Positions 1 through 64,000 of a stretch of 64,000 bases of DNA are shown one piece after another. Every line of letters begins with the position of its first letter. Position 1 is the first letter of the stretch. The notes beneath the pieces are model-generated. The model had not been told where the DNA came from. It made no database searches and saw nothing but the letters and a program-made list of their open reading frames with translations. This stretch comes from Tubulanus polymorphus (taxonomy: Eukaryota; Nemertea; Palaeonemertea; Tubulaniformes; Tubulanidae). The position numbers were made by a program, and so were the translations under genes. The stretch lies in contig NC_134033.1 in the NCBI RefSeq assembly GCF_964204645.1, positions 2,601,631 through 2,665,630 on the forward strand, in the 5' to 3' direction.

Positions 1-1041
1 ATCATTTTACTGATAAACTGTCGCAGATTTCAGTCGGTTCGTTACACGTTCCCCTATCTCATAACACTGGCGTTTTCGGATCAACTTGTCGTGTTGTTTG
101 GTTTAAGGAAATTCGCTAACACCATTGTGTCAACCCTAACAGATGGATTAGGATATCATCCGGAATGTAAAAGTTGGACTCTACATGGGCGTCAAAAGGG
201 CGTCGCATCATGTCCATCGATTTATTATTATTGGCATTATTTCTATCGTGTAATAGAACGGAATACTCCGGTTTGTTACATCGAGTATTTGTTCAATGAT
301 CAAGCGATCACTGTGTCTAATTATATCATTGTTGTGATTTCTATCGAGAGATTTGTCTCCGTTCGTTTTCCTTTTTTCCATATGAAATATTTCACCGTTA
401 CTCGACGTAGATTCGCCGTAATAATTGTAGTCGTTTCTGCAACAATTTTGAACTTGGATCTGCCGATATTTAATCGAATTAGGTTACCGAAAAGGCGTAA
501 TGGTGGCTACCACGAGTTCTACTGTAGTTCGTATAGTTATCGTGACAACACTGTCATGGTACGCACATACAGATCTGTTGCGGTATTTATTCGGGATATA
601 GTCCCGGTTTTGATTGTAGTAACAACATCAGTGGCAACTGCTAGAATTCGCCGTGGAGGTAAAACACGTATTGGCGCCTCAGTCGGCAACAGTCGTCATA
701 AAACTGAAACCAGTAAAACACTTCTACTAATAGTTCTTGTTTATCTGGTACTAGTAATGCCATACGCTATATGCGACTGTACGGACAAGTTGGCCAGTGT
801 GGTGTCCTCGTTAGTGCGTCGAATTAATGGCTTTGAAATCACTATCGGAGAAACCCCCATCATTGTCTTCTTTGTTAGGATACTGTGGAATATATTTGCC
901 CGGATATTAACGTTTCCTCGACAGTGCGTTTTCTGTGTGAATTTCTTTATATACGTAACAACGCTGAGAGTTTTCCGACGCAAACTTGTCGGTGTTTTCC
1001 GCTGTAACTGTCGCCGAACGATTCCGAGTCAGTCCCAGTAG
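1..1041 (+). CDS. Class A GPCR, copy 1 (5' end outside window)
   Basis: Plasma-membrane seven-transmembrane receptor; ligand unknown. Frame 1 is open from base 1, entering at the end of TM1 (IILLINCRR), and gives 346 residues to the TAG stop. Visible class A landmarks are the TM2 Asp in AFSDQLVV, the TM3 cysteine in PVCYIEYLF, the TM3 end SIERFVSVRF (an E-R-F version of the DRY motif), the TM5 proline in RDIVPVLIV, the TM6 proline in LVMPYAIC and NFFIY in TM7 in place of NPxxY. Loop 2 is of the NGGYHEFYC type and loop 3 of the NGFEITIGET type. The last residues SQSQ and the stop lie in a tRNA-like sequence. The first in-window initiator-like codon is GTG at 91, which is internal, so the true start lies left of the window. 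Confidence 0.85.
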   Translation: MILLINCRRFQSVRYTFPYLITLAFSDQLVVLFGLRKFANTIVSTLTDGLGYHPECKSWTLHGRQKGVASCPSIYYYWHYFYRVIERNTPVCYIEYLFNDQAITVSNYIIVVISIERFVSVRFPFFHMKYFTVTRRRFAVIIVVVSATILNLDLPIFNRIRLPKRRNGGYHEFYCSSYSYRDNTVMVRTYRSVAVFIRDIVPVLIVVTTSVATARIRRGGKTRIGASVGNSRHKTETSKTLLLIVLVYLVLVMPYAICDCTDKLASVVSSLVRRINGFEITIGETPIIVFFVRILWNIFARILTFPRQCVFCVNFFIYVTTLRVFRRKLVGVFRCNCRRTIPSQSQ

Positions 1042-1160
1042 CTCAGTGGGGTAAGGCGTGATGCTGTTGCATTCACTACCCTATCAGTGTCGAGTGGCAA
1101 ACGGGTTTGAGTTCTGCTGGCTGCTTACAATGCGTGCGGGGCTGTTGTCCAATCGTGACG
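1032..1160 (+). repeat. tRNA-like SINE-type tail of copy 1 (variant tail)
   Basis: A Pol III A-box-like TAGCTCAGTGGG begins at 1039 and a B-box-like GGTTTGAGTTC lies at 1104-1114. A tRNA-like head would start at 1032, inside the receptor's last codons, so the receptor stop TAG is also position 8 of the tRNA-like sequence. Only the tail at 47312 shares this version downstream. Confidence 0.5.
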
Positions 1161-2089
1161 GTAGATGATGGAAAATCAATGATCCAAAAGGATTGAAATA
1201 AACGATATTAATATCACTTAAACTGTACCATTTAATCAATTACCTAAACTTGATATTTAATGTCGTGGAAGCTAGGAACAAGGAAATTAACTAAGTTTTA
1301 TTGAAGCCTCGATCGATGAAATATATTGATTAATGTTTTCGATAATGAATAACTGAATGACAATGGGAACAGCATTAAACGAATATGATACCAAGACTCA
1401 TTCGCATCTGCGATGTACGGCGTATTCAGATCTCACTGGCCATGTTTTGGTAGAAAAAAACATATCATCAATTCAATCCATTGAATCGATAATATTGATC
1501 GGCAACTAATATTGCCCCAATGTCATCCTAGTAGTCAATAAAGATTCATTACCAAAAATATAATTCACGAAGTTTTGCTTATTGTAAAATAATCGCCAAA
1601 ATGTTCTCAACTGTATTGTATATTGAAGCCGGTTTGTGAAACGCCAATATCGATGACGTAGTGCACATTGACACACATACTGCACAAACCCCTTTTCGGA
1701 AAAACCAAAAAAAGGTTGAAGCTCATTTTTGCTTTTTTCTCAAAAAGATAAACCTGCTTGTCTTAACTATCAAGTTCATCGATATCCATCAGATATCCAA
1801 GAAGGCTATCCTGGTGGCCATATTTGACGTCTGATGACCTCCGTTTAGAAAATGTTGGGCATTGAAACGACTGTAAGACATCTAGAAGGGCATACTGATA
1901 CAGTGTGAACTGCCAGTTCGTTCAGTTTGCCATCCCGTGAAAAATAGGTCAGTGTCGTTCAGAATGATGTAACGGTCGTGATCTTCTGGCCAAATTTTTG
2001 TGTGCATTAAAACAAGTAGAAATTCTACTCACCAAATGATACTAAATTGCCATAGCACAGCGCCACTCTTCTATTCCATGTATTCATTT
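1161..2089. other. Spacer block shared only with 47.4-48.2 kb
   Basis: AT-rich sequence without a credible ORF. It closely matches the stretch after copy 15 until about 1890 (GACATC followed by a short divergence), so copies 1 and 15 share a duplicated 3' flank of about 0.85 kb. Confidence 0.6.
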
Positions 2090-3143
2090 TTTGGAAGACT
2101 TCCGCGGGCACTCCCTTATAGTTTCCGGATTCAGTTGATCAGATAATCCCGAGTCTAATTTCCTCAAGTTATGGAGAGTAAACGCGAGCGAACTTTAAAC
2201 ACGTATATTCCGATATGTTAAATCGCTTGTCGTGTGGACTGAAGACCGCGGGAACAACATCGAATAAAACCGCGTCAGAATAACTATATTCGAAGTTGAG
2301 AACACTGAAATTGTACGCGTGATTCAAGAAGTCGTCAGTTATTTGCAAATTAGCGAAATGAATTTCATATCCCTGAAAACTAGAGATTAACGCGGTTTTG
2401 CATGTGACCAGTTTGAAAATAGTTTTTTAAATCGATCTCGGGACCGATGAAATAAATATGAAGAAACTCGTGACACAAATATTTTCTTAAAAGAAACGGC
2501 CCAAAAAACAGGGTCCAGTTCGACAGTCATGAGTTAGAGTTAACTCTGAGTTAAATAAAGTCAGTTCATTTTCAATGAATTAACTCTGAGCCAGGTACTG
2601 GATCAAGGACAAAAGTACCCTAACAAAAAGGCGGCTAGCAACTTGATTGAAAATGGTTGCAAAAACTTATATCCAACGCGCGCTCATTCAAATACTTACT
2701 TGGCCATCTATATCTAAATTGTCCGTACATTTGTTGCGAGGTTCCAGTTTATCGCAAAACGTCATAAACGTTCTAGGAAGGACAGTGTTCTGTGTCGTGG
2801 TTCGTGTAGTTGAATGCAGCGGTGAAAGATATATGAGGGACTGGTACAAAGTGACCGGTCACCTGTTTATTGTAATGCGACAAACACGACCGAGCATCTG
2901 GCGAAACCCAGCGTGGCGAAAACGCGGCCGATTTTAAAAATCGCGAAAACATCTCTTAAATTGTCAAGTCAGATTGTCGAATCTAATAAGCAAAGTTCTA
3001 CAAGATAGGCTCAATGTTTCTGGTATATTGATTATAAATCAATTTTCAACCACGTGTGACCGTAATAACGACAGTTGGGGTAATATCAATCACGACAGAT
3101 CATCCAGATGTGACACGATGCCCCGAAGCAAATTTGACGACAA
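2090..3143. other. Type A spacer with degenerate conserved ORF
   Basis: It resembles the stretch before the tRNA in the other type A spacers. It has two GAGTTAACTC-like palindromes near 2535-2590 and a GGCGGCTAG core near 2630 (here AAGGCGGC, not ATGGCGGC). The open stretch 2653-2937 reads MVAKTYIQRALIQ and is homologous to the longer ORF at 26645, but ends early. Confidence 0.5.
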
Positions 3144-3216
3144 GCCTCCATAGGTCAGGGGTTAGAGCACTGGTCTTGTAAACCAGGGGTCGAGAGTTCA
3201 AATCTCTCTGGGGGCA
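3144..3216 (+). tRNA. tRNA-Thr (TGT), D-stem mismatch
   Basis: The cloverleaf has a 7-bp acceptor (GCCTCCA with TGGGGGC, one G-U), an anticodon stem CTGGT/ACCAG around loop CTTGTAA (anticodon TGT), and a T arm GAGAG-TTCAAAT-CTCTC. A T7 run at 3226-3232 fits a Pol III terminator. The A box reads TAGGTC rather than TAGCTC, which breaks one D-stem pair, so activity is uncertain. Confidence 0.75.
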
Positions 3217-3484
3217 TGGCAGCAATTTTTTTCGCGAAATGATGGATCCTCGGACACTGGTGATTCAAAGAAATCTAGGGGTTTGATTTGAAAAGTCGAT
3301 TGGAAATCGAAGCACGGACAGTTGGATGGATTGGTTCTGGAAATTCTGGAAGTTATGCTGTAGCTTTAGTGGTGAATATATATCTACAACAACATAGTTA
3401 AATTCCTCTCATATTGACGCATCAAACCACCAAATAGAACAAGTTATATGTATATACATATTTATGCGCGGGATTTCAAAAATA

Positions 3485-3600
3485 TACACGACGAGAAATA
3501 TGTTCACAGTTCGTCTGTAATTTGCATGTTGCTGCATAAAGCCGACAGATTCGAAGCGCGTTCAACAACCATGTATGGAAAAAACAGGAATTGTCAATCT
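3485..3600 (+). promoter_or_regulatory. Conserved upstream block with octamer, copy 2
   Basis: This block of about 115 bp precedes every near-complete receptor copy with a visible upstream region, 230-310 bp before the ATG. It contains ACGACGAGAAATATGTTCAC, then the POU-type octamer ATTTGCAT (3520-3527), then GCATAAAG, which could serve as a TATA-like element. A promoter role is inferred only from position and conservation, and recent duplication alone could explain the conservation. Confidence 0.35.
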
Positions 3601-3626
3601 AAAGGGCTTACCGGCAGTCTGACGTA

Positions 3627-3735
3627 AGGGAGTGAGAGAGGGAGGAGAGAGGGAGTAGAGAGTTGGAGAGAGAGAGGAAGGAGAGAGAGGGAGAGAGAGA
3701 GGAAGGAGAGAGAGATGGCAAAGTGAGGGAGAGAT
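3627..3735 (+). repeat. GA-rich polypurine tract
   Basis: Imperfect GAGAGAGG/GGAGAGA repeats occupy about 110 bp just before copy 2. Similar tracts at the same relative position precede copies 4, 10, 17 and 19, and shorter ones precede copies 13, 14 and 16. Confidence 0.8.
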
Positions 3736-3828
3736 ATCGTAAACTCGATGCTACATAGAACTGAATCAGTTGACGCGAAGGAAGAAAACTTCAAGTTATT
3801 TCTCAAACGCTCGTGAGATTTATATACG

Positions 3829-5073
3829 ATGAGAAATTTTACGCTGTCGCCACTACCGCAGCTTCTACCGACACGGCAGCTACTACCGACACGACAGCTA
3901 CTACCGACACGGCCGCCACCTTCGCTGCCAATGCCGCAGTTTATCAGGGCTTTCAATAAATTTCTCTACGAAAACAATGTTTTTATGCGCGTTGATATCG
4001 CTGAAGTATTGTTCCTGTATCCGTTGGGAAGCGCGTTCAACTTTCTGTCGATCATTTTACTGATGAAGTGTCGCAGATTTCAGTCAGTTCGTTACACGTT
4101 CCCTTATCTCATAACTATAGCGTTTTCGGATCAACTTGTCGTATTGTTTGGTTTAAGGAAATTCGCGAACACCATTGTGTCAATCCTAACCCGTGGATTA
4201 GGATACTATCCGGAATGTAAAAGTTGGACACTACTTGGGCGTCAAAAGGGCATTGCATCATGTCCATCGATTTATTATTATTGGCATTATTTCTATCGTG
4301 TAATTGAACGGTATACTCCGGTTTGTTACATCGATAATTTGTTCAATAATCAAGCGATCACTGTGTCTAATTATATCATCGTTGTGATTTCTATCGAGAG
4401 ATTTGTCTCCGTTCGTTTTCCTTTTCTTCACATGCAACATTTCACAGGAACTCGACGTAGATTCGCCATAATAATTGTAGTCGTTTTTGCCTTCATTTTA
4501 AACTTGGATTTACCGATATTTAATCGAATTAGGTTATCAAAGATTGGCTTATACTTATGTAGTTATAATAATCCCGACAACACTCTCATGGTTCAAACAT
4601 ACAGATCTGTTGCGGTATTTATTCGGGATATAGTCCCGGCTTTAATTGTATTAACAACATCAGTGGCAACTGCTAGAATTCGCCGGGGAGGTAAAACACG
4701 TATTGGTGCCTCAGTCGGCAACAGTCGTCATAAAACTGAAACCAGTAAAACACTTCTACTAATAGTTCTTGTTTATCTGTTACTAGTAATGCCATACGCT
4801 ACATGTGACTGTACGGACAAGTTGAGCAGTTTGGTGCCCTTGTTGGTGCGTCGAATAAATGGCTTCAAAATCACTTTTAGAAAAACCCCCATCATTTTCT
4901 TCTTTGTTAGGATACTGTGGAATATATTAGCCCGGATATTAACGCTTCCTCGACAGTGCGTTTTCTGCGTGAATTTCTTTATATACGTAACAACGCTGAA
5001 AGTTTTCCGACACAAACTTGTCGGTGTTTTCCGCTGTAACTGTCGCCGAACGGTTCAGAGTCAGTCCCTGTAG
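3829..5073 (+). CDS. Class A GPCR, copy 2
   Basis: Intact intronless receptor of 414 residues, used here as the reference. The N-terminus has an N-glycosylation sequon at Asn3 (NFT) and three LLPTR units (residues 12-28). TM1 is about 57-80 (Asn71), TM2 91-110 (Asp101), TM3 166-190 (Cys166, with E190-R191-F192 exactly 25 residues on), TM4 212-231, loop-2 Cys244, TM5 261-281 (Pro270), TM6 308-326 (Pro322), and TM7 about 365-390 (N382-F-F-I-Y386). This spacing matches class A numbering and supports a Cys166-Cys244 disulfide. The C-tail FRCNCRR may be palmitoylated. The ATG has A at -3 (TACGATGAG). There is no tryptophan at the usual TM4 and TM6 positions. TM7 resembles peptide and FMRFamide-type receptors by motif style only. 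The end, TVQSQSL, is shared only with copy 10. Confidence 0.9.
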   Translation: MRNFTLSPLPQLLPTRQLLPTRQLLPTRPPPSLPMPQFIRAFNKFLYENNVFMRVDIAEVLFLYPLGSAFNFLSIILLMKCRRFQSVRYTFPYLITIAFSDQLVVLFGLRKFANTIVSILTRGLGYYPECKSWTLLGRQKGIASCPSIYYYWHYFYRVIERYTPVCYIDNLFNNQAITVSNYIIVVISIERFVSVRFPFLHMQHFTGTRRRFAIIIVVVFAFILNLDLPIFNRIRLSKIGLYLCSYNNPDNTLMVQTYRSVAVFIRDIVPALIVLTTSVATARIRRGGKTRIGASVGNSRHKTETSKTLLLIVLVYLLLVMPYATCDCTDKLSSLVPLLVRRINGFKITFRKTPIIFFFVRILWNILARILTLPRQCVFCVNFFIYVTTLKVFRHKLVGVFRCNCRRTVQSQSL

Positions 5074-5510
5074 TCAGTGGGATAAGGCGAGATGCATTCA
5101 CTATCAGTGTTGAGCGGTATCGGGTTCGAGTCCTGCTGCCTGCAGCGTGTGCGGGCTTCGAGTCCTGCTGGCTGCTTATAGAGTGTGCGGGCAACACTTC
5201 GCGGACCTTGGTCCCGTCGGGATAGAATCTGGGGGGGGGGGGGCAGTCTTGGGAAAACCAATCCGGTGTAGAATCACAAATCCAGCTTCCCATCCTAATG
5301 TAAACGATGGTAATGATTAACCCAACAGGGTTAGTGTGGTGAAATTAAGATCCAACTGACGTAAAGCGCTGAGTTACAAGCAGGTTCGAGTCCTGCTGGC
5401 TGTGTACAGTGTACGGGTCCTTAATCCCATCCTGAAGGTAAACCGTGTTAAATGAAACCAACAGGGTTAGTATGTGGTGAAACCAAGATCCAACTCTAAA
5501 GCAAGATAAA
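5064..5510 (+). repeat. tRNA-like SINE-type tail I of copy 2
   Basis: It begins in the receptor's last codons. The A box is damaged by a 1-nt loss (TAGTCAGTGGG). Three B-box-like modules of the TTCGAGTCCTGCTG type follow, then a G homopolymer near 5230-5243 and two copies of CCCAACAGGGTTAGT about 150 bp apart. The repeated modules suggest an internally duplicated tRNA-derived SINE. Confidence 0.5.
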
Positions 5511-6784
5511 CTCTTATTTGAAATAAAACGTTATTAATATCGCTAAAACTGTACCATTTAATCAATTCTCTTCACTTGATATTAATGTTGTTGAAGCTTT
5601 AAACAAGAAAACTAACTAACTCAGTTTATTGAAGCCTTCAACGATAAAATGCATTGCTTAATATTGTCGAAAATGAATTACTGAGCGTTTTTGTTAAAAA
5701 CAGGGCGGATTTGACGAAAATATGGTCAATATACCAGGTCTAAACCGCATCTGCGGTGCATATCGCATTCAGATTTCACTGGTCACATTTTGGTAGTAAA
5801 TGTATATCGACAATTTAATGTTGTCCTAATTGCGATCGAAATCCATTTTAAAGAAGACATAAAAATTCATCAGATAGAAAATAATATTCGGGCCACATTC
5901 AACAAGATACGACGCTCGATAATCACTAATCATTTTTTTTTTACATTTTTACACTATTCGTTTTAACGCCACGTTACAACCAACCTTTCGGGGAGACCAA
6001 CTCAAAAAATCAAACGAAATCATTGACCAATCAAATAAATTATAGGGTCAATCCGTATTTTAATATATAGAAAGAATTAGCCTTTCGTTTTTACTGCGAA
6101 TCAGCAAATATGGTTTCAACAAAAAAAAAGCAGGTTAAACCCGAAAAGACCACGTTACAACGAACAACTGATCTTTCTTAAAATTTTTAAGTAGTGATTG
6201 ACCCTGAAGTTCATTTAAATGATAGATTTCGCTTGATTTGTTTCGATTTGATCGGTGTCCCTTACAGACCAAACCACCACACCTGCCGGGATCGAAACAG
6301 GGGGTTCGAATTAGAAATCAGCAATCGAAGTACAGATATAGTTGGCGATATATATCCGATCGGTTGTCGGATCTACAGATTTTTTTTGGTCTAAATCGAA
6401 GTACGTAATTGGAACTGGTTTAAACATGGCTCAAAACGAGAAAAATGTGGCGTTATGGCGGCTAGGAACTTTAAAACGGTTACTGAATCTTACATTCAAC
6501 GCGCGCTCTTTCAGTTACTTGTTACTTTCTTGGCCATATCTCTGTAAACTAGCCGCCAATAGATTTGTTGCGAAGTTAGACATTTTTCGCGAAATGGATC
6601 CTCGGACAAACTGGTGGTTCAAAGAGTTTCCGATTGCGACAACAAGAAACTAGGGTTTGGATTTTGAAAATCGATCGAAAATCGAAGCACGGATAGCTGG
6701 ATGTTTTAGCATTGGTTCTAGACTGGATATTCATAGTTAGGCTGCAGCTTTAGTAGTGATTTTTGCGCGTGATTTCAAAAATAA
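5511..6784. other. Type B spacer with conserved short ORF
   Basis: AT-rich spacer with a poly-T run near 5933 and the shared ATGGCGGCTAG core at 6455-6465. An ORF from ATG 6426 to 6653 (75 residues, starting MAQNEKNVALWRL, good context AAACATGGC) is the clearest of the type B ORFs. About 90 bp present at 57.60-57.69 kb is missing near 6748. Confidence 0.5.
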
Positions 6785-6900
6785 TACACGACGAGAAATA
6801 TGTTCACAGTTCGTCTGTAATGTGCGTATTGCTGCATAAAGCCGACAGATTCGAAGCGCATTCAACAACCACGTACAGAAAAAACAGGGAGTGTCAATCT
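6785..6900 (+). promoter_or_regulatory. Conserved upstream block, copy 3 (octamer mutated)
   Basis: Same block as at 3485, but the octamer position reads ATGTGCGT (6820-6827). Copy 18 has the same change. Confidence 0.3.
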
Positions 6901-7027
6901 GAAGAGCTTACCAGAGGAGAGAGGCAGGAGTGATATCGTAAACTCGATGTTACATAGAACTGAATCAGTTGACGCGAAGGAGGAAAACTTCAAGTTAATT
7001 CTCAAGCGCTCGTGAGATTAATTTACG

Positions 7028-8239
7028 ATGAGAAATTTAACCCTAACCCCGCTACCTCCGCCACGTCCAGTTCCACTGCTGCAGTTTATCCGGGCGTTCG
7101 CGCAATTTTTCCGTGATAACGGTGTTTATAGACGCATGGATTTCGCTAAAGCATTGTTCCTGTATCCGCTGGGAAGCGTGTTCAACTTTCTGACAATCAT
7201 TTTACTGATAAAGTGTCGCAAATATCAGTCGGTTCGTTACACGTTCCCCTATCTCATAACACTAGCGTTTTCGGATCAACTTGTCGTGTTGTTTGGTTTA
7301 AGAACATTCGCTGTAACCATCAGGACATTTGTTATCTACGAATTAGGATATTATCCGGAATGTAAGAGTCGGATGGTGTTTGAAAGTAAAGAGGCAAGTG
7401 CATTATGTCCATTGATTTACTATTACTGGTATTATTTCTATAGTGTAATAGAACGGAATATTCCGATATGTTACATCGAGAATTTGTTCAATAATCAAGC
7501 GATCACTGTGTCTAATTATATCATTGTTGTGATTTCTATCGAGAGATTTGTCTCCGTTCGTTTTCCATTTTTTCACATGAAAAATTTCACCGCAACTAAC
7601 CGTAGATATGCCCTAATAATTGTGGTCGTTTTTGCAATCATTTTGAACTTAGATCTACCGATATTCAATAGAATTAGGTTAGTAAAAACAATTTATGGTG
7701 GCTACGATGTGTTCTCCTGTAGTCATAGTAGTTTTAATTTCGACATCATTGTCGTGATTCGTACATACAGATCTGTTGCGGTATTTATTCGGGATATAGT
7801 CCCGGTTTTGATTGTAGTAACGACATCAGTAGCAACTGCTACAATTCGCCGGGGAGGTAAAACACGTATTGGCGCCTCAGTCGGCAACAGTCGTCATAAA
7901 ACTGAAACCAGTAAAACACTTCTACTAATAGTTCTTGTTTATCTGGTACTAGTAATGCCATACGCTATATGTGAATGTTGGAACAATTTGTTCCATTTGG
8001 TGTTCTCGTTATCGATTATGATTAATCGCTTCGTAATCACTCCTACAGAAAACCCCATCATTTTCTTCTTTGTTTTAACGTTGTGGAACACATTATCCAA
8101 TATGTTAACACTTCCTCGACAGTGCGTTTTCTGCCTGAATTTCTTTATATACGTAACAACGCTGAGAGTTTTCCGACACAAACTTGTCGGTGTTTTCCGC
8201 TGTAGTCCGCTTGTCAGTCCCAGTAGCTCAGTGGGTTAA
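7028..8239 (+). CDS. Class A GPCR, copy 3 (divergent loop set)
   Basis: Intact, 403 residues, most divergent group with copies 9, 12 and 18. The N-terminus is Pro-rich without LLPTR units (TPLPPPRPVPLLQF) but keeps the sequon NLT. Loop 1 carries RTFVIYELGYYPEC and a distinctive MVFESKEASALCP segment. Loop 2 is GGYDVFSCSHSSFNF and loop 3 NRFVITPTENP. Loop residues differ strongly while TM3, TM5-TM6 and the end of TM7 are nearly those of copy 2. The C-terminus SPLVSPSSSVG ends at a TAA inside the tRNA-like sequence. Its near twin is copy 18, with three residue differences, all in loop 1 and the approach to TM3. Confidence 0.9.
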   Translation: MRNLTLTPLPPPRPVPLLQFIRAFAQFFRDNGVYRRMDFAKALFLYPLGSVFNFLTIILLIKCRKYQSVRYTFPYLITLAFSDQLVVLFGLRTFAVTIRTFVIYELGYYPECKSRMVFESKEASALCPLIYYYWYYFYSVIERNIPICYIENLFNNQAITVSNYIIVVISIERFVSVRFPFFHMKNFTATNRRYALIIVVVFAIILNLDLPIFNRIRLVKTIYGGYDVFSCSHSSFNFDIIVVIRTYRSVAVFIRDIVPVLIVVTTSVATATIRRGGKTRIGASVGNSRHKTETSKTLLLIVLVYLVLVMPYAICECWNNLFHLVFSLSIMINRFVITPTENPIIFFFVLTLWNTLSNMLTLPRQCVFCLNFFIYVTTLRVFRHKLVGVFRCSPLVSPSSSVG

Positions 8240-8460
8240 GGCGACGATTCCCTTCAAAAATACTGTTTGTATAAGGACGATTCCGCCTACTGTACGACGG
8301 TCGAAACATTGTCCCCGTTTCATATAAGACTGAAGAAATATTTCAATTCAAAAAAACGAGCGCGAAGTAAAAAATGCGGTGAAATTCATCATTTGCCGAT
8401 CGAAAAATAGAAACTCTACTTACCAAACAATCATTAATTGCCAACAACTTTCAGACTTCC
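8213..8460 (+). repeat. tRNA-like tail II of copy 3
   Basis: It has an intact A-box-like TAGCTCAGTGGG but no convincing B box. The sequence after GGCGACGATTCCC is unrelated to tail I. All tail II genes are followed by type A spacers. Confidence 0.45.
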
Positions 8461-9464
8461 GCGCGCACTTCCTTTTATGGTTTCGGATTCAGTTGATGAG
8501 ATAATCCCGAGTCTAATTTCCTCAAGTTATGGAGAGTAAACGCGAGCGAACTTTAAACATGTATATTCCGATATGTTAAATCGCTTGTCGTGTGGACTGA
8601 ACACCGCGGGAACAACATTGAATAACACCGCGTCAAAATTAACTATATTCGAAGTTGAGAACACTGAAATTGTACGCGTGATTCAAGAAGTCGTCAGTTA
8701 TTTGCAAATTAGCGAAATGAATTTCATATCCCTGAAAACTAGAGATTAACGCGGTTTTGCATGTGACCAGTTTGAAAATAGTTTTTTAAATCGATCTCGG
8801 GACCGATGAAATAAATATGAAGCAACTCGTGACACAAATATTTTCTTAAAAGAAACGGCCCAAAAAACAGGGTCCAGTTCGACAGTCATGAGTTAGAGTT
8901 AACTCTGAGTTAAATAAAGTCAGTTCATTTTCAATGAGTTAACTCTGAGCCAGGTACTGGATCAAGGACAATATACCCTAACAAAAGGCGGCTAGCAACT
9001 TGATTGAAAATGGTTACAAAAACTTATATCCAATGCGCGCTCATTCAAATATTTACTTGGCCATCTCTATCTAAACTGTCCGTACATTTGTTGCGAGGTT
9101 CCAGTTTATCGCAAAACGTCATAAACGTTCTAGGAAGGACAGTGTTCTGTGTCGTGGTTCGTGTAGTTGAATGCAGCGGTGAAAGATATATGAGGGACTG
9201 GTACAAAGTGACCGGTCACCTGTTTATTGTAATGCGACAAACACGACCGAGCATCTGGCGAAACCCAGTGTGGCGAAAACGCGGCCGATTTCAAACTCGT
9301 GAAAACATCTTTAAAAATTGTCAAGATAGGCTCAATATTTCTTGTATATTGATTATGAATCAATTTTCAACCACGTGTGACCGTTATAACGACAGTTGGG
9401 GTAACATCAATCACGATGGATCATCCAGATGTTACTCCATGCCTCGTAGCGAACTTGACGACAA
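8461..9464. other. Type A spacer with conserved ORF
   Basis: It contains paired GAGTTAACTC-like palindromes (about 8896-8950), a GGCGGCTAG core without its ATG near 8990, and an open frame 9010-9486 homologous to the ORF at 26645. That frame runs into the tRNA gene, so at least its end is unlikely to be coding. Confidence 0.45.
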
Positions 9465-9537
9465 GCCTCCAAAGCTCAGGGGTTAGAGCACTGGTCTTGT
9501 AAACCTGGGGTCGAGAGTTCAAATCTCTCTGGGGGCA
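9465..9537 (+). tRNA. tRNA-Thr (TGT), weakened
   Basis: Acceptor and T arm are as at 3144, and a T7 run sits at 9547-9553. Two defects are visible: position 8 is A instead of T (AAGCTC), which damages the A box, and the anticodon stem CTGGT/ACCTG has a T-T mismatch. It may be decaying. Confidence 0.55.
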
Positions 9538-9790
9538 TGGCTGCAATTTTTTTCGCGAAATGGATCCTCGGACGCTGGTGATTCAAAAAAAACTAGGGGT
9601 TTGATTTGTAAAACCTATCGGAAATCGAAGCACGGACAGTTGGATTGATTGGTTCTGGATATTCAAAGTTAAGCTGCAGCTTTAGTAGTGAATATATATA
9701 GTTTAAATTCCTCTCATATTGTCGCATCAAACCACGAAATAGAACATGTTATATGTATATACATATTTCTGCGCGTGATTTCAAAAAAGA

Positions 9791-9905
9791 TTCACGACGA
9801 GAAATATGTTCACAGTTCGTCTGTAATTTGCATGTTGCTGCATAAAGCCGACAGATTCGAAGCGCGTTCAACAACCATGTACGGAAAAAACAGGGAGTGT
9901 CAATT
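9791..9905 (+). promoter_or_regulatory. Conserved upstream block with octamer, copy 4
   Basis: Octamer ATTTGCAT at 9826-9833, about 290 bp before the usual ATG position. Confidence 0.35.
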
Positions 9906-9934
9906 TAGAGAGCTTACCGGCAGTCTGACGTAAG

Positions 9935-10028
9935 GGAGTGAGAGAGGGAGGAGAGAGGAAGTAGAGAGTTGGAGAGAGAGAGGGAAAGAGAGAGGAAGGA
10001 GAGAGAGATGGCAGAGTGAGGGAGAGAT
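9935..10028 (+). repeat. GA-rich polypurine tract
   Basis: GAGAG/GGAGAGAG repeats between the octamer block and copy 4. The copy at 60864 looks identical. Confidence 0.75.
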
Positions 10029-10222
10029 ATCGTAAACTCGATGATACGTAGAACTGAATCCGTTGACGCGAAGGAGGAAAACTTCAGGTTATTTCTCAAA
10101 CGCTCGTGAGATTTATATACGATGAGAAATTTTACGCTGTCGCCGCTACCGCAGCTACTACCGACACGACAGCTACTACCGACACGCAGCTACTACCGAC
10201 ACGGCCGCCACCTTCGCTGCCA

Positions 10223-11365
10223 ATGCCGCAGTTTATCAGGGCTTTCAATAAATTTCTCTACGAAAACAATGTTTTTAGGCGCGTTGATATCGCTGAAGTA
10301 TTGTTCCTGTATCCGCTGGGAAGCGTGTTCAACTTTCTGACGATCATTTCACTGATAAAGTGTCGCAGATATCAGTCAGTTCGTTACACGTTCCCCTACC
10401 TCATAACACTAGCGTTTTCGGATCAACTTGTCGTGTTGTTTGGTTTAAGGAAATTCGCGAACACCATTGTGTCAATCCTAACCCGTGGATTAGGATACTA
10501 TCCGGAATGTAAAAGTTGGACTCTACTTGGGCGTCAAAAGGGCATCGCATCATGTCCATCGATTTACTATTATTGGCATTATTTCTATCGTGTAATTGAA
10601 CGGTATACTCCGGTTTGTTACATCGATAATTTGTTCAATAATCAAGCGATCACTGTGTCTAATTATATCATCGTTGTGATTTCTATCGAGAGATTTGTCT
10701 CCGTTCGTTTTCCTTTTCTTCACATGCAACATTTCACAGGAACTCGACGTAGATTTGCCGTAATAATTGTAGTCGCTTTTGCCGTCATTTTAAACTTGGA
10801 TTTACCGATATTTAATCGAATTAGGTTATCAAAGATTGGCTTATACTTATGTAGTTATAATAATCCCGACAACACTCTCATGGTTCGTACACACAGATCT
10901 GTTGCGGTATTTATTCGGGATATAGTCCCGGCTTTAATTGTATTAACAACATCAGTGGCAACTGCTAGAATTCGCCGGGGAGGTAAAACACGTATTGGCG
11001 CCTCAGTCGGCAACAGTCGTCATAAAACTGAAACCAGTAAAACACTTCTACTAATAGTTCTTGTTTATCTGGTACTAGTAATGCCATACGCTATATGTGA
11101 CTGTACGGACAAGTTGGCCATTTTGGTGTCCTCGTTAGCGCGTCGAATAAATGGCTTCAAAATCACTTTTAGAGAAACCCCCATCATTTTCTTCTTTGTT
11201 AGGATACTGTGGAATATATTAGCCCGGATATTAACGTTTCCTCGACAGTGCGTTTTCTGCGTGAATTTCTTTATATACGTAACAACGCTGAGAGTTTTCC
11301 GACACAAACTTGTCGGTGTTTTCCGCTGCAACTGTCGCCGAACGGTTCCGCGTCAGTCCCAGTAG
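10223..11365 (+). CDS. Class A GPCR, copy 4 (N-terminal frameshift)
   Basis: The family start codon is at 10122 and begins MRNFTLSPLPQLLPTRQ, but one A is missing in the third 18-bp repeat (near 10185), so that frame leaves the receptor and stops at 10340. The receptor frame is open from 10106 without an upstream ATG. Its first Met is at 10223 (MPQFIRAF, poor context), which gives 380 residues with all seven helices but no Asn3 sequon and no repeats. It is either a short receptor or a young pseudogene. Loop 2 is IGLYLCSYNNPDN and loop 3 NGFKITFRETP. The protein appears identical to copy 19. Confidence 0.65.
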   Translation: MPQFIRAFNKFLYENNVFRRVDIAEVLFLYPLGSVFNFLTIISLIKCRRYQSVRYTFPYLITLAFSDQLVVLFGLRKFANTIVSILTRGLGYYPECKSWTLLGRQKGIASCPSIYYYWHYFYRVIERYTPVCYIDNLFNNQAITVSNYIIVVISIERFVSVRFPFLHMQHFTGTRRRFAVIIVVAFAVILNLDLPIFNRIRLSKIGLYLCSYNNPDNTLMVRTHRSVAVFIRDIVPALIVLTTSVATARIRRGGKTRIGASVGNSRHKTETSKTLLLIVLVYLVLVMPYAICDCTDKLAILVSSLARRINGFKITFRETPIIFFFVRILWNILARILTFPRQCVFCVNFFIYVTTLRVFRHKLVGVFRCNCRRTVPRQSQ

Positions 11366-11800
11366 CTCAGTGGGGTAAGGCGAGATGCATTCACTATCAG
11401 TATTGAGCGGCATCGGGTTCGAGTTCTGCTGCCTGCTTATAGCGTGTGCGGGCTTCGAGTCCTGCTGGCTGCTTATAGAGTGTGCGGGCAACACTTCGCA
11501 GACCTTGGTCCGGTCGGGATAGAATCTCGGGGGGGGGGGGGGGCAGACTTGGGAAAACCAATCCGGTGTTGAATCACAAATCCAGCTTCCCATCCTAATG
11601 TAAACGATGGTAATAATTAACCCAACAGGGTTAGTGTGGTGAAATTAAGATCCAACTGACGTAAAGCGCTGAGGTACAAGCAGGTTCTAGTCCTGCTGGC
11701 TGTGTACAGTGTACGGGTCCTTAATCCCATCCTGAAGGAAAACCGTGTTAAATGAACCCAACAGGGTTAGTATGTGGTGAAACCAAGATCCAACTCTAAA
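11354..11800 (+). repeat. tRNA-like SINE-type tail I of copy 4
   Basis: The A box is intact (TAGCTCAGTGGG from 11363) and the B-box-like GGTTCGAGTTC is at 11416-11426, the best-preserved pair in the window. A 15-G homopolymer sits at 11529-11543. Confidence 0.55.
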
Positions 11801-12496
11801 GCAAGATGAACTCTTATTTGAAATAAAACTTTATTAATATCACTAAAACTGTACCATTTAATCAATTCTCTTCACTTGATATTAATGTTGTTGAAACTTT
11901 AAACAAGAAAACTAACTAACTCAGTTTATTGAAGCCTTGAACGATAAAATGCATTGCTTAATATTGTCGAAAATGAATTACTGAGCGTTTTTGTTAAAAA
12001 CAGGGCGGATTTGACGAAAATATGGTCAATATACCAGGTCTAAACCGCATCTGCGGTGCATATCGCATTCAGATTTCAATGGTCACATTTAGGTAGTGAA
12101 TTTATATCGACAATTTAATGTTGTCCTAATTGCGATCGAAATTCATTTTAAAGAAGACATAGAAATTCATCAGATAGAAAATAATATTCGGGCCACATTC
12201 AGCAAGATACGACGCTCGATAATCACTAATCATTTTTTTTTTACATTTTTACACTATTCGTTTTAACGCCACGTTACAACCAACCTTTCGGGGAGACCAA
12301 CTCAAAAAATCAAACGAAATCATCGACCAATCAAATAAATTATAGGGTCAATCCGTATTTTAATATATAGAAAGAATTAGCCTTTCGTTTTTACTTCGAA
12401 TCAGCAAATATGGTTTCAACAAAAAAAAACAGGTTAAACCCGAAAAGACCACGTTACAACGAACAACTGATCTTTCTTAAAATTTTTAAGTAGTGA
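11801..12496. other. Truncated type B spacer
   Basis: It follows the normal type B sequence until TTTTTAAGTAGTGA, then jumps into receptor coding sequence at 12497. The second half of the spacer and the first half of the next gene are deleted. Confidence 0.7.
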
Positions 12497-13028
12497 CCAC
12501 GAGTTCTACTGTAGTCATTACAGTAATATTGACAACACTGTCATGGTTCAAATATACAGATCTGTTGCGGTATTTATTCGGGATATAGTCCCGGCTTTGA
12601 TTGTAGTAACAACATCAGTGGCAACTGCTAGAATTCGCCGGGGAGGTAAAACACGTATTGGCGCCTCAGTCGGCAACAGTCGTCATAAAACTGAAACCAG
12701 TAAAACACTCCTACTAATACTTCTTGTTTATCTGGTACTAGTTCTACCATACGCTATATGTGACTGTACGGACAAGTTGGCCAGTTTGGTGTCCTCGTTA
12801 GTGCAGAAAATTAATGGCTTCAAAATCACTTTTAGAACAACCCCCATCATTTTCTTCTTTGTTAGGATGCTGTGGAATATATTAGCCCGGATATTAACGC
12901 TTCCTCGACAGTGCGTTTTCTGCGTGAATTTCTTTATATACGTAACAACGCTGAAAGTTTTCCGACACAAACTTGTCGGTGTTTTCCGCTGTAACTGTCG
13001 CCGAACGGTTCCGAGTCAGTCCCAGTAG
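12497..13028 (+). pseudogene. GPCR 3' fragment, copy 5
   Basis: It begins in loop 2 at HEFYCSHYSNIDN and continues in frame through TM5, TM6, loop 3 (NGFKITFRTTP) and TM7 to SQSQ. TM1-TM4, the N-terminus, the conserved upstream block and the start are absent. The remaining frame is undamaged (first ATG 12543, 161 residues), but three helices cannot make a normal receptor. The breakpoint is identical in copies 11 and 20, so one deletion was later amplified. Confidence 0.85.
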
Positions 13029-13460
13029 TCAGTGGGATAAGGCGAGATGCATTCACTATCAGTGTTGAGCGGTATCGGGTTCGAGTCCTGCTGCCTGCTT
13101 ATAGTGTGTGCGGGCTTCGAGTCCTGCTGGCTGCTTATAGAGTGTGCGGGCAACACTTCGCGGACCTTGGTCCCGTCGGAATAGAATCTCGGGGGGGGGG
13201 GGCAGTCTTGGGAAAACCAATCCGGTGTTGAATCACAAATCCAGCTTCCCATCCTAATGTAAACGATAGTAATAATTAACCCAACAGGGTTAGTGTGGTG
13301 AAATTAAGATCCAACTGACGTAAAGCGCTGAGTTACAAGCAGGTTCTAGTCCTGCTGGCTGTGTACAGTGTACGGGGCCTTAATCCCATCCTGAAGGTAA
13401 ACCGTGTTAAATGAACCCAACAGGGTTAGTATGTGGTGAAACCAAGATCCAACTCTAAAG
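13017..13460 (+). repeat. tRNA-like SINE-type tail I of copy 5
   Basis: Damaged A box (TAGTCAGTGGG). B-box-like modules at about 13077 and 13113, and a G run near 13191-13202. Confidence 0.5.
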
Positions 13461-14813
13461 CAAGATAAACTCTTATTTGAAATAAAACGTTATTAATATC
13501 GCTAAAACTGTACCATTTAATCAATTCTCTTCACTTGATATTAATGTTGTTGAAGCTTTAAACAAGAAAACTAACTAGCTCAGTTTATTGAAGCCTTGAA
13601 CGATAAAATGCATTGCTTAATATTGTCGAAAATGAATTACTGAGCGTTTTTGTTAAAAACAGGGCGGATTTGACGAAAATATGGTCAATATACCAGGTCT
13701 AAACCGCATCTGCGGTGCATATCGCATTCAGATTTCGATGGTCACATTTAGGTAGTGAATTTATATCGACAATTCAATGTTGTCCTAATTGCGATCGAAA
13801 TTCATTTTAAAGAAGACATAAAAATTCATCAGATAGAAAATAATATTCGGGCCACATTCAACAAGATACGACGCTCGATAATCACTAATCATTTTTTTTT
13901 TTACATTTTTACACTATTCGTTTTAACGCCACGTTACAACCAACCTTTCGGGGAGACCAACTCAAAAAAATCAAACGAAATCATCGACCAATCAAATAAA
14001 TTATAGGGTCAATCCGTATTTTAATATATAGAAAGAATTAGCCTTTCGTTTTTACTGCGAATCAGCAAATATGGTTTCAACAAAACAAAAACAAGTTAAA
14101 CCCGAAAAGACCACGTTACAACGAACAACTGATCTTTCTTAAAATTTTTAAGTAGTGATTGACCCTGAAGTTCATTTAATTGATAGATTTCGCTTGATTT
14201 GTTTCGATTTGATCGGTGTCCCTTACAGACCCACCCACGACACCTGCCGGGAACGAAACAGGGGGTTCGAATTAGAAATCAGCAATCGAAGTACAGATAT
14301 AGTTGGCGATATATATCCGATCGGTTGTCGGATTTACAGAATTTTTTCGTTTAAATCGGAGTTCGTAATTGGAACTGGTTTAAACATGGCTCAAAACGAG
14401 AAAAATGTGGCGTTATGGCGGCTAGAAACTTTAAAACGGTTACTGAATCTTACATTCAACGCGCGCTCTTTCAGTTACTTTTTACTTTCTTGGTCATATC
14501 TCTGTAAACTAGCTGTCAATAAATTTGTTGCGAAGTTAGACATTTTTCGCGAAATGGATCCTCGGACACACTGGTGATTCAAAGAGTTTCCGATTGCGAC
14601 AACAAGAAACTAGGGTTTGGATTTTGAAAATCGATCGGAAATCGAAGCACGGATAGCTGGACGTTTTAGCATTGGTTCTGGATATTCAAAGTTATGCTGC
14701 AGCTTTAGTAGTGAATATATATAGTTTAAATTCCTTTCATATTGTCGCATCAAACCACGAAATAGAACATGTTATATGTATATACATATTTCTGCGCGTG
14801 ATTTCAAAAATAA
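13461..14813. other. Type B spacer with conserved short ORF
   Basis: ATGGCGGCTAG core at 14415-14425. The ORF from ATG 14386 to 14577 gives 63 residues of the MAQNEKNVALWRL type and is cut short by a TGA. The same frame is open upstream to 14155 without another ATG. Confidence 0.45.
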
Positions 14814-14929
14814 TACACGACGAGAAATATGTTCACAGTTCGTCTGTAATTTGCATGTTGCTGCATAAAGCCGACAGATTCGAAGCGCGTTCGACAACCA
14901 TGTACGGAAAAAAACAGGGAGTGTCAATC
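14814..14929 (+). promoter_or_regulatory. Conserved upstream block with octamer, copy 6
   Basis: ATTTGCAT at 14849-14856, about 206 bp before the ATG. The distance is shorter than usual because the GA tract is nearly absent here. Confidence 0.35.
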
Positions 14930-15054
14930 TAAAGAGCTTACCGGCAGTCTGACGTGAGGGAATGAGAGAGGGAGGAGAGATATTGTAAACTCGATGCTAC
15001 GTAGAACTGAATCAGTTGACGCGAAGGAGGAAAACAAGTGATTTCTCAAACGCG

Positions 15055-16254
15055 ATGAGAAACTTTACGCTACCGACGCGGCCGCCACCTCCGACACCGC
15101 CGCCGTTTATCATGGCTTTCGTATATTTTCTCAACGAATACAATGTTGTATGGCGCGTTAAAAACGCTGAAGTATTGTTCCTGTATCCGCTGGGAAGCGT
15201 GTTCAACTTTCTGACGATCATTTTACTGATAAAGTGTCGCAGATTTCAGTCAGTTCGTTACACGTTCCCCTATCTCATAACTATAGCGTTTTCGGATCAA
15301 CTTGTCGTATTGTTTGGTTTAAGATCATTCGCCGACACCATCGTGTTATCCATTACCCGTGGATTAGGATACTATCCGGAATGCAAGAGTTGGACTCTAC
15401 TTGGGCGTCAAAAGGGCATCGCATCATGTCCATCGATTTACTATTATTGGCATTATTTCTATCGTGTAATTGAACGGAATACTCCGGTTTGTTACATCGA
15501 TAATTTGTTCAATAATCAAGCGATCACTGTGTCTAATTATATCATTGTTGTGATTTCTATTGAGAGATTTGTCTCCGTTCGTTTTCCTTTTTTTCACATG
15601 CAACATTTCACAGAAACTCGCCGTAGATTCGCCATCCTAATTGTGATCGTTTTTGCGACCGTTTTGAACTTGGATCTGCCGATAATATATCGAATTAGGT
15701 TAATAAAAAGGAATGATGGTGGCTTCTATGAGTTCTACTGTAGTTATAATGATCCTGACATTATTTTAACGGTTCAAACATACAGATCTGTTGCGGTATT
15801 TATTCGGGATATAGTCCCGGCTTTCATTGTAGTAACAACATCAGTGGCAACTGCTAGAATTCGCCGGGGAGGTAAAACACGTATTGGCGCCTCAGTCGGC
15901 AACAGTCGTCATAAAACTGAAACCAGTAAAACACTTCTACTAATAGTTCTTGTTTATCTGGTACTAGTAATGCCATACGCTATATGTGACTGTACGAACA
16001 AGTTGGGCAGTTTGGTGTCCTTGTTAGTGCAGAGAATTAATGGCTCCAAAACCAATCGTAGAGAAACCCCCATCATTCGATTCTTTGTTAGGATGCTGTG
16101 GAATATATTAGCCCGGATATTAACGTTTCCTCGACAGTGCGTTTTCAGCGTGAATTTCTTTATATACGTAACAACACAGAGAGTTTTCCGACGCAAACTT
16201 GTCGGTGTTTTCCGCTGCACCTGTCGGCGAACGGTTCCGAGTCAGTCCCAGTAG
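15055..16254 (+). CDS. Class A GPCR, copy 6
   Basis: Intact, 399 residues from ATG 15055 (an upstream in-frame TTG at 15016 is not a likely start). The N-terminus is short, MRNFTLPTRPPPP. Loop 1 is of the RSFADTIVLSITRGLG type, loop 2 NDGGFYEFYCSYNDPD and loop 3 NGSKTNRRETP. TM7 reads CVFSVNFFIY, with Ser in place of a Cys, and the tail FRCTCRRTVPSQSQ. These two features and loops 2 and 3 are shared with pseudogene copy 14, while copy 8 shares loops 2 and 3 only. Confidence 0.9.
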   Translation: MRNFTLPTRPPPPTPPPFIMAFVYFLNEYNVVWRVKNAEVLFLYPLGSVFNFLTIILLIKCRRFQSVRYTFPYLITIAFSDQLVVLFGLRSFADTIVLSITRGLGYYPECKSWTLLGRQKGIASCPSIYYYWHYFYRVIERNTPVCYIDNLFNNQAITVSNYIIVVISIERFVSVRFPFFHMQHFTETRRRFAILIVIVFATVLNLDLPIIYRIRLIKRNDGGFYEFYCSYNDPDIILTVQTYRSVAVFIRDIVPAFIVVTTSVATARIRRGGKTRIGASVGNSRHKTETSKTLLLIVLVYLVLVMPYAICDCTNKLGSLVSLLVQRINGSKTNRRETPIIRFFVRMLWNILARILTFPRQCVFSVNFFIYVTTQRVFRRKLVGVFRCTCRRTVPSQSQ

Positions 16255-16700
16255 TCAGTGGGATAAGGCGAGATGCATTCACTATCAGTGTTGAACGGCA
16301 TCGGGTTCGAGTCCTACTGCCTGCTTATAGCGTGTGCGGGCTTCGAGTCCTGCTGGCTGCTCATAGAGTGTGCGGGCAACACTTCGCAGACCTTGGTCCC
16401 GTCGGGATAGAATCTCGGGGGGGGGGGGGCAGTCTTGGGAAAACCAATCCGGTGTTGAATCACAAATCAAGCTTCCCATCCTAATGTAAACGATGGTAAT
16501 AATTAACCCAACAGGGTTAGTGTCGTGAAATTAAGATCCAACTGACGTAAAGCGCTGAGTTACAAGCAGGTTCTAGTCCTGCTGGCTGTGTACAGTGTAC
16601 GGGGCCTTAATCCCATCCTGAAGGTAAACCGTGTTAAATGAACCCAACAGGGTTAGTATGTGGTGAAACCAAGATCCAACTCTAAAGCAAGACAAACACT
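16243..16700 (+). repeat. tRNA-like SINE-type tail I of copy 6
   Basis: Damaged A box, three TTCGAGTCCT/TTCTAGTCCT modules, a G run at about 16418-16429, and two CCCAACAGGGTTAGT motifs. Confidence 0.5.
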
Positions 16701-18043
16701 AATTTGAAATAAAACGTTATCAATATCACTAAAACTGTACCATTTAATCAATTCTCTTCACTTGATATTAATGTTGTTGAAGCTTTAAACAAGAAAACTA
16801 ACTAACTCAGTTTATTGAAGCCTTAAACGATAAAATGCATTGCTTTATATTGTCGATAATGAATAACTGAGCGTTTGTGTTAAAACAGGGGGATTAAACG
16901 AATATGATACCAGGACTCAACTACATCGGCGGTGCATGTCGTATTCAGATTTCACACTGGTTGCATTTTGGTAGTAAATTTATATCGAATATTCAATTCA
17001 ATGTTGTCCTAATTGCGATCGAAATTCATCTTAAAGAGAACATAAAAATTCATCAGAAAGACAATAAGATTCGGGCCATATTAAATAAGATACGACACTC
17101 GACCTTCACTAATCTTTTTTTTTACATTTTTACACTATTCGTTTTAACGCCACGTTAAAACCACCAACCTTTCGAGGAGACCAACTCAAACAAAAACAAA
17201 CAAACGAAATCGACCGATCAAGTTATAGGGTCAATCCGTATTTTCAGATGAAGAAAATTCTAACCTATCGTTTTTTACTGCGAATTAAGAAAATATCGTT
17301 TCAATAAAAAAAACCAGGTTAAACCCGAAAAGACCACGTTACAACGAACAACTGATCTTTCTTAAAATCTTAAAGTAGTGATGAACCCTGATGTTCATTT
17401 AATTAGGTAGATTTCACTTGATTTGTTTCGATTTGATCAGTGTCCCTTACAGACCCACCCACGACAACTGCCGGGAACGAAACAGGGGGTTCGAATTAGA
17501 AATCAGCAAAGCAATCGAAGTGCAGATATAGTTGGCGATATATATCCGATCGGTTGTCGGATTTACAGATTTTTTTCGTTTAAATCGGAGTTCGTAATTG
17601 GAACTGGTTTAAACATGGCTCAAAACGAGAAAAAATGTGGCGTCATGGCGGCTAGAAACTTTAAAACGGTTACTAAATCTTACATTCAACGAGCGCTCTT
17701 TCAGTTACTTTTTACTTACTTGGCCATATCTCTGTAAACTAACTGTCGATAAATTTGTAGCGAAGGTAGACATTTTTCGCGAAATGGATCCTCGGACACA
17801 CTGGTGGTTCAAAGAGTTTTCGATTGCGACAACAAGAAACTAAGGTTTGGATTTTGAAAATCGATCGGAAATCGAAGCACGGATAGCTGGACGTTTTAGC
17901 ATCGGTTCTGGATATTCAAAGTTATGCTGCAGCTTTAGTAGTGAATATATATAGTTTAAATTCCTTTCATATTGTCGCATCAAACCACGAAATAGAACAT
18001 GTTATATGTATATACATATTTCTGCGCGTGATTTCAAAAATAA
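16701..18043. other. Type B spacer
   Basis: ATGGCGGCTAG core at 17645-17655. An extra A in the run before TGTGGCG separates ATG 17614 from the downstream frame, so the conserved ORF is broken here. The 17637-17843 stretch keeps the RSFSYFLLTWPYLCKL frame. Confidence 0.45.
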
Positions 18044-18159
18044 TACACGACGAGAAATATGTTCACAGTTCGTCTGTAATTTGCATGTTGCTGCATAAAG
18101 CCGACAGATTCGAAGCGCGTTCAACAACCATGTACGGAAAAAACAGGGAGTGTCAATCT
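18044..18159 (+). promoter_or_regulatory. Conserved upstream block with octamer, copy 7
   Basis: ATTTGCAT at 18079-18086, about 227 bp before the ATG. Confidence 0.35.
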
Positions 18160-18305
18160 AAAGAGCTTACCGGCAGTCTGACGTGAGGGAATGAGAGAGG
18201 GAGGAGAGATATTGTAAACTCGATGTTACGTAGAACTGAATCCGTTGACGCAAAGGAAGAAAACTTCAAGTTATTTCTCAAACGCTCGTGAGAGATTTAT
18301 ATACG

Positions 18306-19562
18306 ATGAGAAATTTTACGCTGCAGCCGCTACCGCAGCTACTACCGACACGACAGCTACTACCGACACGACAGCTACTACCGACACGGCAACCACCTTC
18401 GCTGCCGCCGCCGTTTATCAGGGCTTTCGATAAATTTCTCAACGAATACAATGTTTTAATACGCGTTGATATCGCCGAAGTATTGTTCCTGTATCCGTTA
18501 GGAAGCGTGTTCAACTTTCTGACAATCATTTTACTGATAAAGTGTCGCAGATATCAGTCAGTTCGTTACACGTTCCCCTATCTCATAACACTAGCGTTTT
18601 CGGATCAACTTGTCGTGTTGTTTGGTTTAAGATCATTCGCTCACACCATTGTGTTAAACATAACCCGTGGATTAGGATACTATCCGGAATGTAAAAGTTG
18701 GACACTACTTTTGCGTCAAAAGGGCGTCGCATCATGTCCATCGATTTACTATTATTGGCATTATTTCTATCGTGTAATTGAACGGTATACTCCGGTTTGT
18801 TACATCGATAATTTGTTCAAAAATCAAGCGATCACTGTGTCTAATTATATCATTGTTGTGATTTCTATCGAGAGATTTGTCTCCGTTCGTTTTCCTTTTT
18901 TTCACATGCAACATTTCACAGAAACACGACGTAGATTCGCCGTAATAATTGTAGTCGCTTTTGCCTTCATTTTAAACTTGGATTTACCGATGTTTAATCG
19001 AATTAGGTTATCAAAGATTGGCTTATACTTATGTAGGTATAATAATCCCGACAACACTCTCATGGTTCAAACATACAGATCTGTTGCGGTATTTATTCGG
19101 GATATAGTCCCGGCTTTGATTGTAGTAATAACATCAGTGGCAACTGCTAGAATTCGCCGGGGAGGTAAAACACGTATTGGCGCCTCAGTCGGCAACAGTC
19201 GTCATAAAACTGAAACCAGTAAAACACTTCTACTAATAGTTCTTGTTTATCTGTTACTAGTAATGCCATACGCTATATGTGACTGTACGAACAAGTTGAG
19301 CAGTTTGGTGTCCTCGTTAGTGTATAGAATTAATGGCTTTGAAATCACTTTTAGAACAACCCCGATCATTTTCTTCTTTGTTAGGATGCTGTGGGATATA
19401 TTAGCCCAGATATTAACGCTTCCTCGACAGTGCGTTTTCTGCGTGAATTTCTTTATATACGTAACAACGCTGAGAGTTTTTCGACGCAAACTTGTCGGTG
19501 TTTTCCGCTGTAACTGTCGCCGAACGATTCTGAGTCAGTCCCGCGGTAGCTCAGCGGGATAA
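18306..19562 (+). CDS. Class A GPCR, copy 7 (mosaic)
   Basis: Intact, 418 residues from ATG 18306. It combines parts from two groups: an N-terminus with three LLPTR units as in copy 2, loop 1 of the RSFAHTIVLNITRGLG type as in copies 6 and 16, and loop 2 IGLYLCRYNNPDN as in copy 2. Loop 3 is NGFEITFRTTP. LLRQKG replaces LLGRQKG, and ILAQIL replaces ILARIL in TM7. The C-terminus QSRGSSAG reads through the A box to a TAA in the tRNA-like D arm. Confidence 0.9.
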   Translation: MRNFTLQPLPQLLPTRQLLPTRQLLPTRQPPSLPPPFIRAFDKFLNEYNVLIRVDIAEVLFLYPLGSVFNFLTIILLIKCRRYQSVRYTFPYLITLAFSDQLVVLFGLRSFAHTIVLNITRGLGYYPECKSWTLLLRQKGVASCPSIYYYWHYFYRVIERYTPVCYIDNLFKNQAITVSNYIIVVISIERFVSVRFPFFHMQHFTETRRRFAVIIVVAFAFILNLDLPMFNRIRLSKIGLYLCRYNNPDNTLMVQTYRSVAVFIRDIVPALIVVITSVATARIRRGGKTRIGASVGNSRHKTETSKTLLLIVLVYLLLVMPYAICDCTNKLSSLVSSLVYRINGFEITFRTTPIIFFFVRMLWDILAQILTLPRQCVFCVNFFIYVTTLRVFRRKLVGVFRCNCRRTILSQSRGSSAG

Positions 19563-19800
19563 GGCGACGATTCCCTTAAAAAGTCCTAAGCTTTGTTCGT
19601 ATATGGACGATTCCACACTCTGTAGGAAGGTCGAAACATTGTCTCTGTTTCATTACAAGTTAGAAGAAATATTTCCATTTAAAAAGCGAGCGTGAAGTAA
19701 AAAATGCAGTGAAAACAACATTTGCCGGTCAAAAATGGTTGCGCTTTAAAACAAACAGAAATCCTACTTACCAAACAATGATTATTGCCAACGACCTTCA
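19537..19800 (+). repeat. tRNA-like tail II of copy 7
   Basis: GCGGTAGCTCAGCGGGATAAGG forms the 5' half of a tRNA. The receptor stop is the TAA in this D-arm segment (19560-19562). No good B box follows. Confidence 0.45.
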
Positions 19801-20350
19801 GACTTCTGTGCGCACTTCCTTTTATGGTTTCCAGATTCAGTTGATGAGATAATCCCGAGTCTAATTTCCTCAAGTTATGGATGGAAAACGTTAGCGAACT
19901 TTAAAAATGTATATTCCGATAAGGTAACTCGCTTGTCGTGTGGACTGAAGACCGCGGGAACAACATTGAATAACACCGCGTCAAAATAACTATATTCGAA
20001 ATTGAGAACACTGAAATTGTAGGCGTGATTCAAGAAGTCGTCAGTTGTTTTCAATCGCTCTCATGTCGCGTAGTTGCAAATTAGCGAAATGAATTTCATC
20101 TCCCTGAAAACTAGACATTAACGCGATTTTGAATGCGACCAGTTTGAAAATAGTTTTAAAAATCGATCTCGGGACCTATGAAATATAAATAAACACGTGG
20201 TACAAATATTTTCTCAAAAGAAACGGCACAACAAACAGGGTCTTGTTCGACAGTCATGAGTAAGAGTTAACTCTGAGTTAAAATCAGTTCATTTTCAATG
20301 AGTTAACTCTGAGTCAGGTACTGAATCCAGGACAGAAGTACCCTAACAAA
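19801..20350. other. Type A spacer
   Basis: Standard type A sequence including the paired GAGTTAACTC-like motifs (about 20265-20310). No gene recognised. Confidence 0.5.
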
Positions 20351-20788
20351 ATGGCGGCTAGTAATTGGTTACTAAAACTTATATCCAATGCGCGCTCATT
20401 CAAATACTTTTTCCTTACTTGGCTATCTCTATCTAAACTGTCTGTACATTTGTTGCGAGCGTCAATTTTATTTCAAAACACCATATTATACGTTTTAGGA
20501 AGGACAGTGTTCTGTGTCGTGGTTCGTGTAGTTGAATGCAGCGGTGAAGGATATATGAGGGACTGGTACAAAGTGACCGGTCACCTGTTTATTGTAATAA
20601 TGCGACAAACACGACCGAGCATCTGGCGAAACGTCCAGTGTGGCGAAAACGCGGCCGATTTTAAAAATCGCGAAAACATCTCTAAAAATTGTCAAGTCAG
20701 ATTATCGAATCAAATAAACAAAGTTCTACAAGATTATTCTCAATATTTCAGGTATATTGATTATAAATCAATTTTCAACCACGTGTGA
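20351..20788 (+). other. Conserved ORF of type A spacer (hypothetical)
   Basis: The ATG of ATGGCGGCTAG opens a 145-residue frame, MAASNWLLKLISNARSF, in a good context (ACAAAATGG). Compared with the copy at 26645 it has two 3-nt insertions (in ILYVLG and VIMRQ) that keep the frame, which may hint at past coding constraint, although other copies are frameshifted. No known domain is recognised. The GTCC near 20632 looks like a scar of the 0.65-kb repeat. It may equally be non-coding. Confidence 0.2.
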
Positions 20789-20872
20789 CCGTTATAACGA
20801 CAGTTGGGATAACATCAATCACGACAGATCATTCAGATGTCACCCGATGCCTCGAAGCGAAATTGATGACAA

Positions 20873-20945
20873 GCCTCCATAGCTGAGGGGTTAGAGTACT
20901 GGTCTTGTAAACCGGGGGTCGAGAGTTTAAATCTCTCTGTGGGAA
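20873..20945 (+). pseudogene. tRNA-Thr (TGT) pseudogene
   Basis: The anticodon loop CTTGTAA is kept, but the 3' acceptor strand (TGTGGGA) no longer pairs with GCCTCCA, the B box reads AGTTTAAAT, the D stem is broken, and there is no T4 terminator nearby. Confidence 0.7.
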
Positions 20946-20988
20946 TTTGTTTAGACTGGTGGTTCAAAGAGTTGTCGATTGCGGGAAT

Positions 20989-21048
20989 GAACGCTAGGGG
21001 TCGACTGTGAACGCTAGGGGTCGACTGTGAACGCTAGGGGTCGACTGT
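20989..21048 (+). repeat. 20-bp unit repeated three times
   Basis: Three perfect tandem copies of GAACGCTAGGGGTCGACTGT, found nowhere else in the window. Confidence 0.95.
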
Positions 21049-21111
21049 GAAAATCGAAGTGCGTATAGCGAGAAGCTATACGTATAAAGTGATGATGTAG
21101 GTTTAATGGTG

Positions 21112-21289
<178 letters not shown>

Positions 21290-21360
21290 ACATATAGTTA
21301 AATTCCTCTCATATTGTCGCATGTATATACATATATCTGCGTGTGATTTAAAAAACAAAA

Positions 21361-21476
21361 TACACGACGAGAAATATGTTCACCGTTCGTCTGTAATTTG
21401 CATGTTGCTGCATAAAGCCGACAGATTCGAAGTGCATTTAACTACCATGTACGGGAAAAACAGGGAGTGTCAATCT
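21361..21476 (+). promoter_or_regulatory. Conserved upstream block with octamer, copy 8
   Basis: ATTTGCAT at 21396-21403, only about 175 bp before the ATG. The GA tract is missing. Confidence 0.35.
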
Positions 21477-21572
21477 AAAGAGCTTATCGGTGGAGAGATA
21501 TCGTAAACTCGATGCTACGTAGAACTGAATCAGTTGATGCGAAGGAGGAAAACAAGTTATTTCTCAAACGCG

Positions 21573-22793
21573 ATGAGAAACTTTACGCTACCGACGCGGC
21601 CGCCACATCCGCCACGGCCACAATCGCCGCCGTTTATCAGGGCTTTCGTACATTTTCTCAACGAATACAATGTTGTATGGCGCGTTAAAATCGCTGAAGT
21701 ATTATTAATATATCCACTGGGAAGCGTGTTTAACTTTCTGACGATCATTTTACTGATAGTGTGTCGCAGATTTCAGTCAGTTCGTTACACAATCCCCTAT
21801 CTCATAACTCTCGCGTTTTCGGATCAACTTGTCGTATTGTTTGGTTTACGATCATTTGCTCACATCATCGTGTTAACCATAACAGATGGATTAGGATATC
21901 ATCCGGATTGTAAAAGTTGGACTCTATTTGGGCGTCAAAAGGGCGTCGCATCATGTCCATCGATTTACTATTATTGGCATTATTTCTATCGAGTAATTGA
22001 ACGGTATACTCCAGTTTGTTACATCGATAATTTGTTCAATAATCAAGCGATCACTGTGTCTAATTATATCATTGTTGTGATTTCTATCGAGAGATTTGTC
22101 TCCGTTCGTTTTCCTTTTTTTCACATGCAACATTTCACAGTAACTCGCCGCAGATTCGCCATCATAATTGTGATCGTTTTTGCGACCGTTTTGAACTTGG
22201 ATCTGCCGATACTATATCGGATTAGGTTAATAAAAAGGAATGATGGTGGCTTCTATGAGTTCTACTGTAGTTATAATGATCCTGACATTATTTTAATGAA
22301 ACAAACATACAGATCTGTCGCGGTATTTATTCGGGATATAGTCCCGGCTTTGATTGTAGTAATAACATCAGTGGCAACTGCTAGAATTCGCCGGGGAGGT
22401 AAAACACGTATTGGCGCCTCAGTCGGCAACAGTCGTCATAAAACTGAAACCAGTAAAACACTTCTACTAATAGTTCTTGTTTATCTGGTACTAGTAATGC
22501 CATACGCTATATGTGACTGTACGGACAAGTTGGCCAGTTTGGTGTCCTTGTTAGTGCAGAGAATTAATGGCTCCAAAACCAATCGTAGAGAAACCCCCAT
22601 CATTCGATTCTTTGTTAGGATGCTGTGGAATATATTAGCCCGGATATTAACGCTTCCTCGACAGTGCGTTTTCTGCGTGAATTTCTTTATATACGTAACA
22701 ACGCTGAAAGTTTTCCGACACAAACTTGTCGGTGTTTTCCGCTGTAACTGTCGCCGAACGATTCCGAGTCAGTCCCATTTGTCAGTGGGATAA
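21573..22793 (+). CDS. Class A GPCR, copy 8
   Basis: Intact, 406 residues from ATG 21573. A C-to-T change (GTTGACGCG to GTTGATGCG) creates an in-frame upstream ATG at 21537 that would add 12 residues (MRRRKTSYFSNA); the family start is preferred. The N-terminus is TRPPHPPRPQSPPF and TM1 reads VLLIYPLG. Loop 1, TDGLGYHPDC, resembles copy 1, while loop 2 (NDGGFYEFYC) and loop 3 (NGSKTNRRETP) are those of copy 6, again a mosaic. Loss of the A-box TAG moves the stop to a TGA, ending TIPSQSHLSVG. Confidence 0.9.
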   Translation: MRNFTLPTRPPHPPRPQSPPFIRAFVHFLNEYNVVWRVKIAEVLLIYPLGSVFNFLTIILLIVCRRFQSVRYTIPYLITLAFSDQLVVLFGLRSFAHIIVLTITDGLGYHPDCKSWTLFGRQKGVASCPSIYYYWHYFYRVIERYTPVCYIDNLFNNQAITVSNYIIVVISIERFVSVRFPFFHMQHFTVTRRRFAIIIVIVFATVLNLDLPILYRIRLIKRNDGGFYEFYCSYNDPDIILMKQTYRSVAVFIRDIVPALIVVITSVATARIRRGGKTRIGASVGNSRHKTETSKTLLLIVLVYLVLVMPYAICDCTDKLASLVSLLVQRINGSKTNRRETPIIRFFVRMLWNILARILTLPRQCVFCVNFFIYVTTLKVFRHKLVGVFRCNCRRTIPSQSHLSVG

Positions 22794-23115
22794 GGCGAGA
22801 TGCATTCACTATCAGTGTTGAGCGGTATCGGGTTCGAGTCCTGCTGCCTGCTTATAGCGTGTGCGGGCTTCGAGTCCTGCTGGCTGCTTATTGTGTGCGG
22901 GCAACACTTCGCAGACCTTGGTCCCGTCGGGTTATAATCCCGTGGGGTAAGCATTGGGAAAACTAATTCAGTGCTGAGTTACAAGCTGGTTCTAGTCCTG
23001 CTGGCTGTGTACAGTGTACGGGGCCTTAATCCCATCCTGAAGGTGAAACCATGATAAATGGATAACCCAACAGGGTTAGTATGTTGTGAAACCAAGATCC
23101 AACTGACGTAAAGCA
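22770..23115 (+). repeat. tRNA-like SINE-type tail I of copy 8 (shortened)
   Basis: The A box reads TTGTCAGTGGG and no longer encodes TAG. One of the two CCCAACAGGGTTAGT modules and the long G run are missing (the region reads CCCGTGGGGTAAGC). Confidence 0.5.
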
Positions 23116-24461
23116 AGATAAACTCTCATTACAAATCAAACGTTATTAATATCACTAAAACTGTACCATTTAATCGATTCTCTTCACTTGATATCAATGT
23201 TGTTGAAGCTTTAAACAAGAAAACTAACTAACTCAGTTTATTGAAGCCTTGAACGATAAAATACATTGCTTTATATTGTCGAAAATGAATAACTGAACGT
23301 TTGTGTTAAAACAGGGGGATTAAACGAAAATGATACCAGGACTCAACTACATCGGCGGTGCATGTCGTATTCAGATTTCACACTGGTTGCATTTTGGTAG
23401 TAAATTTATATCGAATATTCAATTCAATGTTGTCCTTATTGCGATCGAAATTCATCTTAAAGAGAACATAAAAATTCATCAGAAAGACAATAAGATTCGG
23501 GCCATATTAAAAAAGATACGACACTCGATATTCACTAATCTTTTTTTTACATTTTTACACTATTCGTTTTAACGCTGCGTTAAAACCAAACTTTCGGCGA
23601 GACCAACTCAAAAAAAAAAATCAAACCAAATCGACCAATCAAAAAAATTATAGGGTCAATCCGTAATTTCAGATAAAGAAAATTCTAACCTATCGTTTTT
23701 TACTGCGAATTAAGCAAATATGGTTTCAATAAAAAAAAACAGGTTAAACCCGAAAAGACCACGTTACAACGAACAACTGATCTTTCTTAAAATCTTAAAG
23801 CAGTCATTGACCCTGAAGTTCATTTAATAGGTAGATTTCGCTTAATTTGTTTCGATTTGATCAGTGTCCCTTACAGACCCATCCACCACACCTGCCGGGA
23901 TCGAAACAAGGGGTTCGAATTAGCAATCGAAGTACAGATATAGTTGGCGATATATATCCGATCGGTTGTCGGATTTACAGAATTTTTTCGTTTAAATCGA
24001 AGTACGTAATTGGAACTGGTTTACATGGCTCAAAACGAGAAAAATGTGGCGTTATGGCGGCTAGAAACTTTAAAACGGTTACTAAATCTTACATTCAACG
24101 AGCGCTCTTTCAGTTACTTGTTACTTACTTGGCCATATCTCTGTAAACTAGCTGTCAATAAATTTGTTGCGAAGTTAGACATTTTTGCGCGAAATGGATC
24201 CTCGGACACATTGGTGGTTCAAAGAGTTTTCGATTGCGACAACGAGAAACTAGGGTTTCGATTTTGAAAATCGATCGGAAACCGAAGCACGGATAGCTGG
24301 ATGTTTTAGCATTGGTTCTGGATATTCAAAGTTATGCCGCGGCTTTAGTAGTGAATACATATAGTTTGAGTTCATCTCATATTGTCGCATCAAACCACGA
24401 AATAGAATATGCATACATGTTACATGTATATACATATTTCTGCGCGTGATTTCAAAAATAA
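23116..24461. other. Type B spacer with conserved short ORF
   Basis: ATGGCGGCTAG core at 24054-24064. The ORF from ATG 24025 to 24267 (80 residues) changes frame after VAKLDIF because of an extra C, ending DNEKLGFRF. Confidence 0.45.
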
Positions 24462-24577
24462 TACACGACGAGAAATATGTTCACAGTTCGTCTGTAATTT
24501 TCATGTTGCTGCATAAAGCCGACAGATTCGTAGCGCGTTCAGCAACCATGTACGGAAAAAACCGGGAGTGTCAATCT
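24462..24577 (+). promoter_or_regulatory. Conserved upstream block, copy 9 (octamer mutated)
   Basis: The octamer position reads ATTTTCAT (24497-24504) upstream of a pseudogene. Confidence 0.25.
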
Positions 24578-24703
24578 AAAGAGCTTACCGGAGGAGAGAG
24601 TGAGGAGAGATATCGTAAACTCGATGTTACATAGAACTGAATCAGTTTGTGCGAAGGGGAAAACTTCAAGTTATTTCTCAAACGCTCGTGAGATTAATTT
24701 ACG

Positions 24704-25856
24704 ATGAGAAATCTAACCCTAACACCGCTACCCCCACCACGTCCGCTTCCACCGCCACAGTTTATCCGGGCGTTCGCGCAATTCCTCCGTGATTACGATG
24801 TTTATAGACGCATGGATTTCGCTGAAGTATTGTTCCTGTATCCGCTGGGAAGCGTGTTCAACTTTCTGACAATCATTTTACTGATAAAGTGTCGCAGATT
24901 TCAGTCGGTTCGCTACACGTTTCCCTATCTCATAACTATAGCGTTTACGGATCAACTTGTCGTGTTGTTTGGTTTAAGAACATTCGCTGACACCATTATG
25001 ATAATTGTTATCGACGAATTAGGATATTATCCGGAATGTAAGAGTTGGATGGTGTTTGAAAGTAAAGAGGCAAGTGCATTATGTCCTTCGATTTACTATT
25101 ACTGGTACTATTTCTATAGTGTAATAGAACGGAATATTCCGATATGTTTCATCGAGAATTTGTTCAATAATCAAGCGATCACTGTGTCTAATAATATCAT
25201 CGTTGTGATTTCTATCGAGAGATTTGTCTCCGTTCGTTTTCCTTTTTTTCACATGCAACATTTTACCGTTACTCGACGTAGATTCGCCGTAATAATTGTA
25301 GTCGTGTTTGCTACTATTTTACACATAGATTTACCGATATCACCGATACAATGTCATTGTTAAAACATACAGATCTGTTGCGGTATTTATTCGGGATATA
25401 GTCCCGGCTTTGATTGTAGTAATAACATCAGTGGCAACTGCTAGAATTCGCCGGGGAGGTAAAACACGTATTGACGCCTCAGTCGGCAACAGTTGTCATA
25501 AAACTGAAACCAGTAAAACACTTCTACTAATTGTTCTTGTTTATCTGGTACTAGTAATACCATACGCTATATGTGACTGTACGAACAAGTTAAGTAATTT
25601 GGTGAACTCGTTAGTGCATAGAATTAATGGCTTCAGAATCACTGAACAACGAACCCCCACCATTCACTTTTATACAGTAATGCTGTGGCCATTCTTTACG
25701 CAGATATTAACGATTCCTCGACAGTGCGTTTTCTGTGTGAATTTCTTTATATACGTAACAACGCTGAAAGTTTTCCGACACAAACTTGTCAGTTTTTTCC
25801 GCTGTAACTGTCGCCGAACGATTCTGAGTCAGTCCCGCGGTAGCTCAGTGGGATAA
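24704..25856 (+). pseudogene. GPCR pseudogene, copy 9 (loop 2 deletion)
   Basis: The first half is intact (MRNLTLTPLPPPRP, loop 1 IMIIVIDELGYYPEC, MVFESKEASALCP). At about 25340-25352, in loop 2, a net 59 bp present in relative copy 12 is missing. This removes the loop-2 cysteine and shifts the frame, so translation stops at 25363 after 219 residues. The TM5-TM7 frame is otherwise open to 25856. Extra changes at conserved core positions (TRIDASVG, NSCHK) and NNIIVV in TM3 suggest relaxed constraint. Loop 3 is NGFRITEQRTP. Confidence 0.85.
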
Positions 25857-26090
25857 GGCGACGATTCCCTTAAAAAGTCCTAAGCTTTGTTCGTATATGG
25901 ACGATTCCACACTCTGTAGGAAGGTCGAAACATTGTCTCTGTTTCGTTACAAGTTAGAAGAAAGATTTCCATTTAAAAAGCGAGCGTGAAGTAAAAAATG
26001 CAGTGAAAACAACATTTGCATTTCAAAAATGGTTGCGCTTTAAAACAAACAGAAATCCTACTTACCAAACAATGATTATTGCCAACGACC
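25831..26090 (+). repeat. tRNA-like tail II of copy 9
   Basis: GCGGTAGCTCAGTGGGATAAGG with the stop TAA in the D-arm-like part. The following sequence closely matches the tails at 19537 and 37218. Confidence 0.45.
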
Positions 26091-26644
26091 TTCAGACTTC
26101 TGTGCGCACTTCCTTTTATGGTTTCCGGATTCAGTTGATGAGATAATCCCGAGTCTAATTTCCTCAAGTTATGGATGGAAAACGTTAGCGAACTTTAGAA
26201 ATGTATATTCCGATAAGGTAAATCGCTTGTCGTGTGGACTGAACACCGCGAGAACAACATTGAATAAAACCGCGTCAAAATAACTATATTCGAAGTTGAG
26301 AACACTGAAATTGTACGCGTGATTCAAGAAGTCGTCAGTTGTTTTCAATCGCTCTCATGTCGCGTAGTTGCAAATTAGCGAAATGAATTTCATCTCCCTG
26401 AAAACTAGACATTAACGCGATTTTGAATGTGACCAGTTTGAAAATAGTTTTAAAAATCGATCTCGGGACCTATGAAATATAAAGAAACACGTGGTACAAA
26501 TATTTTCTCAAAAGAAACGGCACAACAAACAGGGTCTTGTTCGACAGTCATGAGTTAGAGTTAACTCTGAGTTAAAATCAGTTCATTTCCAATGAGTTAA
26601 CTCTGAGTCAGGTACTGAATCCAGGACAAAAGTACCCTAACAAA
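26091..26644. other. Type A spacer
   Basis: Standard type A sequence with GAGTTAACTC-like pairs near 26560-26605. No gene recognised. Confidence 0.5.
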
Positions 26645-27166
26645 ATGGCGGCTAGTAATTGGTTACTAAAACTTATATCCAATGCGCGCTCATTCAAATA
26701 CTTATTCCTTACTTGGCCATCTCTATCTAAACTGTCTATACATTTGTTGCGAGGTTCCAGTTTATCGCAAAACGTCATAAACGTTCTAGGAAGGACAGTG
26801 TTCTGTGTCGTGGTTCGTGTAGTTGAATGCAGCGGTGAAAGATATATGAGGGACTGGTACAAAGTGACCGGTCACCTGTTTATTGTAATGCGACAAACAC
26901 GACCGAGCATCTGGCGAAACCCAGTGTGGCGAAAACGCGGCCGATTTCAAAAATTGCGAAAACATCTCTTAAATTGTCAAGTCAGATTGTCGAATCTAAT
27001 AAGCAAAGTTCTACAAGATAGGCTCAATGTTTCTGGTATATTGATTATAAATCAATTTTCAACCACGTGTGACCGTTATAACCACAGTTGGGGTAATATC
27101 AATCACGACAGATCATCCAGATGTGACACGATGCCCCGAAGCAAACTTGACGACAAGCCTCCATAG
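26645..27166 (+). other. Conserved ORF of type A spacer, longest copy
   Basis: The frame opens at the ATG of ATGGCGGCTAG (context ACAAAATGG) and gives 173 residues, MAASNWLLKLISNARSF onward, basic and hydrophobic, with no domain I recognise. It overlaps the first 10 bases of the tRNA gene, so the 3' part is doubtful. The motif RSF-[SK]Y-xxLTW-x4-KL is also open in the same frame in type B spacers. Low confidence that it is a gene; it may be an untranslated exon or promoter-proximal DNA. Confidence 0.22.
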
Positions 27167-27229
27167 CTCAGGGGTTAGAGCACTGGTCTTGTAAACCAGG
27201 GGTCGAGAGTTCAAATCTCTCTGGGGGCA
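27157..27229 (+). tRNA. tRNA-Thr (TGT), intact
   Basis: Complete cloverleaf: GCCTCCA/TGGGGGC acceptor, D arm GCTC/GAGC, anticodon stem CTGGT/ACCAG with loop CTTGTAA, T arm GAGAG/CTCTC, discriminator A. Canonical A box TAGCTCAGGGG and a T6 terminator at 27240-27245. This is the best-preserved of seven copies and likely functional. Confidence 0.93.
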
Positions 27230-27498
27230 TGGCAGCAAATTTTTTCGCGAAATGATGGATCCTCGGACACTGGTGATTCAATGAAATGTAGGGGTTTGAT
27301 TTGAAAAGTCGATCGGAAATCGAAGCACGGACAGTTGGATGGATTGGTTCTGGAAATTCTGGAAGTTATGCTGTAGCTTTAGTGGTGAATATATATCTAC
27401 AACAACATAGTTAAATTCCTCTCATATTGACGCATCAAACCACCAAATAGAACATGTTATATGTATATACATATTTATGCGTGTGATTTCAAAAATAA

Positions 27499-27613
27499 TA
27501 CACGACGAGAAATATGTTCACAGTTCGTCTGTAATTTGCATGTTGCTGCATAAAGCCGACAGATTCGAAGCACGTTCAACAACCATGTATGGAAAAAGAT
27601 AGTGAGTGTCAAT
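27499..27613 (+). promoter_or_regulatory. Conserved upstream block with octamer, copy 10
   Basis: ATTTGCAT at 27534-27541, about 285 bp before the ATG. Confidence 0.35.
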
Positions 27614-27639
27614 TTAGAGAGCTTACCGGCAGTCTGACG

Positions 27640-27727
27640 TAAGGGAGTGAGAGAGGGAGGAGAGAGGGAGTAGAGAGTTGGAGAGAGAGAGGGAGGAGAG
27701 AGAGATGGCAGAGTGAGGGAGAGATAT
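27640..27727 (+). repeat. GA-rich polypurine tract
   Basis: Shorter version of the tract before copy 2, lacking some internal GGAAGGAGAG units. Confidence 0.75.
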
Positions 27728-27818
27728 CGTAAACTCGATGTTACGTAGAACTGAATCAGTTGACGCGAAGGAGGAAAACTTCAGGTTATTTCTCAAACGC
27801 TCGTGAGATTTATATACG

Positions 27819-29063
27819 ATGAGAAATTTTACGCTGTCGCCGCTACCGCAGCTACTACCGACACGGCAGCTACTACCGACACGACAGCTACTACCGACAC
27901 GGCCGCCACCTTCGCGGCCAATGCCGCAGTTTATCAGGGCTTTCAATAAATTCCTCTACGAAAACAATGTTTTTATGCGCGTTGATATCGCTGAAGTATT
28001 GTTCCTGTATCCGCTGGGAAGCGCGTTCAACTTTCTGACGATCATTTTACTGATGAAGTGTCGCAGATTTCAGTCGGTTCGTTACACGTTCCCCTATCTC
28101 ATAACACTAGCGTTTTCGGATCAACTTGTCGTATTGTTTGGTTTAAGGAAATTCGCGAACACCATTGTGTCAATCCTAACCCGTGGATTAGGATACTATC
28201 CGGAATGTAAAAGTTGGACACTACTTGGGCGTCAAAAGGGCATCGCATCATGTCCATCGATTTATTATTATTGGCATTATTTCTATCGTGTAATTGAACG
28301 GTATACTCCGGTTTGTTACATCGATAATTTGTTCAATAATCAAGCGATCACTGTGTCTAATTATATCATCGTTGTGATTTCTATCGAGAGATTTGTTTCC
28401 GTTCGTTTTCCTTTTCTTCACATGCAACATTTCACAGAAACTCGACGTAGATTCGCCATAATAATTGTAGTCGTTTTTGCCTTCATTTTAAACTTGGATT
28501 TACCGATATTTAATCGAATTAGGTTATCAAAGATTGGCTTATACTTATGTAGTTATAATAATCCCGACAACACTCTCATGGTTCAAACATACAGATCTGT
28601 TGCGGTATTTATTCGGGATATAGTCCCGGCTTTAATTGTATTAACAACATCAGTGGCAACTGCTAGAATTCGCCGTGGAGGTAAAACACGTATTGGCGCC
28701 TCAGTCGGCAACAGTCGTCATAAAACTGAAACCAGTAAAACACTTCTACTAATAGTTCTTGTTTATCTGTTACTAGTAATGCCATACGCTACATGTGACT
28801 GTACGGACAAGTTGAGCAGTTTGGTGCCCTTGTTGGTGCGTCGAATAAATGGCTTCAAAATCACTTTTAGAACAACCCCCATCATTTTCTTCTTTGTTAG
28901 GAAACTGTGGAATATATTAGCCCGGATATTAACGCTTCCTCGACAGTGCGTTTTCTGCGTGAATTTCTTTATATACGTAACAACGCTGAAAGTTTTCCGA
29001 CACAAACTTGTCGGTGTTTTCCGCTGTAACTGTCGCCGAACGGTTCAGAGTCAGTCCCTGTAG
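27819..29063 (+). CDS. Class A GPCR, copy 10
   Basis: Intact, 414 residues, and only about six residues different from copy 2 (for example SRPMPQ, HFTETRRR, FRTTP, VRKLW), with the same rare TVQSQSL ending. VRKLW places a lysine near TM7, where other copies have Ile or Met. A LINE begins at the base after the TAG, so the coding sequence is untouched but the native 3' flank has been moved 2.3 kb away and transcript ends may have changed. Confidence 0.9.
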   Translation: MRNFTLSPLPQLLPTRQLLPTRQLLPTRPPPSRPMPQFIRAFNKFLYENNVFMRVDIAEVLFLYPLGSAFNFLTIILLMKCRRFQSVRYTFPYLITLAFSDQLVVLFGLRKFANTIVSILTRGLGYYPECKSWTLLGRQKGIASCPSIYYYWHYFYRVIERYTPVCYIDNLFNNQAITVSNYIIVVISIERFVSVRFPFLHMQHFTETRRRFAIIIVVVFAFILNLDLPIFNRIRLSKIGLYLCSYNNPDNTLMVQTYRSVAVFIRDIVPALIVLTTSVATARIRRGGKTRIGASVGNSRHKTETSKTLLLIVLVYLLLVMPYATCDCTDKLSSLVPLLVRRINGFKITFRTTPIIFFFVRKLWNILARILTLPRQCVFCVNFFIYVTTLKVFRHKLVGVFRCNCRRTVQSQSL

Positions 29064-31366
29064 TTTGATTTGTTTGATTTGAACACTTTATTTTTCAAAT
29101 ATAATTTACAGCATAGTGTACAAAGCATAATACAAAATACAGTAAATTAGACCTGGAGGGGCCTGTAGAAACTAAGGAATAGTTTGTATAAAACAGGTCC
29201 CTCAAAAGAGAAAAGAAAAAAAGAGAAATGCAATAAAGAAAATAATATGCTCACAGTCAACCCTTAACACACAAAATGCAATCAAAGTAAACTATGATAA
29301 CAGCTCGATTAAGATATAATCATTTAATAAGCCAGTTATTTTCTGAAATATTCCAAAAACAATAATTTTAGTTCGAATAACTGTATGATAAAATCAAGCA
29401 CAAAGTTGCTTTCTATAATTTCTTAGGAACAGTTTAGAATTTCCATGTTTTTTAGATTTTCACTGATGTTATTCCAAAGTAAAGGGCCGGATACTTTTAC
29501 TGAAAATTTTCTTCTTAGACTATTGAAAGAAAGTGTTTGTAAATCTTGACGTCGCCGAGTATCGTGACTGTGGATTTGAAAATTTTGGTTCCAATAATTT
29601 TCGAATGATTTCGGTAATTCGGAGTGGACAGATCTGTAGATAAAAGTACCTAGCTGAAGTTTATTGATATCTTTGAGCTTGAGGATATTAAAAGCTTTGA
29701 ATATAGGGTCAGTGTGCGCCAAATAATAGGAATTAGAAATTAGCCTGATAGCTCTTTTTTGCAATACAATTAATGGCTGAAGTTTATTTTCAAAATTTCG
29801 TCCCCAAACTAAGTTACAATACTGGAGGTAAGGATCAATAAGCGACAAATAAAGGGTACGAAGAGAACTCACTGGCAGCTTATGTCTTACTCTATTTATT
29901 ATACCAATGCTTCGAGAAACTTTTTTTTCAACTGATTTTATGTGATCGTCCCAGGTTAAATTTCTGTCAATAAAAACTCCAAGAAAATTTGTGACATTGA
30001 CTTGTTTGATCTCTATATTGTTAATTGATATTCTCAAGTTATGTTTCAATAGTTTACCGAACACCATAAATGACGTCTTCTTTACATTTAATGACAGCTT
30101 GTTTGTTTGAAACCAGGTATACAATTTTGATAATTCAATGTTTACTGTACGTACTAATCTGTCTAAATTAATGTCACTATAAAAGGCATTTGTGTCATCG
30201 GCAAACAATATAAGTTTTAACACATTAGAAAATTTAATACAGTCGTTTACATATAATAAAAAAAGCAAGGGACCTAAAATTGAGCCTTGGGGTACTCCAG
30301 TTTTAACGGTACATAACGAGGATTTATAATTTTGAATTTGAACAAATTGTTTTCTATTCTTCAAATAGTTTTCAAACCAGTTGTTAGAGATGCCTCTTAT
30401 TCCATAAAAACATAATTTTCTTAATAAGATTTCGTGATCAACGGTGTCAAAGGCTTTTGATAAATCTAAGAATACCCCAATAGTTGATTTGTTTTCTTCT
30501 AAATTTTGTGAAATTTCATCAGTTATCATTGTTAAGGCCATGGCAGTTGAATGGTTCTTTCGAAAGCCGAACTGGTTTGGTTGAATGATATGAAACTTGT
30601 TACAATATTCGGTTAATCGATTATACACTATCTTTTCGAGAATTTTAGAAAAGCAAGGCAGTACGGATATCGGTCTGTAATTATCAAAAGAGTCATTATT
30701 GCCAGCTTTATAGAGTGGACGTATTCGCGCTACCTTCAGTTCAGCCGGCACTATACCGGAATTTAAGCTACAGTTAAATATATGAGTTAGCGGGTATTTT
30801 ACAGAATCAATTATTTTCTTAACTACTTTTACAGAGAAACCATCAGCACCAGCGCCTTTGCTGGGTGAGAAATCATTTACAATCTGACTGATTTCATCAG
30901 GGTGGGTCGGGAAAAAGAAAAAGTTTTCATTTACTGGATCTGTCAGATATTCACTGAAGTTGACACCTGTATCTGGTATTTGATTGGCTAGGTTGCTACC
31001 AATATTTACAAAGAAAGAATTAAATTCATTAGCGATATTTTCATAGCCGTTTACAACGATACCGTTTCTTTTGAAAGAGCAAGGTAATCTACACCGATCA
31101 TTGGAAGATTTTCCAATTAGACTGTTTAAGATATTCCATGATTTTTTCATGTCGGATTTGGCTGCAAGTAATTTAGTCTCATAATACTTTTTCTCGGCAT
31201 ATTTGAGTGTACGAGACAAGGTTCGTTTGTAATTCAAATAATTTTTCAAATGTGATCTATTACGCAAAGATTTTCTGTACAAGCGATTTTTGTGTTTAAT
31301 ACATTTCAATAATCCAGATGATAACCACGGTTTATGTAATTTATTTTCGTTTATTTTACGGGGAGT
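29064..31366 (-). mobile_element. 5'-truncated non-LTR retrotransposon (CR1/Jockey-like)
   Basis: The comparison site after copy 2 reads CCTGTAGTCAGTGGG. Here 2303 bp are inserted between TAG (29061-29063) and TAGTCAGTGGG (31367), which gives a 3-bp target duplication at most. The 3' end (left side) carries AATAAA at 29092-29087 and ends in short CAAATCAAA-type repeats rather than poly(A), as in CR1-like elements. The 5' end is cut inside the ORF, before the reverse transcriptase domain, so the endonuclease is missing. Confidence 0.9.
29423..31366 (-). CDS. LINE reverse transcriptase ORF (partial, 5'-truncated)
   Basis: The frame is open from the truncation point, about 647 residues, beginning TPRKINENKLHKPW; an initiator-like TTG lies at 31309. 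Reverse transcriptase motifs occur in order: GADGFSVKVVK, NYRPISVLP, NQFGFRKNHST, LDLSKAFDTVDH (catalytic Asp), GVPQGSILGPLLFLLYVND, LILFADDTNAFY (catalytic FADD), NKLSLNVKKT and NFLGVFIDRNLTW. A thumb and C-terminal region of the DPYLQYCNLVWG type follows. No internal stop or frameshift is seen, so the insertion is young, but without endonuclease and a 5' end it cannot move on its own. Clade assignment is by motif style only. Confidence 0.9.
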   Translation of the reverse strand, partial: TPRKINENKLHKPWLSSGLLKCIKHKNRLYRKSLRNRSHLKNYLNYKRTLSRTLKYAEKKYYETKLLAAKSDMKKSWNILNSLIGKSSNDRCRLPCSFKRNGIVVNGYENIANEFNSFFVNIGSNLANQIPDTGVNFSEYLTDPVNENFFFFPTHPDEISQIVNDFSPSKGAGADGFSVKVVKKIIDSVKYPLTHIFNCSLNSGIVPAELKVARIRPLYKAGNNDSFDNYRPISVLPCFSKILEKIVYNRLTEYCNKFHIIQPNQFGFRKNHSTAMALTMITDEISQNLEENKSTIGVFLDLSKAFDTVDHEILLRKLCFYGIRGISNNWFENYLKNRKQFVQIQNYKSSLCTVKTGVPQGSILGPLLFLLYVNDCIKFSNVLKLILFADDTNAFYSDINLDRLVRTVNIELSKLYTWFQTNKLSLNVKKTSFMVFGKLLKHNLRISINNIEIKQVNVTNFLGVFIDRNLTWDDHIKSVEKKVSRSIGIINRVRHKLPVSSLRTLYLSLIDPYLQYCNLVWGRNFENKLQPLIVLQKRAIRLISNSYYLAHTDPIFKAFNILKLKDINKLQLGTFIYRSVHSELPKSFENYWNQNFQIHSHDTRRRQDLQTLSFNSLRRKFSVKVSGPLLWNNISENLKNMEILNCS

Positions 31367-31805
31367 TAGTCAGTGGGATAAGGCGAGATGCATTCACTAT
31401 CAGTGTTGAGCGGTATCGGGTTCGAGTCCTGCTGCCTGCAGCGTGTGCGGGCTTCGAGTCCTGCTGGCTGCTTATAGAGTGTGCGGGCAACACTTCGCGG
31501 ACCTTGGTCCCGTCGGGATAGAATCTCGGGGGGGGGGGGCAGTCTTGGGAAAACCAATCCGGTGTAGAATCACAAATCCAGCTTCCCATCCTAATGTAAA
31601 CGATGGTAATAATTAACCCAACAGGGTTAGTGTGGTGAAATTAAGATCCAACTGACGTAAAGCGCTGAGTTACAAGCAGGTTCTAGTCCTGCTGGCTGTG
31701 TACAGTGTACGGGGCCTTAATCCCATCCTGAAGGTAAAACCATGATAAATGAACCCAACAGGGTTAGTATGTGGTGAAACCAAGATCCAACTCTAAAGCA
31801 AGACA
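31367..31805 (+). repeat. tRNA-like SINE-type tail I displaced from copy 10
   Basis: It continues the tail interrupted by the LINE, matches 5074 onward including the CTGCCTGCAGCGTG variant, and has a G run near 31528-31539. Confidence 0.6.
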
Positions 31806-32492
31806 AACACTAATTTGAAATAAAACGTTATTAATATCACTAAAACTGTACCATTTAATCAATTCTCTTCACTTGATATTAATGTTGTTGAAGCTTTAAA
31901 CAAGAAAACTAACTAACTCAGTTTATTGAAGCCTTGAACGATAAAATGCATTGCTTTATATTGTCGATAATGAATTACTGAGCGTTTTTGTTAAAACAGG
32001 GCGGATTTGACGAAAATATGGTCAATATACCAGGTCTAAACCGCATCTGCGGTGCATATCGCATTCAGATTTCAATGGTCACATTTAGGTAGTGAATTTA
32101 TATCGACAATTCAATGTTGTCCTAATTGCGATCGAAATTCATTTTAAAGAAGACATAAAAATTCATCAGATAGAAAATAATATTCGGGCCACATTCAACA
32201 AGATACGACGCTCGATAATCACTAATCATTTTTTTTTAACATTTTTACACTATTCGTTTTAACGCCACGTTACAACCAACCTTTCGGGGAGACCAACTCA
32301 AAAAATCAAACGAAATCATCGACCAATCAAATAAATTATAGGGTCAATCCGTATTTTAATATATAGAAAGAATTAGCCTTTCGTTTTTACTGCGAATCAG
32401 CAAATATGGTTTCAACAAAAAAAAACAGGTTAAACCCGAAAAGACCACGTTACAACGAACAACTGATCTTTCTTAAAATTTTTAAGTAGTGA
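31806..32492. other. Truncated type B spacer
   Basis: Same structure and same breakpoint as 11801-12496, joined to a receptor fragment. Confidence 0.7.
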
Positions 32493-33024
32493 CCACGAGT
32501 TCTACTGTAGTCATTACAGTAATATTGACAACACTGTCATGGTTCAAACATACAGATCTGTTGCGGTATTTATTCGGGTTATAGTCCCGGCTTTGATTGT
32601 AGTAACAACATCAGTGGCAACTGCTAGAATTCGCCGGGGAGGTAAAACACGTATTGGCGCCTCAGTCGGCAACAGTCGTCATAAAACTGAAACCAGTAAA
32701 ACACTCCTACTAATACTTCTTGTTTATCTGGTACTAGTTCTACCATACGCTATATGTGACTGTACGGACAAGTTGGCCAGTTTGGTGTCCTCGTTAGTGC
32801 AGAGAATTAATGGCTTCAAAATCACTTTTAGAACAATCCCCATCATTTTCTTCTTTGTTAGGATGCTGTGGAATATATTAGCCCGGATATTAACGCTTCC
32901 TCGACAGTGCGTTTTCTGCGTGAATTTCTTTATATACGTAACAACACTGAGAGTTTTCCGACACAAACTTGTCGGTGTTTTCCGCTGTAACTGTCGCCGA
33001 ACGGTTCCGAGTCAGTCCCAGTAG
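32493..33024 (+). pseudogene. GPCR 3' fragment, copy 11
   Basis: It starts at the same loop-2 base as copy 5 and reads in frame to SQSQ. FIRVIVP replaces FIRDIVP before TM5, changing an Asp that every other complete copy keeps, and TIPII replaces TTPII. The sequence from the LINE to here parallels 11.37-13.03 kb. Confidence 0.85.
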
Positions 33025-33365
33025 TCAGTGGGATAAGGCGAGATGCATTCACTATCAGTGTTGAGCGGTATCGGGTTCGATTTCTGCTGCCTGCATATAG
33101 TGTGTGCGGGCTTCGAGTCCTGCTGGCTGCTTATAGAGTGTGCGGGCAACACTTTGCAGACCTTGGTCCCGTCGGGATAGAATCCCGCGGGGTTAGCCTT
33201 GGGAAAACCAGTTCAGCGCTAAGTTACAAGCTGGTTCTGCTGAGTCCTGCTGGCTGTGTACAGTGTACGGGGCCTTAATCCCATCCTGAAGGTGAAACCA
33301 TGATAAATGGATAACCCAACAGGGTTAGTATGTGGTGAAACCAAGATCCAACTCTAAAGCAAGAT
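33013..33365 (+). repeat. tRNA-like SINE-type tail I of copy 11 (shortened)
   Basis: Damaged A box. The long G run is replaced by CCCGCGGGGTTAGCC, and only one CCCAACAGGGTTAGT module is present, as in the tail at 22770. Confidence 0.5.
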
Positions 33366-34537
33366 AAACTCTCATTACAAATAAACGATATTAATATCGC
33401 TAAAACTGTACCATTTAATCAATTCTCTTCACTTGATAATAATGTTGTTGAAGCTTTAAACAAGAAAACTAACTAACTCAGTTTATTGAAGCCTTGAACG
33501 ATAAAATGCATTGTTTTATATTGTCGAAAATGAATAACTGAACGTTTGTGTTAAAACAGGGGGATTAAACGAATATGATACCAGGACTCAACCGCATCGG
33601 CGGTGCATTTCGTATTCAGATTTCACTGATCACATTTAGGTAGTAAATTTATATCGAATATTCAATTCAATGTTGTCCTAATTGCGATCGAAATTCATCT
33701 TAAAGAGAACATAAAAATTCATCAGAAAGACAATAAGATTCGGGCCATATTAAAAAAGATACGACACTCGATATTCACTAATCTTTTTTATACATTTTTA
33801 CACTATTCGTTTTAACGCCACGTTAAAACCACCAACCTTTCGAGGAGACCAACTCAAACAAAAACAAACAAACGAAATCGACCAATCAAATAAGTTATAG
33901 GGTCAATCCGTATTTTCAGATAAAGAAAATTCTAACCTATCGTTTTTTACTGCGAATTAAGAAAATATCGTTTCAATAAAAAAAACCAGGTTAAACCCGA
34001 AAAGACCACGTTACAACGAACAACTGATCTTTCTTAAGATCTTAAAGCAGTGATTGACCCTGGAGTTCATTTAATAGGTAGATTTCACTTGATTTGTTTC
34101 GATTTGATCAGTGTCCCTTACAGACCCATCCACGACACCTGCCAGGAACGAAACAGGGGGTTCGAATTAGAAATCAGCAAAGCAATCGAAGTACAGATAT
34201 AGTTGGCGATATATATCCGATCGGTTGTCCAATTTACAGATTTTCTTTGTTTAAATCGAAGTACGTAATTGGAACTGGTTTAAACATGGCTCAAAACGAC
34301 AAAAATGTGGCGTTATGGCGGCTAGAAACTTTAAAACGGTTACTAAATCTTACATTCAACGAGCGCTCTTTCAGTTACTTTTTACTTACTTGGCCATATC
34401 TCTGTAAACTAGCCGCCAATAGATTTGTTGCGAAGTTAGACATTTTTCGCGAAATGGATCCTCGGACACATTGGTGGTTCAAAGAGTTTTCGATTGCGGG
34501 AACAAAAACTAGGGTTTCGTTCTGGACGTATTGGCCC
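33366..34537. other. Type B spacer, first of two tandem partial copies
   Basis: ATGGCGGCTAG core at 34315-34325 with a conserved ORF from ATG 34286 (MAQNDKNVALWRL). It ends in GGACGTATTGGCCC (34524-34537), which matches the terminal bases of the 0.65-kb repeat at 50177, so a remnant of that repeat lies here. Confidence 0.5.
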
Positions 34538-34567
34538 GAATACGAATACGAATACGAATACGAATAT
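34538..34567. repeat. GAATAC hexanucleotide repeat (LINE 3' tail)
   Basis: Four GAATAC units and one GAATAT. On the minus strand it is a (GTATTC)n tail at the 3' end of the adjacent LINE fragment. Confidence 0.85.
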
Positions 34568-34975
34568 TCATTACACTCCAACCATTCCCATGGTAAATGG
34601 AGGAAAAAACAGTATTTACAATTATTTACAAAAACAGTAGATAAAAGCACTTTGAAACATAACAAACGTTATTTACAACACACTATTTACACACACTACC
34701 GGAGGGATCTATATACAACCAGACCTAATTTGATAAATTTAGCAAGTTTAAAAGTTGGATTTTTTAAAACATCAAGATTCCGAAAGGTATTTGAATTTAG
34801 GTAGCTTTCACGGAATACGGTAAGTAATTTACAGTCAAAAATGAAATGTAGTTCGTCGCCTAAAACGTTACAGGTGGGACATAATCTATCGGGTCTCGGT
34901 AGATGGAGATTTGACAATTTATTTACAGGTATGAGATAAGACCCAATCCTGAACTGGAATAAACTGGTCACTAAG
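34568..34975 (-). mobile_element. LINE 3' fragment with zinc-knuckle C-terminus
   Basis: The minus-strand frame 34971-34696 encodes about 91 residues with RIGSYLIPV followed by C31-x2-C34-x7-H42-x4-C47 (RLCPTCNVLGDELHFIFDC). This pattern is typical of the zinc-binding C-terminus of non-LTR retrotransposon polyproteins. No reverse transcriptase is present. It is a different element from 29064-31366, which lacks this domain and has a different tail. Confidence 0.7.
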
Positions 34976-35788
34976 TCGGGTCAATCCGTATTTTCAGATA
35001 AAGTAAAATCTAACCTTTCGTTTTCTACTGCGAATTAAGATCAAGAAAATATGGTTTCAACGAAAAACCAGGTAAAACCCGAAAAGACCACGTTACAACG
35101 AACAACTGATCTTTCTTAAACTCTTAAAGCAGTCATTGACCCTGAAGTTCATTTAATAGGTAGATTTCACTTGATTTGTTTCGATTTGATCAGTGTCCCT
35201 TACAGACCAAACCACCACACCTGTCGGGATCGAAACAGGGGGTTCGAATTAGAAATCAGCAATCGAAGTACAGATATAGTTGGCGATATATATCCGCTCG
35301 GTTGTCCAATTTACAGATTTTCATTGTTTAAATCGAAGTACGTAATTGGAACTGGTTTAAACATGGCTTAAAACGAGAAAAATGTGGCGTTATGGCGGCT
35401 AGAAACTTTAAAACGGTTACTGAATCTTACATTCAACGAGCACTCTTTCAGTTACTTGTTACTTTCTTGGCCTTATCTCTGTAAACTAGCTGCCAATAGA
35501 TTTGTTGCGAAGTTAGACATTTTTCGCGAAATGGATCCTCGGACACTGGTGGTTCAAAGAGTTTTCGATTGCGACAACGAGAAACTAGGGTTTCGATTTT
35601 GAAAATCGATCGGAAACCGAAGCACGGATAGCTGGATGTTTTAGCATTGGTTCTGGATATTCAAAGTTATGCCGCGGCTTTAGTAGTGAATATATATAGT
35701 TTGAGTTCATCTCATATTGTTGGATCAAACCACGAAATAGAACATGTTACATGTATATACATATTTCTGCGCGTGATTTCAAAAATAA
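34976..35788. other. Type B spacer, repeated second half
   Basis: The sequence resumes at GGGTCAATCCG and repeats about 600 bp already seen at 33.90-34.52 kb, so a partial spacer duplication brackets the LINE fragment. ATGGCGGCTAG core at 35392-35402. The conserved ORF is killed at its second codon after ATG 35363 (ATGGCTTAA). Confidence 0.6.
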
Positions 35789-35904
35789 TACACGACGAGA
35801 AATATGTTCACAGTTCGTCTGTAATTTGCATGTTGCTGCATAAAGCCGACAGATTCGAAGCGCGTTCAACAACCATGTACAGAAAAAACAGGGAGTGTCA
35901 ATCT
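35789..35904 (+). promoter_or_regulatory. Conserved upstream block with octamer, copy 12
   Basis: ATTTGCAT at 35824-35831, about 208 bp before the ATG. This copy has the intact octamer although its receptor belongs to the copy 3 group. Confidence 0.35.
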
Positions 35905-36031
35905 GAAGAGCTTACCAGAGGAGAGAGGCAGGCGAGATATCGTAAACTCGATGTTACATAGAACTGAATCAGTTTGTGCGAAGGGGGAAAACTTCAAGTT
36001 ATTTCTCAAACGCTGGTGAGATTAATTTACG

Positions 36032-37243
36032 ATGAGTAATCTAACCCTAACACCGCTACCCCCACCACGTCCGCTTCCGCCGCCACAGTTTATCCGGGCG
36101 TTTGCGCAATTTCTCCGTGATTACGATGTTTATAGACGCATGGATTTCGCTATCGTATTGTTCCTGTATCCGCTGGGAAGCGTGTTCAACTTTCTGACAA
36201 TCATTTTACTGATACAGTGTCGCAGATTTCAGTCGGTTCGTTACACGTTCCCCTATCTCATAACTATAGCGTTTACGGATCAACTTATCGTGTTGTTTGG
36301 TTTAAGACCATTCCCTCACACCATTATGATAATTGTTATCTTCGAATTAGGAAACTATCCGGAATGTAAGAGTCGGATGGTGTTTGAAAGTAAAGAGGCA
36401 AGTGCATTATGTCCATTGATTTACTATTACTGGTATTATTTCTATAGTGTAATAGAACGGAATATTCCGATATGTTTCATCGAGAATTTGTTCAAAAATC
36501 AAGCGATCACTGTGTCTAATTATATCATTGTTGTGATTTCTATCGAGAGATTTCTCTCCGTTCGTTTTCCTTTTTTTCACATGCAACATTTTACCGTTAC
36601 TCGACGTAGATTCGCCGTAATAATTGTAGTCGTGTTTGCTACTATTTTAAACATGGATTTACCGATATTCTATGATCGAATAGTGTTTTTAAGTGGTATC
36701 CAACAGTTCTTTTGTAGTACCCGTTATCAGGACAACAATGTCATTGTTAAAACATACAGATCTGTTGCGGTATTTATTCGTGATATAGTCCCGGCTTTCA
36801 TTGTATTAACAACATCAGTGGCAACTGCTAGAATTCGCCGGGGAGGTAAAACACGTATTGGCGCTTCAGTCGGCAACAGTCGTCATAAAACTGAAACCAG
36901 TAAAACACTTCTACTAATAGTTCTTGTTTATCTGGTACTAGTAATGCCATACGCTATATGCGACTGTACGAACAAGTTAAGTAATTTGGTGTTCTCGTTA
37001 GTGTATAGAATTAATGGCTTCAGAATCACTACACAACAAACCCCCACCATTCACTTTTATACAGTAATGCTTTGGCCATTCTTTACGCAGATATTAACGC
37101 TTCCTCGACAGTGCGTTTTCTGCGTGAATTTCTTTATATACGTAACAACGCTGAGAGTTTTCCGACACAAACTTGTCGGTTTTTTCCGCTGTAACTGTCG
37201 CCGAACTATTCCCAGTCAGTCCCGCGGTAGCTCAGTGGGATAA
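36032..37243 (+). CDS. Class A GPCR, copy 12
   Basis: Intact, 403 residues, starting MSNLTLTPLPPPRP (Arg2 to Ser, sequon kept). Loop 1 is unusual, RPFPHTIMIIVIFELGNYPEC, and followed by MVFESKEASALCP. Loop 2 is unique among intact copies (FLSGIQQFFCSTRYQDN) and loop 3 is NGFRITTQQTPTIHFY. IERFLSVRF replaces IERFVSVRF after TM3, and VGFFRC replaces VGVFRC in the tail. It is the functional relative of pseudogene copy 9. It ends QSRGSSVG at a TAA in the tRNA-like D arm. Confidence 0.9.
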   Translation: MSNLTLTPLPPPRPLPPPQFIRAFAQFLRDYDVYRRMDFAIVLFLYPLGSVFNFLTIILLIQCRRFQSVRYTFPYLITIAFTDQLIVLFGLRPFPHTIMIIVIFELGNYPECKSRMVFESKEASALCPLIYYYWYYFYSVIERNIPICFIENLFKNQAITVSNYIIVVISIERFLSVRFPFFHMQHFTVTRRRFAVIIVVVFATILNMDLPIFYDRIVFLSGIQQFFCSTRYQDNNVIVKTYRSVAVFIRDIVPAFIVLTTSVATARIRRGGKTRIGASVGNSRHKTETSKTLLLIVLVYLVLVMPYAICDCTNKLSNLVFSLVYRINGFRITTQQTPTIHFYTVMLWPFFTQILTLPRQCVFCVNFFIYVTTLRVFRHKLVGFFRCNCRRTIPSQSRGSSVG

Positions 37244-37480
37244 GGCGACGATTCCCTTAAAAAGTCCTAAGCTTTGTTCGTATATGGACGATTCCACACT
37301 CTGTAGGGAGGTCGAAACATTGTCTCTGTTTCATTACAAGTTAGAAGAAAGATTTCCATTTAAAAAGCGGGCGTTAAACAAAAAAATGCAGTGAAAACAA
37401 CATTTGCCGGTCAAAAATGGTTGCGCTTTAAAACAAACAGAAATCCTACTTACCAAACAATGATTATTGCCAACGACCTT
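37218..37480 (+). repeat. tRNA-like tail II of copy 12
   Basis: GCGGTAGCTCAGTGGGATAAGG followed by the GGCGACGATTCCC type of sequence. Confidence 0.45.
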
Positions 37481-38320
37481 CAGACTCCCGCGCGCACTTC
37501 CTTGTATGGTTTCCGGATTCAGTTGATGAGATAATCCCGAGTCTAATGTCCTCAAGTTATGGATAGAAAACGCGAGCGAACTTTAAACATGTATATTCCG
37601 ATATGTTAAATCGCTTGTCGTGTGGACTGAACACCGCGAGAACAACATTGCATAACACCGCGTCAGAATAACTATATTCGAAGTTGAGAACACTGAAATT
37701 GTACGCGTGATTTTAAGGAGTTGTTAGTTTTTTCAATCGCTCTCATGTTGAATAGTTGCAAATTTGTGAAATGAATTTCATATCCCTGAAAACTAGAGAT
37801 TAACGCGGTTTTGCATGTGACCAGTTTGAAAATAGTTTTTTAAATCGATCTCGGGACCGACGAAATAAATATGAAGAAAATCGTGACACAAATATTTTCT
37901 TAAAAGAAACGGCCCAAAAAACAGGGTCCAGTTCGACAGTCATGAGTTAGAGTTAACTCTGAGTTACATAAAGTCAGTTCATTTTCAATGAGTTAACTCT
38001 GAGCCAGGTACTGGATCAAGGACAAAAGTACCCTAACAAAAAGGCGGCTAGCAACTTGATTGAAAATGGTTACAAAAACTTATATCCAATGCGCGCTCAT
38101 TCAAATACTTACTTGGCCATCTCTATCTAAACTGTCCGTACATTTGTTGCGAGCTTCCAGTTTATCGCAAAACGTCATAAACGTTCTAGGAAGGACAGTG
38201 TTCTGTGTCGTGGTTCGTGTAGTTGAATGCAGCGGTGAAAGATATATGAGGGACTGGTACAAAGTGACCGGTCACCTGTTTATTGTAATGCGACAAACAC
38301 GACCGAGCATCTGGCGAAAC
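37481..38320. other. Type A spacer, left part
   Basis: Paired GAGTTAACTC-like motifs near 37948-38000 and a GGCGGCTAG core near 38043. The conserved frame (MVTKTYIQCALIQIL from 38066) is interrupted at 38320 by the 0.65-kb repeat. Confidence 0.5.
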
Positions 38321-38989
38321 CAAGCCACTAAATATTTGGATGGATATATGAAAGCTGTGGGTACTGGAGTGTGTAATGGGTAGTGTAGTGTGATCTGTGT
38401 GCATTTTGGTGGCCAGCACACAGATCACATTGTTCATTGGGGTTAAGTCCAGGACTCGCGAGATTTTCAACAACATGGAAGTAACGTGTAATAAATGATG
38501 ACTTGAATTGCATGACTACCTATCACCCCTCATTATTGTTGGAAAACTAAACGTTCCGCACTGACTAAAAATTAGTAATAATAATCAATAACATTTTAGA
38601 AATGGCCAGAATTTTAACTTAGGTTCTATCTCATTTTTATTTTACAATTGCGATTGGTATAATTTTTTTTTTAAACGGCCGTTAAGGCTTCATGTTTCGT
38701 CTGCAATTCACTGCAAATAGTTACTCAACTACGCACATTTCAGTGTTTTTGGCAGCTGTACACTCAATCGGCACCGTTCGTGACTAGCTTCACTGCGGAA
38801 TTATCATTAATTAACATCGCCATATCACATCATCAACTTATATTGTGCCTTAAAAACCTAACAACCGAAATAATTGAAATACACACACGATTTCTATCAT
38901 TGAAAATTGCGAGAATGGCCGTGTTTGTGTTCTGCTGCTTCGCCTTAATCCCGAGGGTGGCGCCACCGCGCGGAGTGGGGCCGAAACGT
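38321..38989 (+). mobile_element. 0.65-kb interspersed repeat X, copy a
   Basis: It interrupts the type A sequence that normally reads CTGGCGAAACCCAGTGTGG. It has a perfect 13-bp hairpin, GTGATCTGTGTGC (38390-38402) with its complement at 38416-38428. It ends in GTGGGGCCGAAACGTCC. No transposase or convincing terminal inverted repeats are seen; it is likely a non-autonomous element of unknown type. Confidence 0.65.
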
Positions 38990-39227
38990 CCAGTGTGGCG
39001 AAAACGCGGCCGATTTTAAAAATCGCGAAAACATCTCTAAAAATTGTCAAGTCAGGTTATCGAATCAAATAAACAAAGTTCTACAAGATTATTCTCAATA
39101 TTTCTGGTATATTGATTATAAATCAATTTTCAACCACATGTGACCGTTATAACAACAGTTGGGGTAACATCAATCACGACAGATCATCCAGATGTGACAC
39201 GATGCCCCGAAGCAAACTTGACGACAA
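38990..39227. other. Type A spacer, right part
   Basis: Resumes at AGTGTGGCGAAAACGCGG and matches 20640-20872 closely. Confidence 0.55.
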
Positions 39228-39295
39228 GCCTCCATAGGGGTTAGAGCACTGGTCTTGTAAACCAGGGGTCGAGAGTTCAAATCTCTCTGGGGGCA
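39228..39295 (+). pseudogene. tRNA-Thr (TGT) pseudogene, D-arm deletion
   Basis: The anticodon arm, T arm and acceptor are intact, but five bases (CTCAG) are missing from the D arm and A box. It is unlikely to be transcribed or folded correctly. A T5 run lies at 39308-39312. Confidence 0.8.
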
Positions 39296-39532
39296 TAGCT
39301 GCAAACATTTTTGCAAAATCGATCCTCGGAAAGAGCGATCGGAAATCGAAGCCCGTATAGTTGGATGGATTGGTTCTGCATACTCAGAATTTTGCACCAG
39401 CTTTAGTGGTGAATATATATCTACAACAACATCGTTCAGTTCCTCTCATTTCGCATCAAACCACGAAATACATGCATATTCATATATATATTACATGTAT
39501 ATACATATTTCTGCGCGTGATTTCAAAAATAA

Positions 39533-39648
39533 AACACGACGAGAAATATGTTCACAGTTCGTCTGTAATGTGCATGTTGCTGCATAAAGCCGACAGATTC
39601 GAAGCGCGTTCAACTATACCACGTATGGAAAAAACAGGGAGTGTCAAT
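39533..39648 (+). promoter_or_regulatory. Conserved upstream block, copy 13 (octamer variant)
   Basis: The octamer position reads ATGTGCAT (39568-39575), one base from consensus. A short GA tract follows at about 39680-39722. Confidence 0.3.
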
Positions 39649-39815
39649 CTGAAGAGCATACCGTTAGTCCGACGTAAGAGAGATAGAGAGGGAGGAGAGA
39701 GATACGGAGAGGGAGGAGAGATATCGTAAACTCGATGCTACATAGAACTGAATCAGTTGATGCGATGGAGGAAAACTTCAAGTTATTTCTCAAACGCTCG
39801 TGAGATTTATATACG

Positions 39816-41138
39816 ATGAGAAACTTTACGCTACCTCCGCTACCTCTGCTACCGCTGCCACCTCCGACGCGGCCGACACCTCCGCCACGGCCGCAGTTTA
39901 TCCTGGCTTTCTTACAATTCATCCGCGAATACAAAGTTTTTATGCGCGTTGATATCGCTGAAGTATTCTTCCTGTATCCGTTGGGAAGCGCGTTCAACTT
40001 TCTGACGATCATTTTGCTGATAAAGTGTCGCAGATTTCAGTCAGTTCGTTACACGTTCCCTTATCTCATAACTCTCGCGTTTTCGGATCAACTTGTCGTG
40101 TTGTTTGGTTTAAGACAATTCGCTAACAAACTATTGATAAACATAATCAACGAATTAGGATACTATCCGGAATGTAAGATGTTTGGCGCGTTAAGAAGTA
40201 AAGAAGATATTGCACCATGTCCTTCAATTTACTATTATTGGTTCTATTTCTATAGTGTAATTGAACGGTATACTCCGGTTTGTTTCATCGAGTATTTGTT
40301 CAAAAATCAAGCGATCACTGTGTCTAATTATATCATCGTTGTGATTTCTATCGAGAGATTTGTCTCCGTTCGTTTTCCATTTTTTCACATGAAACATTTC
40401 ACCGTAACTCGACGTAGATTTGCCCTAATAATTGTAGTCGTTTTTGCAATCATTTTGAACTTGGATCAGCCGATATTTAATCGAATTAGGTTAGCAAAAA
40501 GAATTAAAGGTGGCTACTATGAGTTTTACTGTAAAAGTAATATCAACATCACTCTCATGGTTCAAACATACAGATCTGTTGCGGTATTTATTCGGGATAT
40601 AGTCCCGGTTTTGATTGTAGTTACAGCATCGGTGGCAACTGCTAGAATTCGCCGGGGAGGTAAAACACGTATTGGCGCCTCAGTCGGCAACAGTCGTCAT
40701 AAAACTGAAACCAGTAAAACACTTATTCTAATAGTTCTTGTTTATCTGGTACTAGTAATGCCATACGCTATATGTGAATGTTGGGACAAGTTGTACTATT
40801 TGGTGAACTCGTTAGTGCATAGAATTAATGGCTTCAAAGTCGATTTAAGAGAAAACCCCATCATTTTCTTCTATGTAAAGATGCTATGGGAAATATTAGC
40901 CAAGATATTAACGCTTCCTCGACAGTGCGTTTTCTGCGTGAATTTCTTTATATACGTAACAACGCTGAGAGTTTTCCGACACAAACTTGTCGGTGTTTTC
41001 CGCTGTAGTCCGCTTGTCAGTCCCAGTAGCTCAGTCAGGATAAGGCGACGATTCCCTTCAAAAATACTATGCTCTGTTTGTATAAGGACGATTCCGCCTA
41101 CTGTACGACGGTCGAAACATTGTCCCTGTTTCATATAA
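39816..41138 (+). CDS. Class A GPCR, copy 13 (C-terminal extension)
   Basis: Intact, 440 residues, the longest copy. N-terminus PPLPLLPLPPPTRPTPPPRP. Loop 1 is unique (LLINIINELGYYPEC, then FGALRSKEDIAPCP), loop 2 is IKGGYYEFYCKSN and loop 3 NGFKVDLRENP. Where copies 3 and 18 end VSPSSSVG, one inserted base in the tRNA-like A-box region (CAGTCAGGATAAGG) bypasses the TAA, and translation runs 33 residues further (RIRRRFPSK to HCPCFI), a basic, Cys-containing tail encoded entirely by the tail repeat. TM7 has FFYVKMLWEILAKIL. It has no close relative in the window. Confidence 0.88.
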   Translation: MRNFTLPPLPLLPLPPPTRPTPPPRPQFILAFLQFIREYKVFMRVDIAEVFFLYPLGSAFNFLTIILLIKCRRFQSVRYTFPYLITLAFSDQLVVLFGLRQFANKLLINIINELGYYPECKMFGALRSKEDIAPCPSIYYYWFYFYSVIERYTPVCFIEYLFKNQAITVSNYIIVVISIERFVSVRFPFFHMKHFTVTRRRFALIIVVVFAIILNLDQPIFNRIRLAKRIKGGYYEFYCKSNINITLMVQTYRSVAVFIRDIVPVLIVVTASVATARIRRGGKTRIGASVGNSRHKTETSKTLILIVLVYLVLVMPYAICECWDKLYYLVNSLVHRINGFKVDLRENPIIFFYVKMLWEILAKILTLPRQCVFCVNFFIYVTTLRVFRHKLVGVFRCSPLVSPSSSVRIRRRFPSKILCSVCIRTIPPTVRRSKHCPCFI

Positions 41139-41818
41139 GACTGAAGAAATATTTCAATTCAAAAAAACGAGCGCCAAGTAAAAAATGCAGTGAAATTCAT
41201 CATTTGCCGATCGAAAAATTGAAACTCTACTTACCAAACAATCATTAATTGCCAACTACTTTCAGACTTCCGCGCGCACTTCCTTTTATGGTTTCCGGAT
41301 TCAGTTGATCAGATAATCCCGAGTCTAATTCCTCAAGTTATGGATTGAAACGCGAGCGAACTTCAAACAAGTATATTCCGATAAGATAAATCGTTTGTCG
41401 TGTGGACTGAAGACCGCGGGAACAACATTGAATAACACCGCGTCAAAATAACTATATTCGATGTTGTGAACACTGAAATTGTACGCGTGATTCAAGAAGT
41501 CGTCAGTTGTTTTCAATCGCTCTCTTGTCGCATAGTTGTAAATTAGTGAGATGAATTTCATATCCCTGAAGACTAGAGATTAACGCGATTTTGAATGTGA
41601 CCAGTTTGAAAATAGTTTTAAAAATCGATCTCGGGACCGATGAAACATAAAGAAACACGTGGCACAAAATATTTTCTCAAAAGAAACGGCCCAAAAAACA
41701 GGGTCCAGTTCGACAGTCATGAGTTAGAGTTAACTCTGAGTTAAATAAAGTCAGTTCATTTTCAATGAGTTAACTCTTGAGTCAGGTACTGGATCCAGGA
41801 CAAAAGTACCCAAACAAA
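41139..41818. other. Type A spacer
   Basis: Standard type A sequence with the GAGTTAACTC-like pair near 41727-41775. No gene recognised. Confidence 0.5.
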
Positions 41819-42340
41819 ATGGCGGCTAGTAATTGGTTACTAAAACTTACATCCAAGGCGCGGTCATTCAAATACTTTTTCCTTACTTGGCTATCTCTAT
41901 CTAAACTGTCGATGAATTTGTTGCGAAGCTTCCAGATTATCGCAAAACGTCATAAACGTTCTAGGAAGGACAGTGTTCTGTGTCGTGGTTCGTGTAGTTG
42001 AATGCAGCGGTGAAGGATATATGAGGGACTGGTACAAAGTGACCGGTCACCTGTTTATTGTAATGCGACAAACACGACCGAGCATCTGGCGAAACCCAGT
42101 GTGGCGAAAACGCGGCCGATTTTAAAATCGTGAAAACATCTTTAAATTTAAATCTTAAAATTTGTAATTCAAATTTATTTATTGACTAAAGAGAACATGT
42201 GCTACAGGATTATACACAATATATCCGGCGTATTGATAACAAATCAATTTTCGACCATGTGCGGCAACGACTGTTGGTAACGTTTATCGCAACAGATCAT
42301 TCAGATTTGACAACAAGTTTCCATTCTAAAGCGACAATAA
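41819..42340. other. Type A spacer with frameshifted conserved ORF
   Basis: ATG 41819 opens MAASNWLLKLTSKARSF, but an extra A near 41926 shifts the frame and it stops at 42001. The stretch 42140-42340 diverges from other type A spacers. Confidence 0.45.
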
Positions 42341-42413
42341 GCTTCCATAGCTCAGGGGTTAGAGCACTGGTCTTGTAAACCAGGGGTCGAGAGTTCAAAT
42401 CTCTCTGGGGGCA
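42341..42413 (+). tRNA. tRNA-Thr (TGT), intact
   Basis: Complete cloverleaf with canonical A box. The acceptor GCTTCCA/TGGGGGC has two G-U pairs. Anticodon loop CTTGTAA, T arm GAGAG/CTCTC, and a T5 run at 42426-42430. Likely functional. Confidence 0.9.
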
Positions 42414-42650
42414 TAGCTGCAAACATTTTTGCAAAATCGATCCTCGGAAAGAGCGATCAGAAATCGAAGCCCGTATAGTTGGATGGATTGGTTCTGCATA
42501 CTCAAAATTTTGCACCAGCTTAAGTGATGAATATATATCTACAACAACATCGTTCAGTTCCTCTCATTTCGCATCACACCACGAAATACATGCATATTCA
42601 TATATATATTACATGTATATACATATTTCTGCGCGTGATTTCAAAAATAA

Positions 42651-42766
42651 AACACGACGAGAAATATGTTCACAGTTCGTCTGTAATTTGCATGTTGCTG
42701 CATAAAGCCGACAGATTCGAAGCGCGTTCAACTATAACACGTATGGAAAAAACAGGGAGTGTCAAT
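42651..42766 (+). promoter_or_regulatory. Conserved upstream block with octamer, copy 14
   Basis: ATTTGCAT at 42686-42693, retained although the gene is a pseudogene. A GA tract follows at about 42790-42840. Confidence 0.3.
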
Positions 42767-42926
42767 CTATAGAGGATACTGGCGGTCAGAAGTAAGAGAG
42801 ACGGAGAGAGGGAGAGAGATACGGAGAGGGGGGAGAGATATCGTAAACCCGATGCTACTGAACTAACTCAGTTTGCGCGAAGGAGGAAAACTTCAAGTTA
42901 TTTCTCAAACGCTCGCGAAATAACCG

Positions 42927-44113
42927 ATGAGAAATTCTACACTACCGTCGCTTCCGCCGACACAGCTTATCGATGCATTCTTTCAATTCCTCTACGAATA
43001 CAAAGTTTTTATGCGCGTCGATATCGCTGAAGTATTGTTCCTGTATCCGTTGGAAGCGTGTTCAACTTTCTGACGATCATTTTACTGATAAAGTGTCGCA
43101 GATTTCAGTCGGTTCGTTACACGTTCCCCTATCTCATAACACTAGCGTTTTCGGATCAACTTGTCGTGTTGTTTGGTTTAAGAACATTCGCGAACACCAT
43201 TGTGTCAATCCTAACCCGTGGATTAGGATACTATCCGGAATGCAAAAGTTGGACACTACTTGGGCGTCAAAAGGGCGTCGCATCATGTCCGTCGATTTAC
43301 TATTATTGGCATTATTTCTATCGTGTAATTGAACGGAATACTCCAGTTTGTTACATCGAGAATTTGTTCAATAATCAAGCGATCACTGTGTCTAATTATA
43401 TCATTGTTGTGATTTCTATCGAGAGATTTGTCTCCGTTCGTTTTCCTTTTTTTCACATGCAACATTTCACAGAATCTCGACGTAGATTCGCCATCATAAT
43501 TGTTGTCGCTTTTGCGACCGTTTTGAACTTGGATCTGCCGATACTATATCGAATTAGGTTAATAAAAAGGAATGATGGTGGCTTCTATGAGTTCTACTGT
43601 AGTTATAATGATCCTGACATTATCTTAACGGTTCAAACATACAGATCTGTTGCGGTATTTATTCGGGATATAGTCGCGGTTTTGATTGTAGTAACAACAT
43701 CAGTGGTAACAGCTAGAATTCGCCGTGGAGGTAAAACACGTATTGGCGCCTCAGTCGGCAACAGTCGTCATAAAACTGAAACCAGTAAAACACTTCTACT
43801 AATAGTTCTTGTTTATCTGGTACTAGTAATGCCATACGCTATATGTGACTGTACGGACAAGTTGAGCAGTTTGGTGTCCTTGTTAGTGCAGAGAATTAAT
43901 GGCTCCAAAACCAATCGTAGAGAAACCCCCATCATTCGATTCTTTGTTAGGATGCGGTGGAATATATTAGCCCGGATATTAACGTTTCCTCGACAGTGCG
44001 TTTTCAGCGTGAATTTCTTTATATACGTAACAACACAGAGAGTTTTCCGACGCAAACTTGTCGGTGTTTTCCGCTGCACCTGTCGGCGAACGGTTCCGAG
44101 TCAGTCCCAGTAG
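42927..44113 (+). pseudogene. GPCR pseudogene, copy 14 (1-nt deletion in TM1)
   Basis: It begins MRNSTLPSLPPTQLIDAFFQF (sequon NST kept). One G is lost near 43052 in the invariant PLGSVFNF codons, so the first frame ends soon after with ACSTF. From 43058 the receptor frame is open to 44113 with no further damage, and includes TM2-TM7, loop 2 NDGGFYEFYC, loop 3 NGSKTNRRETP and CVFSVNFF. TSVVTARIRR and RDIVAVLIV (TM5 Pro replaced by Ala) depart from otherwise invariant core residues. A single recent lesion, or a sequencing error, is possible. Confidence 0.8.
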
Positions 44114-44550
44114 TCAGTGGGATAAGGCGAGATGCATTCACTATCAGTGTTGAACGGCATCGGGTTCGAGTCCTGCTGCCTGCTTATAGCGTGTGCGGGC
44201 TTCGAGTCCTGCTGGCTGCTTATAGAGTGTGCGGGCAACACTTCGCAGACCTTGGTCCCGTCGGGATATAATCTCGGGGGGGGGGGCAGTCTTGGGAAAA
44301 CCAATCTGGTGTCGAATCACAAATCCAGCTTCCCATCCTAATGTAAACGATGGTAATAATTAACCCAACAGGGTTAGTGTGGTGAAATTAAGATCCAACT
44401 GACGTAAAGCGCTGAGTTACAAGCAGGTTCTAGTCCTGCTGGCTGTGTACAGTGTGCGGGGCCTTAATCCCATCCTGAAGGTAAACCGTGTTAAATGAAC
44501 CCAACAGGGTTAGTATGTGGTGAAACCAAGATCCAACTCTAAAGCAAGAC
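44102..44550 (+). repeat. tRNA-like SINE-type tail I of copy 14
   Basis: Damaged A box, three TTCGAGTCCT/TTCTAGTCCT modules, a shorter G run (about 44275-44286) and two CCCAACAGGGTTAGT motifs. Confidence 0.5.
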
Positions 44551-45874
44551 AAACTCTCATTACAAATAAACGATATTAATATCGCTAAAACTGTACCATT
44601 TAATCAATTCTCTTCACTTGATATTAATGTTGTTGAAGCTTTAAACAAGAAAACTAACTAACTCAGTTTATTGAAGCCTTGAACGATAAATTGCATTGCT
44701 TTATATTGTCGAAAATGAATAACTGAACGTTTTTGTTAAAACAGGGAGGATTAAACGAATATGATACCAGGATTCAACTGCATCTGCGGTGCATATTTCA
44801 CTGGACACATTTAGGTAGTAAATTTATATCGACAATTTAATGTTGTCCTAATTGCGATCGAAATTCATTTTAAAGAAGACATAAAAATTCATCAGATAGA
44901 AAATAAGATTCGGGCCACATTAAAAAGATATGACGCTCGATATTCATCATTCAGTTTTTTTTTTACATTTTGTACTTTTCGTTTTAACGCCACGTTACAA
45001 CCAACCTTTCGAGGAGACCAACTCAAACAAAAACAAACAAACGAAATCGACCAATCAAATAAGTTATAGGGTCAATCCGTATTTTCAGATAAAGAAAATT
45101 CTAACCTTTCGTATTTTACTGCGAATTAAGATCAAGAAAATATGGTTTCAACGAAAAACCAGGTTTAACCAGAAAAGACCACGTTAGAACGAACAACTGT
45201 TCTTTCTTTAAATCTTAAAGCAGTGATTGACCCTGAAGTTCATTTAATAGGTAGATTTCGCTTAATTTGTTTCGATTTGATCAGTGTCCCTTACAAACCC
45301 ACCCACGACACCTGTCGGGATCGAAACAGGGGCTTCGAATTAGCAATCAGCAATCGAAGTACAGATATAGTTGGCGATATATATCCGATCGGTTGTCGGA
45401 TTTACAGATTTTTTTCGTTTTAATCGGAGTACGTAATTGGAACTGGTTTAAACATGGCCCAAAACGAGAAAAACGTGGCGTTATGGCGGCTAGAAACTTT
45501 AAAACGGTTACTGAATCTTACATTCAACGCGCGCTCTTTCAGTTACTTTTTACTTACTTGGCCTTATCTCTGTAAGCTAGCAGTCAATAAATTTGTTCCG
45601 AAGTTACACATTTTTCGCGAAATGGATCCTCGGACACTGGTGGTTCAAAGAGTTTTCGATTGCGACAACAAGAAACTAGGGTTTAGAATTTGAAAATCGA
45701 TCGGAAATCGAAGCACGGATAGCTGGATGTTTTAGGATTGGTTCTGGATATTCAAAGTTATGCTGCAGCTTTTGAATATATATAGTTTAAATTCCTTTCA
45801 TATTGTTCCGTCAAACCACGAAATAGAACATGTTATATGTATATACATATTTCTGCGCGTGATTTCAAAAATAA
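44551..45874. other. Type B spacer with conserved short ORF
   Basis: ATGGCGGCTAG core at 45483-45493. ORF from ATG 45454 to 45693 (79 residues, MAQNEKNVALWRL) with an altered end after the DPRTLVV variant. Confidence 0.45.
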
Positions 45875-45990
45875 TACACGACGAGAAATATGTTCACAGT
45901 TCGTCTGTAATTTGCATGTTGCTGCATAAAGCCGACAGATTCGAAGCGCGTTCAACAACCATGTACGGAAAAAACAGGGAGTGTCAATCT
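45875..45990 (+). promoter_or_regulatory. Conserved upstream block with octamer, copy 15
   Basis: ATTTGCAT at 45910-45917, about 208 bp before the ATG. Confidence 0.35.
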
Positions 45991-46117
45991 AAAGAGCTTA
46001 CCGGAGGAGAGAGGCAGGAGAGATATCGTAAACTCGATGTTACATAGAACTGAATTGGTTTGTGCGAAGGAGGAAAACTTCAAGTTATTTCTCAAACGCG
46101 CCTGAGATTTAAACACG

Positions 46118-47323
46118 ATGAGAAACTTTACGCTACCTCCGCTACCGACACGGCCTACTCCACCAATGCCGCAGTTTATCAGGGCTTTCGTACATTTTCT
46201 CAGCGAGTACAATGTTGTATGGCGCGTTAAAATCGCTGAAGTATTATTAATATATCCGCTGGGAAGCGCGTTTAACTTTCTAACAATCATTTTACTGATA
46301 AAGTGTCGCAGATTTCAGTCAGTTCGTTACACGTTCCCCTATCTTATAACACTAGCGTTTTCGGATCAACTTGTCGTATTGTTTGGATTACGATCATTTG
46401 CTCACATCATCGTGTTAACCATAACCCGTGGATTAGGATACTATCCGGAATGTAAAAGTTGGACTCTATTAGGGCATCAAAAGGGCATCGCATCATGTCC
46501 ATCGATTTACTATTATTGGCATTATTTCTATCGAGTAATTGAACGGTATACTCCGGTTTGTTACATCGAGAATTTGTTCAATAATCAAGCGATCACTGTG
46601 TCTAATTATATCATTGTTGTGATTTCTATCGAGAGATTTGTCTCCGTTCGTTTTCCTTTTTTTCACATGCAACATTTTACCGAAATTCGACGTAGATTTG
46701 CCGTAATAATTGCAGTCACTTTTGCCGTCATTTTGAACTTGGATCTGCCGATAATAAATCGAATTAGGTTAATAGAAAGGAATGATGGTGGCTTTGATGA
46801 GTTTATCTGTAGTTATAATAATCCTGACAACATTTTAACGGTTCAAACATACAGATCTGTTGCGGTATTTATTCGGGATATAGTCCCGGCTTTCATTGTA
46901 GTAACAACATCAGTGGCAACTGCTAGAATTCGCCGGGGAGGTAAAACACGTATTGGCGCCTCAGTCGGCAACAGTCGTCATAAAACTGAAACCAGTAAAA
47001 CACTTCTACTAATAGTTCTTGTTTATCTGTTACTAGTAATGCCATACGCTATATGTGAATGTACGGACAAGTTGAGCAGTTTGGTGCCCTTTTTAGTGCG
47101 TCGAATTAATGGCTTTGAAATCACTATCGGAGAAACCCCCATCCTACAATTCTTTGTTAGGATACTGTGGAATATATTAGCCCGGATATTAACGCTTCCT
47201 CGACAGTGCGTTTTCTGCGTGAATTTCTTTATATACGTAACAACGCTGAGAGTTTTCCGACACAAACTTGTCGGTGTTTTCCGCTGTAACTGTCGCCGAA
47301 CGATTCCGAGTCAGTCCCAGTAG
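46118..47323 (+). CDS. Class A GPCR, copy 15 (mosaic)
   Basis: Intact, 401 residues, MRNFTLPPLPTRPTPPMPQF. TM1 VLLIYPLG and loop 1 RSFAHIIVLTITRGLG resemble copy 8, loop 2 NDGGFDEFICSYNNPDN is a variant of the copy 6 type, and loop 3 NGFEITIGETPILQF is that of copy 1. Its 3' flank is also that of copy 1, so the switch between parents lies inside the gene, between loops 2 and 3. Ends RTIPSQSQ. Confidence 0.9.
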   Translation: MRNFTLPPLPTRPTPPMPQFIRAFVHFLSEYNVVWRVKIAEVLLIYPLGSAFNFLTIILLIKCRRFQSVRYTFPYLITLAFSDQLVVLFGLRSFAHIIVLTITRGLGYYPECKSWTLLGHQKGIASCPSIYYYWHYFYRVIERYTPVCYIENLFNNQAITVSNYIIVVISIERFVSVRFPFFHMQHFTEIRRRFAVIIAVTFAVILNLDLPIINRIRLIERNDGGFDEFICSYNNPDNILTVQTYRSVAVFIRDIVPAFIVVTTSVATARIRRGGKTRIGASVGNSRHKTETSKTLLLIVLVYLLLVMPYAICECTDKLSSLVPFLVRRINGFEITIGETPILQFFVRILWNILARILTLPRQCVFCVNFFIYVTTLRVFRHKLVGVFRCNCRRTIPSQSQ

Positions 47324-47450
47324 TCAGTGGGGTAAGGCGTGATGCTGTTGCATTCATTCACTACCCTATCAGTGTCGAGTGGCAAACGGGTTTGAGTTCT
47401 GCTGGCTGCTTACAGTGCGTGCGGGGCTGTTGTCCAATCGTGACGGTAGA
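47312..47450 (+). repeat. tRNA-like SINE-type tail of copy 15 (variant tail)
   Basis: Same version as at 1032, with A-box-like TAGTCAGTGGGG and B-box-like GGTTTGAGTTC. Confidence 0.5.
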
Positions 47451-48211
47451 TGATGGTAAATCAATGATCCAAAAGGATTGAAATAAATGATATTAATATC
47501 ACTTAAGCTGTACCATTTAATCAATTACCTAAACTTGATATTTAATGTCGTGGAAGCTAGGAACAAGGAAATTAACTTAGTTTTATTGAAGCCTCGATCG
47601 ATGAAATATATTGATTAATGTTTTCGATAATGAATAACTGAATGACAATGGGAACAGCATTAAACGAATATGATACCAAGATTCATTCGCATCTGCGATG
47701 TACGGCGTATTCAGATCTCACTGGCCATGTTTTGGTAGAAAAAAAACATATCATCAATTCAATCCATTGAATCGATAATATTGATCGGCAACTAATATTG
47801 CCCCAATGGAATCCTAGTAGTCAATTAAGATTCATTACCAAAAATATAATTCACAAAATTTTGCTTATTGTAAAATAATGGCCAAAATGTTCTCAACTGT
47901 ATTTTATATTGACGCCGGTTTGTGAAACGCCAATATCGATGACGTAGTGCACGTCATCGACACACACACTACCCTAACCCCTCCCTTTTCGGAAAAACCG
48001 CAAAAGGTTGAAGCTCATTTTTGCTTTTTTCTCAAAAAGATAAACCTGCTTGTCTTAACTCTCAAGTTCATCGATATCCATCAGATATTCCAGTCTGTAT
48101 CGTGCTGAACAAGAAATCCAAGATGGCTACCCTGGTGGCCATATTTGACGTCTGACCTCCATTTAGAAAGTGTTGGGCATTGAAACGACTGTAAGACATC
48201 CAGGAAGAAAG
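47451..48211. other. Spacer block shared with 1.16-1.89 kb
   Basis: Closely parallels the copy 1 flank, with small indels (for example an added ATTCATTC near 47352). No credible ORF. Confidence 0.6.
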
Positions 48212-48867
48212 ATACTCTAAATATTTGGATGGATATATGAAAGCTGTGGGTACTGGAGTGTGTAATGGGTAGTGTAGTGTGATCTGTGTGCATTTGTGGC
48301 CAGCACACAGATCACATTGTTCATTGGGGTTTGGTCCAGGACTCGCAAGATTTTCAACAACACGGAAGTAACGTGTAATAAATGATGACTTGAATTGCAT
48401 GACTACCTACCACCCCTCATTATTGTTGGAAAACTAAACGTTCGGCACTGACTAAAAATGAGTAATAACATTTTAGAAATTGCCAGAATTTTAACTTAGG
48501 TTCTATCTCTTTTTTATTTTACAATTGCGATTGGTATAATTTTTTTTTAAACGGCCGTTAAGGCTTCATGTTTCGTCTGCAATTCACTGCAAATAGTTAC
48601 GCAACTACGCACATTTCAGTGTTTTTGGCAGCTGTACACTCAATCGGCACCGTTCGTGACTAGCTTCACTGCGGAATTATCATTAACTAACATCGCCATA
48701 TCACATCATCAACTTATATTGAGCCTTAAAACTCTAACAGCCGAAATAATTGAAATGCACACACGATTTCTATCATTGAAAATTGAGAGAGTGGCCATGT
48801 TTGTGTTTGCTGCTTCGCGTAAATCCCGCGCGGTGGCGCAACCGCGCGGAGTGGGGCCGATACGTCC
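48212..48867 (+). mobile_element. 0.65-kb interspersed repeat X, copy b
   Basis: Hairpin arms at 48279-48291 and 48303-48315. Ends GTGGGGCCGATACGTCC at 48867, where tail I sequence begins directly (AGTTCAGCGC). Confidence 0.65.
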
Positions 48868-49025
48868 AGTTCAGCGCTGAGTTACAAGCTGGTTCTAGTC
48901 CTGCTGGCTGTGTACAGTGTACGGGGCCTTAATCCCATCCTGAAGGTGAAACCATGATAAATGGATAACCCAACAGGGTCAGTATGTGGTGAAACCAAGA
49001 TCCAACTCTAAAGCAAGATAAACTC
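48868..49025 (+). repeat. 3' half of a tail I repeat
   Basis: Only the last module (GTTCTAGTCCTGCTGG to the CCAAGATCCAACT motif) is present, without the tRNA-like head. Confidence 0.5.
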
Positions 49026-50176
49026 TCATTACAAATAAAACGTTATTAATATCACTAAAACTGTACCATTTAATCAATTCTCTGCACTTGATATCAATGT
49101 TGTTGAAGCTTTAAACAAGAAAACTAACTAACTCAGTTTATTGAAGCCTTGAACGATAAAATGCATTGCTTAATATTGTCGATAATGAATAACTGAACGT
49201 TTGTGTTAAAACACGGAGGATTAAACGAAAATATGATACCAAGACTCAACTGCATCCGCGGTGCATTTCGTATTCAGATTTCACTGATCACATTTAGGTA
49301 GTAAATTTATATCGACAATTTAATGTTGTGCTAATTGCGATCGAAATTCATTTTAAAGAAGAAATAAAAATTCACCAGATAGAAAATAAGGATCGGGCCA
49401 CATCAAAAAAGATACGACACTCGATATTCATCATTCATTTTTTTGTTTACATTTTGTACTTTTCGTGTTAACGCCACGTTACAACCAACCTTTCGGGGAG
49501 ACCAACTCAAACAAAAACAAACAAACGAAATCGACCAATCAAATAAGTTATAGGGTCAATCAGTATTTTCAGATGAAGAAAATTCTAACCTATCGTTTTT
49601 ACTGCGAATTAAGAAAATATGGTTTTAACAAAAAAAAACAGGTTAAACCCGAAAAGACCACGTTACAACGAACAACTGATCTTTCTTAAAATCTTAAAGC
49701 AGTGATTGACCCTGATGTTCATTTAATTAGGTAGATTTCACTTGATTTGTTTCGATTTGATCAGTGTCCCTTACAGACCCACCCACGACACCTGCCGGGA
49801 ACGAAACAGGGGGTTCGAATTAGAAATCAGCAAAGCAATCGAAGTACAGATATAGTTGGCGATATATATCCGATCGGTTGTCCAATTTACAGATTTTCTT
49901 TGTTTGAATCGAAGTACGTAATTGGAACTGGTTTAAAAATGGCTCAAAACGAGAAAAATGTGGCGTTATGGCGGCTAGAAACTTTAAAACGGTTACTAAA
50001 TCTTACATTCAACGAGCGCTCTTTCAGTTAATTTTTGCTTTCTTGGCCTTATCTCTGTAAACTAGCTGCCAATAGATTTGTTGCGAAGTTAGACATTTTT
50101 CGCGAAATGGATCCTCGGACACATTGGTGGTTCAAAGAGTTTTCGACTGCGGGAACAAAAACTAGGGTTTCGTTCT
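49026..50176. other. Type B spacer between inverted X repeats
   Basis: ATGGCGGCTAG core at 49968-49978. The conserved ORF from ATG 49939 stops at 50031 because of a TAA. The right end (AACAAAAACTAGGGTTTCG) matches 34.50 kb. Confidence 0.5.
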
Positions 50177-50840
50177 GGACGTATCGGCCCCACGCCACGC
50201 GGTTGCGCCACCGCGCGGGATTTATGCGAAGCAGCAGAACACAAACATGGCCACTCTCTCAATTTTCAATGATAGAAATCGTGTGTGCATTTCAATTATT
50301 TCGGCTGTTAGGGTTTTAAGGCACAATACTAGTTGATGATGTGATATGGCGATGTTAATTAATGATAATTCCGCAGTGAAGCTAGTCACGAACGGTGCCG
50401 ATTGAGTGTACAGCTGCCAATAACACTGAAATGTGCGTAGTTGCGTAACTATTTCCAGTGAATTGCAGACGAAACATGAAGCCTTAACGGCCGTTTAAAA
50501 AAAATTATACCAATCGCAATTGTAAAATAAAAATGAGATAGAACCTAAGTTAAGCTGGCCATTTCTAAAATGTTATTACTTATTTTTAGTCAGTGCGGAA
50601 CGTTTAGTTTTCCAACAATAATGAGGGGTGGTAGGTAGTCATGCAATTCAAGTCATCATTTATTACACGTTACTTCCGTGTCGTTGAAAATCTCGCGAGT
50701 CCTGGACCAAACCCCAATGAACAATGTGATCTGTGTGCTGGCCACAAATGCACACAGATCACACTACACTACCCTATACACACTCCAGTACCCACAGCTT
50801 TCATATATCCATCCAAATATTTAGTGTCTTTCTTCCTGGG
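50177..50840 (-). mobile_element. 0.65-kb interspersed repeat X, copy c (inverted)
   Basis: Reverse orientation of copies a and b. Starts GGACGTATCGGCCCC. Hairpin arms at 50726-50738 and 50750-50762. It shares CCAGGAAGAAAGA at the other end with copy b, which may mark the full-length end that copy a has lost. Confidence 0.65.
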
Positions 50841-51114
50841 TACTATTTTTGGGGCCCGGCCCTACGCACCTTCGAGCTGCTAACCTAATTGTTGTCTGAT
50901 GCCAGCAAGATATTCACACGGTTAGAATTTTACCAAATGTTGTCAAAATCGATTATAGGACCGATCAAATATGAATAAACACGCAACACAAATATTTGTT
51001 TTTATTTAAGAGAAAATATGGCTCAACCAACCGGACGAAAAGTATCCTAACAAAACGGCGGCAAGCAACTTTAAAATGGTTTCTAAAACTTACATTCAAA
51101 GCGCGCTCGTTCTC
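50841..51114. other. Degenerate type A spacer remnant
   Basis: Diverged type A sequence with ACGGCGGCAAG near 51054 as a decayed core. The tRNA-bearing part is deleted, and the sequence jumps directly to the octamer block. Confidence 0.5.
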
Positions 51115-51230
51115 TGCGTTCTCAGTTCGTCTGTAATGTGCCTACGGCTGCATAAAGCCGACAGATTCGAAGCGCGTTCAACTACCATGTACGGAAAAGA
51201 AAAAAAAACAGGGAGTGTCAATCTAGAGAG
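51115..51230 (+). promoter_or_regulatory. Conserved upstream block, copy 16 (truncated)
   Basis: Only the part from CAGTTCGTCTGTAA onward remains. The octamer position reads ATGTGCCT, but GCATAAAGCCGACAG is kept. A GA tract lies at about 51250-51293. Confidence 0.25.
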
Positions 51231-51383
51231 CTTACCGGCAGTCTGCCGTGAGAGAGACAGACAGAGAGAGGGGAGAGAGAGGGAGGAGAGATATCGTAAA
51301 CTCGATGCTACTGAACTGGCTCAGTTTGTGCGAAGGAGGAAAACTTCAGGTTATCGCTCAAACGCTCGTGAGATTTATGTACG

Positions 51384-52607
51384 ATGAGAAACTTGACGCT
51401 GCCGTCGTTACCAACGCCCCCTGCAACACGGCCGCTACCTGCGTCGCCACCTCAGTTTATCAGGGCTTTCTTACATTTTCTCCATGAATACAATGTTGTA
51501 TGGCGCGTTAAAATCGCTGAAGTATTGTTCATATATCCGCTGGGAAGCGTGTTCAACTTTCTGACAATCATTTTACTGATAAAGTGTCGCAGATATCAGT
51601 CAGTTCGTTACACGTTCCCCTATCTCATAACTCTAGCGTTTTCGGATCAACTTGTCGTGTTGTTTGGTTTAAGATCATTCGCTCACACCATCGTGTCAAC
51701 CATAACCCGTGGATTAGGATACTATCCGGAATGTAAAAGTTGGACTCTACTTGGGCGTCAAAAGGGCATCGCATCATGTCCATCGATTTACTATTATTGG
51801 CATTATTTCTATCGAGTAATTGAACGGTATACTCCAGTTTGTTACATCGATAATTTGTTTAAAAATCAATCGATCACTGTGTCTAATTATATCATTGTTG
51901 TGATTTCTATCGAGAGATTTGTCTCCGTTCGTTTTCCTTTTTTTCACATGAAACATTTCACCGTAACTCGCCGTAGATTCGCCGTAATAATTGTAGTCGC
52001 TTTTGCCGTCATTTTAAACTTGGATTTACCGATATTCAATAGAATTAGGTTATCAAAAAGGCGTAATGGTGGCTACCACGAGTTCTACTGTAGTTATTAT
52101 AGCAATCGTGACAACGCTGTCATGATTCGTACATACAGATCTGTTGCGGTATTTATTCGGGATATAGTCCCGGTTTTGATTGTAGTTACAACATCAGTGG
52201 CAACTGCTAGAATTCGCCGGGGAGGTAAAACACGTATTGGCGCCTCAGTCGGCAACAGTCGTCATAAAACTGAAACCAGTAAAACACTTCTACTAATAGT
52301 TCTTGTTTATCTGGTACTAGTAATGCCATACGCTATATGTGACTGTTGGGACAAGTTGTACAATTTGGTGTTCTCGTTAGTGCGTCGATTAAATGGCTTT
52401 GAAATCACTCCTACAGAAACCCCCATCGTTTTCTTTTTTGCTATAATGCTGTGGAATATATTAGCCAAGATATTAACGTTTCCTCGACAGTGCGTTTTCT
52501 GCGTGAATTTCTTCATATACGTAACAACGCTGAGAGTTTTCCGACACAAACTTGTCGGTGTTTTACGCTGTAACTGTCGCCGAACGATTCTGAGTAAGTC
52601 CCAGTAG
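51384..52607 (+). CDS. Class A GPCR, copy 16
   Basis: Intact, 407 residues, MRNLTLPSLPTPPATRP. Loop 1 RSFAHTIVSTITRGLG, loop 2 NGGYHEFYCSYYSNRDN (the type of copy 1 and the truncated fragments) and loop 3 LNGFEITPTETPIVFF, close to copy 3. KNQSITV replaces NNQAITV at TM3, FAIMLW sits in TM7, and the tail reads VGVLRC. Ends TILSKSQ. This is the best candidate for the kind of gene whose 3' half became copies 5, 11 and 20, though their loop 3 differs. Confidence 0.9.
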   Translation: MRNLTLPSLPTPPATRPLPASPPQFIRAFLHFLHEYNVVWRVKIAEVLFIYPLGSVFNFLTIILLIKCRRYQSVRYTFPYLITLAFSDQLVVLFGLRSFAHTIVSTITRGLGYYPECKSWTLLGRQKGIASCPSIYYYWHYFYRVIERYTPVCYIDNLFKNQSITVSNYIIVVISIERFVSVRFPFFHMKHFTVTRRRFAVIIVVAFAVILNLDLPIFNRIRLSKRRNGGYHEFYCSYYSNRDNAVMIRTYRSVAVFIRDIVPVLIVVTTSVATARIRRGGKTRIGASVGNSRHKTETSKTLLLIVLVYLVLVMPYAICDCWDKLYNLVFSLVRRLNGFEITPTETPIVFFFAIMLWNILAKILTFPRQCVFCVNFFIYVTTLRVFRHKLVGVLRCNCRRTILSKSQ

Positions 52608-53050
52608 TCAGTGGGATAAGGCGAGATGCATTCACTATCAGTGTTGAGCGGTATCGGGTTCGAGTCCTGCTGCCTGCTTATAGCGTGTGCGGGCTTCGAG
52701 TCCTGCTGGCTGCTTATAGAGTGTGCAGCAACACTTCGCAGACCTTGGTCCCGTCGGGATAGAATCTCAGGGGGGGGGGGGCAGACTTGGGAAAACCAAT
52801 CCGGTGTTGAATCACAAATCCAGCTTCCCATCCTAATGTAAACGATGGTAATAATTAACCCAACAGGGTTAGTGTGGTGAAATTAAGATCCAACTGACGT
52901 AAAGCGCTGAGTAACAAGCAGGTTCTAGTCCTGCTGGCTGTGTACAGTGTACGGGGCCTTAATCCCATCCTGAAGGTGAAACCATGATAAATGAACCCAA
53001 CAGGGTTAGTTTGTGGTAAAACCAAGATCCAACTCTAAAGCAAGACAAAC
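52596..53050 (+). repeat. tRNA-like SINE-type tail I of copy 16
   Basis: Damaged A box, G run near 52770-52782, and two CCCAACAGGGTTAGT-type modules. Confidence 0.5.
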
Positions 53051-54371
53051 ACTAATTTGAAATAAAACGTTATTAATATCACTAAAACTGTACCATTTAA
53101 TCAATTCTCTTCACTTGATATCAATGTTGTTGAAGCTTTAAACAAGAAAACTAACTAACTCAGTTTATTGAAGCCTTGAACGATAAAATGCATTGCTTTA
53201 TATTGTCGATAATGAATAACTGAACGTTTGTGTTAAAACACGGAGGATTAAACGAATATCATACCAGGACTCAACCGCATCCGCGGTGCATATTTCACTG
53301 ATCACATTTAGGTAGTAAATATATATCGACAATTTAATGTTGTCTTAATTGCGATCGAAATTCATTTTAAAGAAGAAATAAAAATTCACCAGATAGAAAA
53401 TAAGGATCGGGCCACATCAAAAAAGATACGACACTCGATATTCATCATTCATTTTTTTGTTTACATTTTGTACTTTTCGTGTTAACGCCACGTTACAACC
53501 AACCTTTCGGGGAGACCAACTCAAACAAAAACAAACAAACGAAATCGACCAATCAAATAAGTTATAGGGTCAATCAGTATTTTCAGATAAAGAAAATTCT
53601 AACCTATCGTTTTTTACTGCGAATTAAGAAAATATGGTTTCAACAAAAAAAAACAGGTTAAACCCGAAAAGACCACGTTACAACGAACAACCGATCTTTC
53701 TTAAAATCTTAAAGTAGTGATTGACCCTGAAGTTCATTTAATTAGGTTCACTTGATTTGTTTCGATTTGATCAGTGTCCCTTACAGACCCACCCACGACA
53801 ACTGCCGGGAACGAAACAGGGGGTTCGAATTAGAAATCAGCAATCGAAGTACAGATATAGCTGGCGATATATATCCGATCGGTTGTCGAATTTACAGATT
53901 TTTTTCGTTTAAATCGGAGTTCGTAATTGGAACTGGTTTAAACATGGCTCAAAACGAGAAAAATGTGGCGTTATGGCGGCTAGAAACTTTAAAACGGTTA
54001 CTGAATCTTACATTCAACGAGCGCTCTTTCAGTTACTTTTTACTTACTTGGTCATATCTCTGTAAACTAACTGTCGATAAATTTGTAGCGAAGGTAGACA
54101 TTTTTCGCGAAATGGATCCTCGGACACACTGGTGGTTCAAAGAGTTTTCGATTGCGACAACAAGAAACTAGGGTTTGGATTTTGAAAATCGATCGAAAAT
54201 CGAAGCACGGATAGCTGGATGTTTTAGCATTGGTTCTGGATATTCAAAGTTATGCTGCAGCTTTAGTAGTGAATATATATAGTTTAAATTTCTTTCATAT
54301 TGTCGCATCAAACCACGAAATAGAACATGTTATATGTATATACATATTTCTGCGCGTGATTTCAAAAATAA
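53051..54371. other. Type B spacer with conserved ORF
   Basis: ATGGCGGCTAG core at 53973-53983. ORF from ATG 53944 to 54171 (75 residues, MAQNEKNVALWRL to SIATTRN), same length as at 6426. The frame is open upstream to 53752. Confidence 0.45.
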
Positions 54372-54487
54372 TACACGACGAGAAATATGTTCACAGTTCG
54401 TCTGTAATTTGCATGTTGCTGCATAAAGCCGACAGATTCGAAGCGCGTTCAACAACCATGTACGGAAAAAACAGGGAGTGTCAATTT
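54372..54487 (+). promoter_or_regulatory. Conserved upstream block with octamer, copy 17
   Basis: ATTTGCAT at 54407-54414, about 240 bp before the ATG. The usual segment between GA tract and gene is shortened. Confidence 0.35.
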
Positions 54488-54514
54488 AGAGAGCTTACCG
54501 GCAGTCTGACGTAA

Positions 54515-54610
54515 GGGAGTGAGAGAGGGAGGAGAGAGGAAGTAGAGAGTTGGAGAGAGAGAGGGAGAGAGAGAGGAAGGAGAGAGAGATGGCAGAGTGA
54601 GGGAGAGATA
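54515..54610 (+). repeat. GA-rich polypurine tract
   Basis: Similar to the tract before copy 4. It ends at GAGATATCG, followed after about 35 bp by the gene. Confidence 0.75.
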
Positions 54611-54646
54611 TCGTAAACTCGTAAACGCTCGTGAGATTTATATACG

Positions 54647-55909
54647 ATGAGAAATTTTACGCTGTCGCCACTACCGCAGCTACTACCGACACGACAGCTA
54701 CTACCGACACGACAGCTACTACCGACACGACAGCTACTACCGACACGGCCGCCACCTTCGCTGCCAATGCCGCAGTTTATCAGGGCTTTCAATAAATTTC
54801 TCTACGAAAACAATGTTTTTAGGCGCGTTGATATCGCTGAAGTATTGTTCCTGTATCCGCTGGGAAGCGTGTTCAACTTTCTGACGATCATTTCACTGAT
54901 AAAGTGTCGCAGATATCAGTCGGTTCGTTACACGTTCCCCTATCTCATAACACTAGCGTTTTCGGATCAACTTGTCGTGTTGTTTGGTTTAAGGAAATTC
55001 GCGAACACCATTGTGTCAATCCTAACCCGTGGATTAGGATACTATCCGGAATGTAAAAGTTGGACTCTACTTGGGCGTCAAAAGGGCATCGCATCATGTC
55101 CATCGATTTACTATTATTGGCATTATTTCTATCGTGTAATTGAACGGTATACTCCGGTTTGTTACATCGAGAATTTGTTCAATAATCAAGCGATCACTGT
55201 GTCTAATTATATCATTGTTGTGATTTCTATCGAGAGATTTGTCTCCGTTCGGTTTCCTTTTCTTCACATGCAACATTTCACTGGAACTCGACGTAGATTT
55301 GCCGTAATAATTGTAGTCGTTTTTGCAACCATTTTAAACTTGGATTTACCGATATTTAATCGAATTAGGTTATCAACGATTGGCTTATACTTATGTAGTT
55401 ATAATAATCCCGACAACACTCTCATGGTTCGTACATACAGATCTGTTGCGGTATTTATTCGGGATATAGTCCCGGCTTTCATTGTATTAACAACATCAGT
55501 GGCAACTGCTAGAATTCGCCGTGGAGGTAAAACACGTATTGGCGCCTCAGTCGGCAACAGTCGTCATAAAACTGAAACCAGTAAAACACTTCTACTAATA
55601 GTTCTTGTTTATCTGTTACTAGTAATGCCATACGCTACATGTGACTGTACGGACAAGTTGAGCAGTTTGGTGCCCTTGTTGGTGCGTCGAATAAATGGCT
55701 TCAAAATCACTTTTAGAACAACCCCCATCATTTTCTTCTTTGTTAGGATACTGTGGAATATATTAGCCCGGATATTAACGCTTCCTCGACAATGCGTTTT
55801 CTGCGTGAATTTCTTTATATACGTAACAACGCTGAGAGTTTTCCGACACAAACTTGTCGGTGTTTTCCGCTGTAACTGTCGCCGAACGATTCCGAGTCAG
55901 TCCCAGTAG
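54647..55909 (+). CDS. Class A GPCR, copy 17 (four LLPTR units)
   Basis: Intact, 420 residues. It has the largest LLPTR repeat number (four), against three in copies 2, 7 and 10. Loop 2 is IGLYLCSYNNPDN and loop 3 NGFKITFRTTP. SLIKCRRY in TM1 is shared with copy 4, but YATCDC and LVPLLVRR with copies 2 and 10, so it mixes both. Ends RTIPSQSQ. It occupies the position equivalent to copy 2 in the 50.9-kb duplication but is less similar to it than the downstream parts are to each other. Confidence 0.9.
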   Translation: MRNFTLSPLPQLLPTRQLLPTRQLLPTRQLLPTRPPPSLPMPQFIRAFNKFLYENNVFRRVDIAEVLFLYPLGSVFNFLTIISLIKCRRYQSVRYTFPYLITLAFSDQLVVLFGLRKFANTIVSILTRGLGYYPECKSWTLLGRQKGIASCPSIYYYWHYFYRVIERYTPVCYIENLFNNQAITVSNYIIVVISIERFVSVRFPFLHMQHFTGTRRRFAVIIVVVFATILNLDLPIFNRIRLSTIGLYLCSYNNPDNTLMVRTYRSVAVFIRDIVPAFIVLTTSVATARIRRGGKTRIGASVGNSRHKTETSKTLLLIVLVYLLLVMPYATCDCTDKLSSLVPLLVRRINGFKITFRTTPIIFFFVRILWNILARILTLPRQCVFCVNFFIYVTTLRVFRHKLVGVFRCNCRRTIPSQSQ

Positions 55910-56345
55910 TCAGTGGGATAAGGCGAGATGCATTTACTATCAGTGTTGAGCGGTATCGGGTTCGAGTCCTGCTGCCTGCAGCGTGTGCGGGCTTCGAGTC
56001 CTGCTGGCTGCTTATAGAGTGTGCGGGCAACACTTCGCGGACCTTGGTCCCGTCGGGATAGAATCTCGGGGGGGGGGGGCAGTCTTGGGAAAACCAATCC
56101 GGTGTAGAATCACAAATCCATCTTCCCATCCTAATGTAAACGATGGTAATAATTAACCCAACAGGGTTAGTGTGGTGAAATTAAGATCCAACTGACGTAA
56201 AGCGCTGAGTTACAAGCAGGTTCTAGTCCTGCTGGCTGTGTACAGTGTACGGGGCCTTAATCCCATCCTGAAGGTAAACCGTGTTAAATGAAACCAACAG
56301 GGTTAGTATGTGGTGAAACCAAGATCCAACTCTAAAGCAAGATAA
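55898..56345 (+). repeat. tRNA-like SINE-type tail I of copy 17
   Basis: Damaged A box, the CTGCCTGCAGCGTG variant shared with tails of copies 2 and 10, and a G run near 56068-56079. Confidence 0.5.
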
Positions 56346-57718
56346 ACTCTTATTTGAAATAAAACGTTATTAATATCGCTAAAACTGTACCATTTAATCA
56401 ATTCTCTTCACTTGATATTAATGTTGTTGAAGCTTTAAACAAGAAAACTAACTAACTCAGTTTATTGAAGCCTTGAACGATAAAATGCATTGCTTAATAT
56501 TGTCGAAAATGAATTACTGAGCGTTTTTGTTAAAAACAGGGCGGATTTGACGAAAATATGGTCAATATACCAGGTCTAAACCGCATCTGCGGTGCATATC
56601 GCATTCAGATTTCAATGGTCACATTTAGGTAGTGAATTTATATCGACAATTCAATGTTGTCCTAATTGCGATCGAAATTCATTTTAAAGAAGACATAAAA
56701 ATTCATCAGATAGAAAATAATATTCGGGCCACATTCAACAAGATACGACGCTCGATAATCACTAATCATTTTTTTTTTTACATTTTTACACTATTCGTTT
56801 TAACGCCACGTTACAACCAACCTTTCGGGGAGACCAACTCAAAAAATCAAACGAAATCATTGACCAATCAAATAAATTATAGGGTCAATCCGTATTTTAA
56901 TATATAGAAAGAATTAGCCTTTCGTTTTTACTGCGAATCAGCAAATATGGTTTCAACAAAAAAAAAACAGGTTAAACCCGAAAAGACCACGTTACAACGA
57001 ACAACTGATCTTTCTTAAAATTCTTAAGTAGTGATTGACCCTGAAGTTCATTTAATTGATAGATTTCGCTTGATTTGTTTCGATTTGATCGGTGTCCCTT
57101 ACAGACCCACCCACGACACCTGCCGGGAACGAAACAGGGGGTTCAAATTAGAAATCAGCAATCGAAGTACAGATATAGTTGGCGATATATATCCGATCGG
57201 TTGTCGGATTTACAGAATTTTTTCGTTTAAATCGGAGTTCGTAATTGGAACTGGTTTAAACATGGCTCAAAACGAGAAAAATGTGGCGTTATGGCGGCTA
57301 GGAACTTTAAAACGGTTACTGAATCTTACATTCAACGCGCGCTCTTTCAGTTACTTTTTACTTACTTGGCCATATCTCTGTAAACTAGCCGCCAATAAAT
57401 TTGTTGCGAAGTTAGACATTTTTCGCGAAATGGATCCTCGGACACTGGTGGTTCAATGAGTTTTCGATTGCGACAACAAGAAACTAGGGTTTGGATTTTG
57501 AAAATCGATCGAAAATCGAAGCACGGATAGCTGGATGTTTTAGCATTGGTTCTAGACTGGATATTCAAAGTTAGGCTGCAGCTTTAGTAGTGAATATATA
57601 TAGTTTAAATTCCTTTCATATTGTCGCGTCAAACCACGAAATACATACATATACATTTATTACATGTATATACATGTTACATGTATATACATATTTCTGC
57701 GCGTGATTTCAAAAATAA
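56346..57718. other. Type B spacer with conserved ORF
   Basis: ATGGCGGCTAG core at 57291-57301. ORF from ATG 57262 to 57459 (65 residues). It retains the segment of about 90 bp with two TTACATGTATATACAT repeats (57656-57690) that is deleted before copy 3. Confidence 0.45.
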
Positions 57719-57825
57719 TACACGACGAGAAATATGTTCACAGTTCGTCTGTAATGTGCGTATTGCTGCATAAAGCCGACAGATTCGAAGCGCATTCAAC
57801 AACCATGTACAAACAGGGAGTGTCA
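57719..57825 (+). promoter_or_regulatory. Conserved upstream block, copy 18 (octamer mutated)
   Basis: ATGTGCGT at the octamer position, as in copy 3. A GGAAAAA stretch after ATGTAC is also missing. Confidence 0.3.
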
Positions 57826-57956
57826 ATCTGAAGAGCTTACCGGAGGAGAGAGGCAGGAGAGATATCGTAAACTCGATGTAACATAGAACTGAATCAGTTG
57901 ACGCGAAGGAGGAAAACTTCAAGTTAATTCTCAAGCGCTCGTGAGATTAATTTACG

Positions 57957-59168
57957 ATGAGAAATTTAACCCTAACCCCGCTACCTCCGCCACGTCCAGT
58001 TCCACTGCTGCAGTTTATCCGGGCGTTCGCGCAATTTTTCCGTGATAACGGTGTTTATAGACGCATGGATTTTGCTAAAGCATTGTTCCTGTATCCGCTG
58101 GGAAGCGTGTTCAACTTTCTGACAATCATTTTACTGATAAAGTGTCGCAAATATCAGTCGGTTCGTTACACGTTCCCCTATCTCATAACACTAGCGTTTT
58201 CGGATCAACTTGTCGTGTTGTTTGGTTTAAGAACATTCGCTGTAACCATCAGGACATTGGTTATCTACGAATTAGGATATCATCCGGAATGTAAGAGTCG
58301 GATGGTGTTTGAAAGTAAAGAGGCAAGTGCATTATGTCCATCGATTTACTATTACTGGTATTATTTCTATAGTGTAATAGAACGGAATATTCCGATATGT
58401 TACATCGAGAATTTGTTCAATAATCAAGCGATCACTGTGTCTAATTATATCATTGTTGTGATTTCTATCGAGAGATTTGTCTCCGTTCGTTTTCCATTTT
58501 TTCACATGAAAAATTTCACCGCAACTAACCGTAGATATGCCCTAATAATTGTGGTCGTTTTTGCAATCATTTTGAACTTAGATCTACCGATATTCAATAG
58601 AATTAGGTTAGTAAAAACAATTTATGGTGGCTACGATGTGTTCTCCTGTAGTCATAGTAGTTTTAATTTCGACATCATTGTCGTGATTCGTACATACAGA
58701 TCTGTTGCGGTATTTATTCGGGATATAGTCCCGGTTTTGATTGTAGTAACGACATCAGTAGCAACTGCTACAATTCGCCGGGGAGGTAAAACACGTATTG
58801 GCGCCTCAGTCGGCAACAGTCGTCATAAAACTGAAACCAGTAAAACACTTCTACTAATAGTTCTTGTTTATCTGGTACTAGTAATGCCATACGCTATATG
58901 TGAATGTTGGAACAATTTGTTCCATTTGGTGTTCTCGTTATCGATTATGATTAATCGCTTCGTAATCACTCCTACAGAAAACCCCATCATTTTCTTCTTT
59001 GTTTTAACGTTGTGGAACACATTATCCAATATGTTAACACTTCCTCGACAGTGCGTTTTCTGCCTGAATTTCTTTATATACGTAACAACGCTGAGAGTTT
59101 TCCGACACAAACTTGTCGGTGTTTTCCGCTGTAGTCCGCTTGTCAGTCCCAGTAGCTCAGTGGGTTAA
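57957..59168 (+). CDS. Class A GPCR, copy 18 (twin of copy 3)
   Basis: Intact, 403 residues. It differs from copy 3 at three residues only: IRTLVIYELGYHPEC against IRTFVIYELGYYPEC, and CPSIYYYW against CPLIYYYW, plus one silent change near 58072. All differences lie before about 58345; the rest of the gene and its flank look identical. The S and H variants match other family members, so a short conversion tract is possible. Confidence 0.9.
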   Translation: MRNLTLTPLPPPRPVPLLQFIRAFAQFFRDNGVYRRMDFAKALFLYPLGSVFNFLTIILLIKCRKYQSVRYTFPYLITLAFSDQLVVLFGLRTFAVTIRTLVIYELGYHPECKSRMVFESKEASALCPSIYYYWYYFYSVIERNIPICYIENLFNNQAITVSNYIIVVISIERFVSVRFPFFHMKNFTATNRRYALIIVVVFAIILNLDLPIFNRIRLVKTIYGGYDVFSCSHSSFNFDIIVVIRTYRSVAVFIRDIVPVLIVVTTSVATATIRRGGKTRIGASVGNSRHKTETSKTLLLIVLVYLVLVMPYAICECWNNLFHLVFSLSIMINRFVITPTENPIIFFFVLTLWNTLSNMLTLPRQCVFCLNFFIYVTTLRVFRHKLVGVFRCSPLVSPSSSVG

Positions 59169-59390
59169 GGCGACGATTCCCTTCAAAAATACTGTTTGTA
59201 TAAGGACGATTCCGCCTACTGTACGACGGTCGAAACATTGTCCCCGTTTCATATAAGACTGAAGAAATATTTCAATTCAAAAAAACGAGCGCGAAGTAAA
59301 AAATGCGGTGAAATTCATCATTTGCCGATCGAAAAATAGAAACTCTACTTACCAAACAATCATTAATTGCCAACAACTTTCAGACTTCCG
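59142..59390 (+). repeat. tRNA-like tail II of copy 18
   Basis: Identical by eye to the tail of copy 3, with the stop TAA in the D-arm-like part. Confidence 0.45.
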
Positions 59391-60393
59391 CGCGCACTTC
59401 CTTTTATGGTTTCGGATTCAGTTGATGAGATAATCCCGAGTCTAATTTCCTCAAGTTATGGAGAGTAAACGCGAGCGAACTTTAAACATGTATATTCCGA
59501 TATGTTAAATCGCTTGTCGTGTGGACTGAACACCGCGGGAACAACATTGAATAACACCGCGTCAAAATTAACTATATTCGAAGTTGAGAACACTGAAATT
59601 GTACGCGTGATTCAAGAAGTCGTCAGTTATTTGCAAATTAGCGAAATGAATTTCATATCCCTGAAAACTAGAGATTAACGCGGTTTTGCATGTGACCAGT
59701 TTGAAAATAGTTTTTTAAATCGATCTCGGGACCGATGAAATAAATATGAAGCAACTCGTGACACAAATATTTTCTTAAAAGAAACGGCCCAAAAAACAGG
59801 GTCCAGTTCGACAGTCATGAGTTAGAGTTAACTCTGAGTTAAATAAAGTCAGTTCATTTTCAATGAGTTAACTCTGAGCCAGGTACTGGATCAAGGACAA
59901 TATACCCTAACAAAAGGCGGCTAGCAACTTGATTGAAAATGGTTACAAAAACTTATATCCAATGCGCGCTCATTCAAATATTTACTTGGCCATCTCTATC
60001 TAAACTGTCCGTACATTTGTTGCGAGGTTCCAGTTTATCGCAAAACGTCATAAACGTTCTAGGAAGGACAGTGTTCTGTGTCGTGGTTCGTGTAGTTGAA
60101 TGCAGCGGTGAAAGATATATGAGGGACTGGTACAAAGTGACCGGTCACCTGTTTATTGTAATGCGACAAACACGACCGAGCATCTGGCGAAACCCAGTGT
60201 GGCGAAAACGCGGCCGATTTCAAACTCGTGAAAACATCTTTAAAAATTGTCAAGATAGGCTCAATATTTCTTGTATATTGATTATGAATCAATTTTCAAC
60301 CACGTGTGACCGTTATAACGACAGTTGGGGTAACATCAATCACGATGGATCATCCAGATGTTACTCCATGCCTCGTAGCGAACTTGACGACAA
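59391..60393. other. Type A spacer with conserved ORF
   Basis: Identical by eye to 8462-9464, including the frame 59939-60415 and the GGCGGCTAG core lacking its ATG. Confidence 0.5.
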
Positions 60394-60466
60394 GCCTCCA
60401 AAGCTCAGGGGTTAGAGCACTGGTCTTGTAAACCTGGGGTCGAGAGTTCAAATCTCTCTGGGGGCA
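60394..60466 (+). tRNA. tRNA-Thr (TGT), weakened
   Basis: Identical to the gene at 9465, including A at position 8 and the anticodon-stem mismatch. T7 run at 60476-60482. Confidence 0.55.
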
Positions 60467-60719
60467 TGGCTGCAATTTTTTTCGCGAAATGGATCCTCGG
60501 ACGCTGGTGATTCAAAAAAAACTAGGGGTTTGATTTGTAAAACCTATCGGAAATCGAAGCACGGACAGTTGGATTGATTGGTTCTGGATATTCAAAGTTA
60601 AGCTGCAGCTTTAGTAGTGAATATATATAGTTTAAATTCCTCTCATATTGTCGCATCAAACCACGAAATAGAACATGTTATATGTATATACATATTTCTG
60701 CGCGTGATTTCAAAAAAGA

Positions 60720-60834
60720 TTCACGACGAGAAATATGTTCACAGTTCGTCTGTAATTTGCATGTTGCTGCATAAAGCCGACAGATTCGAAGCGCGTTCAA
60801 CAACCATGTACGGAAAAAACAGGGAGTGTCAATT
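60720..60834 (+). promoter_or_regulatory. Conserved upstream block with octamer, copy 19
   Basis: ATTTGCAT at 60755-60762. Confidence 0.35.
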
Positions 60835-60863
60835 TAGAGAGCTTACCGGCAGTCTGACGTAAG

Positions 60864-60957
60864 GGAGTGAGAGAGGGAGGAGAGAGGAAGTAGAGAGTTG
60901 GAGAGAGAGAGGGAAAGAGAGAGGAAGGAGAGAGAGATGGCAGAGTGAGGGAGAGAT
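60864..60957 (+). repeat. GA-rich polypurine tract
   Basis: Identical by eye to 9935-10028. Confidence 0.75.
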
Positions 60958-61151
60958 ATCGTAAACTCGATGATACGTAGAACTGAATCCGTTGACGCGA
61001 AGGAGGAAAACTTCAGGTTATTTCTCAAACGCTCGTGAGATTTATATACGATGAGAAATTTTACGCTGTCGCCGCTACCGCAGCTACTACCGACACGACA
61101 GCTACTACCGACACGCAGCTACTACCGACACGGCCGCCACCTTCGCTGCCA

Positions 61152-62294
61152 ATGCCGCAGTTTATCAGGGCTTTCAATAAATTTCTCTACGAAAACAATG
61201 TTTTTAGGCGCGTTGATATCGCTGAAGTATTGTTCCTGTATCCGCTGGGAAGCGTGTTCAACTTTCTGACGATCATTTCACTGATAAAGTGTCGCAGATA
61301 TCAGTCAGTTCGTTACACGTTCCCCTACCTCATAACACTAGCGTTTTCGGATCAACTTGTCGTGTTGTTTGGTTTAAGGAAATTCGCGAACACCATTGTG
61401 TCAATCCTAACCCGTGGATTAGGATACTATCCGGAATGTAAAAGTTGGACTCTACTTGGGCGTCAAAAGGGCATCGCATCATGTCCATCGATTTACTATT
61501 ATTGGCATTATTTCTATCGTGTAATTGAACGGTATACTCCGGTTTGTTACATCGATAATTTGTTCAATAATCAAGCGATCACTGTGTCTAATTATATCAT
61601 CGTTGTGATTTCTATCGAGAGATTTGTCTCCGTTCGTTTTCCTTTTCTTCACATGCAACATTTCACAGGAACTCGACGTAGATTTGCCGTAATAATTGTA
61701 GTCGCTTTTGCCGTCATTTTAAACTTGGATTTACCGATATTTAATCGAATTAGGTTATCAAAGATTGGCTTATACTTATGTAGTTATAATAATCCCGACA
61801 ACACTCTCATGGTTCGTACACACAGATCTGTTGCGGTATTTATTCGGGATATAGTCCCGGCTTTAATTGTATTAACAACATCAGTGGCAACTGCTAGAAT
61901 TCGCCGGGGAGGTAAAACACGTATTGGCGCCTCAGTCGGCAACAGTCGTCATAAAACTGAAACCAGTAAAACACTTCTACTAATAGTTCTTGTTTATCTG
62001 GTACTAGTAATGCCATACGCTATATGTGACTGTACGGACAAGTTGGCCATTTTGGTGTCCTCGTTAGCGCGTCGAATAAATGGCTTCAAAATCACTTTTA
62101 GAGAAACCCCCATCATTTTCTTCTTTGTTAGGATACTGTGGAATATATTAGCCCGGATATTAACGTTTCCTCGACAGTGCGTTTTCTGCGTGAATTTCTT
62201 TATATACGTAACAACGCTGAGAGTTTTCCGACACAAACTTGTCGGTGTTTTCCGCTGCAACTGTCGCCGAACGGTTCCGCGTCAGTCCCAGTAG
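61152..62294 (+). CDS. Class A GPCR, copy 19 (twin of copy 4, frameshifted N-terminus)
   Basis: Protein and flanks appear identical to copy 4. The family ATG at 61051 leads to the same frameshift (missing A near 61114), and the receptor frame has its first Met at 61152 (380 residues). The shared lesion shows that the frameshift predates the duplication. A sequencing error is unlikely if both copies are real, but not if one is an assembly duplicate. Confidence 0.65.
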   Translation: MPQFIRAFNKFLYENNVFRRVDIAEVLFLYPLGSVFNFLTIISLIKCRRYQSVRYTFPYLITLAFSDQLVVLFGLRKFANTIVSILTRGLGYYPECKSWTLLGRQKGIASCPSIYYYWHYFYRVIERYTPVCYIDNLFNNQAITVSNYIIVVISIERFVSVRFPFLHMQHFTGTRRRFAVIIVVAFAVILNLDLPIFNRIRLSKIGLYLCSYNNPDNTLMVRTHRSVAVFIRDIVPALIVLTTSVATARIRRGGKTRIGASVGNSRHKTETSKTLLLIVLVYLVLVMPYAICDCTDKLAILVSSLARRINGFKITFRETPIIFFFVRILWNILARILTFPRQCVFCVNFFIYVTTLRVFRHKLVGVFRCNCRRTVPRQSQ

Positions 62295-62730
62295 CTCAGT
62301 GGGGTAAGGCGAGATGCATTCACTATCAGTATTGAGCGGCATCGGGTTCGAGTTCTGCTGCCTGCTTATAGCGTGTGCGGGCTTCGAGTCCTGCTGGCTG
62401 CTTATAGAGTGTGCGGGCAACACTTCGCAGACCTTGGTCCGGTCGGGATAGAATCTCGGGGGGGGGGGGGGGCAGACTTGGGAAAACCAATCCGGTGTTG
62501 AATCACAAATCCAGCTTCCCATCCTAATGTAAACGATGGTAATAATTAACCCAACAGGGTTAGTGTGGTGAAATTAAGATCCAACTGACGTAAAGCGCTG
62601 AGGTACAAGCAGGTTCTAGTCCTGCTGGCTGTGTACAGTGTACGGGTCCTTAATCCCATCCTGAAGGAAAACCGTGTTAAATGAACCCAACAGGGTTAGT
62701 ATGTGGTGAAACCAAGATCCAACTCTAAAG
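62283..62730 (+). repeat. tRNA-like SINE-type tail I of copy 19
   Basis: Same as the tail of copy 4, with intact A box and the same 15-G run (62458-62472). Confidence 0.55.
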
Positions 62731-63425
62731 CAAGATGAACTCTTATTTGAAATAAAACTTTATTAATATCACTAAAACTGTACCATTTAATCAATTCTCT
62801 TCACTTGATATTAATGTTGTTGAAACTTTAAACAAGAAAACTAACTAACTCAGTTTATTGAAGCCTTGAACGATAAAATGCATTGCTTAATATTGTCGAA
62901 AATGAATTACTGAGCGTTTTTGTTAAAAACAGGGCGGATTTGACGAAAATATGGTCAATATACCAGGTCTAAACCGCATCTGCGGTGCATATCGCATTCA
63001 GATTTCAATGGTCACATTTAGGTAGTGAATTTATATCGACAATTTAATGTTGTCCTAATTGCGATCGAAATTCATTTTAAAGAAGACATAGAAATTCATC
63101 AGATAGAAAATAATATTCGGGCCACATTCAGCAAGATACGACGCTCGATAATCACTAATCATTTTTTTTTTACATTTTTACACTATTCGTTTTAACGCCA
63201 CGTTACAACCAACCTTTCGGGGAGACCAACTCAAAAAATCAAACGAAATCATCGACCAATCAAATAAATTATAGGGTCAATCCGTATTTTAATATATAGA
63301 AAGAATTAGCCTTTCGTTTTTACTTCGAATCAGCAAATATGGTTTCAACAAAAAAAAACAGGTTAAACCCGAAAAGACCACGTTACAACGAACAACTGAT
63401 CTTTCTTAAAATTTTTAAGTAGTGA
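62731..63425. other. Truncated type B spacer
   Basis: Same as 11801-12496, ending at the shared deletion breakpoint. Confidence 0.7.
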
Positions 63426-63957
63426 CCACGAGTTCTACTGTAGTCATTACAGTAATATTGACAACACTGTCATGGTTCAAATATACAGATCTGTTGCGGT
63501 ATTTATTCGGGATATAGTCCCGGCTTTGATTGTAGTAACAACATCAGTGGCAACTGCTAGAATTCGCCGGGGAGGTAAAACACGTATTGGCGCCTCAGTC
63601 GGCAACAGTCGTCATAAAACTGAAACCAGTAAAACACTCCTACTAATACTTCTTGTTTATCTGGTACTAGTTCTACCATACGCTATATGTGACTGTACGG
63701 ACAAGTTGGCCAGTTTGGTGTCCTCGTTAGTGCAGAAAATTAATGGCTTCAAAATCACTTTTAGAACAACCCCCATCATTTTCTTCTTTGTTAGGATGCT
63801 GTGGAATATATTAGCCCGGATATTAACGCTTCCTCGACAGTGCGTTTTCTGCGTGAATTTCTTTATATACGTAACAACGCTGAAAGTTTTCCGACACAAA
63901 CTTGTCGGTGTTTTCCGCTGTAACTGTCGCCGAACGGTTCCGAGTCAGTCCCAGTAG
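63426..63957 (+). pseudogene. GPCR 3' fragment, copy 20
   Basis: Identical by eye to copy 5: it starts in loop 2 and keeps TM5-TM7 in frame (MVQIYRSVAVF from 63472) to SQSQ. Confidence 0.85.
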
Positions 63958-64000
63958 TCAGTGGGATAAGGCGAGATGCATTCACTATCAGTGTTGAGCG
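63946..64000 (+). repeat. tRNA-like SINE-type tail I, cut by window end
   Basis: Damaged A box TAGTCAGTGGG. The repeat continues beyond the window. Confidence 0.45.

Follow-up and report, generated by a model that had tools for sequence, protein, structure and literature searches.

Twenty copies of a class A GPCR gene lie on the + strand of the window, that is, the whole 64,000-nt stretch of DNA that was analysed, and they are spread over its entire length, with 11 of 15 steps along the array measuring 3.1–3.3 kb. The sequence-only reading had already reported 20 same-strand copies; tblastn, ORFs, and copy-by-copy reading bear this out, and its copy numbers and loop 2 types agree with ours for copies 1–4, 6–8, 10, and 12–19. 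Twelve copies are complete with an open frame (copies 2, 3, 6, 7, 8, 10, 12, 13, 15, 16, 17, and 18), and the intact copies share a conserved start, MRN[F/L]TL or MSNLTL.

The intact copies can be told apart by their extracellular loops. Copies 2 (3829–5073) and 17 (54647–55909) carry IGLYLC in loop 2 and NGFKITFR in loop 3, the latter copy with four QLLPTR repeats in its N-terminus; copy 10 (27819–29063) is closely related to copy 2, and copy 7 (18306–19562) combines an S-type loop 1 with IGLYLC and NGFEITFR. Copies 6 (15055–16254) and 8 (21573–22793) both have NDGGF and NGSKTNRRET, while the S-type loop 1 recurs in copy 15 (46118–47323; NDGGF, NGFEITIGET) and copy 16 (51384–52607; GGYHEFYC, NGFEITPTET). 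A divergent group includes copies 3 (7028–8239; GGYDVFSC, NRFVITPTEN), 12 (36032–37243; GIQQFFC, NGFRIT), and 13 (39816–41138; GGYYEFYC, NGFKVDLREN, with a longer C-terminus); copy 18 (57957–59168) lies in the 99.8% twin of the block that holds copy 3.

The remaining copies are truncated or disrupted. Copy 1 (1–1041; GGYHEFYC, NGFEITIGET) has lost its 5' end at the window edge, and copies 4, 9, 14, and 19 are frameshifted. In copy 4 (10122–11365; IGLYLC, NGFKITFR), the shift falls in an N-terminal 18-nt repeat after the ATG and the remainder is open, a lesion shared by its twin, copy 19 (61051–62294). Copy 9 (24704–25856) is a pseudogene whose loop 2 carries both a deletion and a frameshift, and copy 14 (42927–44113; NDGGF, NGSKTNRRET) is shifted in TM1 and has a K-type loop 1 (TFAN; 2 of 48 nt differ from copy 2). 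Three copies are 3' fragments: copy 5 (12501–13028), which runs from loop 2 (HEFYC) to the end and is fused to intergenic DNA; copy 11 (32497–33024), which resembles it; and copy 20 (63430–63957), its twin. The fragments had been credited with a complete GGYHEFYC, but receptor-like sequence begins only at HEFYC, with intergenic DNA before it; this junction was seen in copy 5, and the same 60 bases precede copies 11 and 20.

Judged by their sequences, the copies belong to class A (rhodopsin-class) 7TM receptor genes with a single exon, and both features used for class membership are present. Single scans against Pfam 7tm_1 gave 56.7 bits for copy 15, 41.7 for copy 3, and 46.6 for copy 12 (cut-off 30.5), and the family was matched by all 17 sequences of an alignment that leaves out copies 4, 19, and 20 and the 3' part of copy 9 (E up to 0.01, the per-member score being displayed for some members only). 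In the usual class A residue numbering, the alignment contains the anchors N1.50, D2.50, C3.25, [D/E]R at 3.49–3.50, P5.50, P6.50, and Y7.53. Departures include an altered P5.50 in copy 14, V at 6.48, and F at 7.50; the TM4 anchor was left unassigned.

Variation between the copies is mostly extracellular. Positions with up to five residues are 2.60, 5.29, 6.61–6.62, and 7.28, whereas 3.34–3.58, 5.37–5.50, and 6.44–6.55 have one or two residues per position; the variable sites encircle the extracellular mouth, and almost nothing changes in TM3, TM5, and TM6. TM4 is variable too, although it is not extracellular. The pattern of a vertebrate-type odorant receptor, in which variation resides chiefly in a transmembrane pocket, was not seen, the variation here being mostly extracellular with near-fixed TM3, TM5, and TM6 and a varying TM4.

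All six possible pairings of two loop 1 types with three loop 2 types are present, one of them in the frameshifted copy 14 and one in the edge-cut copy 1, and the loops have therefore been reshuffled. The earlier statement that loop versions are not linked is overstated, nevertheless. It stands for a set of eight copies (1, 2, 6, 7, 8, 14, 15, and 16, with one member of the copy 2 group and without the divergent copies 3, 12, and 13), in which no pair of loops is correlated (rho −0.52 to 0.19), but across 12–14 copies loop distances do correlate (Mantel r 0.43–0.82). Distances in TM3 (r 0.50–0.69) and TM5-TM6 (r 0.32–0.57) also track loop distances, so some of the core still keeps the history of the loops, and TM1-TM2 distances correlate with loops 1 and 2 among nine copies (without 3, 12, and 13).

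No single tree describes the whole gene, and the predicted recombination between copies is supported by several tests. In AU tests on 13 copies, three segments (TM1-TM2, TM5-TM6, and TM7-H8) rejected the loop tree, and each of the three loops rejected the trees of the other two; two comparisons gave no rejection, namely TM1-TM2 data against the loop 1 tree (0.078) and loop 2 data against the ICL2-TM4 tree (0.062). The observed misfit was reached by none of 60 parametric bootstrap simulations in five of six tests and by 2 of 60 for TM7-H8. PHI was significant (p 0.001; third positions alone, p 0.002), and identical tracts exceeded the global permutation bound in 12 of 91 pairs.

Silent divergence changes in steps along the gene. 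Among 18 sequences, dS is 0.070 in TM3, 0.047 in TM5-TM6, and 0.052 in TM7-H8, and reaches 0.43 in the N-terminus, 0.37/0.27 in loop 1, 0.32 in loop 2, and 0.20 in loop 3. The core that had been called invariant (TM3, TM5-ICL3-TM6, TM7-H8) is thus uniform at silent sites as well (dS 0.05–0.07 versus 0.20–0.43). Loop-like values also occur in ICL2 (0.28) and TM4 (0.39), which are not extracellular and are clearly under purifying selection (omega 0.28). When only strict fourfold sites are counted (55 pairs from 11 copies), divergence is 0.034 in the core, 0.107 in the loops, and 0.108 in the 250 bp upstream; the core/upstream ratio is 0.31 (bootstrap 0.19–0.47), and the core lies below upstream DNA in 54 of 55 pairs. 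Since core silent sites are uniform, protein constraint is insufficient as an explanation, and short-tract gene conversion can provide one.

Segment histories conflict, the core is homogenised at silent sites, and the loops are diverse and partly reshuffled; the conflict and the homogenisation are both signs looked for where conversion acts together with diversifying selection. Cassette reshuffling by gene conversion or unequal crossing-over, as first proposed, holds as far as exchange and the six loop combinations go, but the main footprint is homogenisation of the core rather than swapping of loops. We favour, at a probability of roughly 70%, a tandem class A receptor array, in a genome that is probably animal, under partial concerted evolution, likely a receptor repertoire with a shared core and a differing extracellular mouth. 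Gene conversion between copies would keep the core uniform, and TM3, TM5-ICL3-TM6, and TM7-H8 would form the G-protein-coupling and activation core, one signalling machine common to all, with receptors differing in ligand recognition at the mouth. Selection against losing loop diversity would keep conversion from erasing the loops, and poor homology across divergent loops may help to shield them.

Positive selection on the loops is only suggestive. A dN/dS above 1 had been predicted for the N-terminus and loops alone; it is clearly surpassed in loop 3 only, with marginal support (omega 1.68; 2dlnL 5.15, uncorrected p about 0.02), no omega above 1 stays significant after correction for ten segments, and loop 2 (1.04), the N-terminus (0.76), and loop 1 (0.77/0.42) lie near or below it. 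Loop silent divergence as high as nonsynonymous divergence had been named as a mark of simple drift, and loop 2 does show it (dS 0.32, dN 0.30), but drift does not account for a core whose silent divergence is three to five times lower.

It is possible, if rather unlikely, that a homology barrier acts by itself, divergent loops being unable to pair so that conversion is limited to the core and no selection for loop diversity is needed. For the N-terminus and loops 1 and 2, omega is about 1 or lower, and loop fourfold divergence matches that of upstream DNA; both agree with this. Against it, TM1, ICL1-TM2, ICL2, and TM4 are pairable yet less homogenised (dS 0.14–0.39), loop 3 has its raised omega, and loop sequence does transfer, because copies 3 and 12 are identical over a tract of 117 nt that runs from loop 1 into TM3.

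Constraint at the nucleotide level (RNA structure, an overlapping element, or codon bias) could instead hold the silent sites of the core, with recombination minor. The core blocks match functional domains, TM3 and TM5-TM6 still track the loops as noted above, and GC3 in TM5-TM6 is unusual at 0.263, the lowest of ten segments. GC3 is 0.440 in TM3 and 0.447 in TM7-H8, above loops 1–2 (loop 2, 0.349) and below loop 3 (0.537); the raised GC3 expected in converted parts did not appear as a consistent rise in the core across the ten segments. We regard this alternative as improbable: it would not alone set the TM1-TM2 and TM5-TM6 data at odds with the loop tree, and the TM5-TM6 core is kept in fragments 5 and 11 as well as in what follows the lesion of pseudogene 9, its 3' part (three nearest distances each 0.00–0.04), though these may simply be young.

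Two 6.3 kb blocks on the + strand, 6759–13071 (copies 3–5) and 57693–64000 (copies 18–20, continuing past the window end), are 99.78% identical over 6313 bp, with nine mismatches and one gap opening, so copies 18–20 add almost no independent information. They are either a recent multi-unit duplication or an assembly duplicate. Such a multi-unit block, together with fragments bearing a gene/intergenic junction, suggests unequal crossing-over, which may have produced both. That part of the array stems from collapsed or duplicated haplotypes is quite improbable: the blocks are near-identical, 51 kb apart, and one is at the window end, but the other long matches listed (the longest 70 over 800 bp) are 82–98% identical, copies bear their own loops and indels, and an artefact would remove copies 18–20 only.

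Least probable of all is recent tandem duplication with ordinary purifying selection, the core identical through protein constraint and the loops drifting, for although core dN is low (0.030–0.045) and the units are recent (flank-pair window means of 2–15% divergence among pairs passing the 0.35 cut), silent sites are not kept in place by constraint on the protein, the fourfold divergence of the core being about one-third that of upstream DNA, core omega (0.54–0.80) is not the gene's lowest, and a bifurcating tree is rejected.

Under the favoured reading of partial concerted evolution, the array most likely serves as a chemoreceptor-like repertoire whose ligands, peptide-like or of another kind, touch the outer vestibule; it has the tandem single-exon copies and pseudogenes that mark such repertoires. 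The combinatorial sensory repertoire suggested at first is a conjecture. A more speculative and doubtful extension is that the extracellular loops are semi-independent modules on a fixed transducer, conversion maintaining the core and building new ectodomain combinations from few loop versions, as a natural modular diversification for vestibule-binding (peptide or protein) ligands. In a small space, the array lets nature's own experiment show how one gene is divided between conversion and selection, with silent sites showing, block by block, which parts were exchanged and which resisted. If loops are ligand-specifying modules, the six loop 1 and loop 2 combinations would be matched natural chimeras in a similar transmembrane background and would allow receptor specificity to be mapped directly to loops.

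Among known systems, vertebrate odorant receptors and V1Rs, as described in PMC1325023, PMC1995454, and PMC3914689, are likewise class A tandem clusters with conversion mosaics, pseudogenes, and retrotransposons. In this literature, dN/dS in zebrafish odorant receptors exceeds 1 at two sites of loop 3 and is higher in TM1 and TM3–TM6 than in the loops, their putative odorant-binding residues lie in TM3–TM7, and the differences between lemur V1R lineages fall in TM4, TM5, and loop 2. Compared by description rather than by sequence, the present array differs in its near-fixed TM3, TM5, and TM6 and its variable extracellular mouth and TM4. The Aplysia AcCRa-c receptors, as presented in PMC2700072, are also rhodopsin-class, mainly single-exon, and clustered, with a variable N-terminus, a conserved TM3 (subfamily b), and a non-LTR element in reverse orientation between two genes. 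By the same descriptive comparison, they are spaced 9–13 kb apart and have an ERC motif, against mostly 3.1–3.3 kb and ERF here; the terms "gene conversion" and "tandem" each occur zero times in the main text of that paper.

The fugu clustered protocadherins (PMC1852091) are tandem paralogues with one part homogenised in nucleotides and a diverse recognition part, and conversion was invoked there owing to silent-site homogenisation. They are cadherin adhesion proteins with a 3' homogenised region in which GC3 is raised, whereas the present genes have several short core blocks interleaved with variable loops, and their core shows no consistent rise in GC3. The primate red/green opsins, on the account in PMC3924837, are class A GPCR duplicates that undergo conversion and show a divergence peak at the function-determining part, and the published sign by which selection is recognised despite conversion is such a local peak in the divergence of the duplicates (PMC3924837). 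The opsin case concerns two genes and two residues (PMC3924837), whereas the present one, in which selection is only suggestive, involves four extracellular segments compared across 14 copies.

Our best explanation for this locus, to which we give a probability of about 0.7, is a receptor array under partial concerted evolution, in which the core (TM3, TM5-ICL3-TM6 and TM7-H8) has been homogenised and the extracellular loops partly reshuffled. All 20 same-strand receptor copies counted in the sequence-only reading were located in the window, on the + strand (numbered here from left to right), and successive full-length copies from 2 to 19 start 3.1-3.3 kb apart in 11 of 15 steps. Twelve of the 20 are complete single ORFs beginning MRN[F/L]TL, or MSNLTL in copy 12. 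Of the rest, copy 1 is truncated by the window edge, copy 9 has a loop 2 deletion and a frameshift, copy 14 has a frameshift in TM1, and copies 5, 11 and 20 are 3' fragments that begin at HEFYC and are joined to intergenic DNA. Copies 4 and 19 carry a frameshift within an N-terminal 18-nt in-frame repeat (QLLPTR), which disrupts their start frame; the number of these repeats differs among N-termini (3829-3940 and its counterparts at the start of copies 4, 7, 10, 17 and 19). Positions 6759-13071 and 57693-64000 are 99.78% identical across 6313 bp. Because both window ends cut the array, the left within a gene and the right within this duplicated block, it probably extends further.

A Pfam 7tm_1 match was found in 17 of 17 scanned sequences, drawn from 17 of the 20 copies, together with the class A anchors N1.50, D2.50, C3.25 and the loop 2 cysteine, ERF at 3.49-3.51, P5.50, P6.50, and N7.49/Y7.53; departures include F at 7.50 and an altered P5.50 in copy 14. 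Position numbers are those we take to follow from the class A anchors. The AlphaFold model made on the receptor alignment (17 sequences) was discarded as unusable (mean pLDDT 32.3), and the topology is therefore read from the anchor residues. A PDB sequence search returned no match at E 0.001 (single copy) or E 0.01 (profile); at E up to 10 there were four weak matches, three to the alpha-1A adrenergic receptor and one to neuromedin U receptor 1, which were not used. No relatives turned up in viral_contigs and genome_contigs, viral and prokaryotic collections that are uninformative for an animal gene.

The homogenised core is seen at silent sites. Pooled Nei-Gojobori dS (18 sequences; copies 18, 19 and 20 excluded, copy 9 entered as two pieces) is 0.070 in TM3, 0.047 in TM5-ICL3-TM6 and 0.052 in TM7-H8. 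It is higher in the N-terminus (0.43), the two parts of loop 1 (0.37 and 0.27), loop 2 (0.32), the loop 3 region (0.20), TM1 (0.15), ICL1-TM2 (0.14), ICL2 (0.28) and TM4 (0.39). Along the gene, mean nucleotide divergence in 50-nt windows (14 copies) drops from 0.24 at loop 2 to 0.035 one window further on and to 0.006 by ICL3, with pairs above 0.35 excluded, so that the loop 2 window retains 77 of 91 pairs. Strict fourfold-site divergence (11 copies; copy 17, whose upstream DNA is different, was excluded) is 0.034 in the core, 0.107 in the loops and 0.108 in 250 bp of upstream DNA, giving a loop/core ratio of 3.2 (bootstrap 2.2-5.0) and a core/upstream ratio of 0.31 (bootstrap 0.19-0.47). At silent sites, then, the core is more similar among copies than its neighbouring sequence, and the loops diverge about as much as upstream DNA. 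What had been called an invariant core is indeed alike in all copies, but since its silent sites are uniform too, we read it as homogenised. The idea that the loops are older than their flanks was dropped: Nei-Gojobori pS is higher in loops than upstream in 51 of 66 pairs (12 copies), but fourfold divergence in only 29 of 55. The last ~300 bp before each receptor start can be aligned in 78-91 of 91 pairs (14 copies), with a median divergence of 0.02-0.125 per 50-column window (the upstream slices of copies 4 and 19 being offset by 10 bases in these data), and may be a shared promoter.

Exchange between copies, which the first reading had proposed, is borne out by a PHI p of 0.001 (12 and 14 copies) and by 12 of 91 pairs (at most 14 copies) that share identical tracts of 39-123 nt, beyond a global bound set by 300 permutations. 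PHI gives p 0.002 at third positions and p 0.041 at third positions of invariant residues (12 copies). The tracts lie in the loop 1-early TM3 region, TM2, ICL2/TM4, loop 3 and TM7, and some of the pairs bearing them, for example 6 and 8, are closely related in any case. In tree-conflict (AU) tests on 13 copies, the loop tree is rejected by the data of TM1-TM2 (0.009), TM5-TM6 (0.0002) and TM7-H8 (0.006), and each of loops 1, 2 and 3 rejects the trees of the others. The test does not reject the trees of loop 1 and of N-terminus plus loop 1 on TM1-TM2 data (both 0.078), or that of ICL2-TM4 on loop 2 data (0.062). By parametric bootstrap (60 simulations per test, with free trees from a fast search that may understate the simulated misfit), no simulation attained the observed misfit when TM1-TM2 or TM5-TM6 data were set against the loop tree, or in the three tests between loops (loop 3 data on the loop 2 tree, loop 2 data on the loop 1 tree, loop 1 data on the loop 3 tree); for TM7-H8, 2 of 60 did.

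Reshuffling of the loops is real, since both types of loop 1 occur with the same three types of loop 2: K-type (KFAN) with IGLYLC in copy 2, NDGGF in copy 14 and GGYHEFYC in copy 1, and S-type with these in copies 7, 6 and 16, respectively. Here the TFAN of copy 14, which differs from copy 2 at 2 of 48 nt, is scored as K-type; counted separately from KFAN, it brings the three-loop combinations to 10 among 14 copies. The claim that the loops are unlinked nevertheless holds only in part, as loop distances correlate (r 0.43-0.82) over 12-14 copies, and the family also holds coherent subgroups. The outcome varies with the sample of copies. When each near-duplicate group is reduced to a single copy (8 copies, rank correlation), N-terminus/loop 1 and N-terminus/loop 3 are the only loop pairs with p < 0.05; among copies 1, 2, 6, 7, 8, 14, 15 and 16, correlation is absent for every loop pair. 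Strict co-inheritance of the loops was dropped, the correlation hinging on the copy 2 group and three divergent copies.

TM1-TM2 and TM7-H8 distances show no correlation with the loops (r -0.23 to 0.15; 12-14 copies), though in the nine copies lacking 3, 12 and 13 TM1-TM2 does so with loops 1 and 2. TM5-TM6 (r 0.32-0.57) and TM3 (r 0.50-0.69) do correlate with the loops over 12-14 copies, so the core is only partly decoupled from them. This slightly lowered our confidence in partial concerted evolution and slightly raised that in a rival, still improbable, in which nucleotide-level constraint on the core keeps its silent sites alike.

Selection was assessed per segment using a GY codon model on 12 copies, the omega = 1 runs having kappa fixed at its estimate. 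The first reading had named dN/dS above 1 confined to the N-terminus and loops as support for its proposal. Loop 3 has an omega of 1.68 (2dlnL 5.15 against omega 1; p ~0.02, uncorrected for ten segments); loop 2 stands at 1.04, but the N-terminus is at 0.76 and the two parts of loop 1 at 0.77 and 0.42. The remaining values are 0.35 for TM1-TM2, 0.28 for ICL2-TM4, 0.55 for TM3, 0.54 for TM5-TM6 and 0.80 for TM7-H8. Selection favouring difference in the loops is plausible, not proven. It does not account, unless by hitch-hiking, for the high silent divergence of ICL2-TM4, which is under purifying selection and flanked by two variable loops.

Under partial concerted evolution, unequal crossing-over would both create and delete units; multi-unit twins and fusions of gene with intergenic DNA would be its traces, as the 99.78% blocks and the fragment junctions suggest. 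Short conversion tracts would distribute core sequence across copies and now and then transfer loops, which might escape erasure either through selection or through poor pairing of divergent loops.

Other elements share the + strand with the receptors. Seven tRNA-Thr(TGT) genes or relics (Rfam; 3144-3216, 9465-9537, 20873-20945, 27157-27229, 39228-39295, 42341-42413 and 60394-60466) each precede a receptor copy by ~0.6-0.7 kb, and because their scores run from 72 down to 44 bits, some appear to be decaying while carried along with the repeat unit. Between receptor genes there are also four ORFs related to one another and 160-196 aa long (9004-9486, 20282-20788, 26576-27166 and 59933-60415), which adjoin or overlap tRNA; the one scanned, at 26576, has no Pfam match, and they are possibly non-coding repeat sequence. 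Sequences at 11360-11400, just past the copy 4 stop, and 31367-31400, past the retrotransposon ORF, resemble a tRNA A box and could belong to a tRNA-derived SINE. That ORF, on the - strand just downstream of copy 10 (29423-31369, 648 aa, Pfam RVT_1), encodes a reverse transcriptase and probably belongs to a putatively 5'-truncated non-LTR element inserted there. The retrotransposon and the tRNAs, together with the class of the receptors, suggest an animal host.

The array fits the divergence peak expected between converting duplicates, as described in the excerpted text of PMC3924837. It shares regional homogenisation with the fugu protocadherins as excerpted from PMC1852091 and, unlike them, has no consistent rise in GC3. 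Among 16 sequences, positions 2.60, 5.29, 6.61-6.62 and 7.28 carry as many as five different residues each, and those at 3.34-3.58, 5.37-5.50 and 6.44-6.55 no more than two; position 1.59, with four residues, is an inner exception, and TM4 is also variable (dN 0.11). In zebrafish odorant receptors, by contrast, dN/dS is higher in TM1 and TM3-TM6 than in the loops, with two loop 3 sites above 1 (excerpt of PMC1325023), and hypervariable odorant receptor residues are assigned to a TM3-TM7 pocket (excerpt of PMC1995454). Measured against these excerpts, variation in the array is largely the reverse, outer positions varying while stretches of TM3, TM5 and TM6 are near-fixed, which points by inference to ligands, for example peptides or proteins, that would contact the outer vestibule.
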